DNA of 64,000 nt, from contig OZ020487.1 of the NCBI GenBank assembly GCA_963971405.1, positions 36,057,039 through 36,121,038 on the forward strand, read 5' to 3'. Of the stretch, positions 1 to 64,000 are shown in pieces. This DNA comes from Psococerastis gibbosa. Its lineage: Eukaryota; Arthropoda; Insecta; Psocodea; Psocidae. Positions within the stretch are counted from its first letter, which is position 1. The number at the start of each line of letters is the position of its first letter. The notes under the pieces were generated by a model. It was given only the letters and a program-made list of their open reading frames with translations. It did not search any database and was not told where the DNA came from. The translations under genes were made by a program, and so were the position numbers.

Positions 1-110
1 CTGAGGACTCTTGACCACTCCTCTATTTGGGCTGTTGTGGTGAGCAACATGACCGGCAGCAATGTTTTCTCTCTACCGATAATGGTGAGATACCCGGAGA
101 ACTATCATCC
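1..110 (-). mobile_element. Fragment of tRNA-like SINE (SINE-L) at window edge
   Basis: Read on the minus strand it ends with a block like 'AGTGGTCAAGAGTCCTCAG' preceded by 'CCCAAATAG'. The same blocks occur at 25277-25480, 33640-33700 and 33825-33945. The AGTGG-tCAAG part resembles a Pol III A box of tRNA-Leu type; no B box is visible. The copy runs off the window, so its true length is unknown. Tentative. Confidence 0.35.
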
Positions 111-152
111 AAATTTTTTCAGGTCAACACATTGCCCCGGTAAGACAAATAC

Positions 153-399
153 ATATGAGGAGGCTGTTTACAAACATGGCCAACTCCAAGTTGTAGAATT
201 TTTCTGGAGATTGGATTTTCTGTTGAAAATTGCATTAAGTTTCTGGACTTCTCAGCGCTTCTGTGCGCAATCTGGCTGCTTTTGTCACTCTATTTAACAA
301 CGTGCAGGGGGACATTACAATTTTCTGCAAGGTCGGATCAAAACCCCATTTTGTAAAAAAAAATGGAGTTGGCCACGTTTGTAACCAAGCGCCTCATAT
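153..399. mobile_element. Short TIR element, 247 bp
   Basis: Positions 153-188 and 364-399 are inverted copies of one another, beginning ATATGAGG and sharing 'TGGCCAACTCCA' at their inner ends, with few mismatches. The spacer is noncoding. No convincing target duplication flanks it, so superfamily is not assigned. The small frame at 37-297 runs through the left arm and is not believed to be a gene. Confidence 0.5.
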
Positions 400-698
400 T
401 GCTCTGACAATTTCCTTTTTTGGATTTGAGATTGTTGGTTGACCTATTTATAAGAGGGATCCTGTACGATCCTCCCCATCGTCATAAGCAGATTAGCATT
501 TTCAGTATTCTCTGAAACTTCTAAGAATATGCAAATCCGATAAGTAAGCAAATCCCGAAATCTATAGAGTAGGCTTACTTACGGCTTTTATATTCTCTAG
601 CGGCTCTGAAGAATGTCTAAAATCAAGCCCATGGATTTTAATAAGGCTCGTAGACTTTGGTTGCCCGCAAATCAGATATTAGTCAGACAGTAGATAAC
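400..698. other. Unassigned noncoding stretch
   Basis: Nothing recognised; A+T-rich with no long frame. Confidence 0.4.
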
Positions 699-711
699 CT
701 GAAATACAGTA

Positions 712-953
712 GTAGTAGTAGTATGGTTTGACACAGTCCCAGGCCACGGTGTGGGCCCATAGGACTCCAGTGGACCTCCTGATTATAGTGAATTCCGAAC
801 CACTTGGGAAACACAGTGAAGTCACACGATTAGTTCGGAGGTGACCAGGACAAGTCCTACCATGTTTCCCTACCGGCACTGTGCACACGACCAATTTATC
901 TGCAGCTTTGAACCTGCTCTGGTCCGCTGGATTCAACTTGGTATGGCGGCCGG
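712..953 (-). mobile_element. SINE-A: 5S-rRNA-derived SINE, copy 1
   Basis: Flanked by a perfect 13-bp target duplication (CTGAAATACAGTA at 699-711 and 954-966). On the minus strand it begins CCGGCCGCCATACCAAG, matching the start of animal 5S rRNA (GCC…CCATACC.CGTTGAA). Further in, a TTGGTCGTGTGCACAG…GTAGGGAAACATGG stretch resembles the 5S box C region. It ends in a (TAC)n tail. Same family as 32461-32755 and 54262-54508, but the last ~60 nt before the tail differ, so it is a separate 3' variant. The 85-aa frame at 679-936 is a shadow of the repeat. Confidence 0.8.
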
Positions 954-966
954 CTGAAATACAGTA

Positions 967-1107
967 ACTATTATTTTTGCTGATGGGGTTTTTATGGACG
1001 TATTCCTACTTGTTGTGTGGCCCATTGAACCTTGCCCTACCAATGAAACCATCGGTTTTCGGATATTATTGGTATTGTTTTCGAATGAACTTCTAGCCAT
1101 TGGCAAA
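967..1107. other. Unassigned spacer
   Basis: Nothing recognised. Confidence 0.3.
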
Positions 1108-1185
1108 CTGGTTCACTGTCAACCCACACCGACTACAAGTACCCATGGGCAAGTTCAGACATGCTTACCATTTACATTGTAACAG
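1108..1185 (+). repeat. Dispersed repeat F10, copy 1
   Basis: The block containing 'GTCAACCCACACCGACTACA' recurs in the same orientation at 53567-53655 with scattered changes. No coding or structural signature; identity unknown. Confidence 0.5.
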
Positions 1186-1351
1186 GTTTTAACTTAACCA
1201 AATATGGGAGCGAGTCTTACCGTACTGGATAAGTAATTTGTATGTAAAATTTGTGACCCGTAACCATTATCGGGTATTACAATATATGGGGGTTTTCTTG
1301 ACTCATTTCATCTTTCAAATCCCAGTATAAAATGTTAGAGAACGGAGGTTA

Positions 1352-1824
1352 GGCGGGGTTTCCACATACGTCGATCGTCAGTGAGAAATATGAAATTGAA
1401 GGACATTTCAATTTTTCATTGATGGCGGTGTTTCTACATGTTTTTTCAACTATTGACACTTTTCTTCTATTGAAACGTATGCGCCAAATTTTTGAAATAT
1501 GTTTGCATTTGTTTTTTGAAATTTTGTTTGTATTTGTTTTCTTCGTACACTTATTATTTTTAATAAAACCTAATAATAGTAGGAGTTCTAAAGAATGATC
1601 GACCTTCACCGATCTGTTTAATGGATGAAAACTGTTTTATAAACTATCTATTAAAATGTTTGTACTTAACATATTCCATGACGCCATTTTAGTTTGTTAT
1701 TGTTTGCAGCGCGTGATTTTACTCTATGATCATTGATCAATTTTAACAATGGCATAGAGTAAAATTGAAATGTCCTTCAATTTCATATTTCTCATTGACG
1801 ATTGACGTATGTGGAAACCCCGCC
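1352..1824. mobile_element. Foldback MITE, type B (473 bp)
   Basis: Ends GGCGGGGTTTCCACATACGT and, at the right, its inverse ACGTATGTGGAAACCCCGCC. The arms are about 60 bp and include TATGAAATTGAAGG. The left flank is TTA; the right flank (ATA) is not a clean match. The core (TATTAAAATGTTTGTACTTA … ATGATCATTGATCAATTTTA…ATGGCATAGAG) is the same as the core of the type-A elements at 4767, 21659, 24894 and 60080, although the arms differ. No transposase. A PIF/Harbinger-like origin is possible because of the TWA duplications in this group, but unproven. Confidence 0.75.
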
Positions 1825-2092
1825 ATAAGAGACGATCGAATGCGGCAAATATAAACATCAAAAATACCATGAAACAGGAATCAATGGTATAGAAGTGTCA
1901 AAAATATCAGGGCATAGAGAAGATATTCTTCTGAGCATTTTGATACGTATGACTATTTAATGGGTATGTGTGGCGTATAAATGGTCAGTGTTAGTTTTTT
2001 AATGTTTAATTTTTCTTCAGTTAAATTGAAATTTAACTTAATTTAGGCCTAATAGAAAAAATTAAATTATTCGTGACTTCTGTAAAACACCA
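1825..2092. other. Unassigned A+T-rich spacer
   Basis: Nothing recognised. Confidence 0.3.
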
Positions 2093-2180
2093 GTGGGTTT
2101 CTTAGAAAAAGTTATTTTTTTAAAACGATTATTTGGGTTTTACTAATTTTAGTTATAGCAGGTACATAACAAGTTTTACT
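2093..2180 (+). repeat. Dispersed repeat F3, copy 1
   Basis: Contains ACGATTATTTGGGTTTTACT followed by AATT and, a little further, ATAACAAGTTTT. The same run occurs at 36540-36625. Unknown family. Confidence 0.5.
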
Positions 2181-2201
2181 GAACGTATTTCGAAAATATC
2201 T

Positions 2202-2221
2202 AAAAAAAAAAAAAAAAAAAA
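2202..2221 (+). repeat. Poly(A) run, 20 nt
   Basis: Twenty consecutive A residues interrupting a short frame. It could be a retroposon tail, but no recognisable body precedes it. Confidence 0.6.
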
Positions 2222-2446
2222 TAAATCTCAACGAGTTAACACCGACAAACGAAGACTGAACAACATACTTACTGACTTACTTACTGAACGTAGATTAAGA
2301 TTTTTTCCAAATTTAAGCTGCACACGGGCTGAGCCCTGCAGCATATATTACGATTACTGTATAACTTAACTTTTTATGGAAATATAAATGTATTGTATTG
2401 TAAAAATACTCTAGATGCGGCATTCTAGATGCACTGCATGAGAAAG

Positions 2447-2626
2447 TTGGAACACCAACAATATGTTTATCTTTTGCCAGCGGATGACGTCAGAGTCCAG
2501 ATTTATGCTGACAAAAGATTTATTGGTTTACCAGTTACTTAGCAATTGAGACTTTGTTGCTAGGTAACCTGGTCACCCGAGTGCTTTTGCCAGTGTGTGA
2601 CGTCATTTTATGTTGGTCCCTCGGAA
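2447..2626. repeat. Possible small palindromic element
   Basis: Short inverted ends (ACCAACA near 2454, TGTTGGT near 2611), a direct repeat of CTTTTGCCAG..nnTGACGTCA (about 2471 and 2584), and an internal imperfect hairpin (ACCAGTTACTTAGCAA against TTGCTAGGTAACCTGGT). No target duplication seen. Weak. Confidence 0.3.
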
Positions 2627-3670
2627 ATTTTACATGGCGTGTCTATAGAGTATTATATGGTCTAAGCCTGGGATTAATAATTTAAACAATTGATAATGCT
2701 AGAACGGAAAGTGCTCTTCAAAATTGGTTGTTTACATTTTCAACACCCAGATTAAGCTAATACTAAACGGTATAGTAGGCCCTCTGGAGCCTGGACGGTA
2801 TAGATCCGTGCCGGCGTCCCCGTAGTAGGTATAAGGCACCGTTAAATTGAAGTAAGTAATAGAGAAACCTCATAATATTGTTTTTAATGTTGTATGGCAC
2901 GACGTTTGTGAAAGGGCGGCACCGCACGCACTTTACAAATGCGGGACAGCTTTTGCGGCACAAGCCGTGTGAATAAGTATAGCACATTGTAGCCGGCAGG
3001 AGGTTTGGCCAAATTCGTGACTTGACATCCCTAAATACCTATAGTTGTAAGTTGAAAGTCGTGATAGATTGTCTGCGCCTTTCAATGCTTACGTAGTTTC
3101 TTCTTTTCTTGAGTTTCAGGTCGGGTCGCTTCAGTGTTTCTATACTTTTCGAAGTTATTTGCTAATGATATTTTAGAGGCAGCTACTTTTTTTCAGTCTC
3201 AGTCTCTTATTTATTTTTTGAATTCGATACAGCCAAAACTACTGCACCATTTTATAAACAAAGTACCCAACTTTATTCCTAAAACAAAACCCGCAAGTTT
3301 TCTCTCTGTAACTTACTTCGCATAGTGGCACCGTATACTGTACATATCGTTCTGCATTGTGTTTTTTCTTTCACATGTTAATTGTGTTTTTCTCTCTTTT
3401 TTTATGATTTTTTAAAGCCATTATTTTACTTTTAATATACGTATTATTCTTCAACTGTTATATATTAATAAGGAGCCCCAGCACGGGTTAATCCTTGGAG
3501 TCCACCTACCACAACCTACTGTAATGTTATGTTATATTATCTTAGTATCTTTGCCAGTGTAATTGATGAAAGCCTTGTATACCATCGAGGACCTGCTCCG
3601 TCAAAAATGATTCGAAATTATAGGGGATTTTACCAATTTTAAACGAATGTGTTTTTACATAACAACATAA
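2627..3670. other. Unassigned noncoding stretch
   Basis: No element recognised and no frame above 75 aa. Confidence 0.4.
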
Positions 3671-3816
3671 CCTTCTACATGTTATATTCCAAGGGAAGAT
3701 AGATCCCGGCTGAAGAAGAAAAACCTTAGGAGAGGTTTGGCAATGGCACAACTTCCCTTTTCAGAGCTGCAGTCTCCAGGGTCCAAATTGCCATGATGAT
3801 CGCCAATATTCGATAG
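3671..3816 (+). pseudogene. Non-LTR retrotransposon ORF2, extreme C-terminus (decayed)
   Basis: The nucleotide sequence parallels the clearer copy at 59766-60049: both carry CATGTTATA-tTCCAAGGG, then CTTCCCTTTTCAG-GCTGCAG, then GTCCAAATTGCCATGAT and end at ATCGCCAAT.TTCGATAG. The ancestral peptide resembles the C-terminus of endonuclease-reverse-transcriptase LINEs (…IIQGKI…WLKNLRQW…IANIR-stop). Here the frame is broken in several places, so only ~145 bp of 3' coding end survive. The reverse-strand frames 3542-3751 and 3726-3911 are shadows. Confidence 0.55.
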
Positions 3817-3882
3817 AAGAGAAAAAAAAGAATAACTGGCAGTGATCCATTAGGTCTATGCCAACTTCCATCTGTTATTTGG

Positions 3883-3955
3883 AAAGAAAGAAAATTGCCT
3901 GTATTTTCCAATGGATGAATTTCGGGTCTTTCTTTGGCTCACTCTTACATTTTTA
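3883..3955 (-). mobile_element. LINE/SINE 3' tail with (TTTC)n end (family F6), copy 1
   Basis: On the plus strand GGAAAGAAAGAAAATTG, then TGTATTTTCCAATGGATGAATT and CTCACTCTTACA. The same order appears at 50883-50990 and at both halves of 53402-53553. Read on the minus strand it is a 3' end: GGAAAATA then CAATTTTC followed by CTTT repeats. More diverged than the other copies. Confidence 0.45.
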
Positions 3956-4763
3956 AGGAAATTCCTTGTGTACAGTAGATACTGATTTCCTATTGCCACG
4001 TCATGTTGTGGGGTCCGTTTATGATATCTCGTCTTTCTCTCTAGCCATGCTTGTCAAGGCGCATTGGTCTGACTTTATTTTCATAACTGTCTTCAGGTTT
4101 AAAAAACCACCTAGTTAATTTTGTGTTGCTAGGTACTCCCAGCATCTACCGCAAGCCCCAGAATCTTTTCTTAACAGCGAAATACCCCAAGCTATCCTTT
4201 ATCTCTTGAAGCAGCTATAATTAAAAGACGTTTAAGTTGCATTGTCTTTATTCGCTGGTGGGTACTATTGTCTAGCAACGGTTCCAATTAGCATCATGAC
4301 TTCATTTTGTAGGTTGACTACCTTGCTCGGTCGTCGACTCAGGCGCAACCTATTTACAACTTAATGTCGTTCAGTGCCTATCTCCAAATATAAGAGTAAG
4401 GCGAACTGCCGCACTGTCAAACGCCAAGGTACTACTATTAACGGACTTGTTTCCATAAAATACTACTACCTGTGGGACTACAAATATATTTACCATGCTA
4501 CGTAATAGCCTATAGATTTACTTAAGATTAGCCGATGGAATATTTTTTCTGATTATGAATATAGTAACTCGTTTAGTAGAGACTCGGTCTATAAATGTGA
4601 TTTTTTGGCCTCGCAGAATCTTCATAGACTTCATAAGGTGGCATTGTGATGTAACTAGCTGAGCTAAGAACATCACCTGGGTTATAACGTTTTCAGGTTT
4701 TATAGGTAACATTTACTCAAAATGGAGAGAAAATTCCTATTCTAATATAATGATTTGACTTGT
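3956..4763. other. Unassigned noncoding stretch
   Basis: No element or gene recognised. Confidence 0.4.
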
Positions 4764-4766
4764 TAA

Positions 4767-5146
4767 GGTGCCCATTCCACCGACCGGCTAGGGCTATTTA
4801 CAAAAACGGTGACGTGGTAGCAGACATTCAAGACTTAGGTGACGTTTCCACCGACCTCGCATTGCAGAATGCAAATGACATTGACGGAAATTAGAATTTT
4901 TCTTTTTATAGAAATCTATTAAAATGTTTGAACTTAACGTATCCCATGACGCCATTTTTTAATTTTAGTTTGTTTGTGATTTTACTGTATGATCATTGAT
5001 CATTTTTAACTATGGCATAGAGGAAAATAAACATTTCCGTCAATTCTGCAATGTGAGGTCGGTGGAAACTCCGCCTAAGTCTTGAATGACTGCTACCATG
5101 TCACCGTTTTTGTAAATAGCCCTAGCCGGTCGGTGGAATGGTCGCC
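4767..5146. mobile_element. Foldback MITE, type A, copy 1 (380 bp)
   Basis: Flanked by TAA at 4764-4766 and 5147-5149. The tips are GGTGCCCATTCCACCGACCG and the inverse CGGTCGGTGGAATGGTCGCC. The outer arms (about 70 bp, containing AAAACGGTGACGTGGTAGCA) run to an inner junction where a second element begins. That inner unit has TTTCCACCGACCTCGCATTG arms and the core shared with the type-B element. Noncoding throughout. Other copies: 21659-22042, 24894-25225, 60080-60463. Confidence 0.85.
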
Positions 5147-5149
5147 TAA

Positions 5150-5414
5150 GGGGAACCCCTTAACTGAACTGAAGTCAACTGTATTATTAAACATTAGGTC
5201 AAGGCCTGGCTCAATAGGTGATGCCGTGTGGTTGAGGGCTCCCGTAAGGTGAGGGATATGTGACAGTTATTGCTCATTGGTAAAGGTTAATGACAATGGT
5301 GTAATATTATTAACTAAGGGTTAGTTGGACATACATTGCCTGCTGTGTTAATAGTCATTAGAGGCAGGGACCTCACAGTCATTGAACAATTAGGGCTGAG
5401 TCAGAGGAAGGGAG
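5150..5414. other. Unassigned spacer
   Basis: Nothing recognised. Confidence 0.3.
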
Positions 5415-5452
5415 CGACGTTTCGGGAGTGAGTACTACAACCATCATCAGGC
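5415..5452 (-). other. CTGATGA…CGAAACG motif (hammerhead-like / Penelope-end-like)
   Basis: On the minus strand: CCTGATGATGG, 14 nt, then CTCCCGAAACGTCGC. CTGATGA followed by GAAAC is the order of the hammerhead ribozyme core, known in the terminal repeats of Penelope-like elements. Stem II is not convincing here, so this may only be a degenerate element end. Confidence 0.25.
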
Positions 5453-5867
5453 TTAGACTGATTGTTTCTATACAATCGACTCATGAGGTTCTGTAGGGAC
5501 AGTTTTGGTCACTAGGTTCGCTGACGACAAACCGATATCCATATTATTCAAAATGGCCGCCGTTTGCATGTGAAAACTAAGCTCTTAGCTTCTAATTAAT
5601 TCTTTTAATATTTTTTATAATATTTTTACTATGCCTGGACCTTATTTCGTTGCATATAATTTAATATATATATATTCTTCATGATTTATAGAAAAATATC
5701 ACTTTAAAATAATATGTAATTAAAAATAATTTTAGAATAGTATTGAGGCTAATGGAAAAATCAACGCTTTGATATCATTGCAACTGGTGCTGCCATCTAC
5801 AAAATGACGTCACAAATGAACTTCATTGCTCTTATATTATACTCTGAATTATTGAGAAAATCCGATC
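5453..5867. other. Unassigned A+T-rich stretch
   Basis: Nothing recognised. Confidence 0.4.
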
Positions 5868-5875
5868 CCCTAGAG

Positions 5876-6210
5876 CAAGGGTTCCCAAACTGTGGTCCAT
5901 GGACAACCGGTGGTCCACATACATATATCAGGTGGTCCACGGAGCGAAGTAAGAAATAATAAAACAAAACAGCTGAGTTATTGGAAATTAGAATTAAAAT
6001 ACAGTAAGTCTTGGCACTGAACTATAAAATCTAACCGACATCAGTCCCAAACATTTAATCAAATACTAGCACGTAAGCTAATTGTAGGCACAAACTACTT
6101 GATCTTGGTCCTAGAATTTGACGAGTTTCCTGTTACAGCCACGGTGGTCCACGGAAAATCATAAAATAATCTAGTGGTCCACGGACAAAAAAAAGTTTGG
6201 CAACCCCCTG
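5876..6210. mobile_element. Non-autonomous hAT transposon, 335 bp
   Basis: Flanked by a perfect 8-bp target duplication, CCCTAGAG at 5868-5875 and 6211-6218. The ends are CAAGGGTTCCCAAACTGTGG and the inverse-type GTTTGGCAACCCCCTG. 'CAGNGGTTCCCAAACT' ends with 8-bp duplications are the hallmark of one widespread hAT MITE type. The subterminal motif GGTCCACGGA is repeated near both ends. No transposase. The frame at 6095-6373 is incidental. Confidence 0.9.
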
Positions 6211-6218
6211 CCCTAGAG

Positions 6219-6522
6219 GATTTGTAGTACCGTTCTCCCGATTGAAATGCAAGCTCTCTAATCACTCGGCCGAAACATCGCCCCCTTCCTCTGACAATGG
6301 GCTCAGCCGTAATTGTTCGATGACTGAGTGGTCCCTGTTTCCATGTTAGTATTACCGCAGCAGGCGAGTCCAACTAACCCTTTGTTAAGCAGTTTTTACT
6401 CATTGTTTGTAAACATCTAATTTCCTAGCCCAACCAAATGCAATGAAAGTAATGAATGCTCATTTTTTTATCTATTCGCTGGTCCCACCATCGTTTGAAA
6501 TGTAACAGTAGCCGTCCGGTAT
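6219..6522. other. Unassigned spacer
   Basis: Nothing recognised. Confidence 0.3.
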
Positions 6523-6580
6523 TCCTTGCCGATACTTTTCAAGTGAAGAGGAAAACTGCATGGCACCCCCATGTTCCAAC
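6523..6580. repeat. Short foldback-like repeat F11, copy 1
   Basis: GGTATTCCTTGCCGATACTT and TTCAAGTG are followed by AAACTGCATGGCACCCCC. The two halves look like inverted versions of the arm seen at 12738-12830 and 23660-23735 (GGCGGTGCCGTGCAGTATTC, then CTTAC-GAGACTTT). A related half-arm follows near 6672-6705. Tentative family. Confidence 0.3.
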
Positions 6581-6989
6581 GCATAGCGGTGTCGTATAAT
6601 ACTTCTTATCGGCGATGGGTCCCGGGCTCAACCTAGCCTGAGGCCGGGTCCCACGAATGCGGTTTTCCAGTATACCTCACTGAGACTTTTCAAGTGATTG
6701 TGGGACCCACCATTAGAAGATGCATTTATATAATTATAGGATTTGTCAGTCAAATCAACCTCATCCGGACCTAAGCTATTTTTATCTTCAATGCCAATAC
6801 AAAATCATGTCATATGCAGCATATTAAAGCGCTTAGATTTAATTATCGGGTCAAATGAATCTGTGAACTTGGCAAGAATCCGTGTAAATCAGGCCAGGGC
6901 GCAGCCTCCTATGCTAATTCTCCATACTTGACCCCTGACAGCCCCGGCCACTTTTCCAATCACATCTCCGATTGTACCGATACCGACTG
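6581..6989. other. Unassigned stretch
   Basis: Apart from the F11 half-arm near 6672, nothing recognised. Confidence 0.3.
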
Positions 6990-7185
6990 CACCACTTCTC
7001 ATAAAGCAGTCCATTCAAGGACTTTTGGAAGACAACCGCTGCCCAGGGACTGCGTGCTGATGAAGATGTCCTGTGTGACTGGTGCTGTTCAGGATACCGC
7101 CCACCTGCTGGTCTGTCCACTATACTGTCATCTGGTCCCTGCACCATTGACGACCTGCATGAAGTGAATGAGCCGTCCAAGCTGC
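6990..7185 (+). pseudogene. Probable LINE C-terminal zinc-knuckle remnant
   Basis: A G+C-richer patch whose plus-strand frames, joined across small shifts, read RADEDVLCD, then GAVQDTAHLLVCPL, then CTIDDLHEVNE. A Cys…'DTAHLL.CP' motif just before the ORF end is typical of the C-terminal region of Jockey/R1-like non-LTR elements, where a CCHC-type knuckle follows the RT. Several shifts and a missing cysteine show it is dead. Recognised from motif memory only; the clade is not assigned. Confidence 0.4.
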
Positions 7186-7679
7186 TACTTTTCGGTGGAA
7201 GTGGGAAATTTGTAAAGCCTTTACTTGCCCCCTTTCATAACTTCCATGGGCATTTTCATGTGCGATTCGGGGTAGCATCCAGGTAGTGGGGATTAATTGA
7301 GCCTTCTACCTCTTGGGAGCCCGCTCAGCCGACCCGAACTAAAACCCACTCCCATCTCGCAGAAGGTTGAGTCCTGTAGCTGCTGGAATAAAACGTCTGC
7401 AACTTCGGAAGGATGGTTGGGGAAGAAAATGAGTATGGTGGAAATTTAGGGAGGGAGGAAGCGCGTCCAAGCAGCTGAGTTTTGGACATCCGCGCCACTG
7501 GATTATGAATAAGTGTGCTAGTTCGTCAAATCCTCGGACAATATCCATATTCAGTACATTAAATACTAGGATATTGCTAGCGAATCATAGTACCAATGCT
7601 CAATAATTGTATAATTACTATACAATAGTTTCAGTAATATTTTCCACATTCACTTTGTAATACTTCGTCATAGTAAAAA
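7186..7679. other. Unassigned stretch
   Basis: May include 3' UTR of the preceding LINE remnant, but nothing is diagnostic. Frames here are short. Confidence 0.3.
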
Positions 7680-8075
7680 AATAATATAAAATAACTTAGT
7701 CAAGTATTACAAAAAACAATTAACCGGTTTCGGCACTAGGCCATCAGCAGGCTGCAGACGTACACGTACAAACAACACTTAACGCCTTTACATAAACTAA
7801 CAAGTAAAAAAATGGTGTAAGATTTTAAAATCATTAAAATTCCTAGTCATGTTTGTAAGTTGGGCCACAGCGGAAGTAGTTTCAGGTTTGTGTATTCCCC
7901 TTTTATGCTCTTTAATCCTATCGTGAAAATACCTTCCGGTCCGGTCCACATAAAAGCTACCACATCTGCTGCGATCTATCTAGTACACATATCTGGAACC
8001 ATTGTTTTTACTTGTTTTATGTAGTTTTGCTTGTATGTCTGCAGCAGCCTAATGCCGAACAGGTCGCTTTATATA
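7680..8075 (-). pseudogene. Penelope-like element 3' part: GIY-YIG endonuclease remnant and terminal motif
   Basis: On the minus strand, about 8015 to 7800 encodes SRYVY-stop-IDRSRCGSFYVDRTGR followed by YFHDRIKEHKRG and, further on, TTSAVAQLTNMTRNFN. This fits the GIY-YIG nuclease of Penelope-like elements: the YVY and YV(G) pair, the C..C spacing, then TGR.F..R..EH. A stop sits right after the first motif and the YIG glycine is Asp, so it is inactive. Downstream at 7752-7723 lies GCTGATGGCCTAGTGCCGAAACCGG, the CTGATG…GAAAC order of the hammerhead-bearing Penelope terminal repeats. The flanking ATAACTTaGTCAAGT at ~7690 recurs at 26890, so 26883-26990 is a second copy of this end. No reverse-transcriptase part is visible upstream. 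Confidence 0.7.
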
Positions 8076-8327
8076 CTGTATATTTTTAGTAATGCTTAAC
8101 TAAGTTATTTTATTTTTACTCAATTATAGATCGTCTGTCTTAGCTGGTCAAGTCCACTCCGGAAGCAAACTAATACTGGTGAATGGTTTAATGGTGATTG
8201 GATTGGCCCATTGGGAATTTGAATGGCCACTTAACTCACATCATTAATTTCCTATGTACTTAAGTTCGTTGACAACGTTCCTTGCCTACTGGCTACTAGC
8301 AATATACTCTTTCCTAAAACACGTCAT
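8076..8327. other. Unassigned spacer
   Basis: Nothing recognised. Confidence 0.3.
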
Positions 8328-8560
8328 GACTCCTCGCTGGACCGCCAATTTAATCCCTCTTCCCTTAAAAACTCCCTCGTTGACAGTTGACGGTACATTT
8401 GTCACGAGAGTTGTCAAACACATCGTGCAAGCAGGATAGGACTCCCAACAGGACCGCCAATGGTCTACTATACGGACATTTAATCCCCAGTTCTTCCTTT
8501 TTGAAAATCACCCTCGTTGACGGTGCATTTGTCAGGGTTGTGTGGAAAGTTGTTAACCTC
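8328..8560 (+). repeat. Tandem direct duplication, two ~115-bp units
   Basis: The order GGACCGCCAAT … ATTTAATCCC … TTGACGGTaCATTTGTCA … GTTGT occurs twice, starting near 8338 and 8453, with substitutions and small indels between units. The overlapping frames at 8254-8608 are artefacts. Confidence 0.55.
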
Positions 8561-10499
8561 AGGCGACGGACGGTAGGTATTGCTTTTCCCGTGAAACTCG
8601 CAATATAAAACTGTCACACGGCACAATTGACCTTTTCCGGGCAAACAGTCTGGCGAAGTTCGTAAACTAAAGTGGCACACCAATGAATTCATGCATATGG
8701 ATGTGAAGGGAGTGGAGTGAGAGGGAGAGGGGGGGGGGGGGGTGTTGGACTAGGTTACAGTCTGTCACAGGCATCTTCCACTCATGGTGTTTTATGTCAC
8801 ACGAGAAAATAAAATTTGTAGTAATAGTGGCCTTGTCATATGTATATTCAGCTGCACGCTTCTCTTGGTTTCCAACTGTCCATAAATGTCTTTCAGACGA
8901 AATGCCGAAAAACGTGTGAAAAAAAACCAATGACTTATGAGATAATTGGAGGGGAAAAACATTATGGGTGTAAAGATCGTCTTTATACAGAAAATAGTGG
9001 ACAGTGAGATGAAGCCGAAAAATCCGGGCTGATAGGCTAGATTCTTATATTATGTTATATTCTTCATCATGTAACTCCGATCGCGAAATTCTTCGTAATT
9101 ATATCACTGAGATATTTCAAATGGAAAATCATTTCTTCCTGCCCTGCAGTATGAATGATAGTAGTATAATCAGAAGCATGAAATAAATTTGAACTCACTT
9201 GTCTATTTAATGAGATAGACAGTTTTGCTTACAGTACATACATTTCCTTTTAAAGGTACTTACAGAGTTTTCCACTTTAAAGTGTTATTCCTATAGACGA
9301 CGAATAGCAATTAAACGAGCTTTGTAGAAAGCTTAAGAAAATCTTTGATGAAGGGCATTGTTTGACGTTCTTAATAATAATCTTTGTTAATTGGCTACTT
9401 TAATAAGGGAAGGAAATGGGGGACGGGTTCTATTTAAAGGTGATTAACCTGCTTCTGAGAGCTCATTCAATTTTCAGAAAATGTTAATTAAACTCGAGTG
9501 AGTCTTAAGGATTTTATTTTTGAGCATAAATGCTGAGTCGTGTTGTTTGATTCATAATTGTTCAATTTTGAAAGTTTTTGGAACTTTGAATGTTGTTTCT
9601 ACTCGCAGTCTTCTTGGGTTTCAAGTCTGTTTTTTCAGTGCACCATTGTTGCTAATTTCAAAATGATTTATTTAAACTAAAATAGGTTTGCTAATAGAGT
9701 AGCCCTTCGGGGTTAAAGCTCGCCTAATATAAAGAAGTTTCTCATTTCATTTGAAAACGGTCGCTTTGATAGGCCGATGAGAAATGATGAATATTCGGGT
9801 CTTGTAGCAGTTTTTCCCTATTCCAAAAATACTACAATTTCATTGTCTTACCGTTTCATATTAAAAGGGTAACAAATAAGCGCAAAATTCGCAGACCAAA
9901 GAAATTGCTTTCTGGCAATTTTTAGCCACTTAACGAATGTTTTCTTTCCTTGTTTACCATAGAACTTTAAGATAAGATATGATAAGTCTATGTTGCACCG
10001 ATTTTAAATACAATAGCGTAAATAATAAATAATAAATGTTAACACAATGCACAATGCAGTCAAGAACTTAACAGAATCCAAAAAAAAGTTCAAAGTGCTT
10101 CCCTATTCAAAAAACTCTTGGATGTTGTACAAATGTGCATGTCTACGGGTAGGTGGCTTTGTTTGAGTGCACAGATGTATAAATAATGCGACACGTTACA
10201 CGTATTAATAATACACATTTCGCAAAATAAGAGTTTAGTGAATCCAACTTTTTATATGGATATTTACTTGTAGTTATTAAGCGTAATGTAATTTATTTAT
10301 GGAACTCTACCGTTGCATCACGCCTGGAAGAAAGACTGACTTATTTTCTTTTCATTGTTTACGACGCACTGTACGGTAATTTGGAAACACAATGATAATT
10401 AAATATTTAGTTCAAATACAGCCCCTTTATTAAGAGCAAATCTGAATGCATCCACTAAGCAATTTTTGTATAAACTCGATATCCACAGGAAATATTGAT
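8561..10499. other. Unassigned noncoding stretch with a 14-G run
   Basis: Includes a homopolymer of 14 G at 8729-8742. Otherwise A+T-rich with no recognised element. Confidence 0.4.
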
Positions 10500-10504
10500 C
10501 GCTT

Positions 10505-10625
10505 AGCCGTTAGATTAGCCGAAATGCTCCTCTACATTTCGATACATGACATGTGGCCTTCATTGACTTCAATAGACCACAGTTCTTGAACTCCTTCCTC
10601 ACCCATCCTTTTTTCAAATTCAATA
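10505..10625 (+). repeat. Dispersed repeat F2, copy 1
   Basis: Shares CTCTACATTTCGATA-ATGACAT-TGGC and ACAGTTCTTGAACTCCTTC with 42362-42460, and AACTCCTTCCTC plus AGTTCAATAATTGTG (here TTCAATAATTGTG) with 20765-20850. Noncoding, unknown type. Confidence 0.5.
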
Positions 10626-10800
10626 ATTGTGCCCCATCTATGTTAAAAGAAGGTACTTTTATCATATATCAAAATGCTCAGAAATATTTGTTCAGGTTGT
10701 CTTGATATTTTTTGACAGCTCTACGATTGATATTTCACGAGATATTTGATGTTTACACTTACAAGGCTTTTCCACCTCGGGTCTTCTTTTTTATTTATTA
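10626..10800. other. Unassigned spacer
   Basis: May be the tail of F2; not resolved. Confidence 0.25.
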
Positions 10801-11675
10801 TTGCTTTCCAATTTATACGTAGTATAAGGAAATCTTTGTGATGGTAGAAATTTTTGATTCGGAGATTTTAACGGATTTACACGTTTTCAGGTGCCAGGAA
10901 CCAAAAAAAGCGGTTTTTACGAAATGTCTGTCTGTAGCTCTGTCAGTCTGTCTGTCTGTCTGTTCATCGATTTCCGGGCAAACTACCCGGTCGATTTTAA
11001 TGAAATTTAGCATGTATGTTCACAAAAATCATACCTCGGGACGATTTTTTTATATTTTGGGCTAACTTAATTTTGGGGGGTTTTATTATCAAAAAACTCC
11101 AAAAAAACTTCTAAAATTTTTTTTTCTCAAAAACGGCTCCAACAATTTCTTTTAAATTCATGTATATTGTAGTCGTTATTAATGTTAATAAAATGCGCGG
11201 AGGGTCGCTTGCCCCTTGATAGTTTGCTTCTGGGGGTAAAAAAATAAAAACAACTAAATTTTAATAAAAAATTATTAAAAAAATAATTTTTCTGCAAAAC
11301 CTTTCTATCGATGATTTCTATCTCCGGGTATGTTTTAGGTGTTTAATAGAGTAACAAAACCAAACAGGTTGATTTCCAAAAAAAAATATTTTATTCTATG
11401 CAAAAAATTGTTTTTTGAAGAAATTATGGAAAATTCACGCTCAAATACATACCATGCTCTGTCATTGTTACGACTGTTACAATGTATTGGTGTGTTCGTT
11501 CCAGAATATATGCAATCGAGTTTTAAGGGGTTTTTAATATATTGGGGTGGACCCCTCCCCAGGGATCCGGAATTTAGCCATAGGGAAATTATTTACTATG
11601 AAATTACACATTATGTCTATCTACAAATTTTTTAAATTGGAAAGCATGTTCGAGTAAACTCGGACCGGTTCTTTT
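10801..11675 (+). mobile_element. Noncoding repeat family F1, copy 1 (~0.88 kb)
   Basis: Begins TTGCTTTCCAATTTATACGT, which folds with the following AGTATAAGG. It ends AAATTGGAAAGCATG then CGAGTAAACTCG. TTGCTTTCCAATTT at the start and AAATTGGAAAGCA at the end are inverted copies. Near the left end is a (GTCT)n tract, then CCGGGCAAACTACCCGGTCG and AAATCATACCTCGGG. Four other copies: 19610-20449, 32101-33158 (minus), 45866-46003 (minus, partial) and 61894-62295 (minus, partial). No conserved long frame, so the similar peptides predicted at 10838 and 19647 reflect nucleotide identity. Class unknown: the inverted tips suggest a DNA element. Confidence 0.75.
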
Positions 11676-12737
11676 ATTCGTAACCTACTGTCATTCGTGA
11701 ATTTTACTATCTGCATATAGGCCCACTTGCATTCCAGCTGCAGATCTATTCATCAAGGTGCCCATCATCTCGACAAGATACCCTACCATAAAGATAATCT
11801 TCAAGGCTACACAAACAAAGATGCCTGATTGCTATAACTTTTAAATGATGCGAAAGCTTATTACATTTGCACGCTTCTCAAGGCCTTCCGACCATTTCCA
11901 TGTGCTGAAGCCGATTGGCTGGAGCGACCAGGTACCCATCCGTACCTGTAGTTGCTTTGATTAGTTGATGGCACAAGTTGAAGGACACCCTCTATGTACG
12001 TAGCATGCCTGGAGTTAGTGTTAGGAATTGATTGATTTTTTTTCTTTCATATCAGTCAGTTTTTTATTGATACAAAAGTGATGAATTAGTGAGGGTAAGA
12101 TTATTTTTGGAGACCTGACTTCTATTTAGCTCTTCTCAGTCTGTTAGCATGTTAGCATAGCAAAAATATTAATCGTCTTACTATGGTCTTGGTCTTTCTT
12201 ACAAATAATGTCAAATCCATGGGGTCGTTGGTATTCGACAAGGGACCTATAGGCCACATATAAACGTAGGCCTGGGTCCATAAAAAGTCGTTAAAAAAAA
12301 AAAAATCAATGGTCTTGGAATACCTATAATATGTGGAAATTTTCTATATAGAGAAGTTTCAATTAGGAGTGGGAGTGGGAAATTTGTATTAATATTGGCC
12401 GTTGAAGGAACTGAGAACTCACATCCGAAATCTACCATGTACCTACACTTTAATCGGGTACGCTCATTCCAACCCATTCATGATAAACCAATTATTTAAA
12501 AAAAAGCAGGAAAAATTCGATGTGGGGGGGGGGGGGAGAAAGCGACTCTAACTAACGTCTGCCTCTCCGTAAAAGCACGCCAACCTTTTGATAGTACCGA
12601 TTCTTATTCACGCTTTCTCCCTTCCGTGATATGTTTACATATGTTCCGTGAAAATGTATGTCCAGTGGGGCACTAGGTAAGCTAAGAGGAAGTGGAGGCA
12701 AACGAGGTTGTCTAAGGTCCAGCCCCACCATTGCTTG
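11676..12737. other. Unassigned stretch with a 13-G run
   Basis: Thirteen G at 12524-12536. No element recognised. Confidence 0.4.
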
Positions 12738-12830
12738 ACAAGTATCCGTAAGGAATACTGCACGGCACCGCCATCCACCAAGGTATGACCTCACAGTATT
12801 CCTTACCGAGACTTTCCTACGAACTGATTG
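12738..12830. repeat. Short foldback-like repeat F11, copy 2
   Basis: Two inverted arms: ATCCGTAAGGAATACTGCAC on the left and CAGTATTCCTTACCGAGACT on the right, about 20 bp each. The left arm continues into GGCACCGCCAT, found inverted at 23690. Possibly a tiny MITE; no target duplication noted. Confidence 0.4.
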
Positions 12831-13787
12831 ACTGGGAACCGCCCTCAATGCACTTTATTAACAAAGTTCATTCTGGTGACGTTTTGAGGCTTGTCGTCAT
12901 GGCAACGCAACTAGACAATCTATAAACTAACCTTTATAATAGCCGCGTGATTAATAGTGTTTAGCCTAATTGAGGCTCATCGTGACGTCTTGAGAACCAC
13001 CTATAAACGGGTATCCGATAGCTGTTTATTAATGCAGGATTTTCCTAATCGGTTCAGATGACCGTTTGATGCTTGAAATTGAGCTACAGTACGTAGATTT
13101 GTTGGCATACCCGAGACATTTCTTCGTGGCGTTCTATATTACCTATTATTGCACATTGTTATATGTAGCTTATAACGTGACGTAGAGGAAAATTTCCTAA
13201 TTTAATAACCTATCACTTTCTAGTTTTGACTATTTTTAATACATCTTACGACAACGACGTTTGACGCTCATAATCCTATGCGATTGCGACATTATTTTCT
13301 GTAGAAATTGTTTTCTCAAGGGTCAGAATGTACGCACATTTAGGCCTGATGTACATAAAACTTAACATAACCTTCTATATGATTAGGGTATGTATTCTCG
13401 TGAATGCTTCCATATATTAAATATATTTTTAACTCATATGATTACGGTTAAGGTTATACAATAGGGTAGGATAAGGATAAAAAATGGAACGTGGCTAAGA
13501 AAAGTTATTTTAAAGTTAGTTCTAAAGAAAACCTGCCCATATTTTTCTCATGAGGCAAGTATTATTTTTTTCTCCTCAACTGACACGCTTCTAATAATTT
13601 GTCTTGTCTGTTTCAGGTAAGGCTGAACCTTTTTACTTCTAAAATTCTAAGCTAAGCATAATTATATTGAAGACTTTCTATGGGTAAGTACGGTCACAAA
13701 ACAATTCATTGTTCATATTTAGGCTAAGCTAAGGCAATTAATTGAATTTGCAAATGCCTGATATAATTATTCGCATTTTTTGAAAGT
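12831..13787. other. Unassigned A+T-rich stretch
   Basis: Nothing recognised. Confidence 0.4.
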
Positions 13788-13812
13788 AGGCGGGTACTCA
13801 AATATGTACGAC
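13788..13812 (+). repeat. Solo arm of foldback MITE group
   Basis: TAGGCGGGTACTCAAATATGTACGAC is a degenerate version of the tip of the type-C element that starts 80 bp downstream. Probably the relic of an older insertion. Confidence 0.35.
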
Positions 13813-13868
13813 CCTAAGGGCTGCTCCCGTCAATTTCAAGAATACTTTTTGCGTGCAAACTTTCCTAA

Positions 13869-14011
13869 GGCGGGTATTCCATATACGTACAACGTCAATG
13901 AAAATTATGAAATTGAAGGTGGTAGCAGAATTTTTTGTATGTCTTTAATGTCTGCTACCACCTTCAATTTCATAATTTTCATTGACGTTGTACGTATGTG
14001 GAATGGGCACC
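13869..14011. mobile_element. Foldback MITE, type C (143 bp, nearly all arm)
   Basis: Flanked by TAA at 13866-13868 and 14012-14014. The arms are about 60 bp and almost perfect, from GGCGGGTATTCCATATACGT to the inverse ACGTATGTGGAATGGGCACC, around a ~20-nt loop. The outer part of each arm (CGTCAATGAAAATTATGAAATTGAAGG) is related to the type-B arms. The inner part (GGTGGTAGCAGA, TCTGCTACCACC) is the type-A outer-arm motif. It is therefore a chimera of the two, and it would form a long hairpin if transcribed. Confidence 0.85.
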
Positions 14012-14202
14012 TAAGGTAAACTTACCAACTGCTATTGGCAGGATTTAAATGAACTCAGCTGCGAAGTTAAAGAGGGTAAGATTGTGTTTACTGTCGATAG
14101 GACCAAATATCTCTCTCAGGTTTCTAGAAGTAGCTAGGAACGGCCCATAGTATGGTTAGCTAGTGGCATCCAATAATCTTGGACGAAAGTGCACAGATTT
14201 CC

Positions 14203-14259
14203 TTACTTACTGTAGCCAACGCCTACCATTGGCATGCCGGCCATTTAGTGACAGATTTG
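14203..14259 (-). mobile_element. 57-nt retroposed insert with perfect 14-bp target duplication
   Basis: Flanked by GTGCACAGATTTCC at 14189-14202 and 14260-14273. On the minus strand the insert reads …GTCACTAAATGGCCGG…AATGGTAGGCGTTGGCTAC and ends in a GTAAGTAA tail. The insert at 17191-17248 is the same sequence with the same boundaries and its own duplication. Either a very short SINE, or LINE 3' ends cut at the same place. Confidence 0.75.
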
Positions 14260-14273
14260 GTGCACAGATTTCC

Positions 14274-14944
14274 CCTATACACGCCAGATCATAGAAATCT
14301 TCTAATTCAGATTCTGTGGTTTTGCAACCGACCATTTACCAAGCCCTATATCCCTACAATGGAAAAGACGTCGGCAAATCGAGACTGGAAGAATCGTTCG
14401 TGTGTACCTTGACATTCATAACTTCTACTTCAACCAAAACCCTATGTTAATTAGTTTAAAATTGCAAACCCCTGTAAAGCCGGTTTCGGTCATGCCATTG
14501 TACCCTTCTGATTTCGCCTTAGTGTCTGTCATCGATAGTGTAAAAGATGGAGCGACAGTGTTTTTACCGGTAAACCTGGTTGTCACGGCCGTAGTTCGTG
14601 ACGCTATGCCAGCGACGTTTTCCCCTTAGGGGATTTGCTCCAGATCAAAGCGGGCACGTGAACTTGGTTCGGCTTCATCGCAACTATACTATAACGTTCG
14701 GTCTCTCGGGTTTACTAGGGCCTCATCGGAGGGGGGCCAAATTTGGTTTTGCGAGTCCAGATTTTAATATGAGAGAGGGAAGGATTTACATAGCTATGGC
14801 CAATTGCTGTTGGTGATGGCCACACGCTATGCATCAAAATTTAGAGGAATACTTCCACTTACTGCTAATGATAGAGGTTCGATCAATATTTCCTGTGAAT
14901 ATGGGCAAAATCCGGTACGCGTGGGGCTGTTTTGTTGTCTCTTT
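14274..14944. other. Unassigned stretch
   Basis: Several short overlapping frames (to 77 aa) but no recognisable protein or repeat. Confidence 0.35.
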
Positions 14945-15125
14945 ATTTTTTATTTATTTAAAAAGGTTTAATCGCCTGCAAGCAATTTAATGCATCCAAT
15001 TAAACTCTCCAGTCGCCTCATTAAGTAACTTAGTAGTACTTATACTTGTGTTGAGTTACGACACGTCTCCGATCGCATGTTGTGTTGAGATTCGCACAAG
15101 TACAAGCACCAAGGTCGCCGTTACA
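14945..15125 (+). repeat. Dispersed repeat F12, copy 1
   Basis: TTGTGTTGAGTTACGACA then CCGATC-CATG and TCGCACAAGTAC recur at 34083-34235, preceded in both by a similar TTTAAAAAG…AATTNAATGCAT run. Unknown type. Confidence 0.5.
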
Positions 15126-15322
15126 ATAACGTTAAGAAAATTAACCACTCAACCATAACTGACAATGAAAACAATTAATGGAAGCAAATCAGCAGCTAGG
15201 GTAATCAAAACACATCCAACAGCTGTAGGGCAAGAGATCAGTTTTCAAAGCGGGCGGGTCCCGAGTCTTGTAAATTTGTCAAATTTTTAGTTTCTTTTAG
15301 CAGAAATGATATCATCACCCTG
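15126..15322. other. Unassigned spacer
   Basis: Nothing recognised. Confidence 0.3.
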
Positions 15323-15444
15323 TTTTTTTTTTTTTTTTTTTTTTTTTTTTTGGCCTTGATTACATCATTCGGCCATGCTCAGGTTTTGATGTATATGGCT
15401 ATGGAGTTAATTTATTTGTTTTATTTATATTAGTTTGGTGTATG

Positions 15445-16584
15445 CTAGACGGATATGGAACAAGTTTGTATGAAATTGTGGAGTAAATGGAATAACTCAT
15501 AACTGCTTAAAATCTGTTGATAATTGAAAGGTGATGTAATAAGTGGTATTAAACTGTCAAAAAAAATTTCTCGATGGGTGGCAAAATTGGGGCACTCCAA
15601 AATTAAGTGTTGGAAGTCGCAGTAATCCCCTCCGCAGTGAGTGCATGAGGGGTTTGAACTTAGCCGTAATGGTTGGTAAAGATAACTCGGGCTTAGTCCG
15701 TGGTTGGACCTGAGCCGGCAAATAGTGGTTGACATGGACCTGGGGGTGTCTATTAGTTTCAAAAACCATGGCTTCCGAGGGGGGTATATTTGAAAGGCCT
15801 TGTAAAACTGCCCTTTCCCTGATGTTTTAAAATCCAGATGCCACTGCTGGACGTAAAAAATCTGTAAATGGGGCAAGTACTCCTGCCTTGGTACTTGTAC
15901 TTGTATTCGCTGTCCGCTGATAGCCCCTTGTTTCGCAAGGGCATCCACTTCATCATTAAATTTAATCCCCGCATGCCCCTTGACCCATACGAAATGAATA
16001 TTTATTTGCTCTTGTATGAAATTAACTAATTTTAGAATGCTGGCAACCGTGATATTACCCGCTTTGGAAGGGTGTTGTTTAGCTAGCAATTGAAGGGAGC
16101 TTAAGGAGTCGGTAAAAATTACAACCCCCGTAACCATGGCATCAAGATTTTCACTAATGTATTGTAGAGCCAAAAGAATTCCTGATAATTCCGCGAAGAA
16201 ACTGCTACAGAGGTGAGGCAAATTAAAACATTGTGACACTTTGTGTGTTGCATCCAGATAGGCACATCCCACACCCCCGTGCTGTTTGGAGCCGTCAGTG
16301 AAGATTTTAACCCTGGACAACCATTTATTGCTTACGTAATCCAAAAATACTTTATTAACTTCCATATCTGACTGAGTATTGTTATGTCCTTCAAATTTTG
16401 TAAAGGTGAAAGGGGCGATAGTAACATTATATGGTATTATGAACTGGTAAGGGGTGTTAGACACCTGTAAAGAAGATAAGTTGCAATAGTCGGCAATGAA
16501 ACTATCTACAATAGGAGGTGATCGACAATAACTGACTTCGATAGGTAATAGGCAATTCACCAGCCTCAGCACATAGAACATCAA
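15445..16584 (-). pseudogene. LINE ORF2 fragment: RNase H and C-terminal knuckle
   Basis: A 379-codon open frame. RNase H acidic residues are visible in order: FTDGSKQHGG (first Asp), FFAELSGILLAL (Glu), VIFTDSLSSLQLL (second Asp), then VKGHAGIKFNDEVDALAKQG with the late His and Asp. Near the C-terminus is CTHCGGDYCDFQHLILECPNF-like spacing (Cys, Cys, His, Cys), the knuckle usual after RNase H in I-group LINEs. In life the domain would degrade the RNA template during target-primed reverse transcription. The first ~30 residues of this frame lie out of phase with the RT frame (overlap 16502-16584), so the annotated ATG is not a real start; the original ORF came in from the other frame. RNase H residues look intact, which suggests fairly recent insertion. 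Confidence 0.85.
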
Positions 16585-17092
16585 TGGGAGTAGATTTCAA
16601 CATTCCCAGACACAGGCGTAAGCACTTATTCTGCAGTCTAGTGATTTTGATTAAGTGCACGTTGGAACCCTGTCCATAAAAAATAGAACCAAAATCAATG
16701 ATAGCCCTAACCGTTGCTCGATAAAAAAGCAAACAGGTACTGGGGTCGGCCCCCCACTTGCTTGCTGCTATAGCCCGCAGTATATTTATATAAATTGCCG
16801 ACTTGTTTAGAATGAGATCTATGTGAGTTTTCCAAGTAAGGGTTTTGTCAAGCCACAAACCGTGAAATTTGAATTCAAATTTAAGAGTGAAGTCCACACC
16901 ACCTAGAGTTAGAAATGATATATTTTGTAAGTTGCGTTTCCGGGTGAAGGGCACTATGTGTGATTTTGTGAATGACAATTCCAAACCCTTACTGCGACAC
17001 CACAATAACAATTGTTTAACAAAACCATCAAGTTTAGCAACTCCCTCCGCCATGGTCGAGCATTCACCCTGTGTTAAACTCGGTAAAAGCAA
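16502..17092 (-). pseudogene. LINE ORF2 fragment: reverse-transcriptase thumb region
   Basis: A 196-codon frame on the minus strand, upstream of the RNase H frame. It begins just after the missing catalytic YADD box (LLLPSLTQGE), continues through LSFTKSHIVPFTRKR (RT motif D/E area), FHGLWLDKTLTWKTHID and KWGADPSTCLLFYRATVRAIIDFGS, then LQNKCLRLCLGM and CAEAGELPITYRSQLL. These are the conserved post-palm and thumb motifs of I-group LINE reverse transcriptases. It ends at a stop around 16502 because of a frameshift near 16510-16560; the true protein ran on into RNase H. Catalytic RT residues are absent from the window, so the piece is non-functional. Confidence 0.85.
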
Positions 17093-17110
17093 CTGTTCCG
17101 TTTCGCAAAA

Positions 17111-17178
17111 TCAAGTTAAAGCGTCTAATTGACTTAAAAATTCCAAACAGCATTTTAGAAAGTTCCGGGCTATTCCTG
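17111..17178. other. Unassigned spacer
   Basis: Between the LINE truncation point and the next short insert. Confidence 0.25.
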
Positions 17179-17190
17179 CAAATGCAAAGA

Positions 17191-17248
17191 ACTTACTTAC
17201 TAGCCAACGCCCACCCTTGGCAGGTTAGCCATTAGGTGACGCGCTGAC
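17191..17248 (-). mobile_element. 58-nt retroposed insert with perfect 12-bp target duplication
   Basis: Flanked by CAAATGCAAAGA at 17179-17190 and 17249-17260. On the minus strand it starts GTCAGCGCGTCACCTAATGG, passes GGTGGGCGTTGGCTA and ends with GTAAGTAAGT. It is homologous over its whole length to 14203-14259. Its 5' end lies within about 3 nt of that copy's 5' end. Confidence 0.75.
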
Positions 17249-17260
17249 CAAATGCAAAGA

Positions 17261-18679
17261 GATGAAAATAGAATAATATATTTTGAAACAGGTTATGGGA
17301 AAGGTAAAATTCCTGGGGTTTCGAGGCGATTGCAAAAGAGAATAGACTAGGTATACGGTATACTATATAGTAAGAAGTTGATGAAGACATAAATGGGTTG
17401 AACACTACTGGCAACAATAGGACACTGTGGAGATGACTTTTACCTATTCCCACCATTAAACGGTGTCGGTCTTCTTGACTTTCTGTTGAATCGCAGGATG
17501 CACTCTGCATTGTTGTAGGGAGAGAGAGAATGTCCTTAGCGTGTTATATTTCGTTGGTGTCTCAATAACAGAGATTACTTTGGGCCGCATTTCTCTCCAA
17601 TGGGGGTTAAGTAGTGTTTAATTGTGGAAATGCTTGAAAGATGGAGGTTTGCTATTAAGTGGGTGGGCTACATAGTTATTATTGTTGGTTGTAGCGTTCG
17701 CTGTGTCTAATCACAGTCTGAGATACAGGTTATGGTGGTATGTCTCTTGTCGAATCCGAGAAGGTACAGGTACAGGGGAGTATGGTCGTATGTTGTTATT
17801 GTTTAAGATTTGATTCTGATTTTCAGCTGATTAATTCTCTTTAAAAGTCAACCTAAGGTAGTCGTTGAAAATCGTTCGAGTATTTCTTAAGAGACGTTGC
17901 TACTAATAACACTATTGGGATTAATATATCTGTTAATCTGAAATACAGTGTGTTCCTTCTTTTCTTTCTTTAGTGAAGAAATGCGCATAATAATTCCTCT
18001 GTGACTGCTATTATTGTGCAATAAACATTTCGATTCTACTATATTTCTCCACCGTTTTGCACAAATTCAGCAGATCAGGTAATGTCGAAAAGTGTAGACG
18101 ACAGATTTTCAATAGTCATTCTTTACCACAAATAAGTGTGTACCCTAATAAAATGGTAAGGTTTTTTGATGTTAATTTTTACCTATTCAAATGCCAAAGC
18201 CATTTCGAAATTTCCCCTTTCTTGTTATTATCATCCTCTTCGACACCCCAGGTTAACTTGTTTCGTTCGGTTGTCATAAGTTTTTATAGGAACCTTGTGA
18301 GTAGTTTTGTGTGAATTTTAATGTAATAATATCGTACACCAGCTACCATTTGTGTTTATAAAAGATGCTACTAAATGCAAAGATCCATTTAACTCGATAT
18401 ATAACCAAAAATAAATACTCCTGTAAAAAAAGTGGTTAAGAAAGGTTGGCTGTAGTATTTTTTGTCGCCTAACCTATAATGATACTCTCGTAGTAGTAGC
18501 ACAATTGGCCGGACTCAGTGATTTAGTGCCCTTACATTGAGTTATACTGATAAATTAATTGAGTTCCCGAGTCTCCATTCACTGCTGAGCGGCTAGATAT
18601 TCACTCCTTCGGGAATGCCAATGACCCGTTTGTGCTCACTCGAATTTCTGTCATGTACTTCAACTTAAGGGCGTCTCCG
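17261..18679. other. Unassigned A+T-rich stretch
   Basis: Nothing recognised; frames below 93 aa. Confidence 0.4.
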
Positions 18680-18825
18680 AGACCGAGCTATTGTAGAAAT
18701 CGTGGCAGCAGACAAATCGTCCACTGGAATTAAATTGTCACTTGGCAGAGTCGCCCTGCCCTTAGCTGCTATTCCAATACAATCTGATATTTATCGAAAT
18801 GCTTAACAATGAACCTATTTCCTAG
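18680..18825 (+). repeat. Direct repeat flanking a MITE, left unit
   Basis: GAGCTATTGTAGAAATCGTGGCAG and later AATCTGATATTTATCGAAAT resemble GAGCTGTAGTAGACATCGTGGCAG and AATGCGATATTTATCAAAT at 19025-19140. The right unit is on the same strand, beyond the MITE at 18835-18960. Could be an old tandem duplication or terminal repeats of an unknown element. Confidence 0.35.
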
Positions 18826-18834
18826 ACTTCTATA

Positions 18835-18960
18835 TAGGAGAAATGGGACATTTTTGCCTACAAAAAAAATTTGAATGTCTTAGGCAACCTGCGGACCTGT
18901 CAGGTCTTTTCAATGACTGTTCATAAATATTTTGGCGGGAAACGAATGTCCAATCTCTCC
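18835..18960. mobile_element. TIR MITE F4, copy 1 (~126 bp)
   Basis: Ends AGGAGAAATGGGACATTTTT and, inverted at the right, GAATGTCCAATCTCTCCT; both are bordered by TATA. A related, longer copy lies at 43430-43615. A TA-type target site would fit Tc1/mariner-like MITEs, but the flanks are too simple to be sure. Confidence 0.5.
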
Positions 18961-19609
18961 TATATAATGGTCTTAACCGAAATTAGATCATTAAATGATT
19001 TCCCATTGGAATCCAAAATGCCGGCTATAAGTACATGCATACGAGCTGTAGTAGACATCGTGGCAGATGGTCGTAGTCGCCATCGGTACTATTAGAATAA
19101 AATGCGATATTTATCAAATTACTGGCAATAAATTAACCCCTTTCATATAAAACTCCATGGCGGCCATAGACAAATGACATCAAAACGCAATTTATGCATT
19201 TTTCATAACACTTTCATCAGATGATTTTTTTATCTTTGCGGCTGCGGCGCGAGGCATTAATTAATTTAGCCTCATTAGTTGACAAAATATTTGGAAGTGT
19301 TTGGCTTCAGCCAATAAAGTGGAGCTAGTTTGTAAAACTTTACCTCTCTATATTGTTGTTGAACTGTGCTGACAGTGGCCGGGTGTCCCTCAGGGTAGCT
19401 GCCCCAGGCTGCAATGTCCTGTCAAATTTCCGGAGGCCATTAATCATCTCTGTTTTCTTGACGCCTTTCCCCATGAGTAAGCAAGCACTTTTCCTACAGA
19501 TCTAGTTGGAGATGGCCTACGGTATGTCAACTAGGGTTCTAAAATGGAGAGCAGCGACATGTATCCAGTCATGTTGGTGTTGTTACCGCCTGTTTGGCTA
19601 TTAATTTTA
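18961..19609. other. Unassigned stretch with a direct-repeat unit
   Basis: Holds the right unit (19025-19140) of the direct repeat that begins at 18680. Nothing else recognised. Confidence 0.35.
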
Positions 19610-20449
19610 TTGCTTTCCAATTTATACGTAGTATAAGGAAAGCTTTGTGATGGTCGACATTTCCGATTCCGAGATTTCAACGGGATTACACGTTTTGAGG
19701 TCCCAGGAACCCAAAAAAGTGGTTTTTACGAAATGTCTGTCTGTCGCTCTGTCTGTATGTCTGTGCGTCGATTTCCGGGCAAACTACTCGGTCGATTTTA
19801 ATGACATTTTGCATGTAGGTTTAAAAAAATCATACCTCGGGATCATTTTTTTTCTTTGGGGCTAACTCAATATGGGGGGGTTTTATTCTCAAAAAACGTC
19901 TAAAAAAATTATTTCCCAAAAACGGCTCCAACGATTTCTTTTAAATTCACATATATTGTAGTTGTTATTAATGTTGATAAAACGCGGGGGGTCGCTTGCC
20001 CCTTGATAGTTTGCTTCGGGGGGTAAAAAAATAAAAGTAACTAAATTTTCATGAAATATTACTAAAAAATAATTTTTCTGCGAAACCTTTCTATCGATGA
20101 TTTCTACTTTCAGGTATGTTTTAGGTGTTAAATTGAGTAACAAAACCGGACAGGTTGCTTTCCCAGAAAAGTATAAATATATATCGTTTTTTTTTTTTTT
20201 AATGATTCACGCTCAAATAAATGCATTGCGTGCCCTGCCAGTATTGCTGTGTGGTAATGTGTTGGTCTGACCTATCTAGAATTTACCTCACCTCCTGTGA
20301 CGTCAGGTGGACACCCCCCCCCCCCCCCCCCCGAGATATCGGAAATGTAACAATAGGCAAATTATTTAACATGAAATTACTCATTTTCTCTACCTACTAA
20401 TTTTGATAAATTGGAAAGCATGTTCGAGTAAACTCGGACCGTTTCTTTT
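19610..20449 (+). mobile_element. Noncoding repeat family F1, copy 2 (~0.84 kb)
   Basis: Full-length match to 10801-11675 in the same order: TTGCTTTCCAATTTATACGT start, ACGGGATTACACGTTTTGAGG, the (GTCT)n tract, TTGATAGTTTGCTTC, and the AAATTGGAAAGCATG…CGAGTAAACTCGGACCG end. A 19-C homopolymer (20314-20332) sits inside and is absent from copy 1. Confidence 0.75.
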
Positions 20450-20764
20450 ATTTCATATTGATATTATGCGTAGTACTTGTGTTCGCATTTTGAATATCTG
20501 TAGAGTAAAGAACCTCGACAGCATTCTTCTACCTCCAGTTGTGACATTAGGAAATTTTGTCCGTTTTTTAGCCTAGTTGAAAATTAAAATTAAAACTTTA
20601 TTACAAAGCAAATTTATTTATATCGTTACGGTGTTGCTCTTTACAGTAGTTTTTCGTATCGATTATTGTAGTATATTTAATTTTTGCAAAATTAGGCCCG
20701 TTTGTTACTCCCTCTTAGCTTTTTCTTTTTCTTCCGATCCCATGAAGCTTTGAGACAGTGACTA
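20450..20764. other. Unassigned spacer
   Basis: Nothing recognised. Confidence 0.3.
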
Positions 20765-20850
20765 CCAAACAGTTTCATTGGATACGGTTTTGAAACTCCT
20801 TCCTCTCTTACTTATAAATCAGCAAGTTCAATAATTGTGTCCAACAGTGT
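20765..20850 (+). repeat. Dispersed repeat F2, copy 2 (partial)
   Basis: GAAACTCCTTCCTCTC … AAGTTCAATAATTGTGTCC matches part of 10505-10640. Degraded. Confidence 0.35.
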
Positions 20851-21655
20851 TTTGAATCAAAATGCAGTAATGCAGTGGAGCCTACCCTATATTTTATGTA
20901 CACCTGTGAGGTTTCCCCGTACGTATTATACAACACGATGAAAATTGACAGTGTAGGCAGGTGGCATTAAGCCTGATCATCACATCATCTTGGCAAATAT
21001 TATCTTGATATTACATTGAAACGGATGCTATGTAACCAACCCTATCTGGCTTAGATGCTCAAATTGGATCATTATATAAATGAGTTTGCCGTCATTTGCG
21101 AAAATTTTGTTCTGATTTCTGGGAAGGCTGGCGAGGTTGAGTGAGAGAGGGAAATTTTGAAATCACAAACTTGAATCATTCCAGAAAGATTTTAATCATT
21201 TTACTACGTTTTCATCATTATAATAATACCTTCCTTAATTTTCTTTTATTGTTTTAAATATGGCTTTTAAAATTATCCACCTCTCTCTTGAGGGTTGTGT
21301 CTAAGTAGGGGGTTTCAGCTCAATACTCTTATGAAATGTAGTAAAATTATAGCTTGTGTAGACAATTCCCAATTATAAGCTATATCCTGCAAACAGGGGC
21401 ATGCGGGGAGTTCGACTGAATAATATAAGTGAGTTTTTTTTCAGCAAATATATATTCATATTCTAATATTTCATATTCATATGGCTACAAAATTGTGGGG
21501 GTTTACGCATTATGGCAGAAAAATATTTTTTCAAGAGGGGATGGGGCTTTAAGTGGCTTTTATTACGGCCAATGTATCGTAACAAATACAGAATACAATA
21601 CCGTAGTAAGCCGATTGTAATTTTGTACAACATTCACTTAGGTTCAATGTTCTGC
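20851..21655. other. Unassigned A+T-rich stretch
   Basis: Nothing recognised. Confidence 0.4.
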
Positions 21656-21658
21656 TTA

Positions 21659-22042
21659 GGCGCCCATTCCACCGACCGGCTAGGGCTATTTACAAAAACG
21701 GTGACGTGGTAGCAGACATTCAAGACTTAGGCGGGGTTTCCACCGAACTCGCATTGCAGAATTGACGGAAATGTTTATTTTCCTCTATGCCATGGTTAAA
21801 ATTGATCAATGATCATACAGTAAAATCACAAACAAACAAACTAAAATTAAAAAATGGCGTCATGGGATATGCTAAGTACAAACATTTTAATAGATTTCTA
21901 TAAAAAGAAAAATTCTAATTTCTGTCAATGTCATTTGCATTCTGCAATGCGAGATCGGTGGAAACGCCACCTAAGTCTTGAATGTCTGCTACCACGTCAC
22001 CGTTTTTGTAAATAGCCCTAGCCGGTCGGTGGAATGGGCGCC
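21659..22042. mobile_element. Foldback MITE, type A, copy 2 (384 bp)
   Basis: Flanked by TTA at 21656-21658 and 22043-22045. The tips are GGCGCCCATTCCACCGACCG and its inverse. An inner unit occupies 21730-21971, from GGCGGGGTTTCCACCGAACT to a GTGGAAACGCCACC end, itself bordered by TTA and TAA. It lies inverted relative to copies 1, 3 and 4 (its core reads TGATCAATGATCATACAGTA). Noncoding. Confidence 0.85.
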
Positions 22043-22045
22043 TTA

Positions 22046-22565
22046 GCTCGCGGCTACCATCGTCAAAGTCGGGCAACTTAACCTAAACGCGATACATCCC
22101 TTTTAGTGCAAAGTTGGTATCGTAGCAGTCTTCACAAATTTAATTAGGGTCCCTATTTCTATTTGCCAATGTTGCTTTTGAATTTTCCTCCGGGTAAACA
22201 CAAACTTTAGTCTCCTGCGGTCCACAGCCTTGGACATTTTCACTGCCCAGATGGGGTGAGGTGGGGGGGGGGGAGGGGTTGCTGCGGTTTGCAAATGAGG
22301 GGTTCCAATCTCAGAGCCATCCCCCGCTGTACTTCCTCAATCCGTATTTAGAGATTTCCTTCGATATTACAAGACTGGAAAATTAGCTTTTAGTTTATTT
22401 CCAGTTGGAACGAAGCACTTCCGATTCTGTATAGGGTTGTCAATGTCAGTCAGCATTAAGTTACAAAATTACTACATTTACCCTTTTAGGGGTCGTTAGA
22501 ACTTAGATACTACAGTATCGTGCGTTTGGAACAACCTAGGGCCATCTGAACAAACGCCTTAGGAC
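22046..22565. other. Unassigned stretch
   Basis: A G-rich run near 22262-22277. Nothing else recognised. Confidence 0.35.
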
Positions 22566-23140
22566 ATATACTGTAATTTCTTTCTTCTTCTTCGGCCGGT
22601 ACTCCCCTGCGCCGAAGGAATATATTTATAAATTAACAATTATACCCTTATAATACAAATAACCTGAGGGCCCCCAAGTTAATCAACTTGTCGGGGGCTT
22701 GCACATTAATAATAATAATAGTGTAATTCCCAAAATAAATTCATTTACATAAATTATTTAGAAAATAAATTTTTCTTCTTTGGGTCCCTTGCCATTGTGC
22801 AGCCATTTTGCACGTGGAGGCAAGGTGCAGATAACAATACAAGAACTAAAAAGTTAAAGTATTAATAGGTATAAGTACAGATGCATTAGGTATACAGATG
22901 GTATGATGTATGTTATTAGAAATTCCAAAGTGCTGGGTCTTTTTGTAGGATTGCTTGTTTCACCTTATTTTGAAATATTTTGCATGTAGGTGCGCCACGA
23001 AGTTTTAGAGAAAGTTTATTGTATTCAAGTTTCACGTTTCACGTTTTTTTGAAAAATTCCGTTTTGGGCGTAGGTGGCACAAACGACTCTATACGTCGGG
23101 CTCTATTATCGTTTGCGGGTACAATAGGTCTGTTCCCGGA
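22566..23140 (-). mobile_element. LINE 3' end (CR1/L2-like C-terminus, hairpins, GAA-type tail)
   Basis: On the minus strand a decayed C-terminus reads NDNRARRIESF, PPTPKTEFFKKT, then after a frame change EYNKLSLKLRGAPTCKIFQNKV and KQAILQKDPALWNF-stop (stop at 22916). The 'YN.L…LR……F…K…L' ending is usual for CR1/Jockey-type ORF2 proteins. The 3' UTR that follows holds two good stem-loops: CCTTGCC…GGCAAGG enclosing GTGCA…TGCAC (about 22777-22815), and GCCCCCGACAAGTT…AACTTGGGGGC (about 22670-22700). It ends in GAAGAAGAAG at 22566-22580. 3' UTR hairpins plus short tails are typical of LINE RNAs recognised by their own RT. Confidence 0.6.
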
Positions 23141-23659
23141 GGATTGGTAAGAAACACCCAGCACTTTATAAAATCACTACCAGATTTCGCTCACGCCATC
23201 GCCATGTGTTCGAGAAAACAGTCAAAACAAAAAGTATGCAAGCACAGTCTCCTCTAGAGAGCTCTAACTTCGAACATCTTTTCCATTCCGCCATTGTGAG
23301 ATTTCTGAATTTATGGACATCCGCGGGTCCAGTTTTCCTACATCCCGCTGGTCGCTGAAAACGTCTTAGAATTTATGGCTCTGTCAGATATTAGGAAATC
23401 GTCTGCACGTCTTGCTATAATATCATGGTGGACCTTCCCTCAATGCCATCTTCTCCTCGCCCCCATTCCCTCCTGTCCCCCATTTTGACCCTTCAGCATG
23501 TTTGGTCCGAACTTTTTGCCCCCGTTCACATTCATCGTTGTCTCCTGACTGTTTTATCATCGTGTCGCTTGCACCTTCCTCAGCTTCCTGTTTTCATATT
23601 TTATTCGGAAAGTCATCGCAAGAGCGAAAAGTCTGACGACTACCATACCAGGATACCAC
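23141..23659. other. Unassigned stretch, locally C-rich
   Basis: A pyrimidine-rich patch around 23430-23500; nothing recognised. Confidence 0.35.
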
Positions 23660-23728
23660 CACCGCGTAAAGTCTTGGTAAGAAATGCTGGACGGCAGCGC
23701 CATTTTCCAATTGATTAAAGAGACTTTT
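23660..23728 (-). repeat. Short repeat F11, copy 3 (single arm)
   Basis: On the minus strand AATGGCGCTGCCGTCCAGCA then TTTCTTACCAAGACTTTAC, matching the arm at 12738-12780. Only one arm is present. Confidence 0.3.
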
Positions 23729-23919
23729 CAAAGGGCGGATTTTAGGGGAGTCAGAGGGTCCGGACCCCCCCCCCCCCAAAATAAATTAACTAATTAAATT
23801 ATACTAGATAACAATGGGTTTACAGTGGGAATTAAAAATAATTATGTTTTTTAATTTTATAATCCACAGAACCTGTCCGTTGACCCCCCCCCCTAAATTG
23901 GAGGCAAAATCCGCCCTTG
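23729..23919. mobile_element. Small TIR element, hAT-like tips (191 bp)
   Basis: Ends CAAAGGGCGGATTTTAGGGG and inverse AAAATCCGCCCTTG. C homopolymers lie inside both ends, and the core is A+T-rich. No 8-bp duplication is visible, so hAT is a guess from the C-A start and G+C-rich subtermini. Confidence 0.45.
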
Positions 23920-24890
23920 GATGGGACCCACCTTTAAGTAAGGCTTCGCGATGGAAATTTTATCGGAATCCAACTGATTGGGACTACGAGGAATTCAACA
24001 AACAAATAAAGTTTAATTTGCAGTAGCTCTATCAATGTTTCGTTACTGCAAATAGGAAATCCATTACCGCATCATGTTAGGAAGACTTTCTTGTTGTTCA
24101 TCGTAATCCGAACAATTTCACAAATGTCATCTGTGACAGAACACCTGTTTTAGATAGACTTTCTCCCCTTTTTGGGCATTTTGTTCAATTCTGGTACTAA
24201 GTACTATTGCTATTGGATCAAAGTCTGCACGATTTTTTTTATCGCGCAAGGTTCTACTAGTGTAAACAGCTTGTTAAATCAAATTTAATTCCCTGGGTGC
24301 AAGCGAGATATGCTCCAAGTACGGATAATCATTTCATTTGCAATAACCATTGTAGATTTAGGATTTAAAGCCGAAAAGCTTCCGGGAAAATTACATCCGC
24401 AAAGCAATGGAGAAGATAAAACAAAGAAACGACTCCATATAATTTACCTTAACAGGGAATTGCATTTGTCTGTAAGATAATTTGCCTACGACTTATTACC
24501 GAGAGATTCATTGGCCCAGTCTCACTCTGGACGTCTTCCAAATCGCCTTTAATAAACGGAAAGGATCTATGTTAAATTTTGCTGTAAATGGTAATGAAGT
24601 ACGGCCAATTCCTCTTTGGTTCTGTTTTGTCTTCTCTGTGAATCCGAATTCGGAGCTGATTTACTGCTTTAGACCCTTCCTATTGTGCTTGAAAATCTCG
24701 TTAAATGCGTTTATTTACTTTTGAGGGTTGATCCTGTTTTGGGTTCTCGTGTCCCGTTGATTAATTTGTTGCTGGAAAGGGCCCGGGTATAGATGGCGGT
24801 GGGTTGAGTGGCCAATTGCAAACAAAAACAATGGCTTAGTTGATTGGCTTTTATCATTCATTCCCACTGCTAGTATTAAAAATGTAGCTA
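23920..24890. other. Unassigned A+T-rich stretch
   Basis: Nothing recognised. Confidence 0.4.
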
Positions 24891-24893
24891 TAA

Positions 24894-25225
24894 GGCGCCC
24901 ATTCCACCAACCGGCTAGGGCTATTTACAAAAACGGTGACGTGGTAGCAGACATTCAAGACTTATGAGGCGTTTCCACCGACCTCGCATTGCTGAATGCA
25001 AATGACATTGATGGAAATTAGAATTTTTCTTTTTATAGAAATCTATTAATAACATGTTTGTACTTAACATATCCCATGACGCCATTTTTTAATTTTTAGT
25101 TTGTTTGTGATTTTACTGTATGATCATTTTAACTATGGCATAGAGGAAAATAAACATTTCCGTCAATTCTGCAATGAGAGGTCGGGGAAAACCCCGCCTA
25201 GTCTTGAATGTCTGCTACCACGTCA
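24894..25225. mobile_element. Foldback MITE, type A, copy 3 (3'-truncated)
   Basis: Left flank TAA at 24891-24893, tip GGCGCCCATTCCACCAACCG, core as in the other copies. It stops at 25225 inside the right outer arm (…GCTACCACGTCA), losing about 60 bp including the right tip. It is followed directly by an A+T-rich AAATAAATATATTTGG spacer that leads into a SINE-L copy. Confidence 0.8.
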
Positions 25226-25276
25226 AATAAATATATTTGGTTTGATTTGAATAAAAAAAACCATGGCACCCAATGA

Positions 25277-25480
25277 GGATCTACGCCTTAGGATCCTCTC
25301 GCTTGTCCACTGCGCTATTTGGGATGTACATGCCCAGCAGCCGGATTTTCCCCTACTGATGACTATATGCTAGCCATTAGGGTTGGGTGGTCCCAGGCCG
25401 GGAGGAAAAGGTTTCCATTTGTCGACTTTTTAATGCATTTCCGAGTTCTCTACCAACTGTGCTATTTCTTTTTGTCATTT
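25277..25480 (-). mobile_element. tRNA-like SINE (SINE-L), copy 2
   Basis: On the minus strand two Pol III A-box-like motifs are visible. ATAGCACAGTTGGTAGAGAA (near 25475) is close to a tRNA D-arm. AATAGCGCAGTGGACAAGCG (near 25318) resembles tRNA-Leu and is followed by GAGGATCCTAAGGCG…GATCCTC, which can form an anticodon-like stem. No clear B box. Shared blocks place it with 1-110, 33640-33700 and 33825-33945. The T-like AAAAAAAA at 25250 might be its tail on the other strand; not settled. Confidence 0.45.
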
Positions 25481-25485
25481 CAATT

Positions 25486-25821
25486 TCGCCTTTAACAATA
25501 AAACCTCTTTTTATCGTGAACATATTTTAGAGCCGCTTACTGGTCATGTAATGATGTTAACCAATTGCACCTACAATACTGATGGAAAATAAAAATTAGG
25601 AAAATGACGAAATGTGCAATAGTAAAAGTAGATGATAGAATAACAGCTAGATTATCTAATCGCATATTACAAACTTAGTTATTACTGGATTGTCCATTAC
25701 TCTCTCTTTTAAATAGCCTACTTAGTCACATATTGCATAGACCTTAGAGGCTATTTTTATTATTACTTGTGAGTGCGGGTGAGCATTCTCTAAATTTTAC
25801 ACTGATTGTGTGCATAAAGGA
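25486..25821. other. Unassigned A+T-rich stretch
   Basis: Nothing recognised. Confidence 0.35.
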
Positions 25822-25999
25822 GTCAGGACGTGTAGCGTAGTGGTACGGACTTAGACTTTCACTCGAAAGGTTGTTGGTTCGAGTCCCACACTGGCTACAT
25901 TTTCTGGCCATGCTGCATGTAAAGCAGGTGGTACCGGGTCATCCTAGTTGAGTGTAAGAGAGGGCTTTATAGCCTTAACTCCGCTAGGCTGGTTAAGAC
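25822..25999 (+). mobile_element. tRNA-derived SINE (SINE-T), copy 1
   Basis: The head has a clear A box (TGTAGCGTAGTGGTACGG) and B box (GGTTCGAGTCCCAC), spaced as in a tRNA, with ACTCGAAAGGTTGTT between them. The tRNA-unrelated body follows: GGCTACATTTTCTGGCCATG, GCAGGTGGTACCGGGTCATC, TTGAGTGTAAGAGAGGGCTT. The same order occurs inverted at 59341-59533. It is not a functional tRNA gene: the acceptor ends do not pair and the sequence continues into the SINE body. Parent tRNA type unsettled. Confidence 0.75.
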
Positions 26000-26882
26000 A
26001 GGTTTCATTGAATCTGAGGCAATGGAGGACATGAGTTTGTTTGGCGTATTTTTAGGGTTCTAAGGAACATGTAGATACCCAATATGTGCAGTTTGGTGCA
26101 CGAAGAACCTTATTTTCTGTGCAAAATTGCCCAGTGGGCTTAGCGGAATCATATCGTATAAGTGGGATTGGCGCATGCAGGGATGATGTGGAAATTACAC
26201 CTATGTTACGTTCGCTCTTGCGACCGCGTCTGCTTTGAAAAGAATTCATGCATACATACATGCTTCTCATTTAAATTCTCCTCGTGGAAGTTTTTTTTTT
26301 GGAAGTATCTACATATGGAACTGCTTATTTGCCGTAGTATAGGCCTGATATGCTTAAACTTTCAATTTAGCCGAGTAGTATTTTTTTTTTTAAATATTTT
26401 ATTTCGTATAAATTCCCCCATATCCCATGTGCTGTAAGCAGATCTATTGTGGAATACAAGAAAAATTAATCTTTGATAGAATGATAGGAAAATATGTATA
26501 TATGGAACAGGTTAATGTATTAATGGGATCTTCCCTGTAATCAATCAATATCTCTGAATTAAAATGGATATCGCTTATAAAACCAATGAAAAACTATTAG
26601 CATTTTGGGACAACAATTTGACGATTAAGATGGATTACACCGTATTTGGGGAGCTGCCAAAATTAATTTTTGAGCTTCCTTTTGACGTCATTACTCGTTC
26701 GTGACAGTTTTCCTTTCCAACAGGGAGTTTTGATTGAATCTACAACTCATAGGCGGATGTTCATAGTTTTCCTCAGAGGGGTAAAGAAAAGCGCTAAACA
26801 CGAGAAGTGGTAACCTAAGCTCCAAGATACTTCTCATTATAAACTAATGAAAAAATAGACCATGAATGGTAAAAAATAGCCA
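26000..26882. other. Unassigned A+T-rich stretch
   Basis: Nothing recognised. Confidence 0.4.
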
Positions 26883-26990
26883 ACTATAAAATAACTTGTC
26901 AAGTGGTACTATAAATTTCTTTAAAGGGACCGTTTTCGCCTGTAGGCCATCGTCAGCCCACAGACATACAATGTTCTATAAATGACTTAA
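26883..26990 (-). mobile_element. Penelope-like terminal repeat fragment with hammerhead-like core
   Basis: TAAAATAACTTGTCAAGTGG and CAGACATACA-TGTTC match 7685-7790. On the minus strand GGCTGACGATGGCCTACAGG then CGAAAACGG: CTGACGA, a GCC/GGC stem, then GAAA. This is closer to a hammerhead core than the 7723 copy, but a TG sits between the core and the stem. Sequence beyond about 26990 is no longer alike. Confidence 0.5.
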
Positions 26991-27504
26991 CGTGTATCAA
27001 AATATACAATAGATTAGCATTTCTTTTACTTGGTTTACTCTCATGTATGGCGCTATGATCGATATTTGATACAAAATTCGGCTTTGTAAAAAAAACACTA
27101 CTAATCGGACACCCCAGTCCGATTTTCTCTTAATTAAATATTTTCCACAATGGCCAAGCCTTCAGCGCGGAGTTTTAAATGTCGAACGGCCAAAAAGGTC
27201 TCTGTTCGGCACGTTCGGTCGCTTTCGAATTACTGAGAGTTGAACGTGACGTGGAAGGCGATGCGCTTCCTCCCCCTCTTCCCTCCACCAGCTGTTCGCG
27301 AACGCCTCAGGTACTCTCACAGTGGAATTAGTTGGGTGGCGACCTGTATTTTAAGAGCTGTAACTTATTTCCTTTTTTTCGAGTTCCAAGTCGTTGGTTG
27401 TTTGTACTGTAGTCGGAATGAGAAATTATTGCCCGTATTACTGCTGTTATTTACCTCCGTTTCTCTTGTACCCTGTTTTATTGCTAATGTTTTTTTTTAA
27501 ATGA
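26991..27504. other. Unassigned stretch
   Basis: An 86-codon frame at 27240-27500 has no recognisable features. Confidence 0.3.
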
Positions 27505-27822
27505 ATGGTTGTGGTTAAGACTTTAGTTGCTACTTTTAATTGTATGTTGAAGTTTGTCTTTTACTTGGCCATTTATTTGTCTTGGATAATGAACTTTAAT
27601 GTGCCCAAAAAGAGTTGTTTGTTTTGCTCTATGTACCTAATGCTTTCAAATGATGTCCAATACGACGGCGTTAAAGTGATCAAACTGACAGTTTCTAAGG
27701 GATTGAATGCCGCAACTGGCAGTTATCTTATTTGCGTGATTAACAAACCCCATCCAGATGGGCTTTTTGTAGCCAGCAATGCAGTGAATGGTTCATTATA
27801 TCAAAACTATGCTCCAAGTTAA
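27505..27822 (+). CDS. Orphan open frame, 105 codons (doubtful)
   Basis: An uninterrupted frame starting at an ATG within A+T-rich DNA. It has a hydrophobic stretch near the N-terminus (about residues 12-32) and no motif I recognise. No repeat was found over it, no polyadenylation signal or clear splice context. In 64 kb of random A+T-rich DNA a frame this long is expected now and then. Listed only because it lies outside identified repeats. Confidence 0.1.
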   Translation: MVVVKTLVATFNCMLKFVFYLAIYLSWIMNFNVPKKSCLFCSMYLMLSNDVQYDGVKVIKLTVSKGLNAATGSYLICVINKPHPDGLFVASNAVNGSLYQNYAPS

Positions 27823-28124
27823 TTCATAAGTCTAATCCACCGTACTGAAGAATGTATTCCGGGTATAAACTAATTTAGGTACCCACAAAATATTTAATAA
27901 GCTTACGTTGCTCCTCTTAAATGAGTTTCTTTTCCTTGAGTTCTATATTTTTGATATAATTATTTTCTATACTAAAAAATACCCTTTACCTTGCATGAAA
28001 CTTGTATGCTGTAGTCCACCAAAACTTGTAATGTAAGAAACCACATTGAGATTAACTGCAAATATGTTGGCCGGAGTACTTCTTATAATATTGTGTCATT
28101 GCTGTACAGTATACGAACCATGCA
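27823..28124. other. Unassigned spacer
   Basis: Nothing recognised. Confidence 0.3.
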
Positions 28125-28559
28125 TCATAATTTGAACGATATTATTAACCATACCAAACCATATACAGTACGTGAATTAATAATATGAACCATAATTAGC
28201 CCAGAGTAGTAGACGTTGTTCATTTTTTTCAATTTATCGTCCCATCCTATGGGATTAGAATGACGGGTTTTCCCAATGCATGCTTGTCCCCTCCCGCGTC
28301 GAACTCGTTGAGACGTTGCGGAAAATATCGCGGGAACCCTATCCTTAAAATTACAATAATATCCATCAGCTTTGTTGAAAGAAACTGAACTTCGGTCAAG
28401 TGAAACCCCCCTGGCAACGACATAGTCTTTCCCGTGTATCATGATATCTTTTCCTTTTTCCTTTGCAATGAAAATTCTATGTGCGTTTATCCGTGAAATT
28501 GTGCTAGCCTCCAAAGGATTCCCGGCGATGAAAACCGTTCCTTCAGCTTTCTCAACCAC
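28125..28559 (-). CDS. Orphan open frame, 144 codons (longest not inside a known repeat)
   Basis: On the minus strand, 144 codons from ATG. The first two thirds have ordinary protein-like composition (charged, mixed residues; KDIMIHGKDYVVARG, SLDRSSVSFNKADGYYCNFKD); the last 30 residues look like read-through of A+T-rich DNA. This could be an exon fragment or part of an unrecognised transposon. No domain, signal peptide or homologous repeat is recognised. Function unknown; it may not be a gene at all. Confidence 0.2.
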   Translation of the reverse strand: MVEKAEGTVFIAGNPLEASTISRINAHRIFIAKEKGKDIMIHGKDYVVARGVSLDRSSVSFNKADGYYCNFKDRVPAIFSATSQRVRRGRGQACIGKTRHSNPIGWDDKLKKMNNVYYSGLIMVHIINSRTVYGLVWLIISFKL

Positions 28560-30057
28560 GGACCTTTCTTTTACAGCCGGTTGCTTTTATTTTGAATTAT
28601 TTACATCGCTCTACTGATCCATGCGAAACGTCGTCATTCTCCCCACTGCTGCTGCGAGACTTGAGACAGCTGTTGCCGTCACAACTGTTTTTGCAGCTTA
28701 TATTTTGAAATGATGGTTAGGGTTTTGTCACAAAGAACGTCTGTCTTTTTACGCTGTTGGACTAGTTTTCTTTGTGGTAATTTACTAGTTTAGGAGACTT
28801 TTGTGGGCTGAGCCTCAGGTAGCCGCTGGTGGTTGGAAAATGACAAAATATTCTGAATCATTGTGATTTTACTTTACCTTAGCATTTTCCCTTTGTTGGA
28901 TGAATTCATATAGGTATTTCAGTACTATTGGAAAGCGCAAAAGAATTCATATGGGCTTTGGTTGCAAGAACGTAGATGGTCATAGCATAACTGTTGCACG
29001 ATTAATTATATTTCTATATTTGACATGAAAAAGGCTAGAAATGTGTTTTTGTTAATTAATTACTTGAAGCTCAAGTTATGAATATTTAGGCTATAGTCTT
29101 GGATGCTATATAATAGGATTTGCAGTGAATTTAGTTTCTAAGGTAGTTAGTGTTAAAGTGTTCCTAGATTGTCAAACTCCCACTCATTAATTCGCTGAGC
29201 TTTTTAATGTTTTTATAATTTTTCAGTGTTTGATAGGTATTCTCATTTTCTCGGAGACAGGTTATATGAAAATAGAATCATGAACTATTTTATTGAGTTA
29301 CATATGACGAACTTTATTAACAATCCAGCAATTTTGTATATAGTCTTGAGAATTACATATACTGAATTTATTGTAAGAACAAAGATAGATCGTTGATTAA
29401 ATTCTGTAGAGAAGAGTTGAATAAATTTTGGCAGAGTAGTTTCTGAGATAGACTACTCAGCATCTTCAAGGATAATTACGTGCAACTTACGATTTTCGAA
29501 TTCAATTTGTAAACTGAGAACTTCCCCCTTCCAATTGGGTTCTGAATCAAATGTCAAATTTTAACGGCTTACTGCTGAAGAAATATGGAATCTTCTCTTA
29601 ACAGCGCCATGAGCACTTCTGGGAAAATCAATATACAATTTATTTCGTTGTTCTTTTCCCATACGCCCCTGAGCTGAATACTCTTCTCTTTTTTTTCTTA
29701 TATACAGTATGTTCTATATATTATGAGGGGCGTCGCATGGGAATCAATATTGGTTACTCAATTGAATGAAAGTCTGAATGGAATAGGTTTGGGGGGGGGG
29801 GGTACTTGCCTCTCCGTTCCCATTTGCCCCTTTTTATGCAGATTCGATATGATGGGAATTTTTCTCTTTTCGTGAAATCAGCCTTTTCAGGATGAAGTCT
29901 GATAGGTACCTGGATTTACGGCTTAAATGTCATTGCACGGGCCCGGGATATGGCGGTTCGTCGAGTACCAGTTTTTGTTAAGGAATAACGGGAAAACTTG
30001 TAATAAAACTTAATTTAATGTAATAAAACGTGTAATAAGCTTGTAGGCGCTACACAG
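28560..30057. other. Unassigned A+T-rich stretch
   Basis: Contains a G run near 29791-29800. Nothing else recognised. Confidence 0.4.
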
Positions 30058-30074
30058 TATGTATGTATGTATGT
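30058..30074 (+). repeat. (TATG)n microsatellite
   Basis: About four perfect TATG units. Confidence 0.7.
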
Positions 30075-30189
30075 AGAACTGCACACATGGCAGTTTTGTA
30101 CAGTAGTACAGTACATTCGAAATTGTGGAGTGTGCGAGGATGTAATACATATGTACACACCCCAACAGTTTCACCACACATGACACACG

Positions 30190-30410
30190 TCAGTGACGTC
30201 ACATTGGCCTGACTGGCAGGGTTCAGTCCGGTTCACAGCCACCAAGCCTAAATTCCTGTGCCACAGAGGGTGGCAACCAAAGGAATTTTGCGGGTGCCCT
30301 TGGAGAGAGGTCCCGACCCTCTCCGTGGTCACCTGCACAGGGTGTGCTGGGGCTCAACGATCCAACCTCACGTTGGAGCCCCAACAGCCATTAAACCTAC
30401 TTTAAACCCC
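30190..30410. other. G+C-rich segment with three strong stem-loops
   Basis: Stem 1: AAATTCC (30250-30256) with GGAATTT (30282-30288), enclosing TGCCAC/GTGGCA (30259-30264, 30270-30275). Stem 2: GGAGAG (30302-30307) with CTCTCC (30319-30324). Stem 3: GGGGCTC.ACG (30349-30359) with CGT.GGAGCCCC (30371-30382). The density of pairing and the composition stand out from the A+T-rich surroundings. Possibly a SINE or structured RNA; a weak B-box-like GGTTCAGTCC lies near 30220. The 70-codon frame here has no recognisable protein. Confidence 0.4.
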
Positions 30411-31022
30411 TGGTGTAAATATTTTTAACTGGTCTAATAAGGGTTGAAATTACAAGTTTACGTTTAAAAAAAATCGGGTAGTGCATATTTTTTGACTGGA
30501 AATAACCTATAATACCGGTAAAGTGATTCGTTTGGCATTTGAGCAAAAAAACTGAGAGGTAAACGAAAATATCTTCCCTAAATTTTATTTCGATTCATAG
30601 CTCTTGGGCCTTGTTCCCACTTCCCTGATGGTATTGGGATTGCGCACTCTAGACATTACAGGTCATTGGTACCATGTAAAAGGTACGTACGTGATGCTGT
30701 TGCGTTGGTGAAGCGCTGACCGTATCTCCCAACTCCACGGTCTGTTGCACATACTGACGACCGAATAAAAGTCAGGTTCCCTGTCTCAAGAGACAACCTT
30801 AATTAATTGGGAGGTCACGAGTCTATCCATCGTATCACGTACCGTATGAGCTAAATAATGAATGATACTCTGATGACATGATAAATAATAAGTCTGAGGA
30901 GAAAGAATAGGTGGGAGACTTGTTCTTTTCCTACTTTTCGTGACATCAGTTTTCTATAAAATTATTAGCTAATTAGTAGCACTGTACTGTCACCAAAGTG
31001 AATTTTACGTTAAGGTAAGTAA
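30411..31022. other. Unassigned stretch
   Basis: Nothing recognised. Confidence 0.35.
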
Positions 31023-31030
31023 GTGCCACG

Positions 31031-31545
31031 CATGGAGCTAATAAAACTATGGAGCCACCATGTCGTATTTCGGCTGTGCTAGAGGACTGAAGCCACGACC
31101 ACGCCCCCTCATAGGTGCATTTTGGCGGGAAATCCGAATTTAATAGTTTTATTATATGTTTTCTTTATAGTTTTCTTTGTTGTTTCATATATAATCATAT
31201 TTATTATTTACATTTATTATATATATTGTTTAAAATTTAAATTAAAAGTACTGAAAGATCTGCATTAAAAAATTTTATTTTTATCTAAAAGTAGGGAAAA
31301 CTTTGCTTAAAATATTGTTGAAAATGTAAATTAAAAGTACTCCAAGCTCTGCATAAAAATATTGCTGGTTAGTTGGCATGATTTTCCGTTCTAAATAATC
31401 TTTAAATAATCAAATAAAAAATAAAATGTTCACATGGTATCAAGTGGCAAAAGGCTCAATCTGGTCCTATACTACGGAAATAGCCGAAGTCAAGCGGCTT
31501 CAACCCGAATGTTTACGATGAGTCTATAGTTTTACTATGTCTATG
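31031..31545. mobile_element. Non-autonomous DNA transposon, 515 bp, 8-bp target duplication
   Basis: Flanked by GTGCCACG at 31023-31030 and 31546-31553. The ends are CATGGAGCTAATAAAACTAT and, read inverted from the right, CATAGACATAGTAAAACTAT: about 18 of the first 24 positions match. An inner pair of inverted motifs (TTCGGCTGT, TTCGGCTAT) also exists. 'CA' tips with 8-bp duplications fit the P or hAT superfamilies; the CATG…A+T-rich tip looks more P-like, but no transposase is present to decide. Confidence 0.75.
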
Positions 31546-31553
31546 GTGCCACG

Positions 31554-31769
31554 TGAAGCAAATGCTAAATTGAATCTACTGAAAAATATTCCTCTCCTTT
31601 CTAAATTGGTTAAAGCCATGGGAGCAGTTACAATAACCGTTCATGATCTCAGGATGCTGCCGTTGGCATGTCACTCAAAATCACAGCGAAAGTCGGTTTT
31701 TCTTTTAATTACTACGCATGTTAATAAAGATTTAGCAGCCAAGTTGTAGAAGACTACGTTAAAAAAAGG
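31554..31769. other. Unassigned spacer
   Basis: A 70-codon frame begins inside the right TIR of the transposon and is judged accidental. Confidence 0.3.
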
Positions 31770-31845
31770 GTAAGCACCTATTGGGGTACAAGGAAGCTGA
31801 TGGCGGAAGCCTAATGCTAGGGCGTAGTTAAAAAAAAAAAAAAAA
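31770..31845 (+). mobile_element. Short retroposed 3' end with poly(A) tail (F7), copy 1
   Basis: TATTGGGGTACAAGGAAGCT, GATGGCGGAAGCCTAAT, CTAGGGCGTAGTT then a 17-18-nt A run. The same ~55-nt body with its own tail is at 53283-53366. No clear target duplication at this copy. Confidence 0.6.
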
Positions 31846-32100
31846 ATACACACATACCGTATAAGTGTATAACGTCATAGCCAGGTCCGGTTTTCGCGTG
31901 TTACCATTGTGTTAACGGTAACTGGTAAGCCAAGCCTCTGCTTGTGTGCCTGCCAAAAAGCGGAAACAATTTACCAATCATGTCCGAATATCAATGGAGT
32001 CGGTAGCGTCGGTCTACGTAAAAAAAAACCATACAAAAATAATTACGAGTACCTTAAAATTGTATTTCGATTTTCGAATCATAACTCAAACATAGAATTT
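31846..32100. other. Unassigned spacer
   Basis: Nothing recognised. Confidence 0.3.
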
Positions 32101-33158
32101 AAGAAGCGGTACGAGTAAACCCGTCTATGCTTTCCTATTTATCGATTATTATAGGTACTATAAGTAGTTCCAAGGTAAATAATTGTCCCTGGGTTAATTT
32201 TCGGTTGCCTCGACTTTCATTATCCCAAAGCACTAAATTGATCAATGGGACGATTGCATAGTTTATAATACCAATATATTCAAAGGCACTAATAATGATA
32301 GGGTACCGGTATGTATTGTAATATATTGGGGCATCAATTATCCACAATTTCTTCAAAAATTAATATTATATTCAAAACCAAAACTTTGGTTGGGAAAGCA
32401 ACCAGTTCAGTTTCGTTACTCTATTTAACACATACAAGTGTGAAGTTAGAAAGCTAAGATATGCCGGCCGCCATACCAAGTTGAATCCAGCGGTCCAGAG
32501 CAGTTTTAAAGCTGCAGATTACTTGGTCGTGTGCACAGTGCCGGTAGGGAATCATGGTAGGACTTGTCCTGGTCACCTCCGAACTAATCGTGTGACTTAG
32601 CTGTGTTTCCCAAGTGGTTCGGAATCCACTATAATCAGGAGGTCCACTGTCCTATGGGCTCGCATAGGACAGTCAAGTCGGGGTCGCTCTATGGGCCCAA
32701 ATATGAGGCCTAAGTCGTTATTAACCCGACGAACACAACTAATACTACTACTACTAGAAAGCTAAGATGAAAGGTTCCGCTACAAAATAAATTTTTAGTC
32801 ATTTTTAATGTAAATTGAATATTATTTTTTTTTGGCCCCCAGAACTAAACTATCAAGGGGCAAGCGACTTATTGCGGTTTGTTAACATTAATGACGACTG
32901 CAATATACTTGAATTTATAGCAGTTTTTTGGAGGTTTTTTGAATGGTAAACCCCCCCCCCCCCTAAGTTGAGTCAACCCAAAATAAAAATTTTGATTTTC
33001 GAGGCATGATTTTTTGAACCTACATGCCAAATTTCATGAAAATCCACCGAGTGGTTTGCCCACTAATTGACGAAAAGACAGACCACCTTATACCATTGAA
33101 TATATAACACCAGTGTTATATATACAATGCTTATACTATCGTATAAATAGGAAAGCAA
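32101..33158 (-). mobile_element. Noncoding repeat family F1, copy 3, interrupted by a SINE
   Basis: Minus orientation: the 3' tip (CGGTACGAGTAAACCCG, ATGCTTTCCTATTTATCGAT) is at 32106, and the 5' tip (hairpin with CTTATACTATCGTATAAATAGGAAAGC) at ~33130-33157. ACTATCAAGGGGCAAGCGAC and AGGCATGATTTTTTGAACC match the inner parts of copies 1 and 2. The (GTCT)n tract is replaced by a short palindrome ATATATAACACCAGTGTTAT. A 5S SINE split this copy at 32461, so F1 was already there when the SINE moved. Confidence 0.75.
32461..32755 (+). mobile_element. SINE-A: 5S-rRNA-derived SINE, copy 2 (full length)
   Basis: Target duplication AGAAAGCTAAGAT, 13 bp perfect, at 32448-32460 and 32756-32768, inside an F1 element. 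The head is GCCGGCCGCCATACCAAGTT then GAATCCAGCGGTCC, colinear with the 5S rRNA start. ATTACTTGGTCGTGTGCACA and GTAGGGAATCATGG align with the 5S box C region. The body includes AGTGGTTCGGAATCCACT and GTCGGGGTCGCTCTATGGGC, and the tail is (ACT)n. It is the reference copy for the family. Confidence 0.85.
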
Positions 33159-33639
33159 AATTGAATGAAGCCCAAGAAATTTAATTATCCTAATTAAAAG
33201 CTATGGGGGATAAATAGGCTTCTAACTAAGCAGTCAGGTTAAGGTTAACCGGAAAGAGCGGCGATAACAAAAGTAATGGGTAAAGCAGAGGTCATTACTT
33301 CTACTACAGGAACAACTTCGAGCGATTATGGGCCAAGTTCCGTCATGCCCGCAGCCTTAACACTTACCTAGTAGTTACTTCTTTTCAGTATATTTCCAAC
33401 TAGACTTCGAGCTGAAAACCACACTTTATTTATCAATTTCCGGTCTTTCTCTAATTTCTGTTCGGTTAGTTCCCCCTTTTTTTTTATTCTATTAAATTCG
33501 AGAGCAGGTGCTGTTATGTGGGAACAGATATGCAGTTTTAATTCACTGTTGCTTCTTGCTATATGGCTCTCTGTTATTCAGGAAAATTTGTGCATTTCTG
33601 TTTGGAGTGTTTCTTTCCCTGGCATCGAGGGTTCAGGCC
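33159..33639. other. Unassigned stretch
   Basis: Nothing recognised. Confidence 0.35.
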
Positions 33640-33700
33640 TGAGAACTCAGCTGTATTTGGAATATTGTGGTCAGCAACATATCGGGCCGTCGCATTTTTT
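33640..33700 (-). mobile_element. SINE-L fragment, copy 3
   Basis: CCTGAGAACTCAGCTGTATTTGG and TTGTGGTCAGCAACAT match the order at 1-55. Short and diverged. Confidence 0.35.
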
Positions 33701-33768
33701 CCTCTTTGTGAATGTTATGGGAAAATTCCTCTTTCATGTCGATTGATATCTCGCTTTGTACCTCCACC

Positions 33769-33793
33769 ACAACAACAATAACAACAACAACGG
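33769..33793 (+). repeat. (CAA)n microsatellite
   Basis: Imperfect CAA triplets between two SINE-L fragments. Confidence 0.6.
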
Positions 33794-33824
33794 TGTGGCA
33801 TATTAACCTAATAAGGGCCTGGGC

Positions 33825-33945
33825 CTGAGGACTGCCGGAGGATCCTTTCTCTTGACCACTGCTCAGCCCTGCAATCGCGTTTCCCCTACCAGTGAATGCA
33901 TAGTACCCATTAGAGTTGCTTGGCGGTGGAAAGTTTTTCATTTTA
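33825..33945 (-). mobile_element. SINE-L fragment, copy 4
   Basis: Minus strand: GGGCTGAGCAGTGGTCAAGA, then AGGATCCTCCGGCAGTCCTC. Matches the A-box-like and stem region of the 25277-25480 copy. The 134-codon reverse frame at 33633-34037 runs through both SINE-L pieces and is not a gene. Confidence 0.4.
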
Positions 33946-34082
33946 TGTTGAGTTTGGAATATGAATCTTGTGTTCTGACCCTTTTTCCATACCACAACGC
34001 CACTAAAGGAACTAAAAGTCCTGCTGATAAAACTCACTTGTAGTCGACTTTTGTCAATTTATCTTCTTTCTATTAAACTTTG
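33946..34082. other. Unassigned spacer
   Basis: Nothing recognised. Confidence 0.3.
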
Positions 34083-34235
34083 GAATACTTTTTTTTTTTT
34101 TAAAAGATTATTATACAAACAATTCAATAAATGCATTCGAATAACCTCTTCAGGTAATACCTGTGTTGAGTTACGACAGGTTACCGATCACATGATGTGT
34201 AGGGACTCGCACAAGTACGAACAACCTATCACTAT
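34083..34235 (+). repeat. Dispersed repeat F12, copy 2
   Basis: CTGTGTTGAGTTACGACAGG, ACCGATCACATG and CTCGCACAAGTACGA match 15040-15110. Confidence 0.5.
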
Positions 34236-35043
34236 GCCATCGAAGGCTGTTAAGTATTAACGGTAACATATGAAGTCAATTACAATTAATCCCAAATACC
34301 TGTATGTGTTAGCTTTCACAGCCTTTTCTAGACATTACTATTCCATATTTTCATTCAAATTCGCAGTTATGTACCTATAGTACCTATTTTCGGTACTGGA
34401 CTGTGGACTCTAGCGAAATGACGCAATGTAATCAGTGGCTGCTAGGAAAGTGAAAAGAGCTGTGTGCACTCGGTACCTAGTAGGTACTACCTAGGGCCTG
34501 AGGTCGACGACCCCCCCCTGTAGATTATCGATACTAAGGCCTCTCTCACGGCTCACTGGCTTCTCTCCATGGAAGTAGGGCAGCTTGTTCTTGAATATGC
34601 GCCATGTCTTTTGTATGCCTGTGTCCTTATTATTAGGAATAGTTTTATTTGCTTCTGTGTGTTTAATACTGAGCTTTCCCAATGTTTCTGTAAACTGAGT
34701 TATTTTGACTTATTATTGAATTACTCGGCGGACCTTTGTTTACAAACAATTTAGAGATGATAATTGAATGGTGTACAGTATTTGTGTAGTGGTCTTGAAT
34801 TTAATTTAATTAATTTTCGATATCGAAGACTGGGTACTGTCATAGCCGCACAAGCTAAGCATTGGAATTTACTGTTAAAATGGTTGTGTTGTGAGTCAAT
34901 TAATGATTCCTCGTTTTCATTTCCATTCTGAAACGGTCAGCCAGTTTTGCTGTTTTCGAGTAAAAATCCGCCCCTAACCGGAGGGAAAACCTTACAGGTG
35001 TACAAATTAACTTTTTCAGGGAATATCGATAGTAAAGTTATCA
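34236..35043. other. Unassigned stretch
   Basis: Nothing recognised. Confidence 0.35.
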
Positions 35044-35051
35044 TTTAGACA

Positions 35052-35322
35052 CAGACGCGGATCTAGAATGAGACCAAGGGGGGCTAAGATTAAATACGAA
35101 AAAAAATTTGAAAAACAAGGCTGAAATATTGGGGTTTTACGTATTTTCAGAGCAATAAGGGTTCTATATTATAGATAATTAATACAATTGAGCAGAAGGG
35201 GGGCTCGGGGGTCTCCCCGGGAGAAAATTTGTGAAGAATAGGACTGAAATAGTGGGGTTTTACGCATTTTGAAGAACCTAATCCCCCATATAGCCCCCCC
35301 CCCCCCCGTACACCCGCCCCTG
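35052..35322. mobile_element. Non-autonomous hAT-like transposon, 271 bp, 8-bp duplication
   Basis: Flanked by TTTAGACA at 35044-35051 and 35323-35330. The tips are CAGACGCGGATCTAG and, inverted from the right, CAGGGGCGGGTGTACGG. The interior contains a direct repeat: AAAATTTG…GGCTGAAATATTGGGGTTTTAC…TTTTCAGA and AAAATTTG…GGACTGAAATAGTGGGGTTTTAC…TTTTGAAG, ~70 bp each. A C homopolymer of about 15 lies just inside the right end. Confidence 0.8.
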
Positions 35323-35330
35323 TTTAGACA

Positions 35331-36059
35331 CAAACTTACAAGCAGATAGCGGAAATGTTCCTCTAATAAATAACCTTTGCTGTATAGTGTGTAGCCGTCA
35401 CCAACACCGATTGGTCACAGTTTATTTATTTATTGATTTGTATAAAAAATGATGGTATTGAGTGTCCTGAGGAAGAATTTACATTTCACATAGCCGCATT
35501 GTATACAGTATGTAGCCCGGATTCTTCGGCCCCCTTATTAGTATGTCAAAATGTAATAATAATAATTTCATTATTTTTCTGAATTTATACGAATTTTTTC
35601 CATAATCAGGGCATCCCCAAACGTAAGGGCGCGTGGGGAAGCACCCAATCCCCTACCTAATTCACCCTACGTATACAAAAAAAAATGCACTAACAATGAA
35701 ATTTAACAAAAAAGGGTAGGCTGTGTTCGATTGTCTCTTAATTGTATCGTAAAAAATAAAAGCTTTGCCTACATAATAAAAATGTTTGTAGAAAGAGTCA
35801 AGATACTAAAGAGCTGATTACAGTGTTTTGTTCCTTGGCTTCATTGTCCAGACTTGACTTCTCTGAAGAATTGAAGGTGTGTTATGATGACTTTCTCGCG
35901 TCGTTTATGGTTGCTTGGTTCTTTACCGCTTTCTGGTTGAAAACCTCTCTAATTCGTTCGTTCCGCCCTCCCGACTGGTTTATTAGCTCAAATAATTCTC
36001 TTATTTGCATTCCGTGGCTGTGGACTTGTTCTTCAACTACAAGTTGGAACACTTTAGAA
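35331..36059. other. Unassigned stretch
   Basis: Nothing recognised. Confidence 0.35.
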
Positions 36060-36100
36060 CAGATTTAGACCTGGATTTACTATTAGGCCCTGGTCTACGG
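36060..36100 (+). repeat. Short dispersed repeat F8
   Basis: TTTAGACCTGGATTTACTAT then TAGGCCC recurs as TTTAGATGTGGATTTGCTAT then TAGGTCC at about 41780-41810. Confidence 0.3.
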
Positions 36101-36539
36101 ACTGTGGACATTAGAAATTAATAGATTGTCTTTGTAGCATGTTGAACTCTTGTTTTGCTGCGACATGTCAAGAGACCAATCTGAACTCTGTGCACCATGT
36201 CGAATACTGCCAAATTGAGGCTGTCAAAAACCGTTCAGAACAAAACGCTACCTGCTCTGATGGGCTTTGCCGCTTTGACAAGTGTGTAGAGTGGGTCGAA
36301 AGATACCTAGAATGTAAAGTATTCTAAAACGTTATATGGAGTATATTAGAATCCGCACTTATTATTTTATTCAACTTTCGATACTGCTGTTAATTAAATT
36401 TACAGTTTTAGAAAAACATTTGCATCTTCTCCTCGAGTTGAGCAAGTCTCAAATCGCAGATTAGGTGTAACTGTGCTAGTGGGTTTCCCTCTGTAGATGG
36501 CAGTTCTTGCCGAAAGCGCTCAGGGTTTTATACTAACAC

Positions 36540-36625
36540 AAGTGGGTTACTTAGACAAAGTTAATTTCTTAACGATTATTTGGGTTTTACTAATTCGGGT
36601 TGTTATAACAAGTTTTTGTTATTTT
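36540..36625 (+). repeat. Dispersed repeat F3, copy 2
   Basis: Shares TAACGATTATTTGGGTTTTA and ATAACAAGTTTTT with 2093-2180. Confidence 0.5.
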
Positions 36626-38915
36626 TTGTTTATTAAAATGAAATACCACGAAGTCACGAGTAATCTAATTATTTATGTTAATACAGTAATATAAAAAAAG
36701 TAATTATTTATTTAATACTGTGTCAAGTGTCCATAATATGAAATATGACATGTCGCTGTTGGCTTGCGTTAGATACTTAATTTGTCGATGAACGAGAAAG
36801 AGATTACTAAAATTAATGATGGCTGCTACAAAGGAGTTGAATATATCAATGTCGCTTTAATTGTCCTGAGCTTCCATTACCATTGTACTGATTTCTTTTT
36901 TCTTCTTCAGGTAAGATGATTTACTACTTTTTAAGGAAGCGAAGTGAGAACCCTGCAGCTGTATTGAGGTACCAAGTCCTTACTTTATTCATTCTAAGGG
37001 GCTATTTTTTGTTCTATTTATTCATTTATAAAATGTATTCGATTATGATCGGAATAGGTGGAGTTTTTAGGTAAAACCAAGAAATTCTAGAAGAAAATAG
37101 AGGGGCTGAGAGTAAAACCCTGTTCTTTATGGGTGGGCAACAGACAGATGGTAATTCAGACCCAAAAATTAAGTATCCCTAGGGTGCGTTGGAGCCATGG
37201 ATCCCCGCAGAGTGTTGAAGTTTTTCGGTTTCAGCTCGTAGAAAGAACGTCATCAAAGCCAGGTACTCGTTAAATTGCACATGTATTGAATTTAATTTAA
37301 TCAGGTGGATTCACTATCCTGTATTTAGCATGCTAATTATGTTACATTGAGAATCTCATGCTCAGTCGTAGAAGAAACCAAAAATAATTAACGGAAATTA
37401 TAATAATAATAACCCTGTGGTTCGCTAAATCCGTCGTAAATTTCGGTAAACAGGCGGCCGTTTAATTTTAATTTCATTACAGGTACATAGTTTTTAATTT
37501 GTTTATTAGCGGATATAAAATTTAGGGTGTGATTGGTTAATTTTTATTATTTATTATTATTTCCTTATATATTTCATTTAAATTTATTAATTTTTCGTAT
37601 TTTATGTGAAATAATTTGTCAATTTTAAATTTTATCAGGGCTATCTATAAGCGTATCTTCAATTATCATAACATAACATAACATTACCAAATTTAAAATT
37701 TAACATTTACCATGCTGAATCACAGAGTGGATCCTCCTATTACTGTGCTGAATTGAATTTTTAAAGTCTGATGAGACCATAGGTATCGCTGGATTCTTAT
37801 AGATGTAAGAATAATTAAAGCATAAGTTAAAAGAAGTACCGGGCGGGAGACGGGAGGCGAATTAATATTATTTTACGAATTGTCCAGTTTAAAATATTTA
37901 ATATGATGTGTGCCATGTCAAAGGGCAAGTACGAAGGCACCACTCACAAGGAGAATTGAGGAAAACAGGGTCGCGTCTGCTGGTATTAGGTCTTTCGAAA
38001 CACTGTTAAAGTGCGTTCATCCGGTAAAATAATACTGGCATTTCCGAGAAGAATCAATCGTTCCTATCCCCCTAACATCAACAAACACTCTTGCACGATA
38101 GCCCATCTAATGCTGAAGGGTCTGAAAGAACTGGATCATTACAGAGCGGAATGTGGCAAACTTCTTTTACGAAGACGATTCGCAACACCTTTTATTAATA
38201 ACAAGAGGGCTAGCTTCGGCTCTGCATTCTCATTAAAAAATCAGTCTGATTGAGCAGGTCTTGGGCATATGAAGGAGATCCCATCTTGATATTTTACTCG
38301 TAGGGGGCATCACGATTCCAGGGGTCATGGAAGCCCTCCACATCTATTCCCCTAGTGTTTTCTTTTGCACATGATATTTCGCTGAGATCGTGGATGGAAG
38401 AATCCACTTATTTTCTTTTAATATCAGCTTTCAAAGCGTCTGCTCCATCGCATAAGACTGAACTCTTCACCTCTTTTATGAAGTTGCGGTTTTTGTGGCT
38501 TGTCAGAATATGTTGGGTTTTGTCGTATTAATTATATAGCATGTCTTCGTAGGACTCGTTTCAGGACTTCCATTCGCAATAATTCTGAACCCGGGATTTT
38601 CAACCCGGGAGTTTCAATTGAAGATAAACCGATCAACCAAAATGTAATCCGAAATTTCTGCAATTTCTAAAAGATGATTGTTTCTCAGTTTTTATTTGTT
38701 TTCTTCAGTTTTCAATGCACATTTAAAACTGTTTGAGGAGAGGGAGGGGAGAGGGGTGTTCACAAGCCGCCTGTCTACTTCCCTCATGTCTACGGCCCTA
38801 TTTAATTATAATATTTTCTTTGTTTACTTTAAAGACTCATAACGGCCCATAAAATTTCCGCTAGAAATTTTTTCCGCTACAAAGTGCTTTATTAGCAGTG
38901 AAGTTATGCTCAAAA
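36626..38915. other. Unassigned A+T-rich stretch
   Basis: No repeat, RNA or protein recognised in 2.3 kb. The longest frame is 80 codons (38011-38253) and has no features. Confidence 0.4.
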
Positions 38916-38960
38916 ATAGTCCAGTTGGTAGAGGACTAGACTATGAGGCGGAAGGCTGAA
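38916..38960 (+). repeat. tRNA-like (A box) fragment
   Basis: ATAGTCCAGTTGGTAGAGGA then CTAGACTATGAGG looks like the D-arm and start of an anticodon arm of a tRNA. There is no T arm or B box within the next 60 nt. Probably a tRNA-derived SINE relic. Confidence 0.35.
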
Positions 38961-39485
38961 AAAAATCGTAAAAAGGTTTTTAAAAATTACCCAATCTCAC
39001 CTTGCCCTCCTGAAAAATATTTAAAAGACGCACCTGACTGGATGGTTAAGAGCACGCGTCTGTTGCACCTCCGTGAATGCACAATGAGCTGTGCAATTTC
39101 GTAATATTAAGTAACATTTAACCTTTGACCCGGTGGTCCACGGACAAGACAGGTGACCACTTTGGTAGTCTTTAGTGGTGCCATCATGGATCTAATGGCA
39201 CCATTTCAGTTTAGTGGCGGACATATTCGCAGGTCACCTTAAATATGACTGGCATAATAATCTGTACTTTGGTGGAAGGTGCAATTCGTAGCTACCATTT
39301 TATCCGTCTATTTCTGTTTGAGAGCGAAGGCTACGAAGTTGGTGAGCGTACAGTAAACACACATGACTTTACACATTTCGTAATATTATTTTTTAAATTT
39401 AAAAGTGTATGTGCCAACATGGACGCAGAATGTTTACTAGGCCTAACTACTAGTAGTAGTAGTACATTACGATACTGCGGAATAT
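38961..39485. other. Unassigned stretch
   Basis: An 8-bp perfect hairpin (GGTGCCAT…ATGGCACC, about 39177-39202). Nothing else recognised. Confidence 0.35.
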
Positions 39486-39990
39486 GAAATGACGAGAGGT
39501 GTTAGAGAAAACCTTTAGCAGGGTTGCTTAATAGCAGAGATGTGAGTGTATTGCCATTGCAAAATAAAGGCAAAAGGGGTATGATTGTATTGGAGTTAAG
39601 CCTCAGCAAGGCAACGCCTTGAAACAAAGGAGATATGATTGTGTTGGAAAGAAACTTGCGTTGAAGAACGACTTAATATACTACGGGCGATGTGTTAGTA
39701 AGAAACCTTAGCAGTGCATCGTCTTAAAACGATAGCGAATATATGACTGGTGTGTGGGAGAAACCTTTGCAGTGTTACGCCATAAAACAAAAGTGATGTG
39801 ATTGTGTTGGAGGGAAACATGGGTTTAAAAACGACTTAACACACTATAGTACAATAGATGTGTTGAAAGAAACCTTAACAGTGCAATGCCTTAAAATAAA
39901 GAGATGTAATTTTATTGAGTTTGAGAAAAACCTTGGTAAGGCAGCGTCTTAAAACGATAACGAATGGAGAAACCTTTGCAGTGTTACGCC
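39486..39990 (+). repeat. Degenerate ~50-bp minisatellite
   Basis: About nine or ten diverged units following GAAACCTTaGCAGTGcaaCG, CcTTAAAACaAaaG, GATgTGattGTGTTGGA. Clear units start near 39512, 39600, 39650, 39703, 39757, 39812, 39870, 39930 and 39968. Two kinds of unit seem to alternate (with and without 'GACTTAA'), which suggests a higher-order repeat of about 200 bp. Confidence 0.6.
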
Positions 39991-40334
39991 GTAACGTAAC
40001 GCCGGACTCAACTTGGTATGACCGTTGGCAAAGTTGGTGGGTAGTGAATATTTCATCACTCCGCCAGCAAATTTAGAATCGAAATTTGCCTTTTCACGAT
40101 TATTATGCCATACCCCCCCTCCTCCCACTTAAGATTGAGAAACAATTATGGAATTTTCGACTCACGAAGATCCCTGATAAAATCACTTTTGTAAGCGTGA
40201 AGCACCCTTTACAACGATTGCCAGTGCTAGGCTGCCACCTATTTCATTAGCTCTTTGATAATACATATCTCGGAATTATTATCATTATGAAACTGTGTCT
40301 GATAAAAATCGAAGTCTTCTTCTTGAGTTGCAAT
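39991..40334. other. Unassigned spacer
   Basis: Nothing recognised. Confidence 0.3.
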
Positions 40335-40694
40335 CTATTGATTGGTTTGCAGCGAATGTTTTAGTCTTCTTCTCCACTCTTGTCTGTCTTGTGCGGTCCT
40401 TTTTAGTCCTTTGTAGGTGTCGCACCCTAGGTCCTCTGTGACATCCTCGAGGTACTCCTTCCTCTCTAGTCCTCTTGAGTTGGTGCCTTCAACCATACCC
40501 TCAATGATGTTCTTGAAGAGCCCTTCGTGTCTCAGAATATGCCCCATCCATTTGCCTCTTCTTGTTGAAATGCTGGCCATAATAGCTCTCTTTTCGTTTA
40601 TTCTATGGAGCACTTCTTCGTTGGTTATGTAATTTTCTTTTGTATCAGCTTTACCGTCCAATAGGAAATTGGCAGCCCGAAGTTTAATTCTTCT
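40335..40694 (-). pseudogene. Non-LTR retrotransposon ORF2 C-terminus
   Basis: A 108-codon minus-strand frame; in phase it can be read about 12 codons further upstream (RIKLRAANFLLDGK). It reads NEEVLHRINEKRAIMASIST, RRGKWMGHILRHEGLFKNII, EGMVEGTNSRGLERKEYLED, then LKRTAQDRQEWR. This is the familiar C-terminal segment of many arthropod LINE endonuclease-reverse transcriptases: V.RRI…R…W.GH.LRH.GL…IIEG…G…GR.R..YL…. The glycine/arginine-rich 'GKRGRGRPR' stretch is altered here (GTNSRGLERK). The RT palm is missing, so it is a dead fragment ending at its natural stop. Confidence 0.7.
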
Positions 40695-41020
40695 TATTTG
40701 TTATTTAATTCACTAATCACGTTATTACAGTTTATAAATTAATATATTATAATTGTTATGAAAAAGCTACGGTACAAAAACTAAAAATACCCATATTATA
40801 TAAATGAAGTCTTTTACAACTTAAATTAGCTAAAATTTAAAATTTAATCTTTAAAAACTTGCTTAGATATTAAATTTCCTGCTGACGTAAACTCATAAGC
40901 TTTTTTCAAGCTTACAAACTTCTATATGCTTGCTAGAGCATAGTATTTTTAGTAAAAGCATAGAAGTAAAAGAAGATTATACTATCTATGTCACCAACTA
41001 GCTAATTATGATGGTTTCGC
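40695..41020. other. Unassigned A+T-rich spacer
   Basis: Nothing recognised. Confidence 0.3.
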
Positions 41021-41023
41021 TTA

Positions 41024-41143
41024 GGCGGTTATTCCACTTGTCAATATTCCGTCATTTGTGCATCAATAATTGATGAGATAACATAGATTAAAGAAAAAAT
41101 CTCATCAATTATTGAAGAAAAATTGACAAGTGGAATAGCTGCC
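41024..41143. mobile_element. Foldback MITE, type D (120 bp)
   Basis: Flanked by TTA at 41021-41023 and 41144-41146. The tips are GGCGGTTATTCCACTTGTCA and inverse TGACAAGTGGAATAGCTGCC; then CATCAATAATTGATGAGAT pairs with ATCTCATCAATTATTGA around a ~20-nt loop. Only the tip 'GGCGg..ATTCCAC' is common with types A-C. Confidence 0.8.
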
Positions 41144-41146
41144 TTA

Positions 41147-42361
41147 TGAAAATTACAGAATTTGCGTTACTCATATTAGTACCTTGTGGAAGCTTATAAA
41201 GCACAATATAATGCCATACAGAGCTTTCATTCAATTGTTGCTAATAGAATTTCTTGATTAGTCATTTTATATTAAAATTGAAAATTAAATTTAAAAGCTA
41301 GTTTTACACTAAATTTATATTAAAGTATACAATAATGAAATGGTCTTGCCGAGTTTTTCACAAACAACTAATCGCATTACTGTAGTCTCTCCCCGTTCTC
41401 CGTTCTATTAGTTTAAAACTTTCTCACAAATGAGAGACATCATTCTTGCTCCATATTTTACATTTTATTTCGCTTCCTTTGTCATTTTCTCAGCTTCCAT
41501 TGAGTTTATAACTCAGTTTTCTAGTTATTTATTACTACCACAATTGAATTAATATAAGCAGTGTAGCTTTTGTTGCTATTTGTCATAAAAATAAAAATTG
41601 CCTGCAAGTTAAGAAATGAGCTGCCATATTTCGCGACATGGTGGTGGAAAGACAATATGGTATATTTCGGGTTTCCAGGGGTCAGGGATTTTAAAGAAAA
41701 AACGAAGAGGGAAAGTCCAAGTTCTTACCACTGCCACTACCAAAAGCGCTGACATCATACCTGCTTGAATTGGGCTACATTTAGATGTGGATTTGCTATT
41801 AGGTCCACTAGATCCGGACTTAAAAGTGGTGCATGTCTCCAGAGGGGCGCATCCTCATAACAAAAATATTGTAGTTAAAACAGGTCCTGGCTACAGTGCA
41901 GTATCTAAAGTAACTTGTTCGCAAACTAACAAATAACAAATAATTAAGCAATATCAATGGTGGATCCTGGAGACCATAGTGGCCTTCTTAACCCCATTGG
42001 TTCGCCTTGACGGAGATAGGTCGCCAAGACATGAATGAGGAGGCATGATCATCGCCAGGTGGGTTTTGTGGTGCACCAAGTAGGCAGGCGTGAAGGCTGG
42101 TTCAACAAACTGAACCAGGGCAACCTGGCTTTGCTAGGTCAAGTTTATGAGACTGATCCCGTACGCACGACCACGTGGACACCACTTCTCGAAAAATCTC
42201 ACTTTTCGGCCAACCACCAAAGCTCTGATATCTTCATTCAGATTCAGACAGTTCATACAACGACTCTTTAATCAGCACTTCAATCCGTGTATGAAAATGG
42301 GAGTACCGCCACTATGCGTTATTCGTATTCGGAAATATCGATGTTACAGCCTCCGAAACCA
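41147..42361. other. Unassigned stretch
   Basis: Holds the short F8 repeat near 41780-41810. Nothing else recognised; a G+C-richer patch at 41990-42200 has only short overlapping frames. Confidence 0.35.
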
Positions 42362-42460
42362 TGCATTAAATTAGCAGAAATGCTTCTCTACATTTCGATA
42401 GATGACATTTGGCTTTCACCAACACCTAGTGGCCACAGTTCTTGAACTCCTTCTCCGGGA
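42362..42460 (+). repeat. Dispersed repeat F2, copy 3
   Basis: TTAGCAGAAATGCTTCTCTA, CATTTCGATAGATGACAT and CCACAGTTCTTGAACTCCTTC match 10510-10600. Confidence 0.5.
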
Positions 42461-43292
42461 CTACCACAACAATCGTCTTTTGTGCAAATAAGGAATTTTT
42501 GGATGTGACCTAGTTCTCAGCTCTACAATTGTTAGTGTGAGTGCCGGGTACTTTGGGGTCTCAACCGCGACCCATTTTACTCGTATTTCCATTTTACACA
42601 GGTGAGCTTTCCCTTCCCCCCCCCCCTTATTATTGCTTCAATTTACTCTCTGGGCAGTATGGATGAATGGGATTGATTGAAACTGCATGGGAAGTATACT
42701 ATAGGTCAATTGCCGCTTGCAGCGGTTATAGGGCCACAATTTAATGAGTGTTACCGTCGCACGCCGCTGGTATGAGGAGGCACTTCAGCTGTTGTTTACT
42801 GGTGTAAAAAAATTAAGAAAATGTGTATTATTAATTTATCAATGGGGTATTTCACAAAGCTAGAGCAAAGTTCAATGGGTTACTTGACCTACCTCCCTGT
42901 CAATAATCAATAAAATAGTACCGATTGAAAATATTTTTATTATTGCACTATTGTTAAATTAAATTTATTTTGCAATTAATTGGATGAAGCATGGAATAAT
43001 GTTTTTTTCTCTGTTGCAATGGTGAGATGATCATCAGTGAGCAATTCATTTGATTGTTATTAAGCGTAGGGCTCTATTACTCGGCAGTTAGTCTAAATGA
43101 CTCCTTGGTGACGTCTTGCTAAGTAATTGCTGCAAAATGACTGCCAGCCAGCCGCCTATTGTGCCACAATTTCTCGACCGCTTTAATTTATAGACGTGAA
43201 GTTCAACGTGCCCATTGCACATCTCCATACTGCCTAGCCAAGCCTTTTACCTTTGGGTAATCTCTCCAGATGATTTACTTATGTATTGTATT
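42461..43292. other. Unassigned stretch
   Basis: A C run near 42618-42626. Nothing else recognised. Confidence 0.35.
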
Positions 43293-43385
43293 GTCAGAAC
43301 CTGTAGTGTAGTGGCAACAGTTTGACTCCGAGTTCCGAAAGGTTGTTGGTACGAGTCCCACATTTGCTGGAGTGTCTGAACATGT
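43293..43385 (+). mobile_element. tRNA-derived SINE (SINE-T), copy 2 (5' part)
   Basis: GTCAGAACCTGTAGTGTAGT GGC carries the A box, and CGAAAGGTTGTTGGTACGAG TCCCACA the damaged B box. The match to 25822-25999 fades after about 43380, so the body is lost or diverged. Confidence 0.6.
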
Positions 43386-43429
43386 TAGGGGATAGTGGAT
43401 TATGGCCTCCCTTGAAAAAGTATTTTCTA

Positions 43430-43615
43430 GAGTTCTATATAGGAGACATAGGATATTCGAGCGTGCCAAAAATATTTTTTGAATCTTGGGGCCACTTGTT
43501 ACGTTTTATCTATGGCTGGTCATAGGAAACGTGGCGATTGCCCCCAGAAATGCAAAAATAAATCTCTGGCGCGAAGCAAATGTCCCATTTCCCCTACAGG
43601 TGTAGAACTCTATAG
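43430..43615. mobile_element. TIR MITE F4, copy 2
   Basis: Left end TTCTAGAGTTCTATATAGG AGACAT; inverted right end CTATAGAGTTCTACACCTGT then GGGGAAATGGGACATTTGC. The GGAAATGGGACATTT block is shared with 18835-18960. Diverged. Confidence 0.4.
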
Positions 43616-44459
43616 AACTAGGTCGTTACCGTACGTATTTGTACTGTACCCACCATTGATTGTATAGTCTTTGGATATACATAGACTGCAAGTCGCGGCC
43701 ATGCTTTGGAACATGATAAATCATTGCGGCAATGTCCGGGATCGCTTACCCAGGTTACCAAATACGTTGTAGAGATATTGCCGGTGATAATTTAGGAGCC
43801 ATGCCTTCACTTACTACTATTTACCGTTCGTATGGGCTTCTCTGCTACTATTCGTTGTAATTGGCAGGCCTATAATTACCTATTGTATTGTACAGTAGAA
43901 TTAGAATGTACTGCAGGACTAACTTACAATCAGTTTTAGCGCACAGCGCTGACTTAAAGATATAAACGGTGTACACATCCTGTAGTGATAGGAAAGTCAA
44001 GCCTGTAACGCATAGTTCCTATAATCAAGACGGTTCCTACAAAATCTTGTCGATTTATAGTGGGGGTGTTCAGTGCAACAACAACATCCTACATCGGTAC
44101 CCTCAATCAGCTTATTTGAACCAGCTGAGGCTGTGTCATCTAAGAGTTCTCCCAAACAATACAGAGGATGGCATAAACAATATTAAAAAGACCTTTCTCC
44201 AATTACTACGTGACAATAACCCATCTTCCACCTAAAGTACCTATTGTCAATGATACGGTTATAATTTAGGATAAATTGCTCCGCGTGTATAGGGCCAACG
44301 AAATGGATGTAGCGAAACGTGATGAGGTGGGTGGGTCGCTTTTTAGGAACGTTCTAGTGTTTAGGATCCTCCGGTATTCGACCTGCATTGTTGGGTGGAA
44401 CAATAATGCCGCACAAAGTGCTGGAGCTGGAGAAAGCATGGCACGGTAAAGGCGGTCGT
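43616..44459. other. Unassigned stretch
   Basis: Nothing recognised; an 88-codon frame at 43969-44235 has no known motif. Confidence 0.3.
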
Positions 44460-45225
44460 ACCAAACTCAGTCGTGCGAAAGGGCACTATGACCTGGAGAA
44501 AGGGCGAAGGCGGTTATGCAACCCCCACTGTTGCCTCTCCTTATGGCACCTGAACTGAGATTCTTCCAGTTACGGATAGGCGACTGTTTTATGTCTTCGA
44601 GAGTGATGTGTATTTAAATGTATGGGGAAACATGCGATTTCATGCTCACTTGAATGGTTTCCCGCTGTCTTTCGTTTGTATTTTGTATTCTTCCTGGGTA
44701 GTTCCACCTCTGCCGTTCGCTCTTTTGTCACAATACATTCAAAACTTGAGCGGGTAGATAAGAGGCCGGATAAAAAAATCTGTCATGCGAAAGGGCACTA
44801 TGACCTGGAAGAAAGGGCGATCCGATAGAGGTTGTGCAAGTAGTGGAGCCATTACCAAATCCATCTGGCAAAAGACTGCTATCGGGAGCTCACTGGACAA
44901 ATTGTTTCTGTATTCACTGTTGTCACTGTATTGCATTCAAAACTTTTGCTGGCCTGTCCAACAAATCGGTCGTGTAACACTCATTCGTGCGAAAAGGCTC
45001 TATGGGTTGGAGAAAGGGCGAAGAAGCTTTTGCAACCCTCACAGTTTCTTCTCCTTATGACACTGGAACTGGGATTCTTCTAGTTCAGGAAATGAGTCTG
45101 TCGTACATGTCTTTGTGAGTGATATGTCTTTAAATAGACGTGGGAAAAATGTAGGGGTGGGTGGAAACATGCGATTTCTGGCTCGCTTGCATGGTTTCCC
45201 GCTGTCTTTCTGTAGTCAATGTGTT
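44460..45225 (+). repeat. Local duplication: two ~260-bp units plus a partial third
   Basis: CGTGCGAAAGGGCACTATGA and CCTGGAGAAAGGGCGA occur at 44472, 44783 (CATGCGAAAGG) and 44986 (CGTGCGAAAAGGCTC). The first and third units continue alike: TGCAACCC.CAC, TCTTCTCCTTATG, GGATTCTTC, GAGTGATATGT-TTAAAT, GGAAACATGCGATTT and TGGTTTCCCGCTGTCTTTC. The middle unit is only the first ~50 bp. Short frames differ between units, so coding is unlikely. Confidence 0.55.
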
Positions 45226-45865
45226 GCATTTCGAGCTTGTAGTGGGAGTCATTGACTTTAGCACAAGAGGGTCGTAAGCAAAAGACACGCTCAGCTTATG
45301 GCAATGTTTGCATATTAAAACCGACCTTTGCCCCAACGATTGCAAACATGAAATTTGGAACGGGGACGACCATGCAAGCAAGAATAATGTGAAACAGATG
45401 GACTGTACAGGTATTCTGTGCATGAAAATGACTGCTGTACCAACCGTAATTTTGGCGCCTGGTAGGTCATATTTTTTTTTCTTTAAAAATATTGCAGCTG
45501 CAATAAATTGTTAATAGTGTTTTCCCCTGTCTTGCTTCCTCTGTATAGGTGGACGAAAATTTGGCCTTAAAATGTGAAAAAAATGTTGTACTTTGTGGGG
45601 CATCTTACATTTGACCGTTTAGGATGTGGGCGGTGTCCTTGAACTTGGCGCCTGCCATTAGTCTGCGCGATCAAAAGCAATTGAATAATTACCACTATTA
45701 TTTATGGTATGTGTCTCAGTGACGTTATTACACCGTCCTCTGTTCGCAGAAAACTTGTGACAATGGAAACATCAAAAGCGATTCCTGGAATAAAAAATTC
45801 GCTTGATTTGAAGACAAATCCCAAAGCTTCAATTCCTGAGAAAATATTGTTAGGCACTGGTTCAA
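45226..45865. other. Unassigned stretch
   Basis: Frames to 122 codons (45709-46077) span non-repeat and F1 sequence and have no recognised motif. Confidence 0.3.
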
Positions 45866-46003
45866 GGGAACCCGTACATGCTTTCCTATTTATCAAATGT
45901 TATGCCAAGAGAGTTAATATGAGTAGTTCGAAGGTTACATTGCGGTTCCCTCGACTTTCCCTATCCCAAACCACGGAATCGATCGAAGAGATTCATGTAA
46001 AAC
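45866..46003 (-). mobile_element. Noncoding repeat family F1, partial copy
   Basis: AACCCGTACATGCTTTCCTA TTTATC, then GTAGTTCGAAGGT, CGGTTCCCTCGACTTTCCCTATCCCAAA match the 3' tip of the minus-strand copy at 32101-32240. Only the terminal ~140 bp are recognisable. Confidence 0.5.
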
Positions 46004-47445
46004 CTAGTGGCTGCGGACCGAACTGGACCATTCGGTTCACTGATGTTGTTGGTCCAGTCCCCACCCCTGATTTTTAGTATTTTCGGCCCTGACCTCGGTT
46101 TTGTCCTCCAGACTTTTGATATTTTTCAATGAGTTTTCGGTCAGGTCCAAAAATCGAGATCGAATCCATCACTAGTAATAGCACTTGAGTCTTCAGTAGT
46201 GAGTACTGATGACCTGTATGGCCAAATACCAATCTCTAGACGTGGAGCTGAAGAGGGCATGCCAGAATCGAGGGGAGTTGAGGTATCTAAGTCACATGTT
46301 GCTGCCATCCAGCTGTAACTTGAAGAAGAAGACATGGATTTGCAATAAGCTGTAGATACTGCCTGAGTAGCCGTTAAGTAGCGAAATGTACCGATGACAG
46401 GTACCTACTATCCGATCCCGATAAAAAGTTAAACTGTTGGGCCCGGCGACTCGTTTACTCAGGTACTTAACCAGGTGAACGTCCTCCACTTAAAGTCTCT
46501 TATTATGCTCAATCTTTTTCTAAATAATTAGGCCTACTCGGCATTGACCTAAGTACCGCTATAATGTGTGGAAAAGTAGTTGTGGAGCATATTGTGCGTT
46601 CTAGTACCTATTTCACATATTTAAGTTAAGTGACTAAGTGAGGCGGATTGTTCCGCATAATTCCATTTAGCGACAACAATGGAGGAAAGTAGAGATTGCT
46701 GAAGAATAACAGATGCAAGTTAATATTATTACTAGCAGGATGAGTTAACTCGCCAAAAGTCCAGAAATATGTTATTTTAGCGCTGCTAATGAAAATATAT
46801 TTGGTTTAAAACCATAGGGCTAAAGCGCCCGCGGGCTCCCATGCTATTTTTATAACTAGGTATACCTAGCGTATGTCGGCTGAACTCCGAAGCTGAATTA
46901 AAATAATAATGATTAGTATTCACCTCATTATTTTGCAGAAAATTGCCTTAATCGCGATATTATAAAATTGTAACTTAATAGAAAACCTCCTGAACACATA
47001 CTATATGAATGATTGAAGGGGAGTGCCACGTACATCTGGCTTGCAAAGTGGAGACCAGAGTTCTAGTCTGCTTGCATTCAATATTTCTTAACTTCCTTTC
47101 TGCAATATTACAAGTGTAAATTCTTAAGACCCCATAATCCCTTTTTTGCCTTTTCGTCTTTTCTTTTCGCCTTTTTGTCAAATTTCTCACGAGATATCGA
47201 TCGTAGAACCATAAATGAAATGTCATAAAATGTTCCTCTAAATTTTGATGGACATTATGTTGTCATCACTAACATCGATCAGCCAAATTGATTGAACTGG
47301 GTTCGTAAAAAATAACGGACACTGCGGATATCAGGTCCAATGAGTGAAGTGATGGCCTTGTTCTTTATGACATGTCAATTATGGCTCTACGATAGTTATT
47401 TCATGAGAAATTTGACTTAGTATATAACAAACGTCTAGCCTTATG
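46004..47445. other. Unassigned stretch
   Basis: Nothing recognised in 1.4 kb. Confidence 0.4.
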
Positions 47446-47830
47446 AGGACATGCTACGTAGAAAATGAGCACCCCAAAATTTGTTGTTTTTATTGACTTT
47501 TTATTTTTTTATTTAATTAACAAAGCAAGTCATTAAAGGTTTGCCTCATGGAAGTTGTAGAAGACTACTTCATGCATCATGTAATTGGAAATATTACATT
47601 TTTGGTACCTTAGTTTTTCACAAATACCAGAACGGACTAAAATACGCGTATTCTAGGATTTTTGGAAGAACTACAAAACCGAAATGAAAAAATACCCGAT
47701 TATATGATGCACGAAGTAGTCTTCTACAACTTTCATGAGCCAAACCTTTAATGACTTGCTTTGTTAAGAAAATAAAAAGATAATGAAAACAACAAATATT
47801 GGGGTGCTCATTTTCTACGTAGCATGTCCT
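47446..47830. mobile_element. Large foldback element, 385 bp, ~130-bp arms
   Basis: The left arm 47446-47580 and right arm 47704-47830 are near-identical inverted copies: AGGACATGCTACGTAGAAAA, TGAGCACCCCAA, AACAAAGCAAGTCATTAAAG, GAAGTTGTAGAAGACTACTT, then CATCAT. The ~120-bp loop contains A+T-rich noncoding DNA. No target duplication was recognised at the tips. The 101-codon reverse frame (47618-47923) is an artefact. Not related to the GGCG-tipped MITEs. Confidence 0.75.
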
Positions 47831-48434
47831 GTAAACACTAGAAAAGTCTGTGACATCTCGCAGAGGTTTCGTATGGCCGTGATAATGGAGTACAACAGTA
47901 ACCACGATTTTTTGAATTGTCATTGAGAATACAGCCTAATCATTGTTGCAATGTATCGAATCACTTCATTTCTCTTTTAATCAAGTATGCCTAGTGGAAA
48001 ATCGCAGAAACAGGTAGTCTGGCAGCGGTCTATCTAGATGAGAAGTGCCGATCCGCGACGTTACCGATCCTGGGCTATTCCTGCCGACTTTCATCTCCTT
48101 GGCTGCACTTCTCTACCGGTCCATCGAGTTCGGAGAAAGACATTTCTCTGTGAAAAGTGACAATGGCATTGAAAAGTAAACGTCTTTCTGTTACAGCTAA
48201 TGATTATTGTTAAAAGTTATGTCTTCAAGTTTCTAATAGCTATTATTGCATTACTTGCTGTTAACTGTTAAGCAACGTTACCTTTGAATTACGAGTTCTG
48301 CCTTGTACCGTAATGTAACTTTATAATTTTAGAATGTGTTCTAAATTATCTAAGTCTATTTAAAGTTTATTTGTCCTTTTCTATCTTGTTCCAAATGGGC
48401 ATACGACACATAATGCCATAATAGTGCTTATAAT
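47831..48434. other. Unassigned stretch
   Basis: Nothing recognised. Confidence 0.35.
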
Positions 48435-48779
48435 ATGTTCATAGACCATTACATTGTTCATATGCAGCAAGCATTCGGTCCAATCTTCAAACAAGATCAA
48501 AAACCTTGTAAATCTTTTCGAATTCGTCGTTTCAATTGGTATTTAGGTGGAGTGCAGCATGGTTGGTTGAATTCCATTACCATGCAATCAGGTTCGAGAG
48601 AATTTCAACTTGAACAACAGCGCCACCAAATGCTGTACTATATGGTGGTCAGTAGGTTAGTTTTAGTTAGATTGACTGTTGGTATTGCAACTGTGAAACT
48701 GCCGAGTACCCTACTGGAAGAAAGAATGGCATTCATTCCACAAATTACAAAATTATTGATTTGTTCACAAATGAAATAA
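48435..48779 (+). CDS. Orphan open frame, 114 codons (doubtful)
   Basis: ATG-initiated frame rich in Gln, Arg and His (FNWYLGGVQHGWLNSITMQS, REFQLEQQRHQMLYYMVVSR), closed by TAA with an AATAAA immediately after. No family recognised, and no copy elsewhere in the window. The AATAAA next to the stop is suggestive of a 3' exon or retroelement end, but this hexamer is common in A+T-rich DNA. Confidence 0.15.
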   Translation: MFIDHYIVHMQQAFGPIFKQDQKPCKSFRIRRFNWYLGGVQHGWLNSITMQSGSREFQLEQQRHQMLYYMVVSRLVLVRLTVGIATVKLPSTLLEERMAFIPQITKLLICSQMK

Positions 48780-48912
48780 AATTTTACGCATTTTATTATA
48801 AATATGAAGCCCCCTCTAAAGACAAACCATGGGCGAGAACTGAGAAGGCCTGGGATTTATTGTTTATTATTGCTTGTCCTGCAGCATGTTATAAATTTGT
48901 TAATATAAATAC
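48780..48912. other. Unassigned spacer
   Basis: Nothing recognised. Confidence 0.3.
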
Positions 48913-49197
48913 AAGGGCTCTATATTAGACAGGTATTGTCATCCGCCATTTTGAATCCATTTTAAGCCTGCTCTTTAAGCAAAGCATTGGGTGTTTACCT
49001 ATGTGTTTTTAGAAATGTATCGTTATTTATTTATTACCGGTATCATTTAAAAAATGTTCTACCAATTATGTTTAATAAAGAAAAATAGTAAACCGTGTTT
49101 TCGTTCTTTTCAATCTTTTACTTTCTTACAATACTTACCATATAGGAATTATAGGATACATAATGGCCGATGACAATACCCGGGTATATAGTGCCTT
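48913..49197. mobile_element. TIR element, 285 bp
   Basis: Left end AAGGGCTCTATATTAGACAG then GTATTGTCATCCGCCATTTTG. The inverted right end reads AAGGCACTATATACCCGG then GTATTGTCATCGGCCATTATG, so about 40 bp are alike. Noncoding core. No clear target duplication; superfamily not assigned. Confidence 0.65.
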
Positions 49198-50882
49198 AGT
49201 AAATACTTTTGATGGCAATAATAATGTTGTATTATTCGAAAGTGCGCTTTGCATTAACAAAGTTCATATCCTGAAGAGGCTTGTTTTAATTTAGCCAACA
49301 TTGTCTTGCGCAGCTTATGCTGTTGATAACTGTGCATCAGTAGGGCCCTCAGGTTCGCAAACTTTAAAAAATAATTTCACTGACACTTGAGAGGAGCGTG
49401 TACGATACCTTGGAAGTAAATTTAATTCTTGTCACTGTCTCATTTTGTTAATAAGATTTATTTCTGTTTTCACTTGACAGTTATTTGTCTGTTTAAAAAG
49501 TGATTTATGGGTTTCTTTGACGTTGTTTAGGCAAAGGTCTTTTATTGCGAAGCTGCCGTCTGCGTATATTGTGCATTGGCATTTATAAGGAACAGTAGGA
49601 AATTTTATTTTGTGAACTTGGTACTCATTTACTACTGTATATAAAAAGGAAGCATTTGACCAATGAGTAAATTTAGATGTTGAAGAGTGTGTACAATACG
49701 TAGGGTTAAACTCAGCTGTCATTATACGGCATATACCTTCATAATTAAGGTGATTGTTATTAATGAAGAATGCGGTAGATTTCGCGACATACTTAATAAA
49801 TTTTTTCTTGTCCCTTGTTACACAGACATCAACTCAGGATTAATAAGGTCTATATAAAAAGTAAATTTAAACTATGAGATGGTCATAGTGTCAGGTAAAT
49901 TATATTTGGTCAATTTAGCCATAGTACTTACCTTAAAAGCAAATATAATTTTCATACTTGGCATATAACATTACATTGCTTAAGAAATTATTCCTTGTAG
50001 GCGCAGTAGTTTTAAAACTCATATCATGTATCAACACATTCATGGTTCACCTCTTGTGAAATTAGTTAAAAACATCTCTTATAAGTAGAAAAATAACTCA
50101 CAAACAGAATTTTATAGAAAGTCCCGTCCAGGAAGTAGTTTGTCCAGGAAAACTTATTTTCAAAAGGACACCATCTGCATATATCTAGCTCTCAAAACAC
50201 TTGACTCAGTAAAGTATATTTTAAATATAAGGGGAAGCGCTTTTGCATATGAATTCTTTTTTCGCATCTCTGCCTTGGAAAGATTTGTGCTTTCTCTATT
50301 TCAGAGCTTGAAATCCCCTTCAGTTTCCCAAGAGCTTTCGGCGCTCTCACTAGGTACAACTACATTTTTTTCCTTAAAAAAAAAATAATATATATTTTGT
50401 AGGATGTTCTGTTTTCATATTTTTATGGTAGACTAACCTAGCCTAATAAAAAAGTTCTTTCGGGCGTTAAATGTCTGCCTATGTTTTCTATCTGATAAAA
50501 GGGTGGACTTGTCCTGTACTGTATGCAGAAAAATATTGTACAATAATTAGAATATAACGGGGTATTCACATTTCGCCGAATTCCCTTCTTAATATATCGT
50601 CATATTTAATAGATTTTTAAACTAATTCTGCTACTATTTCAACTCCATTGATAATAAACAGTGGTTCACCAAAGAATGAGCCTACCAATATGGATGTTCA
50701 AGTACAATACGTATAGGGAATACATTATAACCAGCCAACCCGTTTCCCCATTCGGAACCAGGTATGCGAACCATATTACCTATGTAGCATCTTAAAGAAG
50801 GTAAAACAGATCAGAGACGGCCGAACGATGTCATGGCGAAACGGCTAGCTCGACGGAAAAGAATAACTTATTCGGGAATAAG
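49198..50882. other. Unassigned A+T-rich stretch
   Basis: Nothing recognised in 1.7 kb; frames to 96 codons without motifs. Confidence 0.4.
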
Positions 50883-50990
50883 AGAAAGAAAGAAAGAAAA
50901 TTGTCTTTATTTTCCATGTGGGCGAATTTGGGGCCTATCGGCCCACTCTTACAATTAACCCATAGAGCCTCGTATAGAAGCAATTTGGGT
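50883..50990 (-). mobile_element. LINE/SINE 3' tail F6, copy 2
   Basis: (GAAA)n at 50882-50900 then TTGTCTTTATTTTCCATGTG GGCGAATTTGGGGCC, TCGGCCCACTCTTACAATTA ACCCA. On the minus strand it is a 3' end with a GGGCC/GGCCC hairpin and a (TTTC)n tail. Confidence 0.6.
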
Positions 50991-52325
50991 AAAGTCCATT
51001 TCAGTTAATTTTTCAGGAGAGCCAAAAAACTGTAGCTAAGTGTTATGTCATTCTTTGTTCTGCTATTTAAACCAGTTTTACACTGAACTATGCAAGAATT
51101 AGCTTCTAATAATTAATTCAGTTGATAGATTTCAGACAGACGAATCCGTTTGTGCCAAAAACTCAATTTCAGAAATTTGAGACTTTGCCCGGTTTGCTTT
51201 TATACTACTGCGGCCCGATCATGGCGATTATAATCCCGGGGCTAATATAATACCCTGTTATTAAAAATGTAAAGAAGATAATTTTACAATGGAAAGTGCT
51301 ACCGTATTAAAAATTAATTTGTTAACAGTATTAACCCCAGAAGTAAGTTAATACCAATCGCCATAATCAGCCCACTGAAGTGTCAATAGTTATCCTAAAT
51401 AACCTCCCAATGAATGGAAATTGTCTTAAGAGCTAATTAAAATCACAAATTGTTTATCAGCTGAGAAAAAATCGTATGCTATTGATCAAGAATGTGCTGT
51501 AAACGATCAAACGTCAAATGGGCGAATCGGTGCCCAATGTTTCACTGCAAAACAATTTAAAATGTGTTTGGCATACGGAATAGTAACAGAACTTACCATG
51601 TTATCATTACTTGTATTGTATTTGACATTACTTACAGTATAATATGAGTATATTGAATAAACTCAAGCATATAAAATACATAGGCTTAATTAGGCTGTAT
51701 AATTAACTCATCAGCTTTGGAAAATCGTTACAACTCACCATAATATTGATAGTTTTGCACACACAACATGTCTGAAATATTGGCATTGTATCGCTGTTTA
51801 AGCATGACTGGGTGTTGTTAATTGCTATGATGAGCTCTTTACATGCAATATTGACATGTTTGACAACAATCAGCCTTTTTGTAGGGTGAAAAAAAGGGGG
51901 TGTCGTACAACAGCAGTCACATGTTTTGATGAGCAGAGACAAAGCGACTTTGATGGTGATATTGAAACTGAAACAAAAGGGTTTTCGCTCGGTAGGCTTC
52001 GTTTATGGCAGGTTTTGAACGGAAGTATTATGTCCTGCAATATCCCAAATCCCAGTTTTTGTGAACCCTAATTACAAATTCAATACTGCTCCTCCAGCTC
52101 CAGTGGATAGTTATTTCATTTTTAGGGAGGTTGTTCGCACCCCCATATCATCCCTGTGTTTGAGACTGCAGGGCATTTATTTTCAGGACATCATTTTGAA
52201 TTATCCGACAGCGTTATTTTGCATCAATAAAACTCTAACTCTGGGACCATACTTTTACATTACGGTTTTATTACTCTCTAGCTAACTCTAGCAGAGCCTA
52301 CTGCAATTGGCCAAGTAAGTTGAAT
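50991..52325. other. Unassigned A+T-rich stretch
   Basis: Nothing recognised. Confidence 0.4.
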
Positions 52326-52576
52326 CCACTTCAGTGCCTATTGCTTACATTTGACGTGGTCTTTTTATAATAAACAATCAAAAAATCGATCAATATCGTG
52401 TAAAAACTTTAACTGTGGAAGAATCGAAGAAATCCAGGCTAGAAATCGTAAATTGACTAGGAAATCTGTAGGTTCTTAAAAAATTGGGTATTTCTCGTTT
52501 TGAATGCTAACGTCAAACATGCAGTATATAACTTTAGAAAACTCCCAGCGCCCGTAAATTTTTGGCACTGAAGTGG
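52326..52576. mobile_element. Probable TIR element, 251 bp
   Basis: CCACTTCAGTGCC at 52326-52338 and its perfect inverse GGCACTGAAGTGG at 52564-52576. A second subterminal inverted pair (CATTTGACGT and AACGTCAAACATG) lies further in. No certain target duplication. Confidence 0.5.
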
Positions 52577-53272
52577 TTGCCCCAATACCTCCATAGTAGC
52601 GCACGGTCTTGTTATTGTATTTTAATTATTTTGACATATATATATACAGTATATACGATACCTGGGAAATCAAGTTTCAAAAGGTTCAACCTCTTGTTTC
52701 TTTAAGCATGGCTGCCACCATTGGGTCCCTGAACACGTTCGCATTACCATACTGCACTTAGGAACCCGTTCACTCGATGGCAATCACGTCTGGCCGATGA
52801 AAGCAGCCGACGGTGGACAATTACGTCCTTCCACGTTACGTGTTTCAGCAAATACTTTCATGTACCTACCGTTTGATACTAAAAATGGTCCGGTACCAGC
52901 AAGAATGTCCTACTCGCTGGAATGATTATCTTTAGGCAGCAATCATCTCTAAAGACATGCGGATTTATAATAAAACTACGCTGAGTTGAGGCCTACGTCA
53001 GAGGTGAAAAATCCCGGTAAGTTGACTGAAGCTTCTGTGCGAGTGTTACGCGATCAACGGTCAGTCATCTTACAAATGGTATGTGCGAAAGCTCGAAAAC
53101 ATGAATACAGTTTGTGTGATAATAACTGTTATGTAATGTGCTTCTATCAGCTTACTGTAATTTTTCAGCTGCGACTATTTACTGAAGCACCGATTGGCAG
53201 CAGCTATGGGACTCCTATCACCGAAAATCCTCAGGCGCATATATCCGTTTTGTACAAATCAGTAAGTGCTAC
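52577..53272. other. Unassigned stretch
   Basis: A 113-codon frame (52986-53327) ends inside the F7 insert, so its C-terminus is repeat-derived; no motif recognised upstream. Confidence 0.3.
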
Positions 53273-53282
53273 CAGCAACACT

Positions 53283-53366
53283 GCAACACTGTATTGGGCT
53301 GCAAGAAAGCTGATGGCGGAAGCCTAATACTATGGTGTAATTAAAAAAAAAAAAAAAAAAAAAAAA
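53283..53366 (+). mobile_element. Short retroposed 3' end with poly(A) tail (F7), copy 2
   Basis: Flanked by CAGCAACACT at 53273-53282 and 53367-53376 (10-bp perfect target duplication). A ~60-nt body (TATTGGGCTGCAAGAAAGCT, GATGGCGGAAGCCTAATACT) and a 24-nt A tail. Same body at 31770-31845. Confidence 0.7.
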
Positions 53367-53401
53367 CAGCAACACTTATTCATTCAAATGTAAAGAAAAG
53401 A

Positions 53402-53553
53402 TGAAAGAAATTCGTCTTTATTTTCCACATGGGTGAATTTGGGGCCTTACTTTTACAACTAACCCACTAAAATGGGTTAATTGTAAGAGTGGGCCGAAAG
53501 GCCCATAATTCGCCTATATGGAAAATAAAGACAATTTTCTTTCTTTCTTTCTA
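53402..53553. mobile_element. Two F6 LINE/SINE tails joined head to head
   Basis: 53402-53458 is a minus-strand F6 tail (GAAATTCGTCTTTATTTTCC … TTTACAACTAACCCA). 53459-53553 is a plus-strand F6 tail (TGGGTTAATTGTAAGAGTGG GCC … ATGGAAAATAAAGACAATTTTC then CTTT repeats). The two meet at 'AACCCACTAAAATGGGTTAA', making a ~150-bp palindrome whose halves each keep the 3' tail. Confidence 0.65.
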
Positions 53554-53566
53554 ACCCCTAACTAAG

Positions 53567-53655
53567 CCAAACTGATTCACTCCTCGATGTCAACCCACAC
53601 CGAATACAAGTGCCAATGTGCAAGCTCAAATATGCTTGCCATTTGTATAGTTACG
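53567..53655 (+). repeat. Dispersed repeat F10, copy 2
   Basis: TGTCAACCCACACCGAATAC AAGTGCC … ATGCTTGCCATTTGTA matches 1117-1180. Confidence 0.5.
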
Positions 53656-54220
53656 AGTCTTGTCCAAACCAAGTACGCCAACGAATCAAGAAAATGCAAG
53701 ACACAAGAAGAACTGTGGTGACCAGCATATAACTCTGACAAACGAAATAATTAACAATTGGATGCGCTAATTATTGGAAAATGCTCAGAGAGTCAGCAAT
53801 TGCTAACCCTGCAAATCAGCCTTTTACCGGTGGAAAACTGGTAACTGTTGGGGCAGAACTTGGTATATACCGTTGCGTTGTGCTGAATTCGTTGGTTTTT
53901 TTTTCAGCGAATAATCCAATAATGTTTCCGTCAGTAGCTCATTCCAAGCTGTTAAATTGTTTTTTCCTCGGCGCTTGCTACGTGATATGAATTGTCCTGA
54001 TGGGATCGAAACTTAACCTTTTCTTAAAAGCTTCTCCTTCTTTTTCAATCTTTGCTTCCTTGGAAATGATACCCTAATTTTTATAACAATGCTTGGGAGC
54101 AATTCAATTTATTTCGAAAGACTTTACTTAACTATTGTATTAATGTAATGAATTATATTGTAGATTCATTTAAAATAAGAACATTACGATATACTCATAC
54201 ACGTATTTCATTGCGTATTT
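53656..54220. other. Unassigned stretch
   Basis: Nothing recognised. Confidence 0.35.
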
Positions 54221-54560
54221 GTGTCGTGGTTGATAAGGGCTGTGACCATAACTCGAAAGGTAGCCGGCCGCAGATAACTTGGTCGTGTGCACAGTGCCGG
54301 TAGGAAAACATGGTAGGACTTGTCCTGGTCACCTCCGAACTAATCGTGTGACTTCACTGTGTTTCCCATGTGGTTCGGAATCCACTATAATCAGGAGGTC
54401 CACTGTCCTATGGGCTGGCCTAGGACAGTCAAGTCGGGGTCGCTCTATGGGCCCACATTTGAGGCCTAAGTCGTTATTAACCCGGCGAACACTACTACTA
54501 CTACTACTTAACTCGAAAGGTTGTTGGTTCGAGTCTTACAGGCTGCAGAAACAGTTATAA
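54221..54560 (+). mobile_element. tRNA-derived SINE (SINE-T) relic, split by a 5S SINE
   Basis: The left piece GTGTCGTGGTTGATAAGGGC … TAACTCGAAAGGT and the right piece AACTCGAAAGGTTGTTGGTT CGAGTC rejoin around the SINE-A insertion to give the A-to-B-box part of the SINE-T head. The body after the B box (TTACAGGCTGCAG) is diverged. Confidence 0.55.
54262..54508 (+). mobile_element. SINE-A: 5S-rRNA-derived SINE, copy 3 (head deletion)
   Basis: Target duplication TAACTCGAAAGGT at 54249-54261 and 54509-54521 (13 bp, the first base ambiguous with the tail). It starts GCCGGCCGC like the others, then jumps to AGATAACTTGGTCGTGTGCA: about 44 nt of the 5S-like head are missing compared with copy 2. 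The body and the (ACT)n tail are like copy 2. The 93-codon frame at 54279-54560 is a shadow. Confidence 0.85.
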
Positions 54561-54639
54561 CACGTTTTTATAACGCTCTTTGGCTTATAGGAATCAAGGT
54601 GAAAGCTGTAAACTGTAATATCTGCTGTATAGTAGAAAC
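54561..54639. other. Unassigned spacer
   Basis: Nothing recognised. Confidence 0.2.
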
Positions 54640-55110
54640 ATTAAGTCGCGTTTACAGTGGACTGCCAACATGTTAATAACAATTTTTCCACAAATGTTGG
54701 CGACACTTGCGAAAATGGGTAATCCCATGTTTTTTCTTCCTTTTCTGGTTCGGCTTTGGGGAATGGGGGAAACAGGGAAACACATGCGTTGCTACAACAT
54801 TTTCCCAACTTTCAGAAAATAGTGCGTAACTTGCTCATTACAATCAGGCGCGTCATTTACCCCCCCCCCCCCCCCCACCCCGACTGCGATTGAAAAAAAA
54901 CGACATTGACCCTAACTAACGTGCTGCTACTATAGCGAGCTCTTCCACCGTTGTCACCAACAAATGTTTTCAATTTGCTAAATTTTGTTGCACATGTTGC
55001 CAACTTTTGTTGGCGACATTTGTGCCCAACAATTGTTGGTTCGAGACTCGTCATAACGGGAATAGTTTTCCATTGCACCTGCGTGAAAAACGCGGCTGGC
55101 GTGCATGTTG
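54640..55110. mobile_element. Possible DNA transposon with repeated TGTTGGCGACA motifs
   Basis: TGTTGGCGACACTTG (54695-54709) and TGTTGGCGACATTTG (55008-55022) lie near opposite ends. Several palindromic relatives are present (CAACATGTT, CCAACAAATGTT, CAACAATTGTTGG). The ends show weakly inverted CGCGTTTACAGTGGAC (54648) and GTGAAAAACGCG (55082). A 17-C run (54860-54876) is inside. Tips and target duplication were not resolved. Confidence 0.4.
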
Positions 55111-57066
55111 CTGACCAGAAAATCCCAAATATAGCAGTGGCCTAGAGAGTGAATCCTCTACCAGTACTCAGGTCTATACTCACATTGGTTTGTCGTGCCA
55201 TGGAGTTTTTTTATGGATGCATTGACCTTGACCACAATCCTGGGACATTGAAGTTGGACCACCTTGCTTTTTTAAAGTATTCATTTTTATTTGAAATTTT
55301 TTTCATGAAGTTCTGATTTTTTATTTTTTAAAAACTACATAGATGGGTGGATAGAGGCAACATTCCTACGTATATGGAATTCCTCGTATATAGAATTTCA
55401 ATGAAGTTGAACCCAATTAATTTCTACCTACATTGTAGTTGTTAATTTCACTTATAATTATGTTTTATTAAATTAAATTTTCTGATTTGGGTCAGAAACT
55501 GGGCAAGAAGCTTGGCAATTAAATAGGCTGTATCTTTACTGTGGGTATTGTACAGTTCTGTGCGTTCTATTTAATCATTTTGAAAATAGTCACATAATTC
55601 GAGTAGGCTACATTAGTAAAGACGCAGATAATGTATTGTATTATAAAACAGCCTAATTCCATTAATATCGTTTATTGGCTTACTTTACATGGCACTATTC
55701 AAATTAGGTCAAAAACAGGTTGATTATATTACTGGGACTATTGTAGCACAATACGTGCACCTGCCTGAAAGTTTCGAGTGCCATCTGACACAGTTTATAT
55801 TAGTTTGGGTTAGTTCTTAAAACACAGTCTACTGTCATCTACACTTGGTTATGTTTTATTACCTTGTAAGAATCACACTGGATGTTTTTATGACTGCAAT
55901 ATAATTCACCGTTTTACGGCATTTTTATCGTGAAAATTTCTATGGAAACGGTATAAACGGCCTGACTGAAGTCGTCCTTTATGTGTAAAATTTCTTGTTG
56001 AAAATGTTGGCTATTTTATTAAAATTTATTGTAGTTAGTAAGTATTCCGTAGTAAGAGGCATAATACTAAGATAGTCCTATAAATATTCAATTATAGTGC
56101 CTTAATTTAAAATAAACCTATCTCCCTTGGAAGATTGCTTTAATTGCTATCATCTTTCTTATCTATATTGTCTAAGAATGATTTGTAATACGTATCCCTC
56201 CATTTTATAGTTATTCTTACTTAATTCATCTTGAGAATAAATACCAATATTACCTAACTAACGAGTTTCTGAGTTCTTCTAAGTTCGAAACCCTATTTCA
56301 GCAGTGGCGTTACCAGTCTAATATGGAGCTTTTTGGAAAGAGTACCGAAATTTGTTTAACATGCTCAATTTGAAATATAATATTACGTAAATACTATTTA
56401 ATAAACTTTATGAATAACGCTATGTATTGTAGTAATCCGAATTACATTGCAAATGTAGTTAAAATTGAAATCACTACAAAGTGTAGGCTATAGGCGTATT
56501 GTTTCCGCCTTTCAAAAGGATATGAGAGCTTAATGCGAGATTTCGCCCCTTTATATGGGCTCTCCTTTGAATAGTATGCGAATTAAGCCCCCATGTTGTT
56601 TCAATGAATCATTGTCTGCGGTGTTAGTGGAAAACGCTCTTTCATCACCCCCTCTCCATTTCTCGGCAGCTTTTTTGTGCCCATTACTTCCAGTTCTCTT
56701 CATTTCGATGCAGCTGTCGCTTTTCAGATCTTTTGATAATATTGATATGTTTTGAATCCACTTCTGCTTTGATTTCTGTAATTTTATATATACTAGTAGT
56801 AGTTTGTTAAGGATTTTTTGAGGGCTGTTCGTTCTTCCTACTGCTATTACCTACTGTTGCAGGACAGTTTGATAATTAGATAAATTTTTATACGCTGCAA
56901 GCATGAGCTTGTAGTCCGTTGGCAATCATTTTACCACAAAACTAGGTGTAAAATTAACGTGTGCTATCTTCTCTATGCCATTAGGTTACGGTGCTGTTGG
57001 TATCTATTAAGTAGCCTTCCCTATGACGGTCTGTGTCAAGGATAGTAGAGATGTATGAATGGGAGT
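55111..57066. other. Unassigned A+T-rich stretch
   Basis: No repeat, RNA or protein recognised in 2 kb. Confidence 0.4.
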
Positions 57067-57325
57067 CAGTGGCGCACATACCTTTTTATTTTGGGGAGGG
57101 TCATTCCTCAAAATGCCGCCTCAGGTATAAATTGAGAATTCAACAATACGGTATTTGATTTAAGTAATTGATTTCATTTTTCCGGACAATACTGGTTGGT
57201 ACGTACAAAACCATTAAAGATGTGTTACAATAACACTTTTCATATTTAAAAAAAATTAAGTTGCCATTTTGCCGCCTTTTTCAAAATTTTGGAGGGAGCG
57301 TGACCCCCCTCTGTGTCCGCCACTG
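57067..57325. mobile_element. hAT-like non-autonomous element, 259 bp
   Basis: Tips CAGTGGCGCACATACC and, inverted from the right, CAGTGGCGGACACAGAGG. Just inside both are GGGGAGGGTCA and GGGGGGTCACGCTCCC. 'CAGTGGCG' tips are frequent in hAT-type MITEs. The flanking octamers do not match, so the duplication has decayed or the superfamily is wrong. Confidence 0.6.
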
Positions 57326-58516
57326 CTTTGAGAAGACCATTGATGGTCCTGAAAGGCTTTCCACCAATCCAAAGCCACTCACAGAACTAAGACCTATTTT
57401 TAAGGTGCCCGTGAAATGTCTAATCTCAGTATCTTTAGGTCTTAGTGTTTATGCTAGCTAATTTAAATTTGGACCGTTTCCCTAGACGTCGCTTCGTTTA
57501 ATTTCAACCATAACAATTTTCTTTTCCAAAAGAAAAGAACTGCCATGAAGTGTTCAGTTAAAACAGGCCTTACTGTCGTCACTTCCAATAGATTCCTCCT
57601 TCCTTCATCCGGTGCTACAGCTCATCGTGATCTTCCAATCTCCTGTTTGGTTTATTCTATTCCCCTGCTCAGTTCCTCAGATAGCCCTTTACCTCGTCCT
57701 ACCTGCCTTCATTAGGTGTCTCCTTCTGACTTGTGCTATTCACCCATTTCAATAGATTGTCTGAGCTTTGGCAAGGACATAGATAATGTCTTCGTTTTTA
57801 ATGTATCGTCCGACGCTTGGTGAAGGCCAAACATCGATACCAACGATACATTCTCCAGACATTGTTCACGTCCACCTGACGATATTCCTTTCGCTCAGTC
57901 GAATACGTATCAAACAAACTAATTAATATTCTAGTACTATAATTTCCATAAGGCTCGGTGGAAAGGGGCTTTTAAGGAAAATACCATAGGCCTATCTGCT
58001 ATTTATAGAACTTGTGACAAAACTTGCCTTTGCAGCCTGCCTATACCGTTTCCTTTGGGGAGACTTCCATTAGTCCAAATTAGATGAAGAACGAAGCCAA
58101 CTTGAAAGGGATCACATTCATGTTTTATGAATGCACTTTCATCAGTTTTAATATTCCACCATATCAAACTGTTGGTTGACTTATGTGGAAACTTCTACTT
58201 CCCCATATATTGTAGGATACTTCATTGTTTTATCTTTCTTTTCCTACAGGCTTAAGGCGTAAGAGGAGAAAAACCAAATGCGGCGGTCGGTAAATACATG
58301 TATCGTATTTAATGTGAACTCTATAGTATTAACCTTCTTTTGGGGGGGGGGGGGGCAGATTTTGGTTTTAGATCTGAAGGTGTATCTGTCAGCCGTTCCA
58401 ATTTAGTTCTATCTATGCAAAGTGGTTTCGTTTTGAACCTTCTAACTAACAATAGAAATATTTATTTATTTTATCGTGGAGGCTCAGTGTGAGTGAGTAT
58501 TATAAGTAGGGGCCGC
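57326..58516. other. Unassigned stretch
   Basis: A G run near 58341-58354 and a loose ATGTATCGT/ACGATACAT inverted pair near 57800-57850. Nothing else recognised. Confidence 0.35.
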
Positions 58517-58546
58517 GATAACTGATGGGAATTGCCATCAGTTATC
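58517..58546. repeat. Perfect 12-bp hairpin
   Basis: GATAACTGATGG and CCATCAGTTATC around a 6-nt loop. No U run follows and no operon context exists, so it is not called a terminator. It might be the tip of a lost foldback element. Confidence 0.5.
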
Positions 58547-58965
58547 ATTTAGTTAGCCATTTATTTAGTGTGCGATTGAATAGGGGCGTCGCTGAATTTT
58601 GAAATAACTGATGTGTCTCCCTTGCGTTCCCAAGGGCTCACTTGACCCTGGCACGCGACCCCTCTGCTTTTGGTTACGGAACTTTTGCCCCATTTTGACG
58701 GAGCTCTTTTAGGGGTTGCATCTTAAAACAGTCGTAGCCTCATCTCTTCTCACTGTGCTACGAACATTACAGAGCAGGTTTTATAAGACATTGCACAGTA
58801 TAATATATGACAGTATGTATTGAATGGTATATGCTTTTGTTCAGGAGAGGATCCAGAACTTTTGTTGGGGGGGGGGGGGGTGGGGGGGGCTAACCATATC
58901 CCAAGAATCAGTATAAGTTAATTAGAAATGTGTAATGAGTCCTATTACATTTGAAACTATAAGTC

Positions 58966-59340
58966 TTTCTTTCTTTCTTTTCCTTGTCCAGTATTCCCTG
59001 GACAAGGAGCATATATTACAAAAATACAATACATAATAATACCATCCCGCATCCCCAAGCTAACGCTTATTTGGGACAAAAGACTCATACAGTGTTGCTA
59101 AACAAGGCTTAATCATTTGTTGTTGTTATTTTTATTTATAATGTTTATTTTATTTTAGTTTTATTTTAGTTTTACTTGTTTTACTTTGTTTTTACAGTTT
59201 TTATTATTATTACCTCCCATTGACCAACCATCTTTTTATACCCGCTTTTAACTCTCCCATCTGTTTAAATTTTTTCATTTGAGGAGGAAGTTCATTTAAT
59301 ATCTTTGGTATAAGTAATAATAATAATTCCGACTTTTTTT
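58966..59340 (-). mobile_element. LINE-type 3' end with terminal hairpin and (GAAA)n tail
   Basis: On the minus strand a short C-terminus reads SELLLLLIPKILNELPPQMK then KFKQMGELKAGIKRWLVNGR-stop, the usual '…LP…K…FK..IK.WL' ending of CR1/L2-like ORF2. An A+T-rich 3' UTR follows. It ends in CCTTGTCCAGGGAATACTGG ACAAGG, a perfect 10-bp stem, followed by AAAAGAAAGAAAGAAAG. It starts directly behind the SINE-T head, so the two together look like one chimeric SINE. Confidence 0.55.
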
Positions 59341-59533
59341 TGTTCTATTACTAACCCAACCTAACGGAGTTAGGGCTATAAAGCCCTCTCTTACACTCAA
59401 CTAGGATGACCCGGGGCCGCCTGCTTTACATGCCCTCCGAAGCATGGCCGGAAAATGTAGCCAGTGTGGGACTCGAACCAACAACCTTTCGGGTGGAAGT
59501 CGGAGTCTGTAGCACTACTCTACAGGTCCTGCC
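59341..59533 (-). mobile_element. tRNA-derived SINE (SINE-T), copy 4
   Basis: On the minus strand GGCAGGACCTGTAGAGTAGT (A box), CGAAAGGTTGTTGGTTCGAG TCCC (B box), then GGCTACATTTTCCGGCCATG, GTAAAGCAGGCGGCCCCGGG and AGAGAGGGCTTTATAGCCCT, colinear with 25822-25999. It ends near TAGTAATAGAAC and A8, then meets the LINE-type 3' end. Confidence 0.75.
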
Positions 59534-59620
59534 AATCCAAACTATTGTATTATAAATAAAGTCAGGGTCAGACTGAGCCCTAACCCCTTAGCCCCCCTTA
59601 GTTTCGCCCCTGCTTTTGTC

Positions 59621-59765
59621 ATAGTGTACCAATTGACGGTCATTACGACGATTCCTGACTGCATGGTTCCTTCCATCTCCATCGAAGCTAAAAATACGCC
59701 CGGTAAATTAATTCACATTTGAAAACTTTTTTGGATGACAGTGTCAGAGCATTTCTGGGAGACTT
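59621..59765. other. Unassigned spacer
   Basis: Nothing recognised; may contain more decayed LINE ORF2. Confidence 0.25.
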
Positions 59766-60049
59766 CGTGTCCCTAATGCCGAGGTCCTGAGGCGAATAGA
59801 AACAGAAGTCGAAATGCGGTTGACGGTTAGAAAACGGAATCCAACATACTTAGACCATGTAATGAGGAACGAAAAATACCGCCTTCTGCATGTTATAATC
59901 CAAGGGGTGATAAAAAGACTGACAGAAGAAAAACATCCTGGTTGAAAAACTTGCGACAGTGGTTTGGTTTGGCAAATGCACGACTTCCCTTTTCAGTGCT
60001 GCAGTCTCCAAGGTCCAAATTGCCATGATTAATCGCCAATCTTCGATAG
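59766..60049 (+). pseudogene. Non-LTR retrotransposon ORF2 C-terminus (decayed)
   Basis: The plus-strand frame reads RVPNAEVLRRIETEVEMRLT, VRKRNPTYLDHVMRNEKYRL, LHVIIQGVIKR; after a shift of frame near 59912 it reads RRKTSWLKNLRQWFG and, damaged, …IANLR-stop at 60049. This is the C-terminal part of LINE endonuclease-reverse transcriptases in which '.YLGH..RN.KY.LL..IIQGKI.G…R...SWL.N.R.W' precedes the end. A stop and the frameshift kill it. The same family left 3671-3816. The type-A MITE at 60080 inserted 30 bp downstream. The reverse frame 59850-60140 is a shadow. Confidence 0.7.
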
Positions 60050-60079
60050 AACAGGCATATAAAGAAGAAGTGTCAGTAA

Positions 60080-60463
60080 GGCGCCCATTCCATTGACCGG
60101 CTAGGGCTATTTCCAACAACGGTGACGTGGTAGCAGCCATTCAAGACTTAGGTAGCATTTCCATCGAACTCACATTGCAGATTGCAAATGACATTGACGG
60201 AAATGAATGTTTTTCTTTTTATAGAAATCTATTAAAATGTTTGTAATTAACATATCCCATGAAGCCATTTTTTAATTTTAGTTTGTTTGTTTGTGATTTT
60301 ACTGTATGATCATTGATCAATTTTAACTATGGCATAGAGGAAAATAAACATTTCCGTCAATTCTGCAATGCGAGGTCGGTGGAAACCCTGCCTAAGTCTT
60401 GAATGTCTGCTACCACGTCATCGTTGTTGGAAATAGCCCTAGCCGGTCAATGGAATGGGCACC
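60080..60463. mobile_element. Foldback MITE, type A, copy 4 (384 bp)
   Basis: Tips GGCGCCCATTCCATTGACCG and the inverse CGGTCAATGGAATGGGCACC. Both tips carry the same ATTGAC variant, as expected of co-evolving or gene-converted arms. The left flank is TAA (60077-60079) and the right TTA (60464-60466), not an exact duplication. Core and inner unit as in copies 1-3. Confidence 0.8.
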
Positions 60464-60466
60464 TTA

Positions 60467-61084
60467 CCCATACACGATCAATACCACGATCCAGTCTGCA
60501 ATGATACACGGACCGATGAGGCATATGAAAATAACGAGGAGTGAGTTCAAAACATCCGTCCAGCCAAACTCACCAAAAACACTTAGGTACACTTTAATAA
60601 GACCCGTATATGATATTTTAAAGCTCGTGATTACATAAGGGAGGCTATTACGCTTTGAGCCCGACAGGGACATGCTGGCTAATGGGCTTTCGAGCTTTGA
60701 CAAAAAGGTAAATTGGGAGATGAAGGGAGGGAGGGGGGGGGGGGGTATATCTGCTTGTCGAAAGGTTAGTGACGTTTCCTATTAGTATAGAGCTATCTCA
60801 AAGTTCGCCTTGTCAGCTTTCCAGTTGGCCTCACACATCTTTGCCCTGCTTACAGCGTGGGGAAAGTTTTGCAGGGATTATGGATAATTTAGATAGTGAA
60901 GTGTTAAAAATATTTTTGGTGTTCCTGCTATATGACTTCTACTACATACATTACATTAGTATACTAGGAGTAGATAAATATCATATACACGAATATAATT
61001 AGTGAAAACCCTTTTTTCGGGACGATTCTGTTCACATTCAGCTTCTATATTCCCTTTTCTTTGCTGCAACCGGTTAATCTATAA
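60467..61084. other. Unassigned stretch
   Basis: A G run near 60733-60746. Nothing else recognised. Confidence 0.35.
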
Positions 61085-61346
61085 AGTTGCCTTCAGGCAG
61101 AATTTACTTCATTTGTGATTTGAGATTTATTGTTTGTTTTGTTTTAAGGACACTATTATGTAGATACTTAACTTATATATTATAAATTAAGTTATAATAC
61201 GGTAGCAGACATCATTAGTAAGCCTCTATCATAATATAACTTAATTTACAATAGATAAGTTAAGTATCTACATAATAGTCTCCTTAAAACAAAAAAAAAC
61301 AAAAAAAATCACAAATGAAGTAAATTCGCCGGTGGAATTGCCGCCT
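61085..61346. mobile_element. Foldback MITE, type E (~260 bp)
   Basis: Inverted arms: GAATTTACTTCATTTGTGAT, TTGTTTTAAGGA, ACTATTATGTAGATACTTAA CTTAT on the left, with a near-perfect inverse ending CACAAATGAAGTAAATTCGC. The right tip CCGGTGGAATTGCCGCCT has the group's 'GTGGAAT.GCCGCC' signature; the left tip is worn. The loop contains ACGGTAGCAGACATCA, the type-A/C outer-arm motif. Confidence 0.65.
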
Positions 61347-61893
61347 ATAAATAATTGTGTTCCAACCTAATTTCCTTTGCAGTTGCCTTCCCTATTTAGG
61401 TGAACATTGTAGTACTATTTTCCATCATTAGCTTATATGATGAACTCCCTTGAGTGTAGGAGGATGGCTGCAGACTGTATTTTCTTTTATAAGCTAATTA
61501 ACAGTCATCTGGACAGCCCTACTATTCTCGAAAGAGTTCACCTCAGGGTCAATATCAAGAATTCACGATTGAAAACTGTTTGTTGCCAACTCTACTTGTA
61601 AGTCACCGCTTGTTAGGATCGTTGGGGTTATAAACAAACTCAATGTTCCTGATCCATTTGCACTGAGCCTTCCATCCTTCAGGACAGCTATCTCGGGCAT
61701 TATAAGCAGGCCTGTGCCGTAGGGTGAATTGTTGATTTATAGGTATGTAGAACTTTTTGGTTCTTAGTCAATTACTTATTTTGTTTTTTTAAAAGCCTTT
61801 CTGTGTATTTTTTGGTTGCGTGTACTGTACCATGTAAGTGTCATCGTTGTGGACCTGATCTGTTGATGGCTCAAATATAAACTATTATTATAC
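61347..61893. other. Unassigned stretch
   Basis: Nothing recognised. Confidence 0.35.
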
Positions 61894-62295
61894 AAGAACC
61901 GGTACGAGTGAACCCGTACATGCTTTCCAATTAATAACTAATTAGTATAGGTACCGTAACAGATAATTATGAGCAGTTTAGTTCCATGGTAAAATTATCC
62001 TGGGGTTAAATTTCCAGTGCATCGATTTTCCTCATCCTACAGCACTGTATTGATTGATTGATCGGGCAATTGTATATTCAATAATGGACAGGCGAATATG
62101 ATATTGTACTGTACAATATGCAATGCATTGGGGCACGAATTATTCATAATTATTTCAAGAAATATTTTTTCCTTCAAAAACAAAACCTTGCTTGGAAAAG
62201 CAGCCTGTTCGATTTAACACCTAAAACATACCAGAAGTTATAAAGCACCAGAAAAGTTATTCTTTAGTATTTTTTCATGAAAATTGAACGTTTTT
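61894..62295 (-). mobile_element. Noncoding repeat family F1, partial copy
   Basis: AAGAACCGGTACGAGTGAAC CCGTACATGCTTTCC (3' tip), GGGGCACGAATTATTCATAA, and ACACCTAAAACATACCAGAA then TTTTTTCATGAAAATTGAAC match the 3' half of 32101-32460 and of 20449-20040 inverted. The 5' half is missing. Confidence 0.6.
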
Positions 62296-62952
62296 AAGAC
62301 CCATTATATTAATCCCATTTTTATTTAAACTATTCCTACGTGTAACATACTATTGGTTTCCGCATTTGTAGCATTCTGAAAGCATCTATTCAAGTCTAAT
62401 GGAATGCACCTGGGCCTATTAATGTTTTCAAGGTATGCAGTTAATGTTTTCCCGATTTAACATTCACTTCCAATCATTGGCAGGCTAGTTGATAAACTTC
62501 TAGTTCGCGGCCTTCGCTGGGATAATAAAATAAGAAATAGGCCCGTGACACACGGGGCAGACGAGACACAGCAGAGATACCTGCGATTACCTCGTACGTG
62601 CAAGGGCTAACAATATACTGCATAAAGTAAGCTTAGTTAACCCTCCCAACCCTCGCAAGATTTTGCTGGAAAGCGTTTTGTAAGTATATATGCAGTAGTC
62701 TTAGACGGAATTACAATTACGAGTTTTTTATTTAAATTTTGACTGGTGAATTGCGAATTGCTTTAGTCAGTGGTGTATATACAGGGGGGGGGGGCTCCTG
62801 AAATGGGAAAATATAAGATACAATTCACTAATGTGAGTTGTAATGCATAATTTGTTTTGTCAGAGCTAATATGTATATGCGGTATGTTCGGGTCAACAGT
62901 AGTTTGGTTGGTAGAATTCAATGTCGTATCAGAACTCTACCCGTGGCAAGAA
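62296..62952. other. Unassigned stretch
   Basis: A G run near 62786-62794. Nothing else recognised. Confidence 0.35.
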
Positions 62953-63391
62953 GCCTGTAGTATGAATTAACAAAAACAATAAATGTGGCAATCATATTGG
63001 CATGAAGTGTACGCCGATGGCAGTGGTACGCCTCTGGATGGCTTGACCTACTTTGGGCCTGGTGTGTTGAACCTGCTGACGACCGCTGACAATGAGTACC
63101 TAGTGTGTGTAAGCATTGTACAGCGGACGTCCAAGAAGGGAGGCACGAGCCAGGCCCGGGGTCGCCCAAGATGTCCAGGGGTGGACTTGAAGGCCTGTGA
63201 TTCCCATCAATACATCTGAGATCAACCAATCCGGCCTTCTCTTGTTTAGGGTAAGTTCCTTTCTAGATGTTATATGGTACCTCAGATTCACCCTGACCTC
63301 TGAATCTGAGGGATCATACGACATAATGGCGTACACTTCATGCCAATATGATTGCCACATTTATTATTTTTGTTAATTCATACTACAAGCC
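62953..63391. mobile_element. Inverted-repeat element, 439 bp, 64-bp arms and G+C-rich core
   Basis: The left arm 62953-63015 (GCCTGTAGTATGAATTAACA … GGCATGAAGTGTACGCC) and right arm 63328-63391 differ at only one or two positions. The 312-bp core is far more G+C-rich than the flanks. It contains a perfect 11-bp stem (CCTCAGATTCA…TGAATCTGAGG, about 63282-63312). Both strands give short frames beginning MWQSYWHEVYA in the arms; these are symmetry artefacts. The near-identical arms imply a young element or arm conversion. No target duplication seen. Confidence 0.7.
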
Positions 63392-64000
63392 GATCTGGTG
63401 TCTTAGCCCCCCCCCCCCCCGACAATATTTTTCACTTATATACCTACTGGCTTTAATGTTGGAATGGATTTGGGGATGTATTTTCTGGACTATTATCGTT
63501 TCCTGATTGTGAATTCAATTAAATAGGGTTTCGAAAATGTTGAATTGTTTCAATGTTCCTTCTGTGCAAAGTAAACCTGTCACCGAGTGTATATGTTTTC
63601 TGCAGGTATAGCACGAGGTAGGTACCAAGTTAAATTCTTACCGGAGTTAAAATACTCTTAAAATGTGAGCAAAACAATTTTGTAATAAGAATTTGAATTA
63701 TAAAAATCTACTGCTTACTTTTTAACAGAAAATTAGTTAACATAACAGTTGTATATTTTAACATAAAGATAACTTGGTACCTCGTTGTAATTGCACAGTA
63801 CACTGCATATTACGAGTAAAAGTTTCTTCATTTGGATTTCCCTATGAACATGGAATATCGAAGAGACGCATGTGACCGAGACAGGTGTCACACTCCAGTA
63901 CCCCCCCCCCCCTTCATTCCGCACCCCCTCCCCATAAACTGGAACGGTTTCACTCCTGAGAAGCGCCCTTGTTCCAGCCCATTACACCACCCATTCACCT
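63392..64000. other. Unassigned stretch to window end
   Basis: C runs near 63408-63420 and 63901-63912. Nothing else recognised. Confidence 0.35.

Follow-up and report, generated by a model that had tools for sequence, protein, structure and literature searches.

Eight short palindromic elements lie within a 64,000-nucleotide stretch of chromosome 4 of the barkfly Psococerastis gibbosa (the window), and they raise the question of how elements with a common tip have come to combine their arms and cores in different ways. An earlier note on this DNA had proposed a modular family of foldback MITEs that exchanges these parts. The proposal was partly confirmed: the mosaic is real and wider than had been claimed, with several corrections.

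Palindromic elements and their tips

The elements of the window span 120-473 bp (Table 1). Inverted arms of 64-109 nt, 88-97% identical, were found in the three intact copies of A and in B, C and E; those of D reach only 32 nt at 84%. Long inverted arms thus form much of the element, as in foldback (long-palindrome) elements. The window contains 11 ORFs of at least 100 aa, none of which (0/11) overlaps one of the window elements, and Rfam gave no match in the window for the core-2 loop as an RNA.

Table 1. Palindromic elements of the window and their parts
Feature	Position	Strand	Description
B	1352..1824		473 bp; 64-nt B-type arms flanking core 1; inverted arms 97%; flanks TTA/ATA
B, left arm-to-core-1 junction	1392..1416	+	GAAGG joined to ACATTTCAATTTT
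B, right arm-to-core-1 junction	1760-1784	minus	
A4767	4767..5146		composite of outer and inner palindrome; 380 bp; flanks TAA/TAA
A4767, inner element	4838..5075		own tips, core 1; flanks TTA/TAA
C	13869..14011		143 bp; B-like arms, core 2 inside; flanks TAA/TAA
C, core 2 loop	13922..13958		GTAGCAGA...TCTGCTAC; 94.7% to core 2 over 38 columns
A21659	21659..22042		composite; 384 bp; flanks TTA/TTA
A21659, inner element	21730..21971		flanks TTA/TAA
A24894	24894..25225		truncated; right outer arm mostly gone
D	41024..41143		120 bp; flanks TTA/TTA
A60080	60080..60463		composite; flanks TAA/TTA; both outer arms carry four mirrored private changes
A60080, inner element	60151..60392		flanks TTA/TAA
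E	61085..61345		arms are core-3 sequence; GTAGCAGACATCATTA in loop; left tip degenerate

The tip pattern TWAGGCGNNNATTCCAC has 20,214 matches in the genome and its reversed control 3, and palindromic elements with this tip are present in thousands of copies. The elements of the window are present far beyond chance. For the shared tip, described earlier as GGCGnnn-TTCCAC, the spacer is corrected: the consensus is GGCG-NNN-[A/T]TTCCAC, i.e. four bases separate GGCG from TTCCAC, and the strict three-base spelling has 0 matches within the window. Of the two tips of E, the right one fits this consensus and the left one is a degenerate AGTTGCCTTCAGGC. Forty copies of the A family (scored of 1371 candidates) and 40 of the B family (scored of 3574 candidates) include the window's own, the others being 97-98% and 92-97% identical, respectively. 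When each plus tip in the C1 listing was paired with a minus tip following it within 600 bp, 19 pairs were obtained, one of which (C1:2641410-2641852) may be two elements; the tip triplets were equal at both ends in 11 of the 19, with a permuted mean of 3.3 and a maximum of 10 in 5000.

Flanking sequences and the search for a transposase

TWA stands on either side of 49 distinct elements, and in 39 of them the two 3-mers are identical. The middle base, which is nearly always A or T, was unequal between the sides in 10/49 of these loci and in 10/19 of the C1 listing; another 19 loci entries have a flank other than TWA. Among the type-A copies bounded by outer tips on both sides (48, duplicate loci L015 and L077 left out), 31 carried identical 3-mers (17 TTA, 12 TAA and 2 ATA), compared to a permuted mean of 18.6 and a maximum of 29 in 2000. 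At 29 A insertions with identical TWA flanks, C precedes the TWA in 15 and G follows it in 12. The flanks fit a 3-bp TWA target duplication, and the ends, GGCGNNN[A/T]TTCCAC, belong to inverted repeats beginning with G or A, both as in PIF/Harbinger-type elements. The earlier suggestion that TWA duplication would fit such mobilisation is supported by the 39 identical cases, but the unequal W bases (10/49 and 10/19) are not what plain target-site duplication predicts. Within the window, clear TAA or TTA flanks had been reported at most elements; matching TWA on both sides is present at four of the eight (A4767, A21659, C and D), while the flanks differ at A60080 (TAA/TTA) and B (TTA/ATA), 24894 is without its right outer arm and E is unclear.

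A genome search with PF13359 gave 150 scored matches of 220 candidates. An autonomous PIF/Harbinger-type relative would bear these tips and encode an HTH plus DDE transposase and a Myb/SANT protein. In 30 PF13359 loci (g1-g3) of 3.4-3.5 kb each, a length that stops short of transposon ends, no such autonomous partner was identified. The g1 loci are ISL2EU-like (DDE_Tnp_4, HTH_Tnp_4 and a downstream YqaJ ORF), the g3 loci carry DDE_Tnp_4 and HTH_Tnp_4, and a g2 ORF, with no match in Pfam, looks THAP-like on our own reading. A MITE is nested in 20 of the 21 group-1 loci, and the tips beside g1 transposases, considered as ends of the g1 transposon, were rejected since they belong to this nested MITE. 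ISL2EU was also rejected as the source of the MITEs themselves: its duplication is AT in A-AT-T, and the flanks here are mostly TWA. The inverted repeats of the PHIS groups PIF/Harbinger, ISL2EU and NuwaII start with G or GG, like those of the barkfly, and either TWA (PIF/Harbinger) or TNA in C-TNA-G (NuwaII) may fit the barkfly flanks (PMC4482050). As no transposase is tied to these tips, a PHIS group cannot be chosen.

Reassortment of arms and cores

Across the genome, one arm occurs with different cores and one core with different arms. Reassortment was judged from genome-wide junction counts, and the junction patterns take in just the final 10-11 nt of each arm. Two arm ends combined with two unrelated cores gave 1489, 1058, 241 and 2027 junction matches, with 0 for all reversed-pattern controls; the first count is that of the B arm-to-core-1 pattern GAAATTGAAGGACATTTCAATTTTA, one mismatch allowed. 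Strict descent does not put each of two arm ends with both cores, and the counts speak for recombination or template switching. There is a distant likeness between arms B and T, so ordinary homologous recombination could swap them without template switching.

Core 1 is present in A, B, L084, L018 and L066, and core 2 in C, L031, L008, L067 and L070 and, partially, in L081, L069 and L013. A and B do have one core and different arms, as had been noted: the three intact copies of A match the B core at 82-83% across some 148 bp, and the truncated 24894 matches it at 76%. The B-like outer arms ascribed to C were likewise seen, around core 2, at 13869-14011, and GTAGCAGACATCATTA lies in the loop of E, where the A outer-arm motif had been described. 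The statement that D shares only the tip is valid inside the window; elsewhere in the genome, L066:229-655 joins D-type arms, similar to those of D at z 14-18, to part of the A/B core. D is a reduced relative of this core-1 element, whose arms it shares. Core 3 is a single loop in L024 and is doubled as arms in L004 and E, so that E and L004 are inside-out versions of L024, with centre and arm swapped.

It is commonplace for families to have a tip in common and interiors that are unrelated, and in the window there is little beyond the tip to connect D and E with A, B or C. A common tip selected by the same transposase, on MITEs with no other relationship that each picked up host sequence on their own, is nevertheless a very improbable explanation: stretches of 120-128 nt in A, L084 and L018 match the B core at 86-98%, exact junctions recur in many copies, and D is tied to core 1 via L066.

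Type A as a two-tier composite

Every type-A copy carries a second, inner pair of tips of the same kind about 71 bp inside the outer pair (of 62 left sides that were measured, 59 have a distance of 71 bp and three one of 70 or 74). Type A is thus a two-tier composite, and its inner tips also serve as ends. Counting only cases in which the TTA of the right flank cannot derive from the composite, three sites (L078:1505-1757, L081:1205-1528 and L081:2486-2805) show insertion by the inner ends, the TTA/TTA flanks being unambiguous there; L067:1203, L070 and L072 (TAA/TAA) and L087 (TTA/TTA) would agree with such use but can also be read otherwise. The loci L061-L090 were picked by a pattern that leaves out the commonest junction, so end-usage rates are biased. 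An outer tip resembling the inner tip was observed in L029, L065, L067:2018, L073, L076, L077, L081:2486 and L082, and L026 is an interrupted composite.

The inner element has inverted flanks, TTA...TAA, in 48 of 57 composites and direct flanks in 0 (inverted in 47 of 54 without duplicate loci). These flanks were rejected as proof of palindrome copying, because all copies go back to a single founding event and unequal W bases are frequent in any case. In a site-by-site four-gamete test in A, many pairs showed all four combinations, within modules and between them; recurrent mutation is therefore possible, and the test was set aside.

Composite A may have arisen when one element simply inserted into another at its centre and the product then amplified. 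Extended to the whole family, this would mean that elements enter palindromic centres at C-TWA-G, composites amplify and tips pair variously, with no template switching. Such nesting would account for most modular variants; it agrees with the nearly constant distance between outer and inner tips, the use of inner ends, the lean of A insertion sites towards C-TWA-G, which resembles the inner junction GAC-TTA, the core-1 element interrupted by another palindrome in L018 and the MITE within group-1 loci. An outer A lacking the inner element was, however, not clearly found. In a DNA search with the joined arms, 40 of 341 candidates were scored and none matched over the full length, and the centre pattern ATTCAAGACN{0,15}GTCTTGAAT gave one near-empty match genome-wide, ATTCAAGACTTGGGCGTCTTGAAT. 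A search for A-outer joined to core 2 gave 130 matches, and the 100 that were listed include no clear form of this kind; in most of these the sequence is ACATTGACGTGG, which is T-like, and in four it is ACGGTGACGTGG, ending in TTCTTAG (two), TTTTAGG and TTTATAA. The match with TTTTAGG could represent a core-2 form from which a T has been lost. Nesting also leaves unexplained the centre-arm swap between L024 and L004/E, the occurrence of B-arm and T-arm at the same junction of the same core, and L076, in which inner-arm sequence is grafted onto both outer arms. As an account of the whole family it seems rather unlikely. As for the earlier claim of a mosaic made by recombination or template switching, the modules do reassort, in four multicopy pairings; template switching itself is inferred, and nesting explains A equally well.

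Changes mirrored on both arms

A subfamilies differ by changes on both outer arms at once. Of 55 aligned composite A copies, 8 were dropped, and the outer arms of the remaining 47 carry 92 mirrored changes, against a mean of 18.6 and a maximum of 55 in 5000 shuffles. These counts are not independent, as the copies of a subfamily share one founding event. The 14 copies outside the young subfamily have 42 such changes, where shuffles average 14.5 and reach 38 at most. Of the 33 young copies, 32 have 0 mirrored among 20 left and 50 right changes, where shuffles give 0.8; the remaining copy has four, a number reached by 167/5000 shuffles. There is thus no sign of continuing symmetrisation within the young subfamily, and, given mirrored differences between subfamilies and their absence from most young copies, new lineages seem to start symmetric. 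A tentative extension, which we hold to be somewhat doubtful, is that each master lineage was born by one event that recombined modules and copied arm onto arm, so that symmetry was reset and later lost.

Mirrored changes might instead reflect selection for matching ends, if asymmetric elements transpose poorly and symmetric ones are amplified. A transposase acts on both ends. Transposition of mPing drops when its two flanking target duplications mismatch (PMC4561436). But some mirrored positions of the 71-nt arm (31, 32, 39 and 54) lie well away from the tip, and most young A copies were amplified with inner tips that are unequal between the arms (GGCGGGG vs GGTGGCG). Such selection is an improbable source of the symmetry.

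Proposed mechanism and related systems

The elements probably constitute one superfamily of short palindromic MITEs with separable tip, arm and core modules, mixed and returned to symmetry by switching during synthesis. MITEs without visible genes would insert at TWA sites in a PIF/Harbinger-type (PHIS) manner, and a transposase supplied in trans might cut at any facing pair of tips. During gap repair or palindrome copying, synthesis may sometimes jump across to the other arm or into a different element, which would graft a new arm or core and restore symmetry, and the re-symmetrised copy could then found a new subfamily. No recombination intermediates were seen, and the mechanism is read from its products.

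Among the known systems considered, the closest precedent is Galileo in Drosophila. In Drosophila willistoni this foldback-like element of the P superfamily has long inverted repeats that extend and restructure, as in the barkfly, and internal or foreign sequence enters one repeat and later forms part of both; template switching, ectopic recombination and gap repair were invoked by its authors (PMC4168063). Galileo differs in its transposase superfamily and its 7-bp duplication, and reassorted pairs of arm and core and an inside-out palindrome are absent from the available part of the Galileo account (PMC4168063). Tourist-like MITEs such as mPing (PIF/Pong/Harbinger) are also non-autonomous, with a 3-bp duplication and a preference for TAA or TTA, while the barkfly elements stand apart by long foldback palindromes, modular arms and cores and a frequent mismatch of the middle flank base (PMC4561436). 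No account of MITEs with reassorted arms and cores was among the literature matches listed, although one may well exist outside them. The barkfly palindromes belong to a known kind of parasite DNA and offer an unusually clear case of its evolution through recombination.

The birth and diversification of MITEs, which encode nothing, are an old open question. One chromosome-level genome here retains thousands of copies together with their pairings, inside-out forms and symmetric founding changes, and the birth of MITEs by recombination and arm-to-arm copying thus becomes statistically testable, where single cases would allow no more than a guess. If, on the more doubtful reading, symmetry is reset at the birth of each lineage, the palindrome would be an engine for exchanging arms, for turning inside out (L024 vs L004/E) and for carrying two nested sets of working ends.

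Elements, tips and target sites

The assembly searched comprised 409,210,807 bases in 68 contigs; the published description of iuPsoGibb1.1 (Psococerastis gibbosa) gives 409.21 Mb, chromosomes 1-8 plus X and 69 scaffolds (PMC12559846), and the extra scaffold may be the mitochondrion. The data come from this single genome: sequence was read in the window and 90 small loci, while the genome-wide figures are pattern counts and partial lists of matches. All eight GGCG...TTCCAC foldback elements (types A-E) described in the earlier note were found at their positions, with details corrected. Both blocks of the tip that it gave, GGCGnnn-TTCCAC, stood, but the spacing did not, the real form being GGCG-NNN-A/T-TTCCAC. 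The tip pattern TWAGGCGNNNATTCCAC is matched exactly 10,115 + 10,099 times genome-wide, and the reversed pattern 0 + 3 times. Of 1371 type A candidates 40 were scored: the copy in the window plus 39 at 97-98% identity to it. Of 3574 type B candidates 40 were scored as well, the 39 besides the window's own at 92-97%.

Flanks were compared in 96 pairs of similar facing tips from the loci and the window; ISL2EU-like loci were excluded, as were L015 and L077, which are duplicates. Setting aside 27 false internal pairs (TAG/CTA) and 19 pairs flanked on at least one side by something other than TTA or TAA left 50 pairs, or 49 distinct elements (L009 was counted twice). The 3-mers on both sides were identical in 39 of these 49. 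Among 48 A copies with both outer tips they were identical in 31 (17 TTA, 12 TAA, 2 ATA; 2000 shuffles: mean 18.6, maximum 29), and 4-mers agreed in 2/48. This agreement supports the 3-bp TWA duplication proposed earlier, although its middle base is often non-identical: it alone differs in 10 of the 49 elements (L001-L030, L061-L090 and the window) and in 10 of 19 pairs on contig C1, which would seem to exceed the ageing of a plain 3-bp duplication. Agreement was unequal between the samples, 39/49 against only 9/19 on C1 (first 100 of 20,214 tip matches listed). One proposal for mPing is that cleavage at the flanking duplication is staggered (PMC4561436). Speculatively, the mismatch could arise on insertion if an excised element brings TWA overhangs from its donor site. 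The bases beside TWA lean to C-TWA-G, with C in 15 and G in 12 of 29 A insertions.

Mosaic of arms and cores

Core 1, the centre of A and B (reference taken from B), was matched in L084 (98.4% over 128 nt), L018 (87.5%), the inner element of L078 (88.3%), A21659 (86.0%) and L066 (93.2% over 59 nt). Core 2, the loop of C (GTAGCAGACATTTTTAGTATGTCTTTAATGTCTGCTAC), occurs over 37-38 nt in L070, L031, L008, L067 and C, and partially in L069 (27 nt), L081 (20 nt) and L013 (17 nt, twice); both outer arms of A carry an 18-nt half of it at their inner ends. Arms were compared by the best of the left and right arm, with z scores against shuffles. The B arm was nearest to L067 (z 15.9), then C (11.9) and L070 (11.7), all of them core-2 elements, and less close to the elements that have the same core as B, L018 (7.2) and L084 (2.8). 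The arms of L084 and L018 were themselves nearest to the core-2 element L069 (z 12.4 and 12.6), and the D arm to the core-1 element L066 (z 14-18).

Junctions were counted genome-wide on both strands with one mismatch allowed. The B-arm end gave 728 + 761 matches with core 1 and 528 + 530 with core 2, and the T-arm end 112 + 129 and 1021 + 1006, respectively; since one palindrome may match twice, matches outnumber elements. Reversed-pattern controls for all four junctions gave 0. Every one of the four pairings is multicopy, which bears out the earlier proposal that the types share modules in a mosaic. The patterns span just the last 10-11 nt of each arm, and arms B and T distantly resemble each other, so ordinary recombination within the arms could have produced the exchange.

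Some palindromes are turned inside out. In locus L024 the loop contains the single copy of ATAGATAAGTTAAGTATCTACATAATAGT and the stem two copies of GTAGCAGACATCATTA, whereas L004 and window element E have two inverted copies of ATAGATAAGTTAAGTATCTACATAATAGT as arms and a single GTAGCAGACATCATTA in the loop. One insertion would be insufficient for this, and a palindrome re-formed around a new centre would fit.

Composite A elements and arm symmetry

Each A consists of an outer palindrome with 71-nt arms ending ...AGCAGACATTCAAGACTTA and, enclosed in it, a further element that has tips of its own, e.g. GGCGGGGTTTCCACCGACCTCGCATTGC. Outer sequence bordered 57 of 77 inner-tip matches on both sides, the 77 including some repeat hits on one element through its outer tip and some in duplicate loci. 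In these 57 composites the inner element was flanked by TTA...TAA in 48 and by a direct TWA repeat in 0. The inner element also occurs free-standing in L078, and an outer-left tip is paired with an inner-right tip twice in L081 (flanks TTA/TTA); therefore, the inner tips function as ends. Genome searches with the joined arms, a centre pattern and an A-outer/core-2 pattern showed no clear outer A element lacking the inner one among the matches scored or listed.

For outer-arm symmetry, 55 of 57 composites were aligned (two exceeded the length filter) and eight were left out: the truncated W_24965 and L068, the poorly aligned L026_2250, L065 and L073, and three duplicates (L015, a copy of L014, and two L077 elements, copies of L076). 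The remaining 47 showed 92 majority-differing changes mirrored on both arms (shuffled pairings: mean 18.6, maximum 55 in 5000), which are not 92 events, as inherited changes are counted repeatedly. Outside the young subfamily, 14 copies taken by themselves showed 42 (shuffles: mean 14.5, maximum 38). Mirrored changes mark A subfamilies, with tips GGCGCCCA, GGCGCGGT, GGCGCATA, GGCGCCGA and GGCGGGGA and changes at arm positions 31, 32, 39 and 54. In 32 of the 33 young copies there were 20 left and 50 right changes, the latter inflated by one common variant, and 0 mirrored (shuffle expectation 0.8). The 33rd, A60080, has four mirrored changes; shuffling the 33 copies gave at least four in 167 of 5000 trials, so this copy alone proves little. 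In L076, both outer arms carry inner-arm sequence in place of their own outer portion, and this copy departs from the majority by 20 mirrored changes. Independently, the NNN triplets of both ends agree in 11 of 19 C1 pairs listed (permuted mean 3.3, maximum 10). From the mirrored changes and triplet agreement, arm symmetry seems to be fixed when a lineage begins and to decay thereafter.

Transposase loci and other features

A search for PF13359 (DDE) transposases scored 150 matches of 220 candidates; the 30 loci read form groups g1-g3, outside which lies a larger 384-aa group. Group g1 encodes DDE_Tnp_4 and HTH_Tnp_4 together with a YqaJ ORF, a gene set that matches the description of ISL2EU in PMC4482050. 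A core-2 MITE lies downstream of the transposase in 20 of the 21 g1 loci (L031-L051) and therefore spreads as a passenger too. Locus L051 lacks it, and the MITE's left flank is the exact point of divergence.

Coordinates of elements, repeats and ORFs
Feature	Location	Details
Window	G000:C12:36057039-36121038	chromosome 4
Free-standing inner element of A	L078:1505-1757	flanks TTA/TTA
Passenger core-2 MITE	g1 loci, oriented position 2573-2735	151-162 bp; TTA/TTA flanks in copies measured
Free relative of passenger MITE	L008:2215-2376	94.6%
Core-1 element broken by another palindrome	L018:543-1349	TTA/TTA; palindrome about 300 bp, similar to those lying downstream of the transposase gene in groups 2 and 3
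Ordered tip matches (NNN = GGT, CTT, CCC)	G000:C1:3036381-3710786	mostly minus strand, steps roughly 80-110 kb; suggests a large tandem segmental duplication
Nested inverted repeats	window 47434-47842	arms 124 nt (81%) and 78 nt (87%); further foldback structure
63-nt inverted repeat	window 62953-63390	97%, arms 312 nt apart; perhaps another non-autonomous DNA transposon
ORF region	window 15445-17092, minus strand	379-aa ORF (15445-16584), RNase H domain (PF00075, E 5.9e-13), perhaps of a retroelement; overlapping 196-aa ORF with no Pfam match
Dispersed repeat pair	window 10798-11384 / 19607-20170	87-89% identity
Dispersed repeat pair	window 32511-32752 / 54267-54508	94% identity

Possible mechanism

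The palindromes would probably be mobilised by a transposase supplied from elsewhere, and from the TWA flanks and the C-TWA-G leaning we infer one of the PIF/Harbinger or NuwaII kind. In Galileo, foreign sequence entering one inverted repeat is described as coming to stand in both (PMC4168063), an outcome similar to that seen here, although at a larger scale. In P. gibbosa, synthesis might change template, passing to the facing arm or to another element, during excision-gap repair or replication of the palindrome, and nesting would contribute composites such as A.
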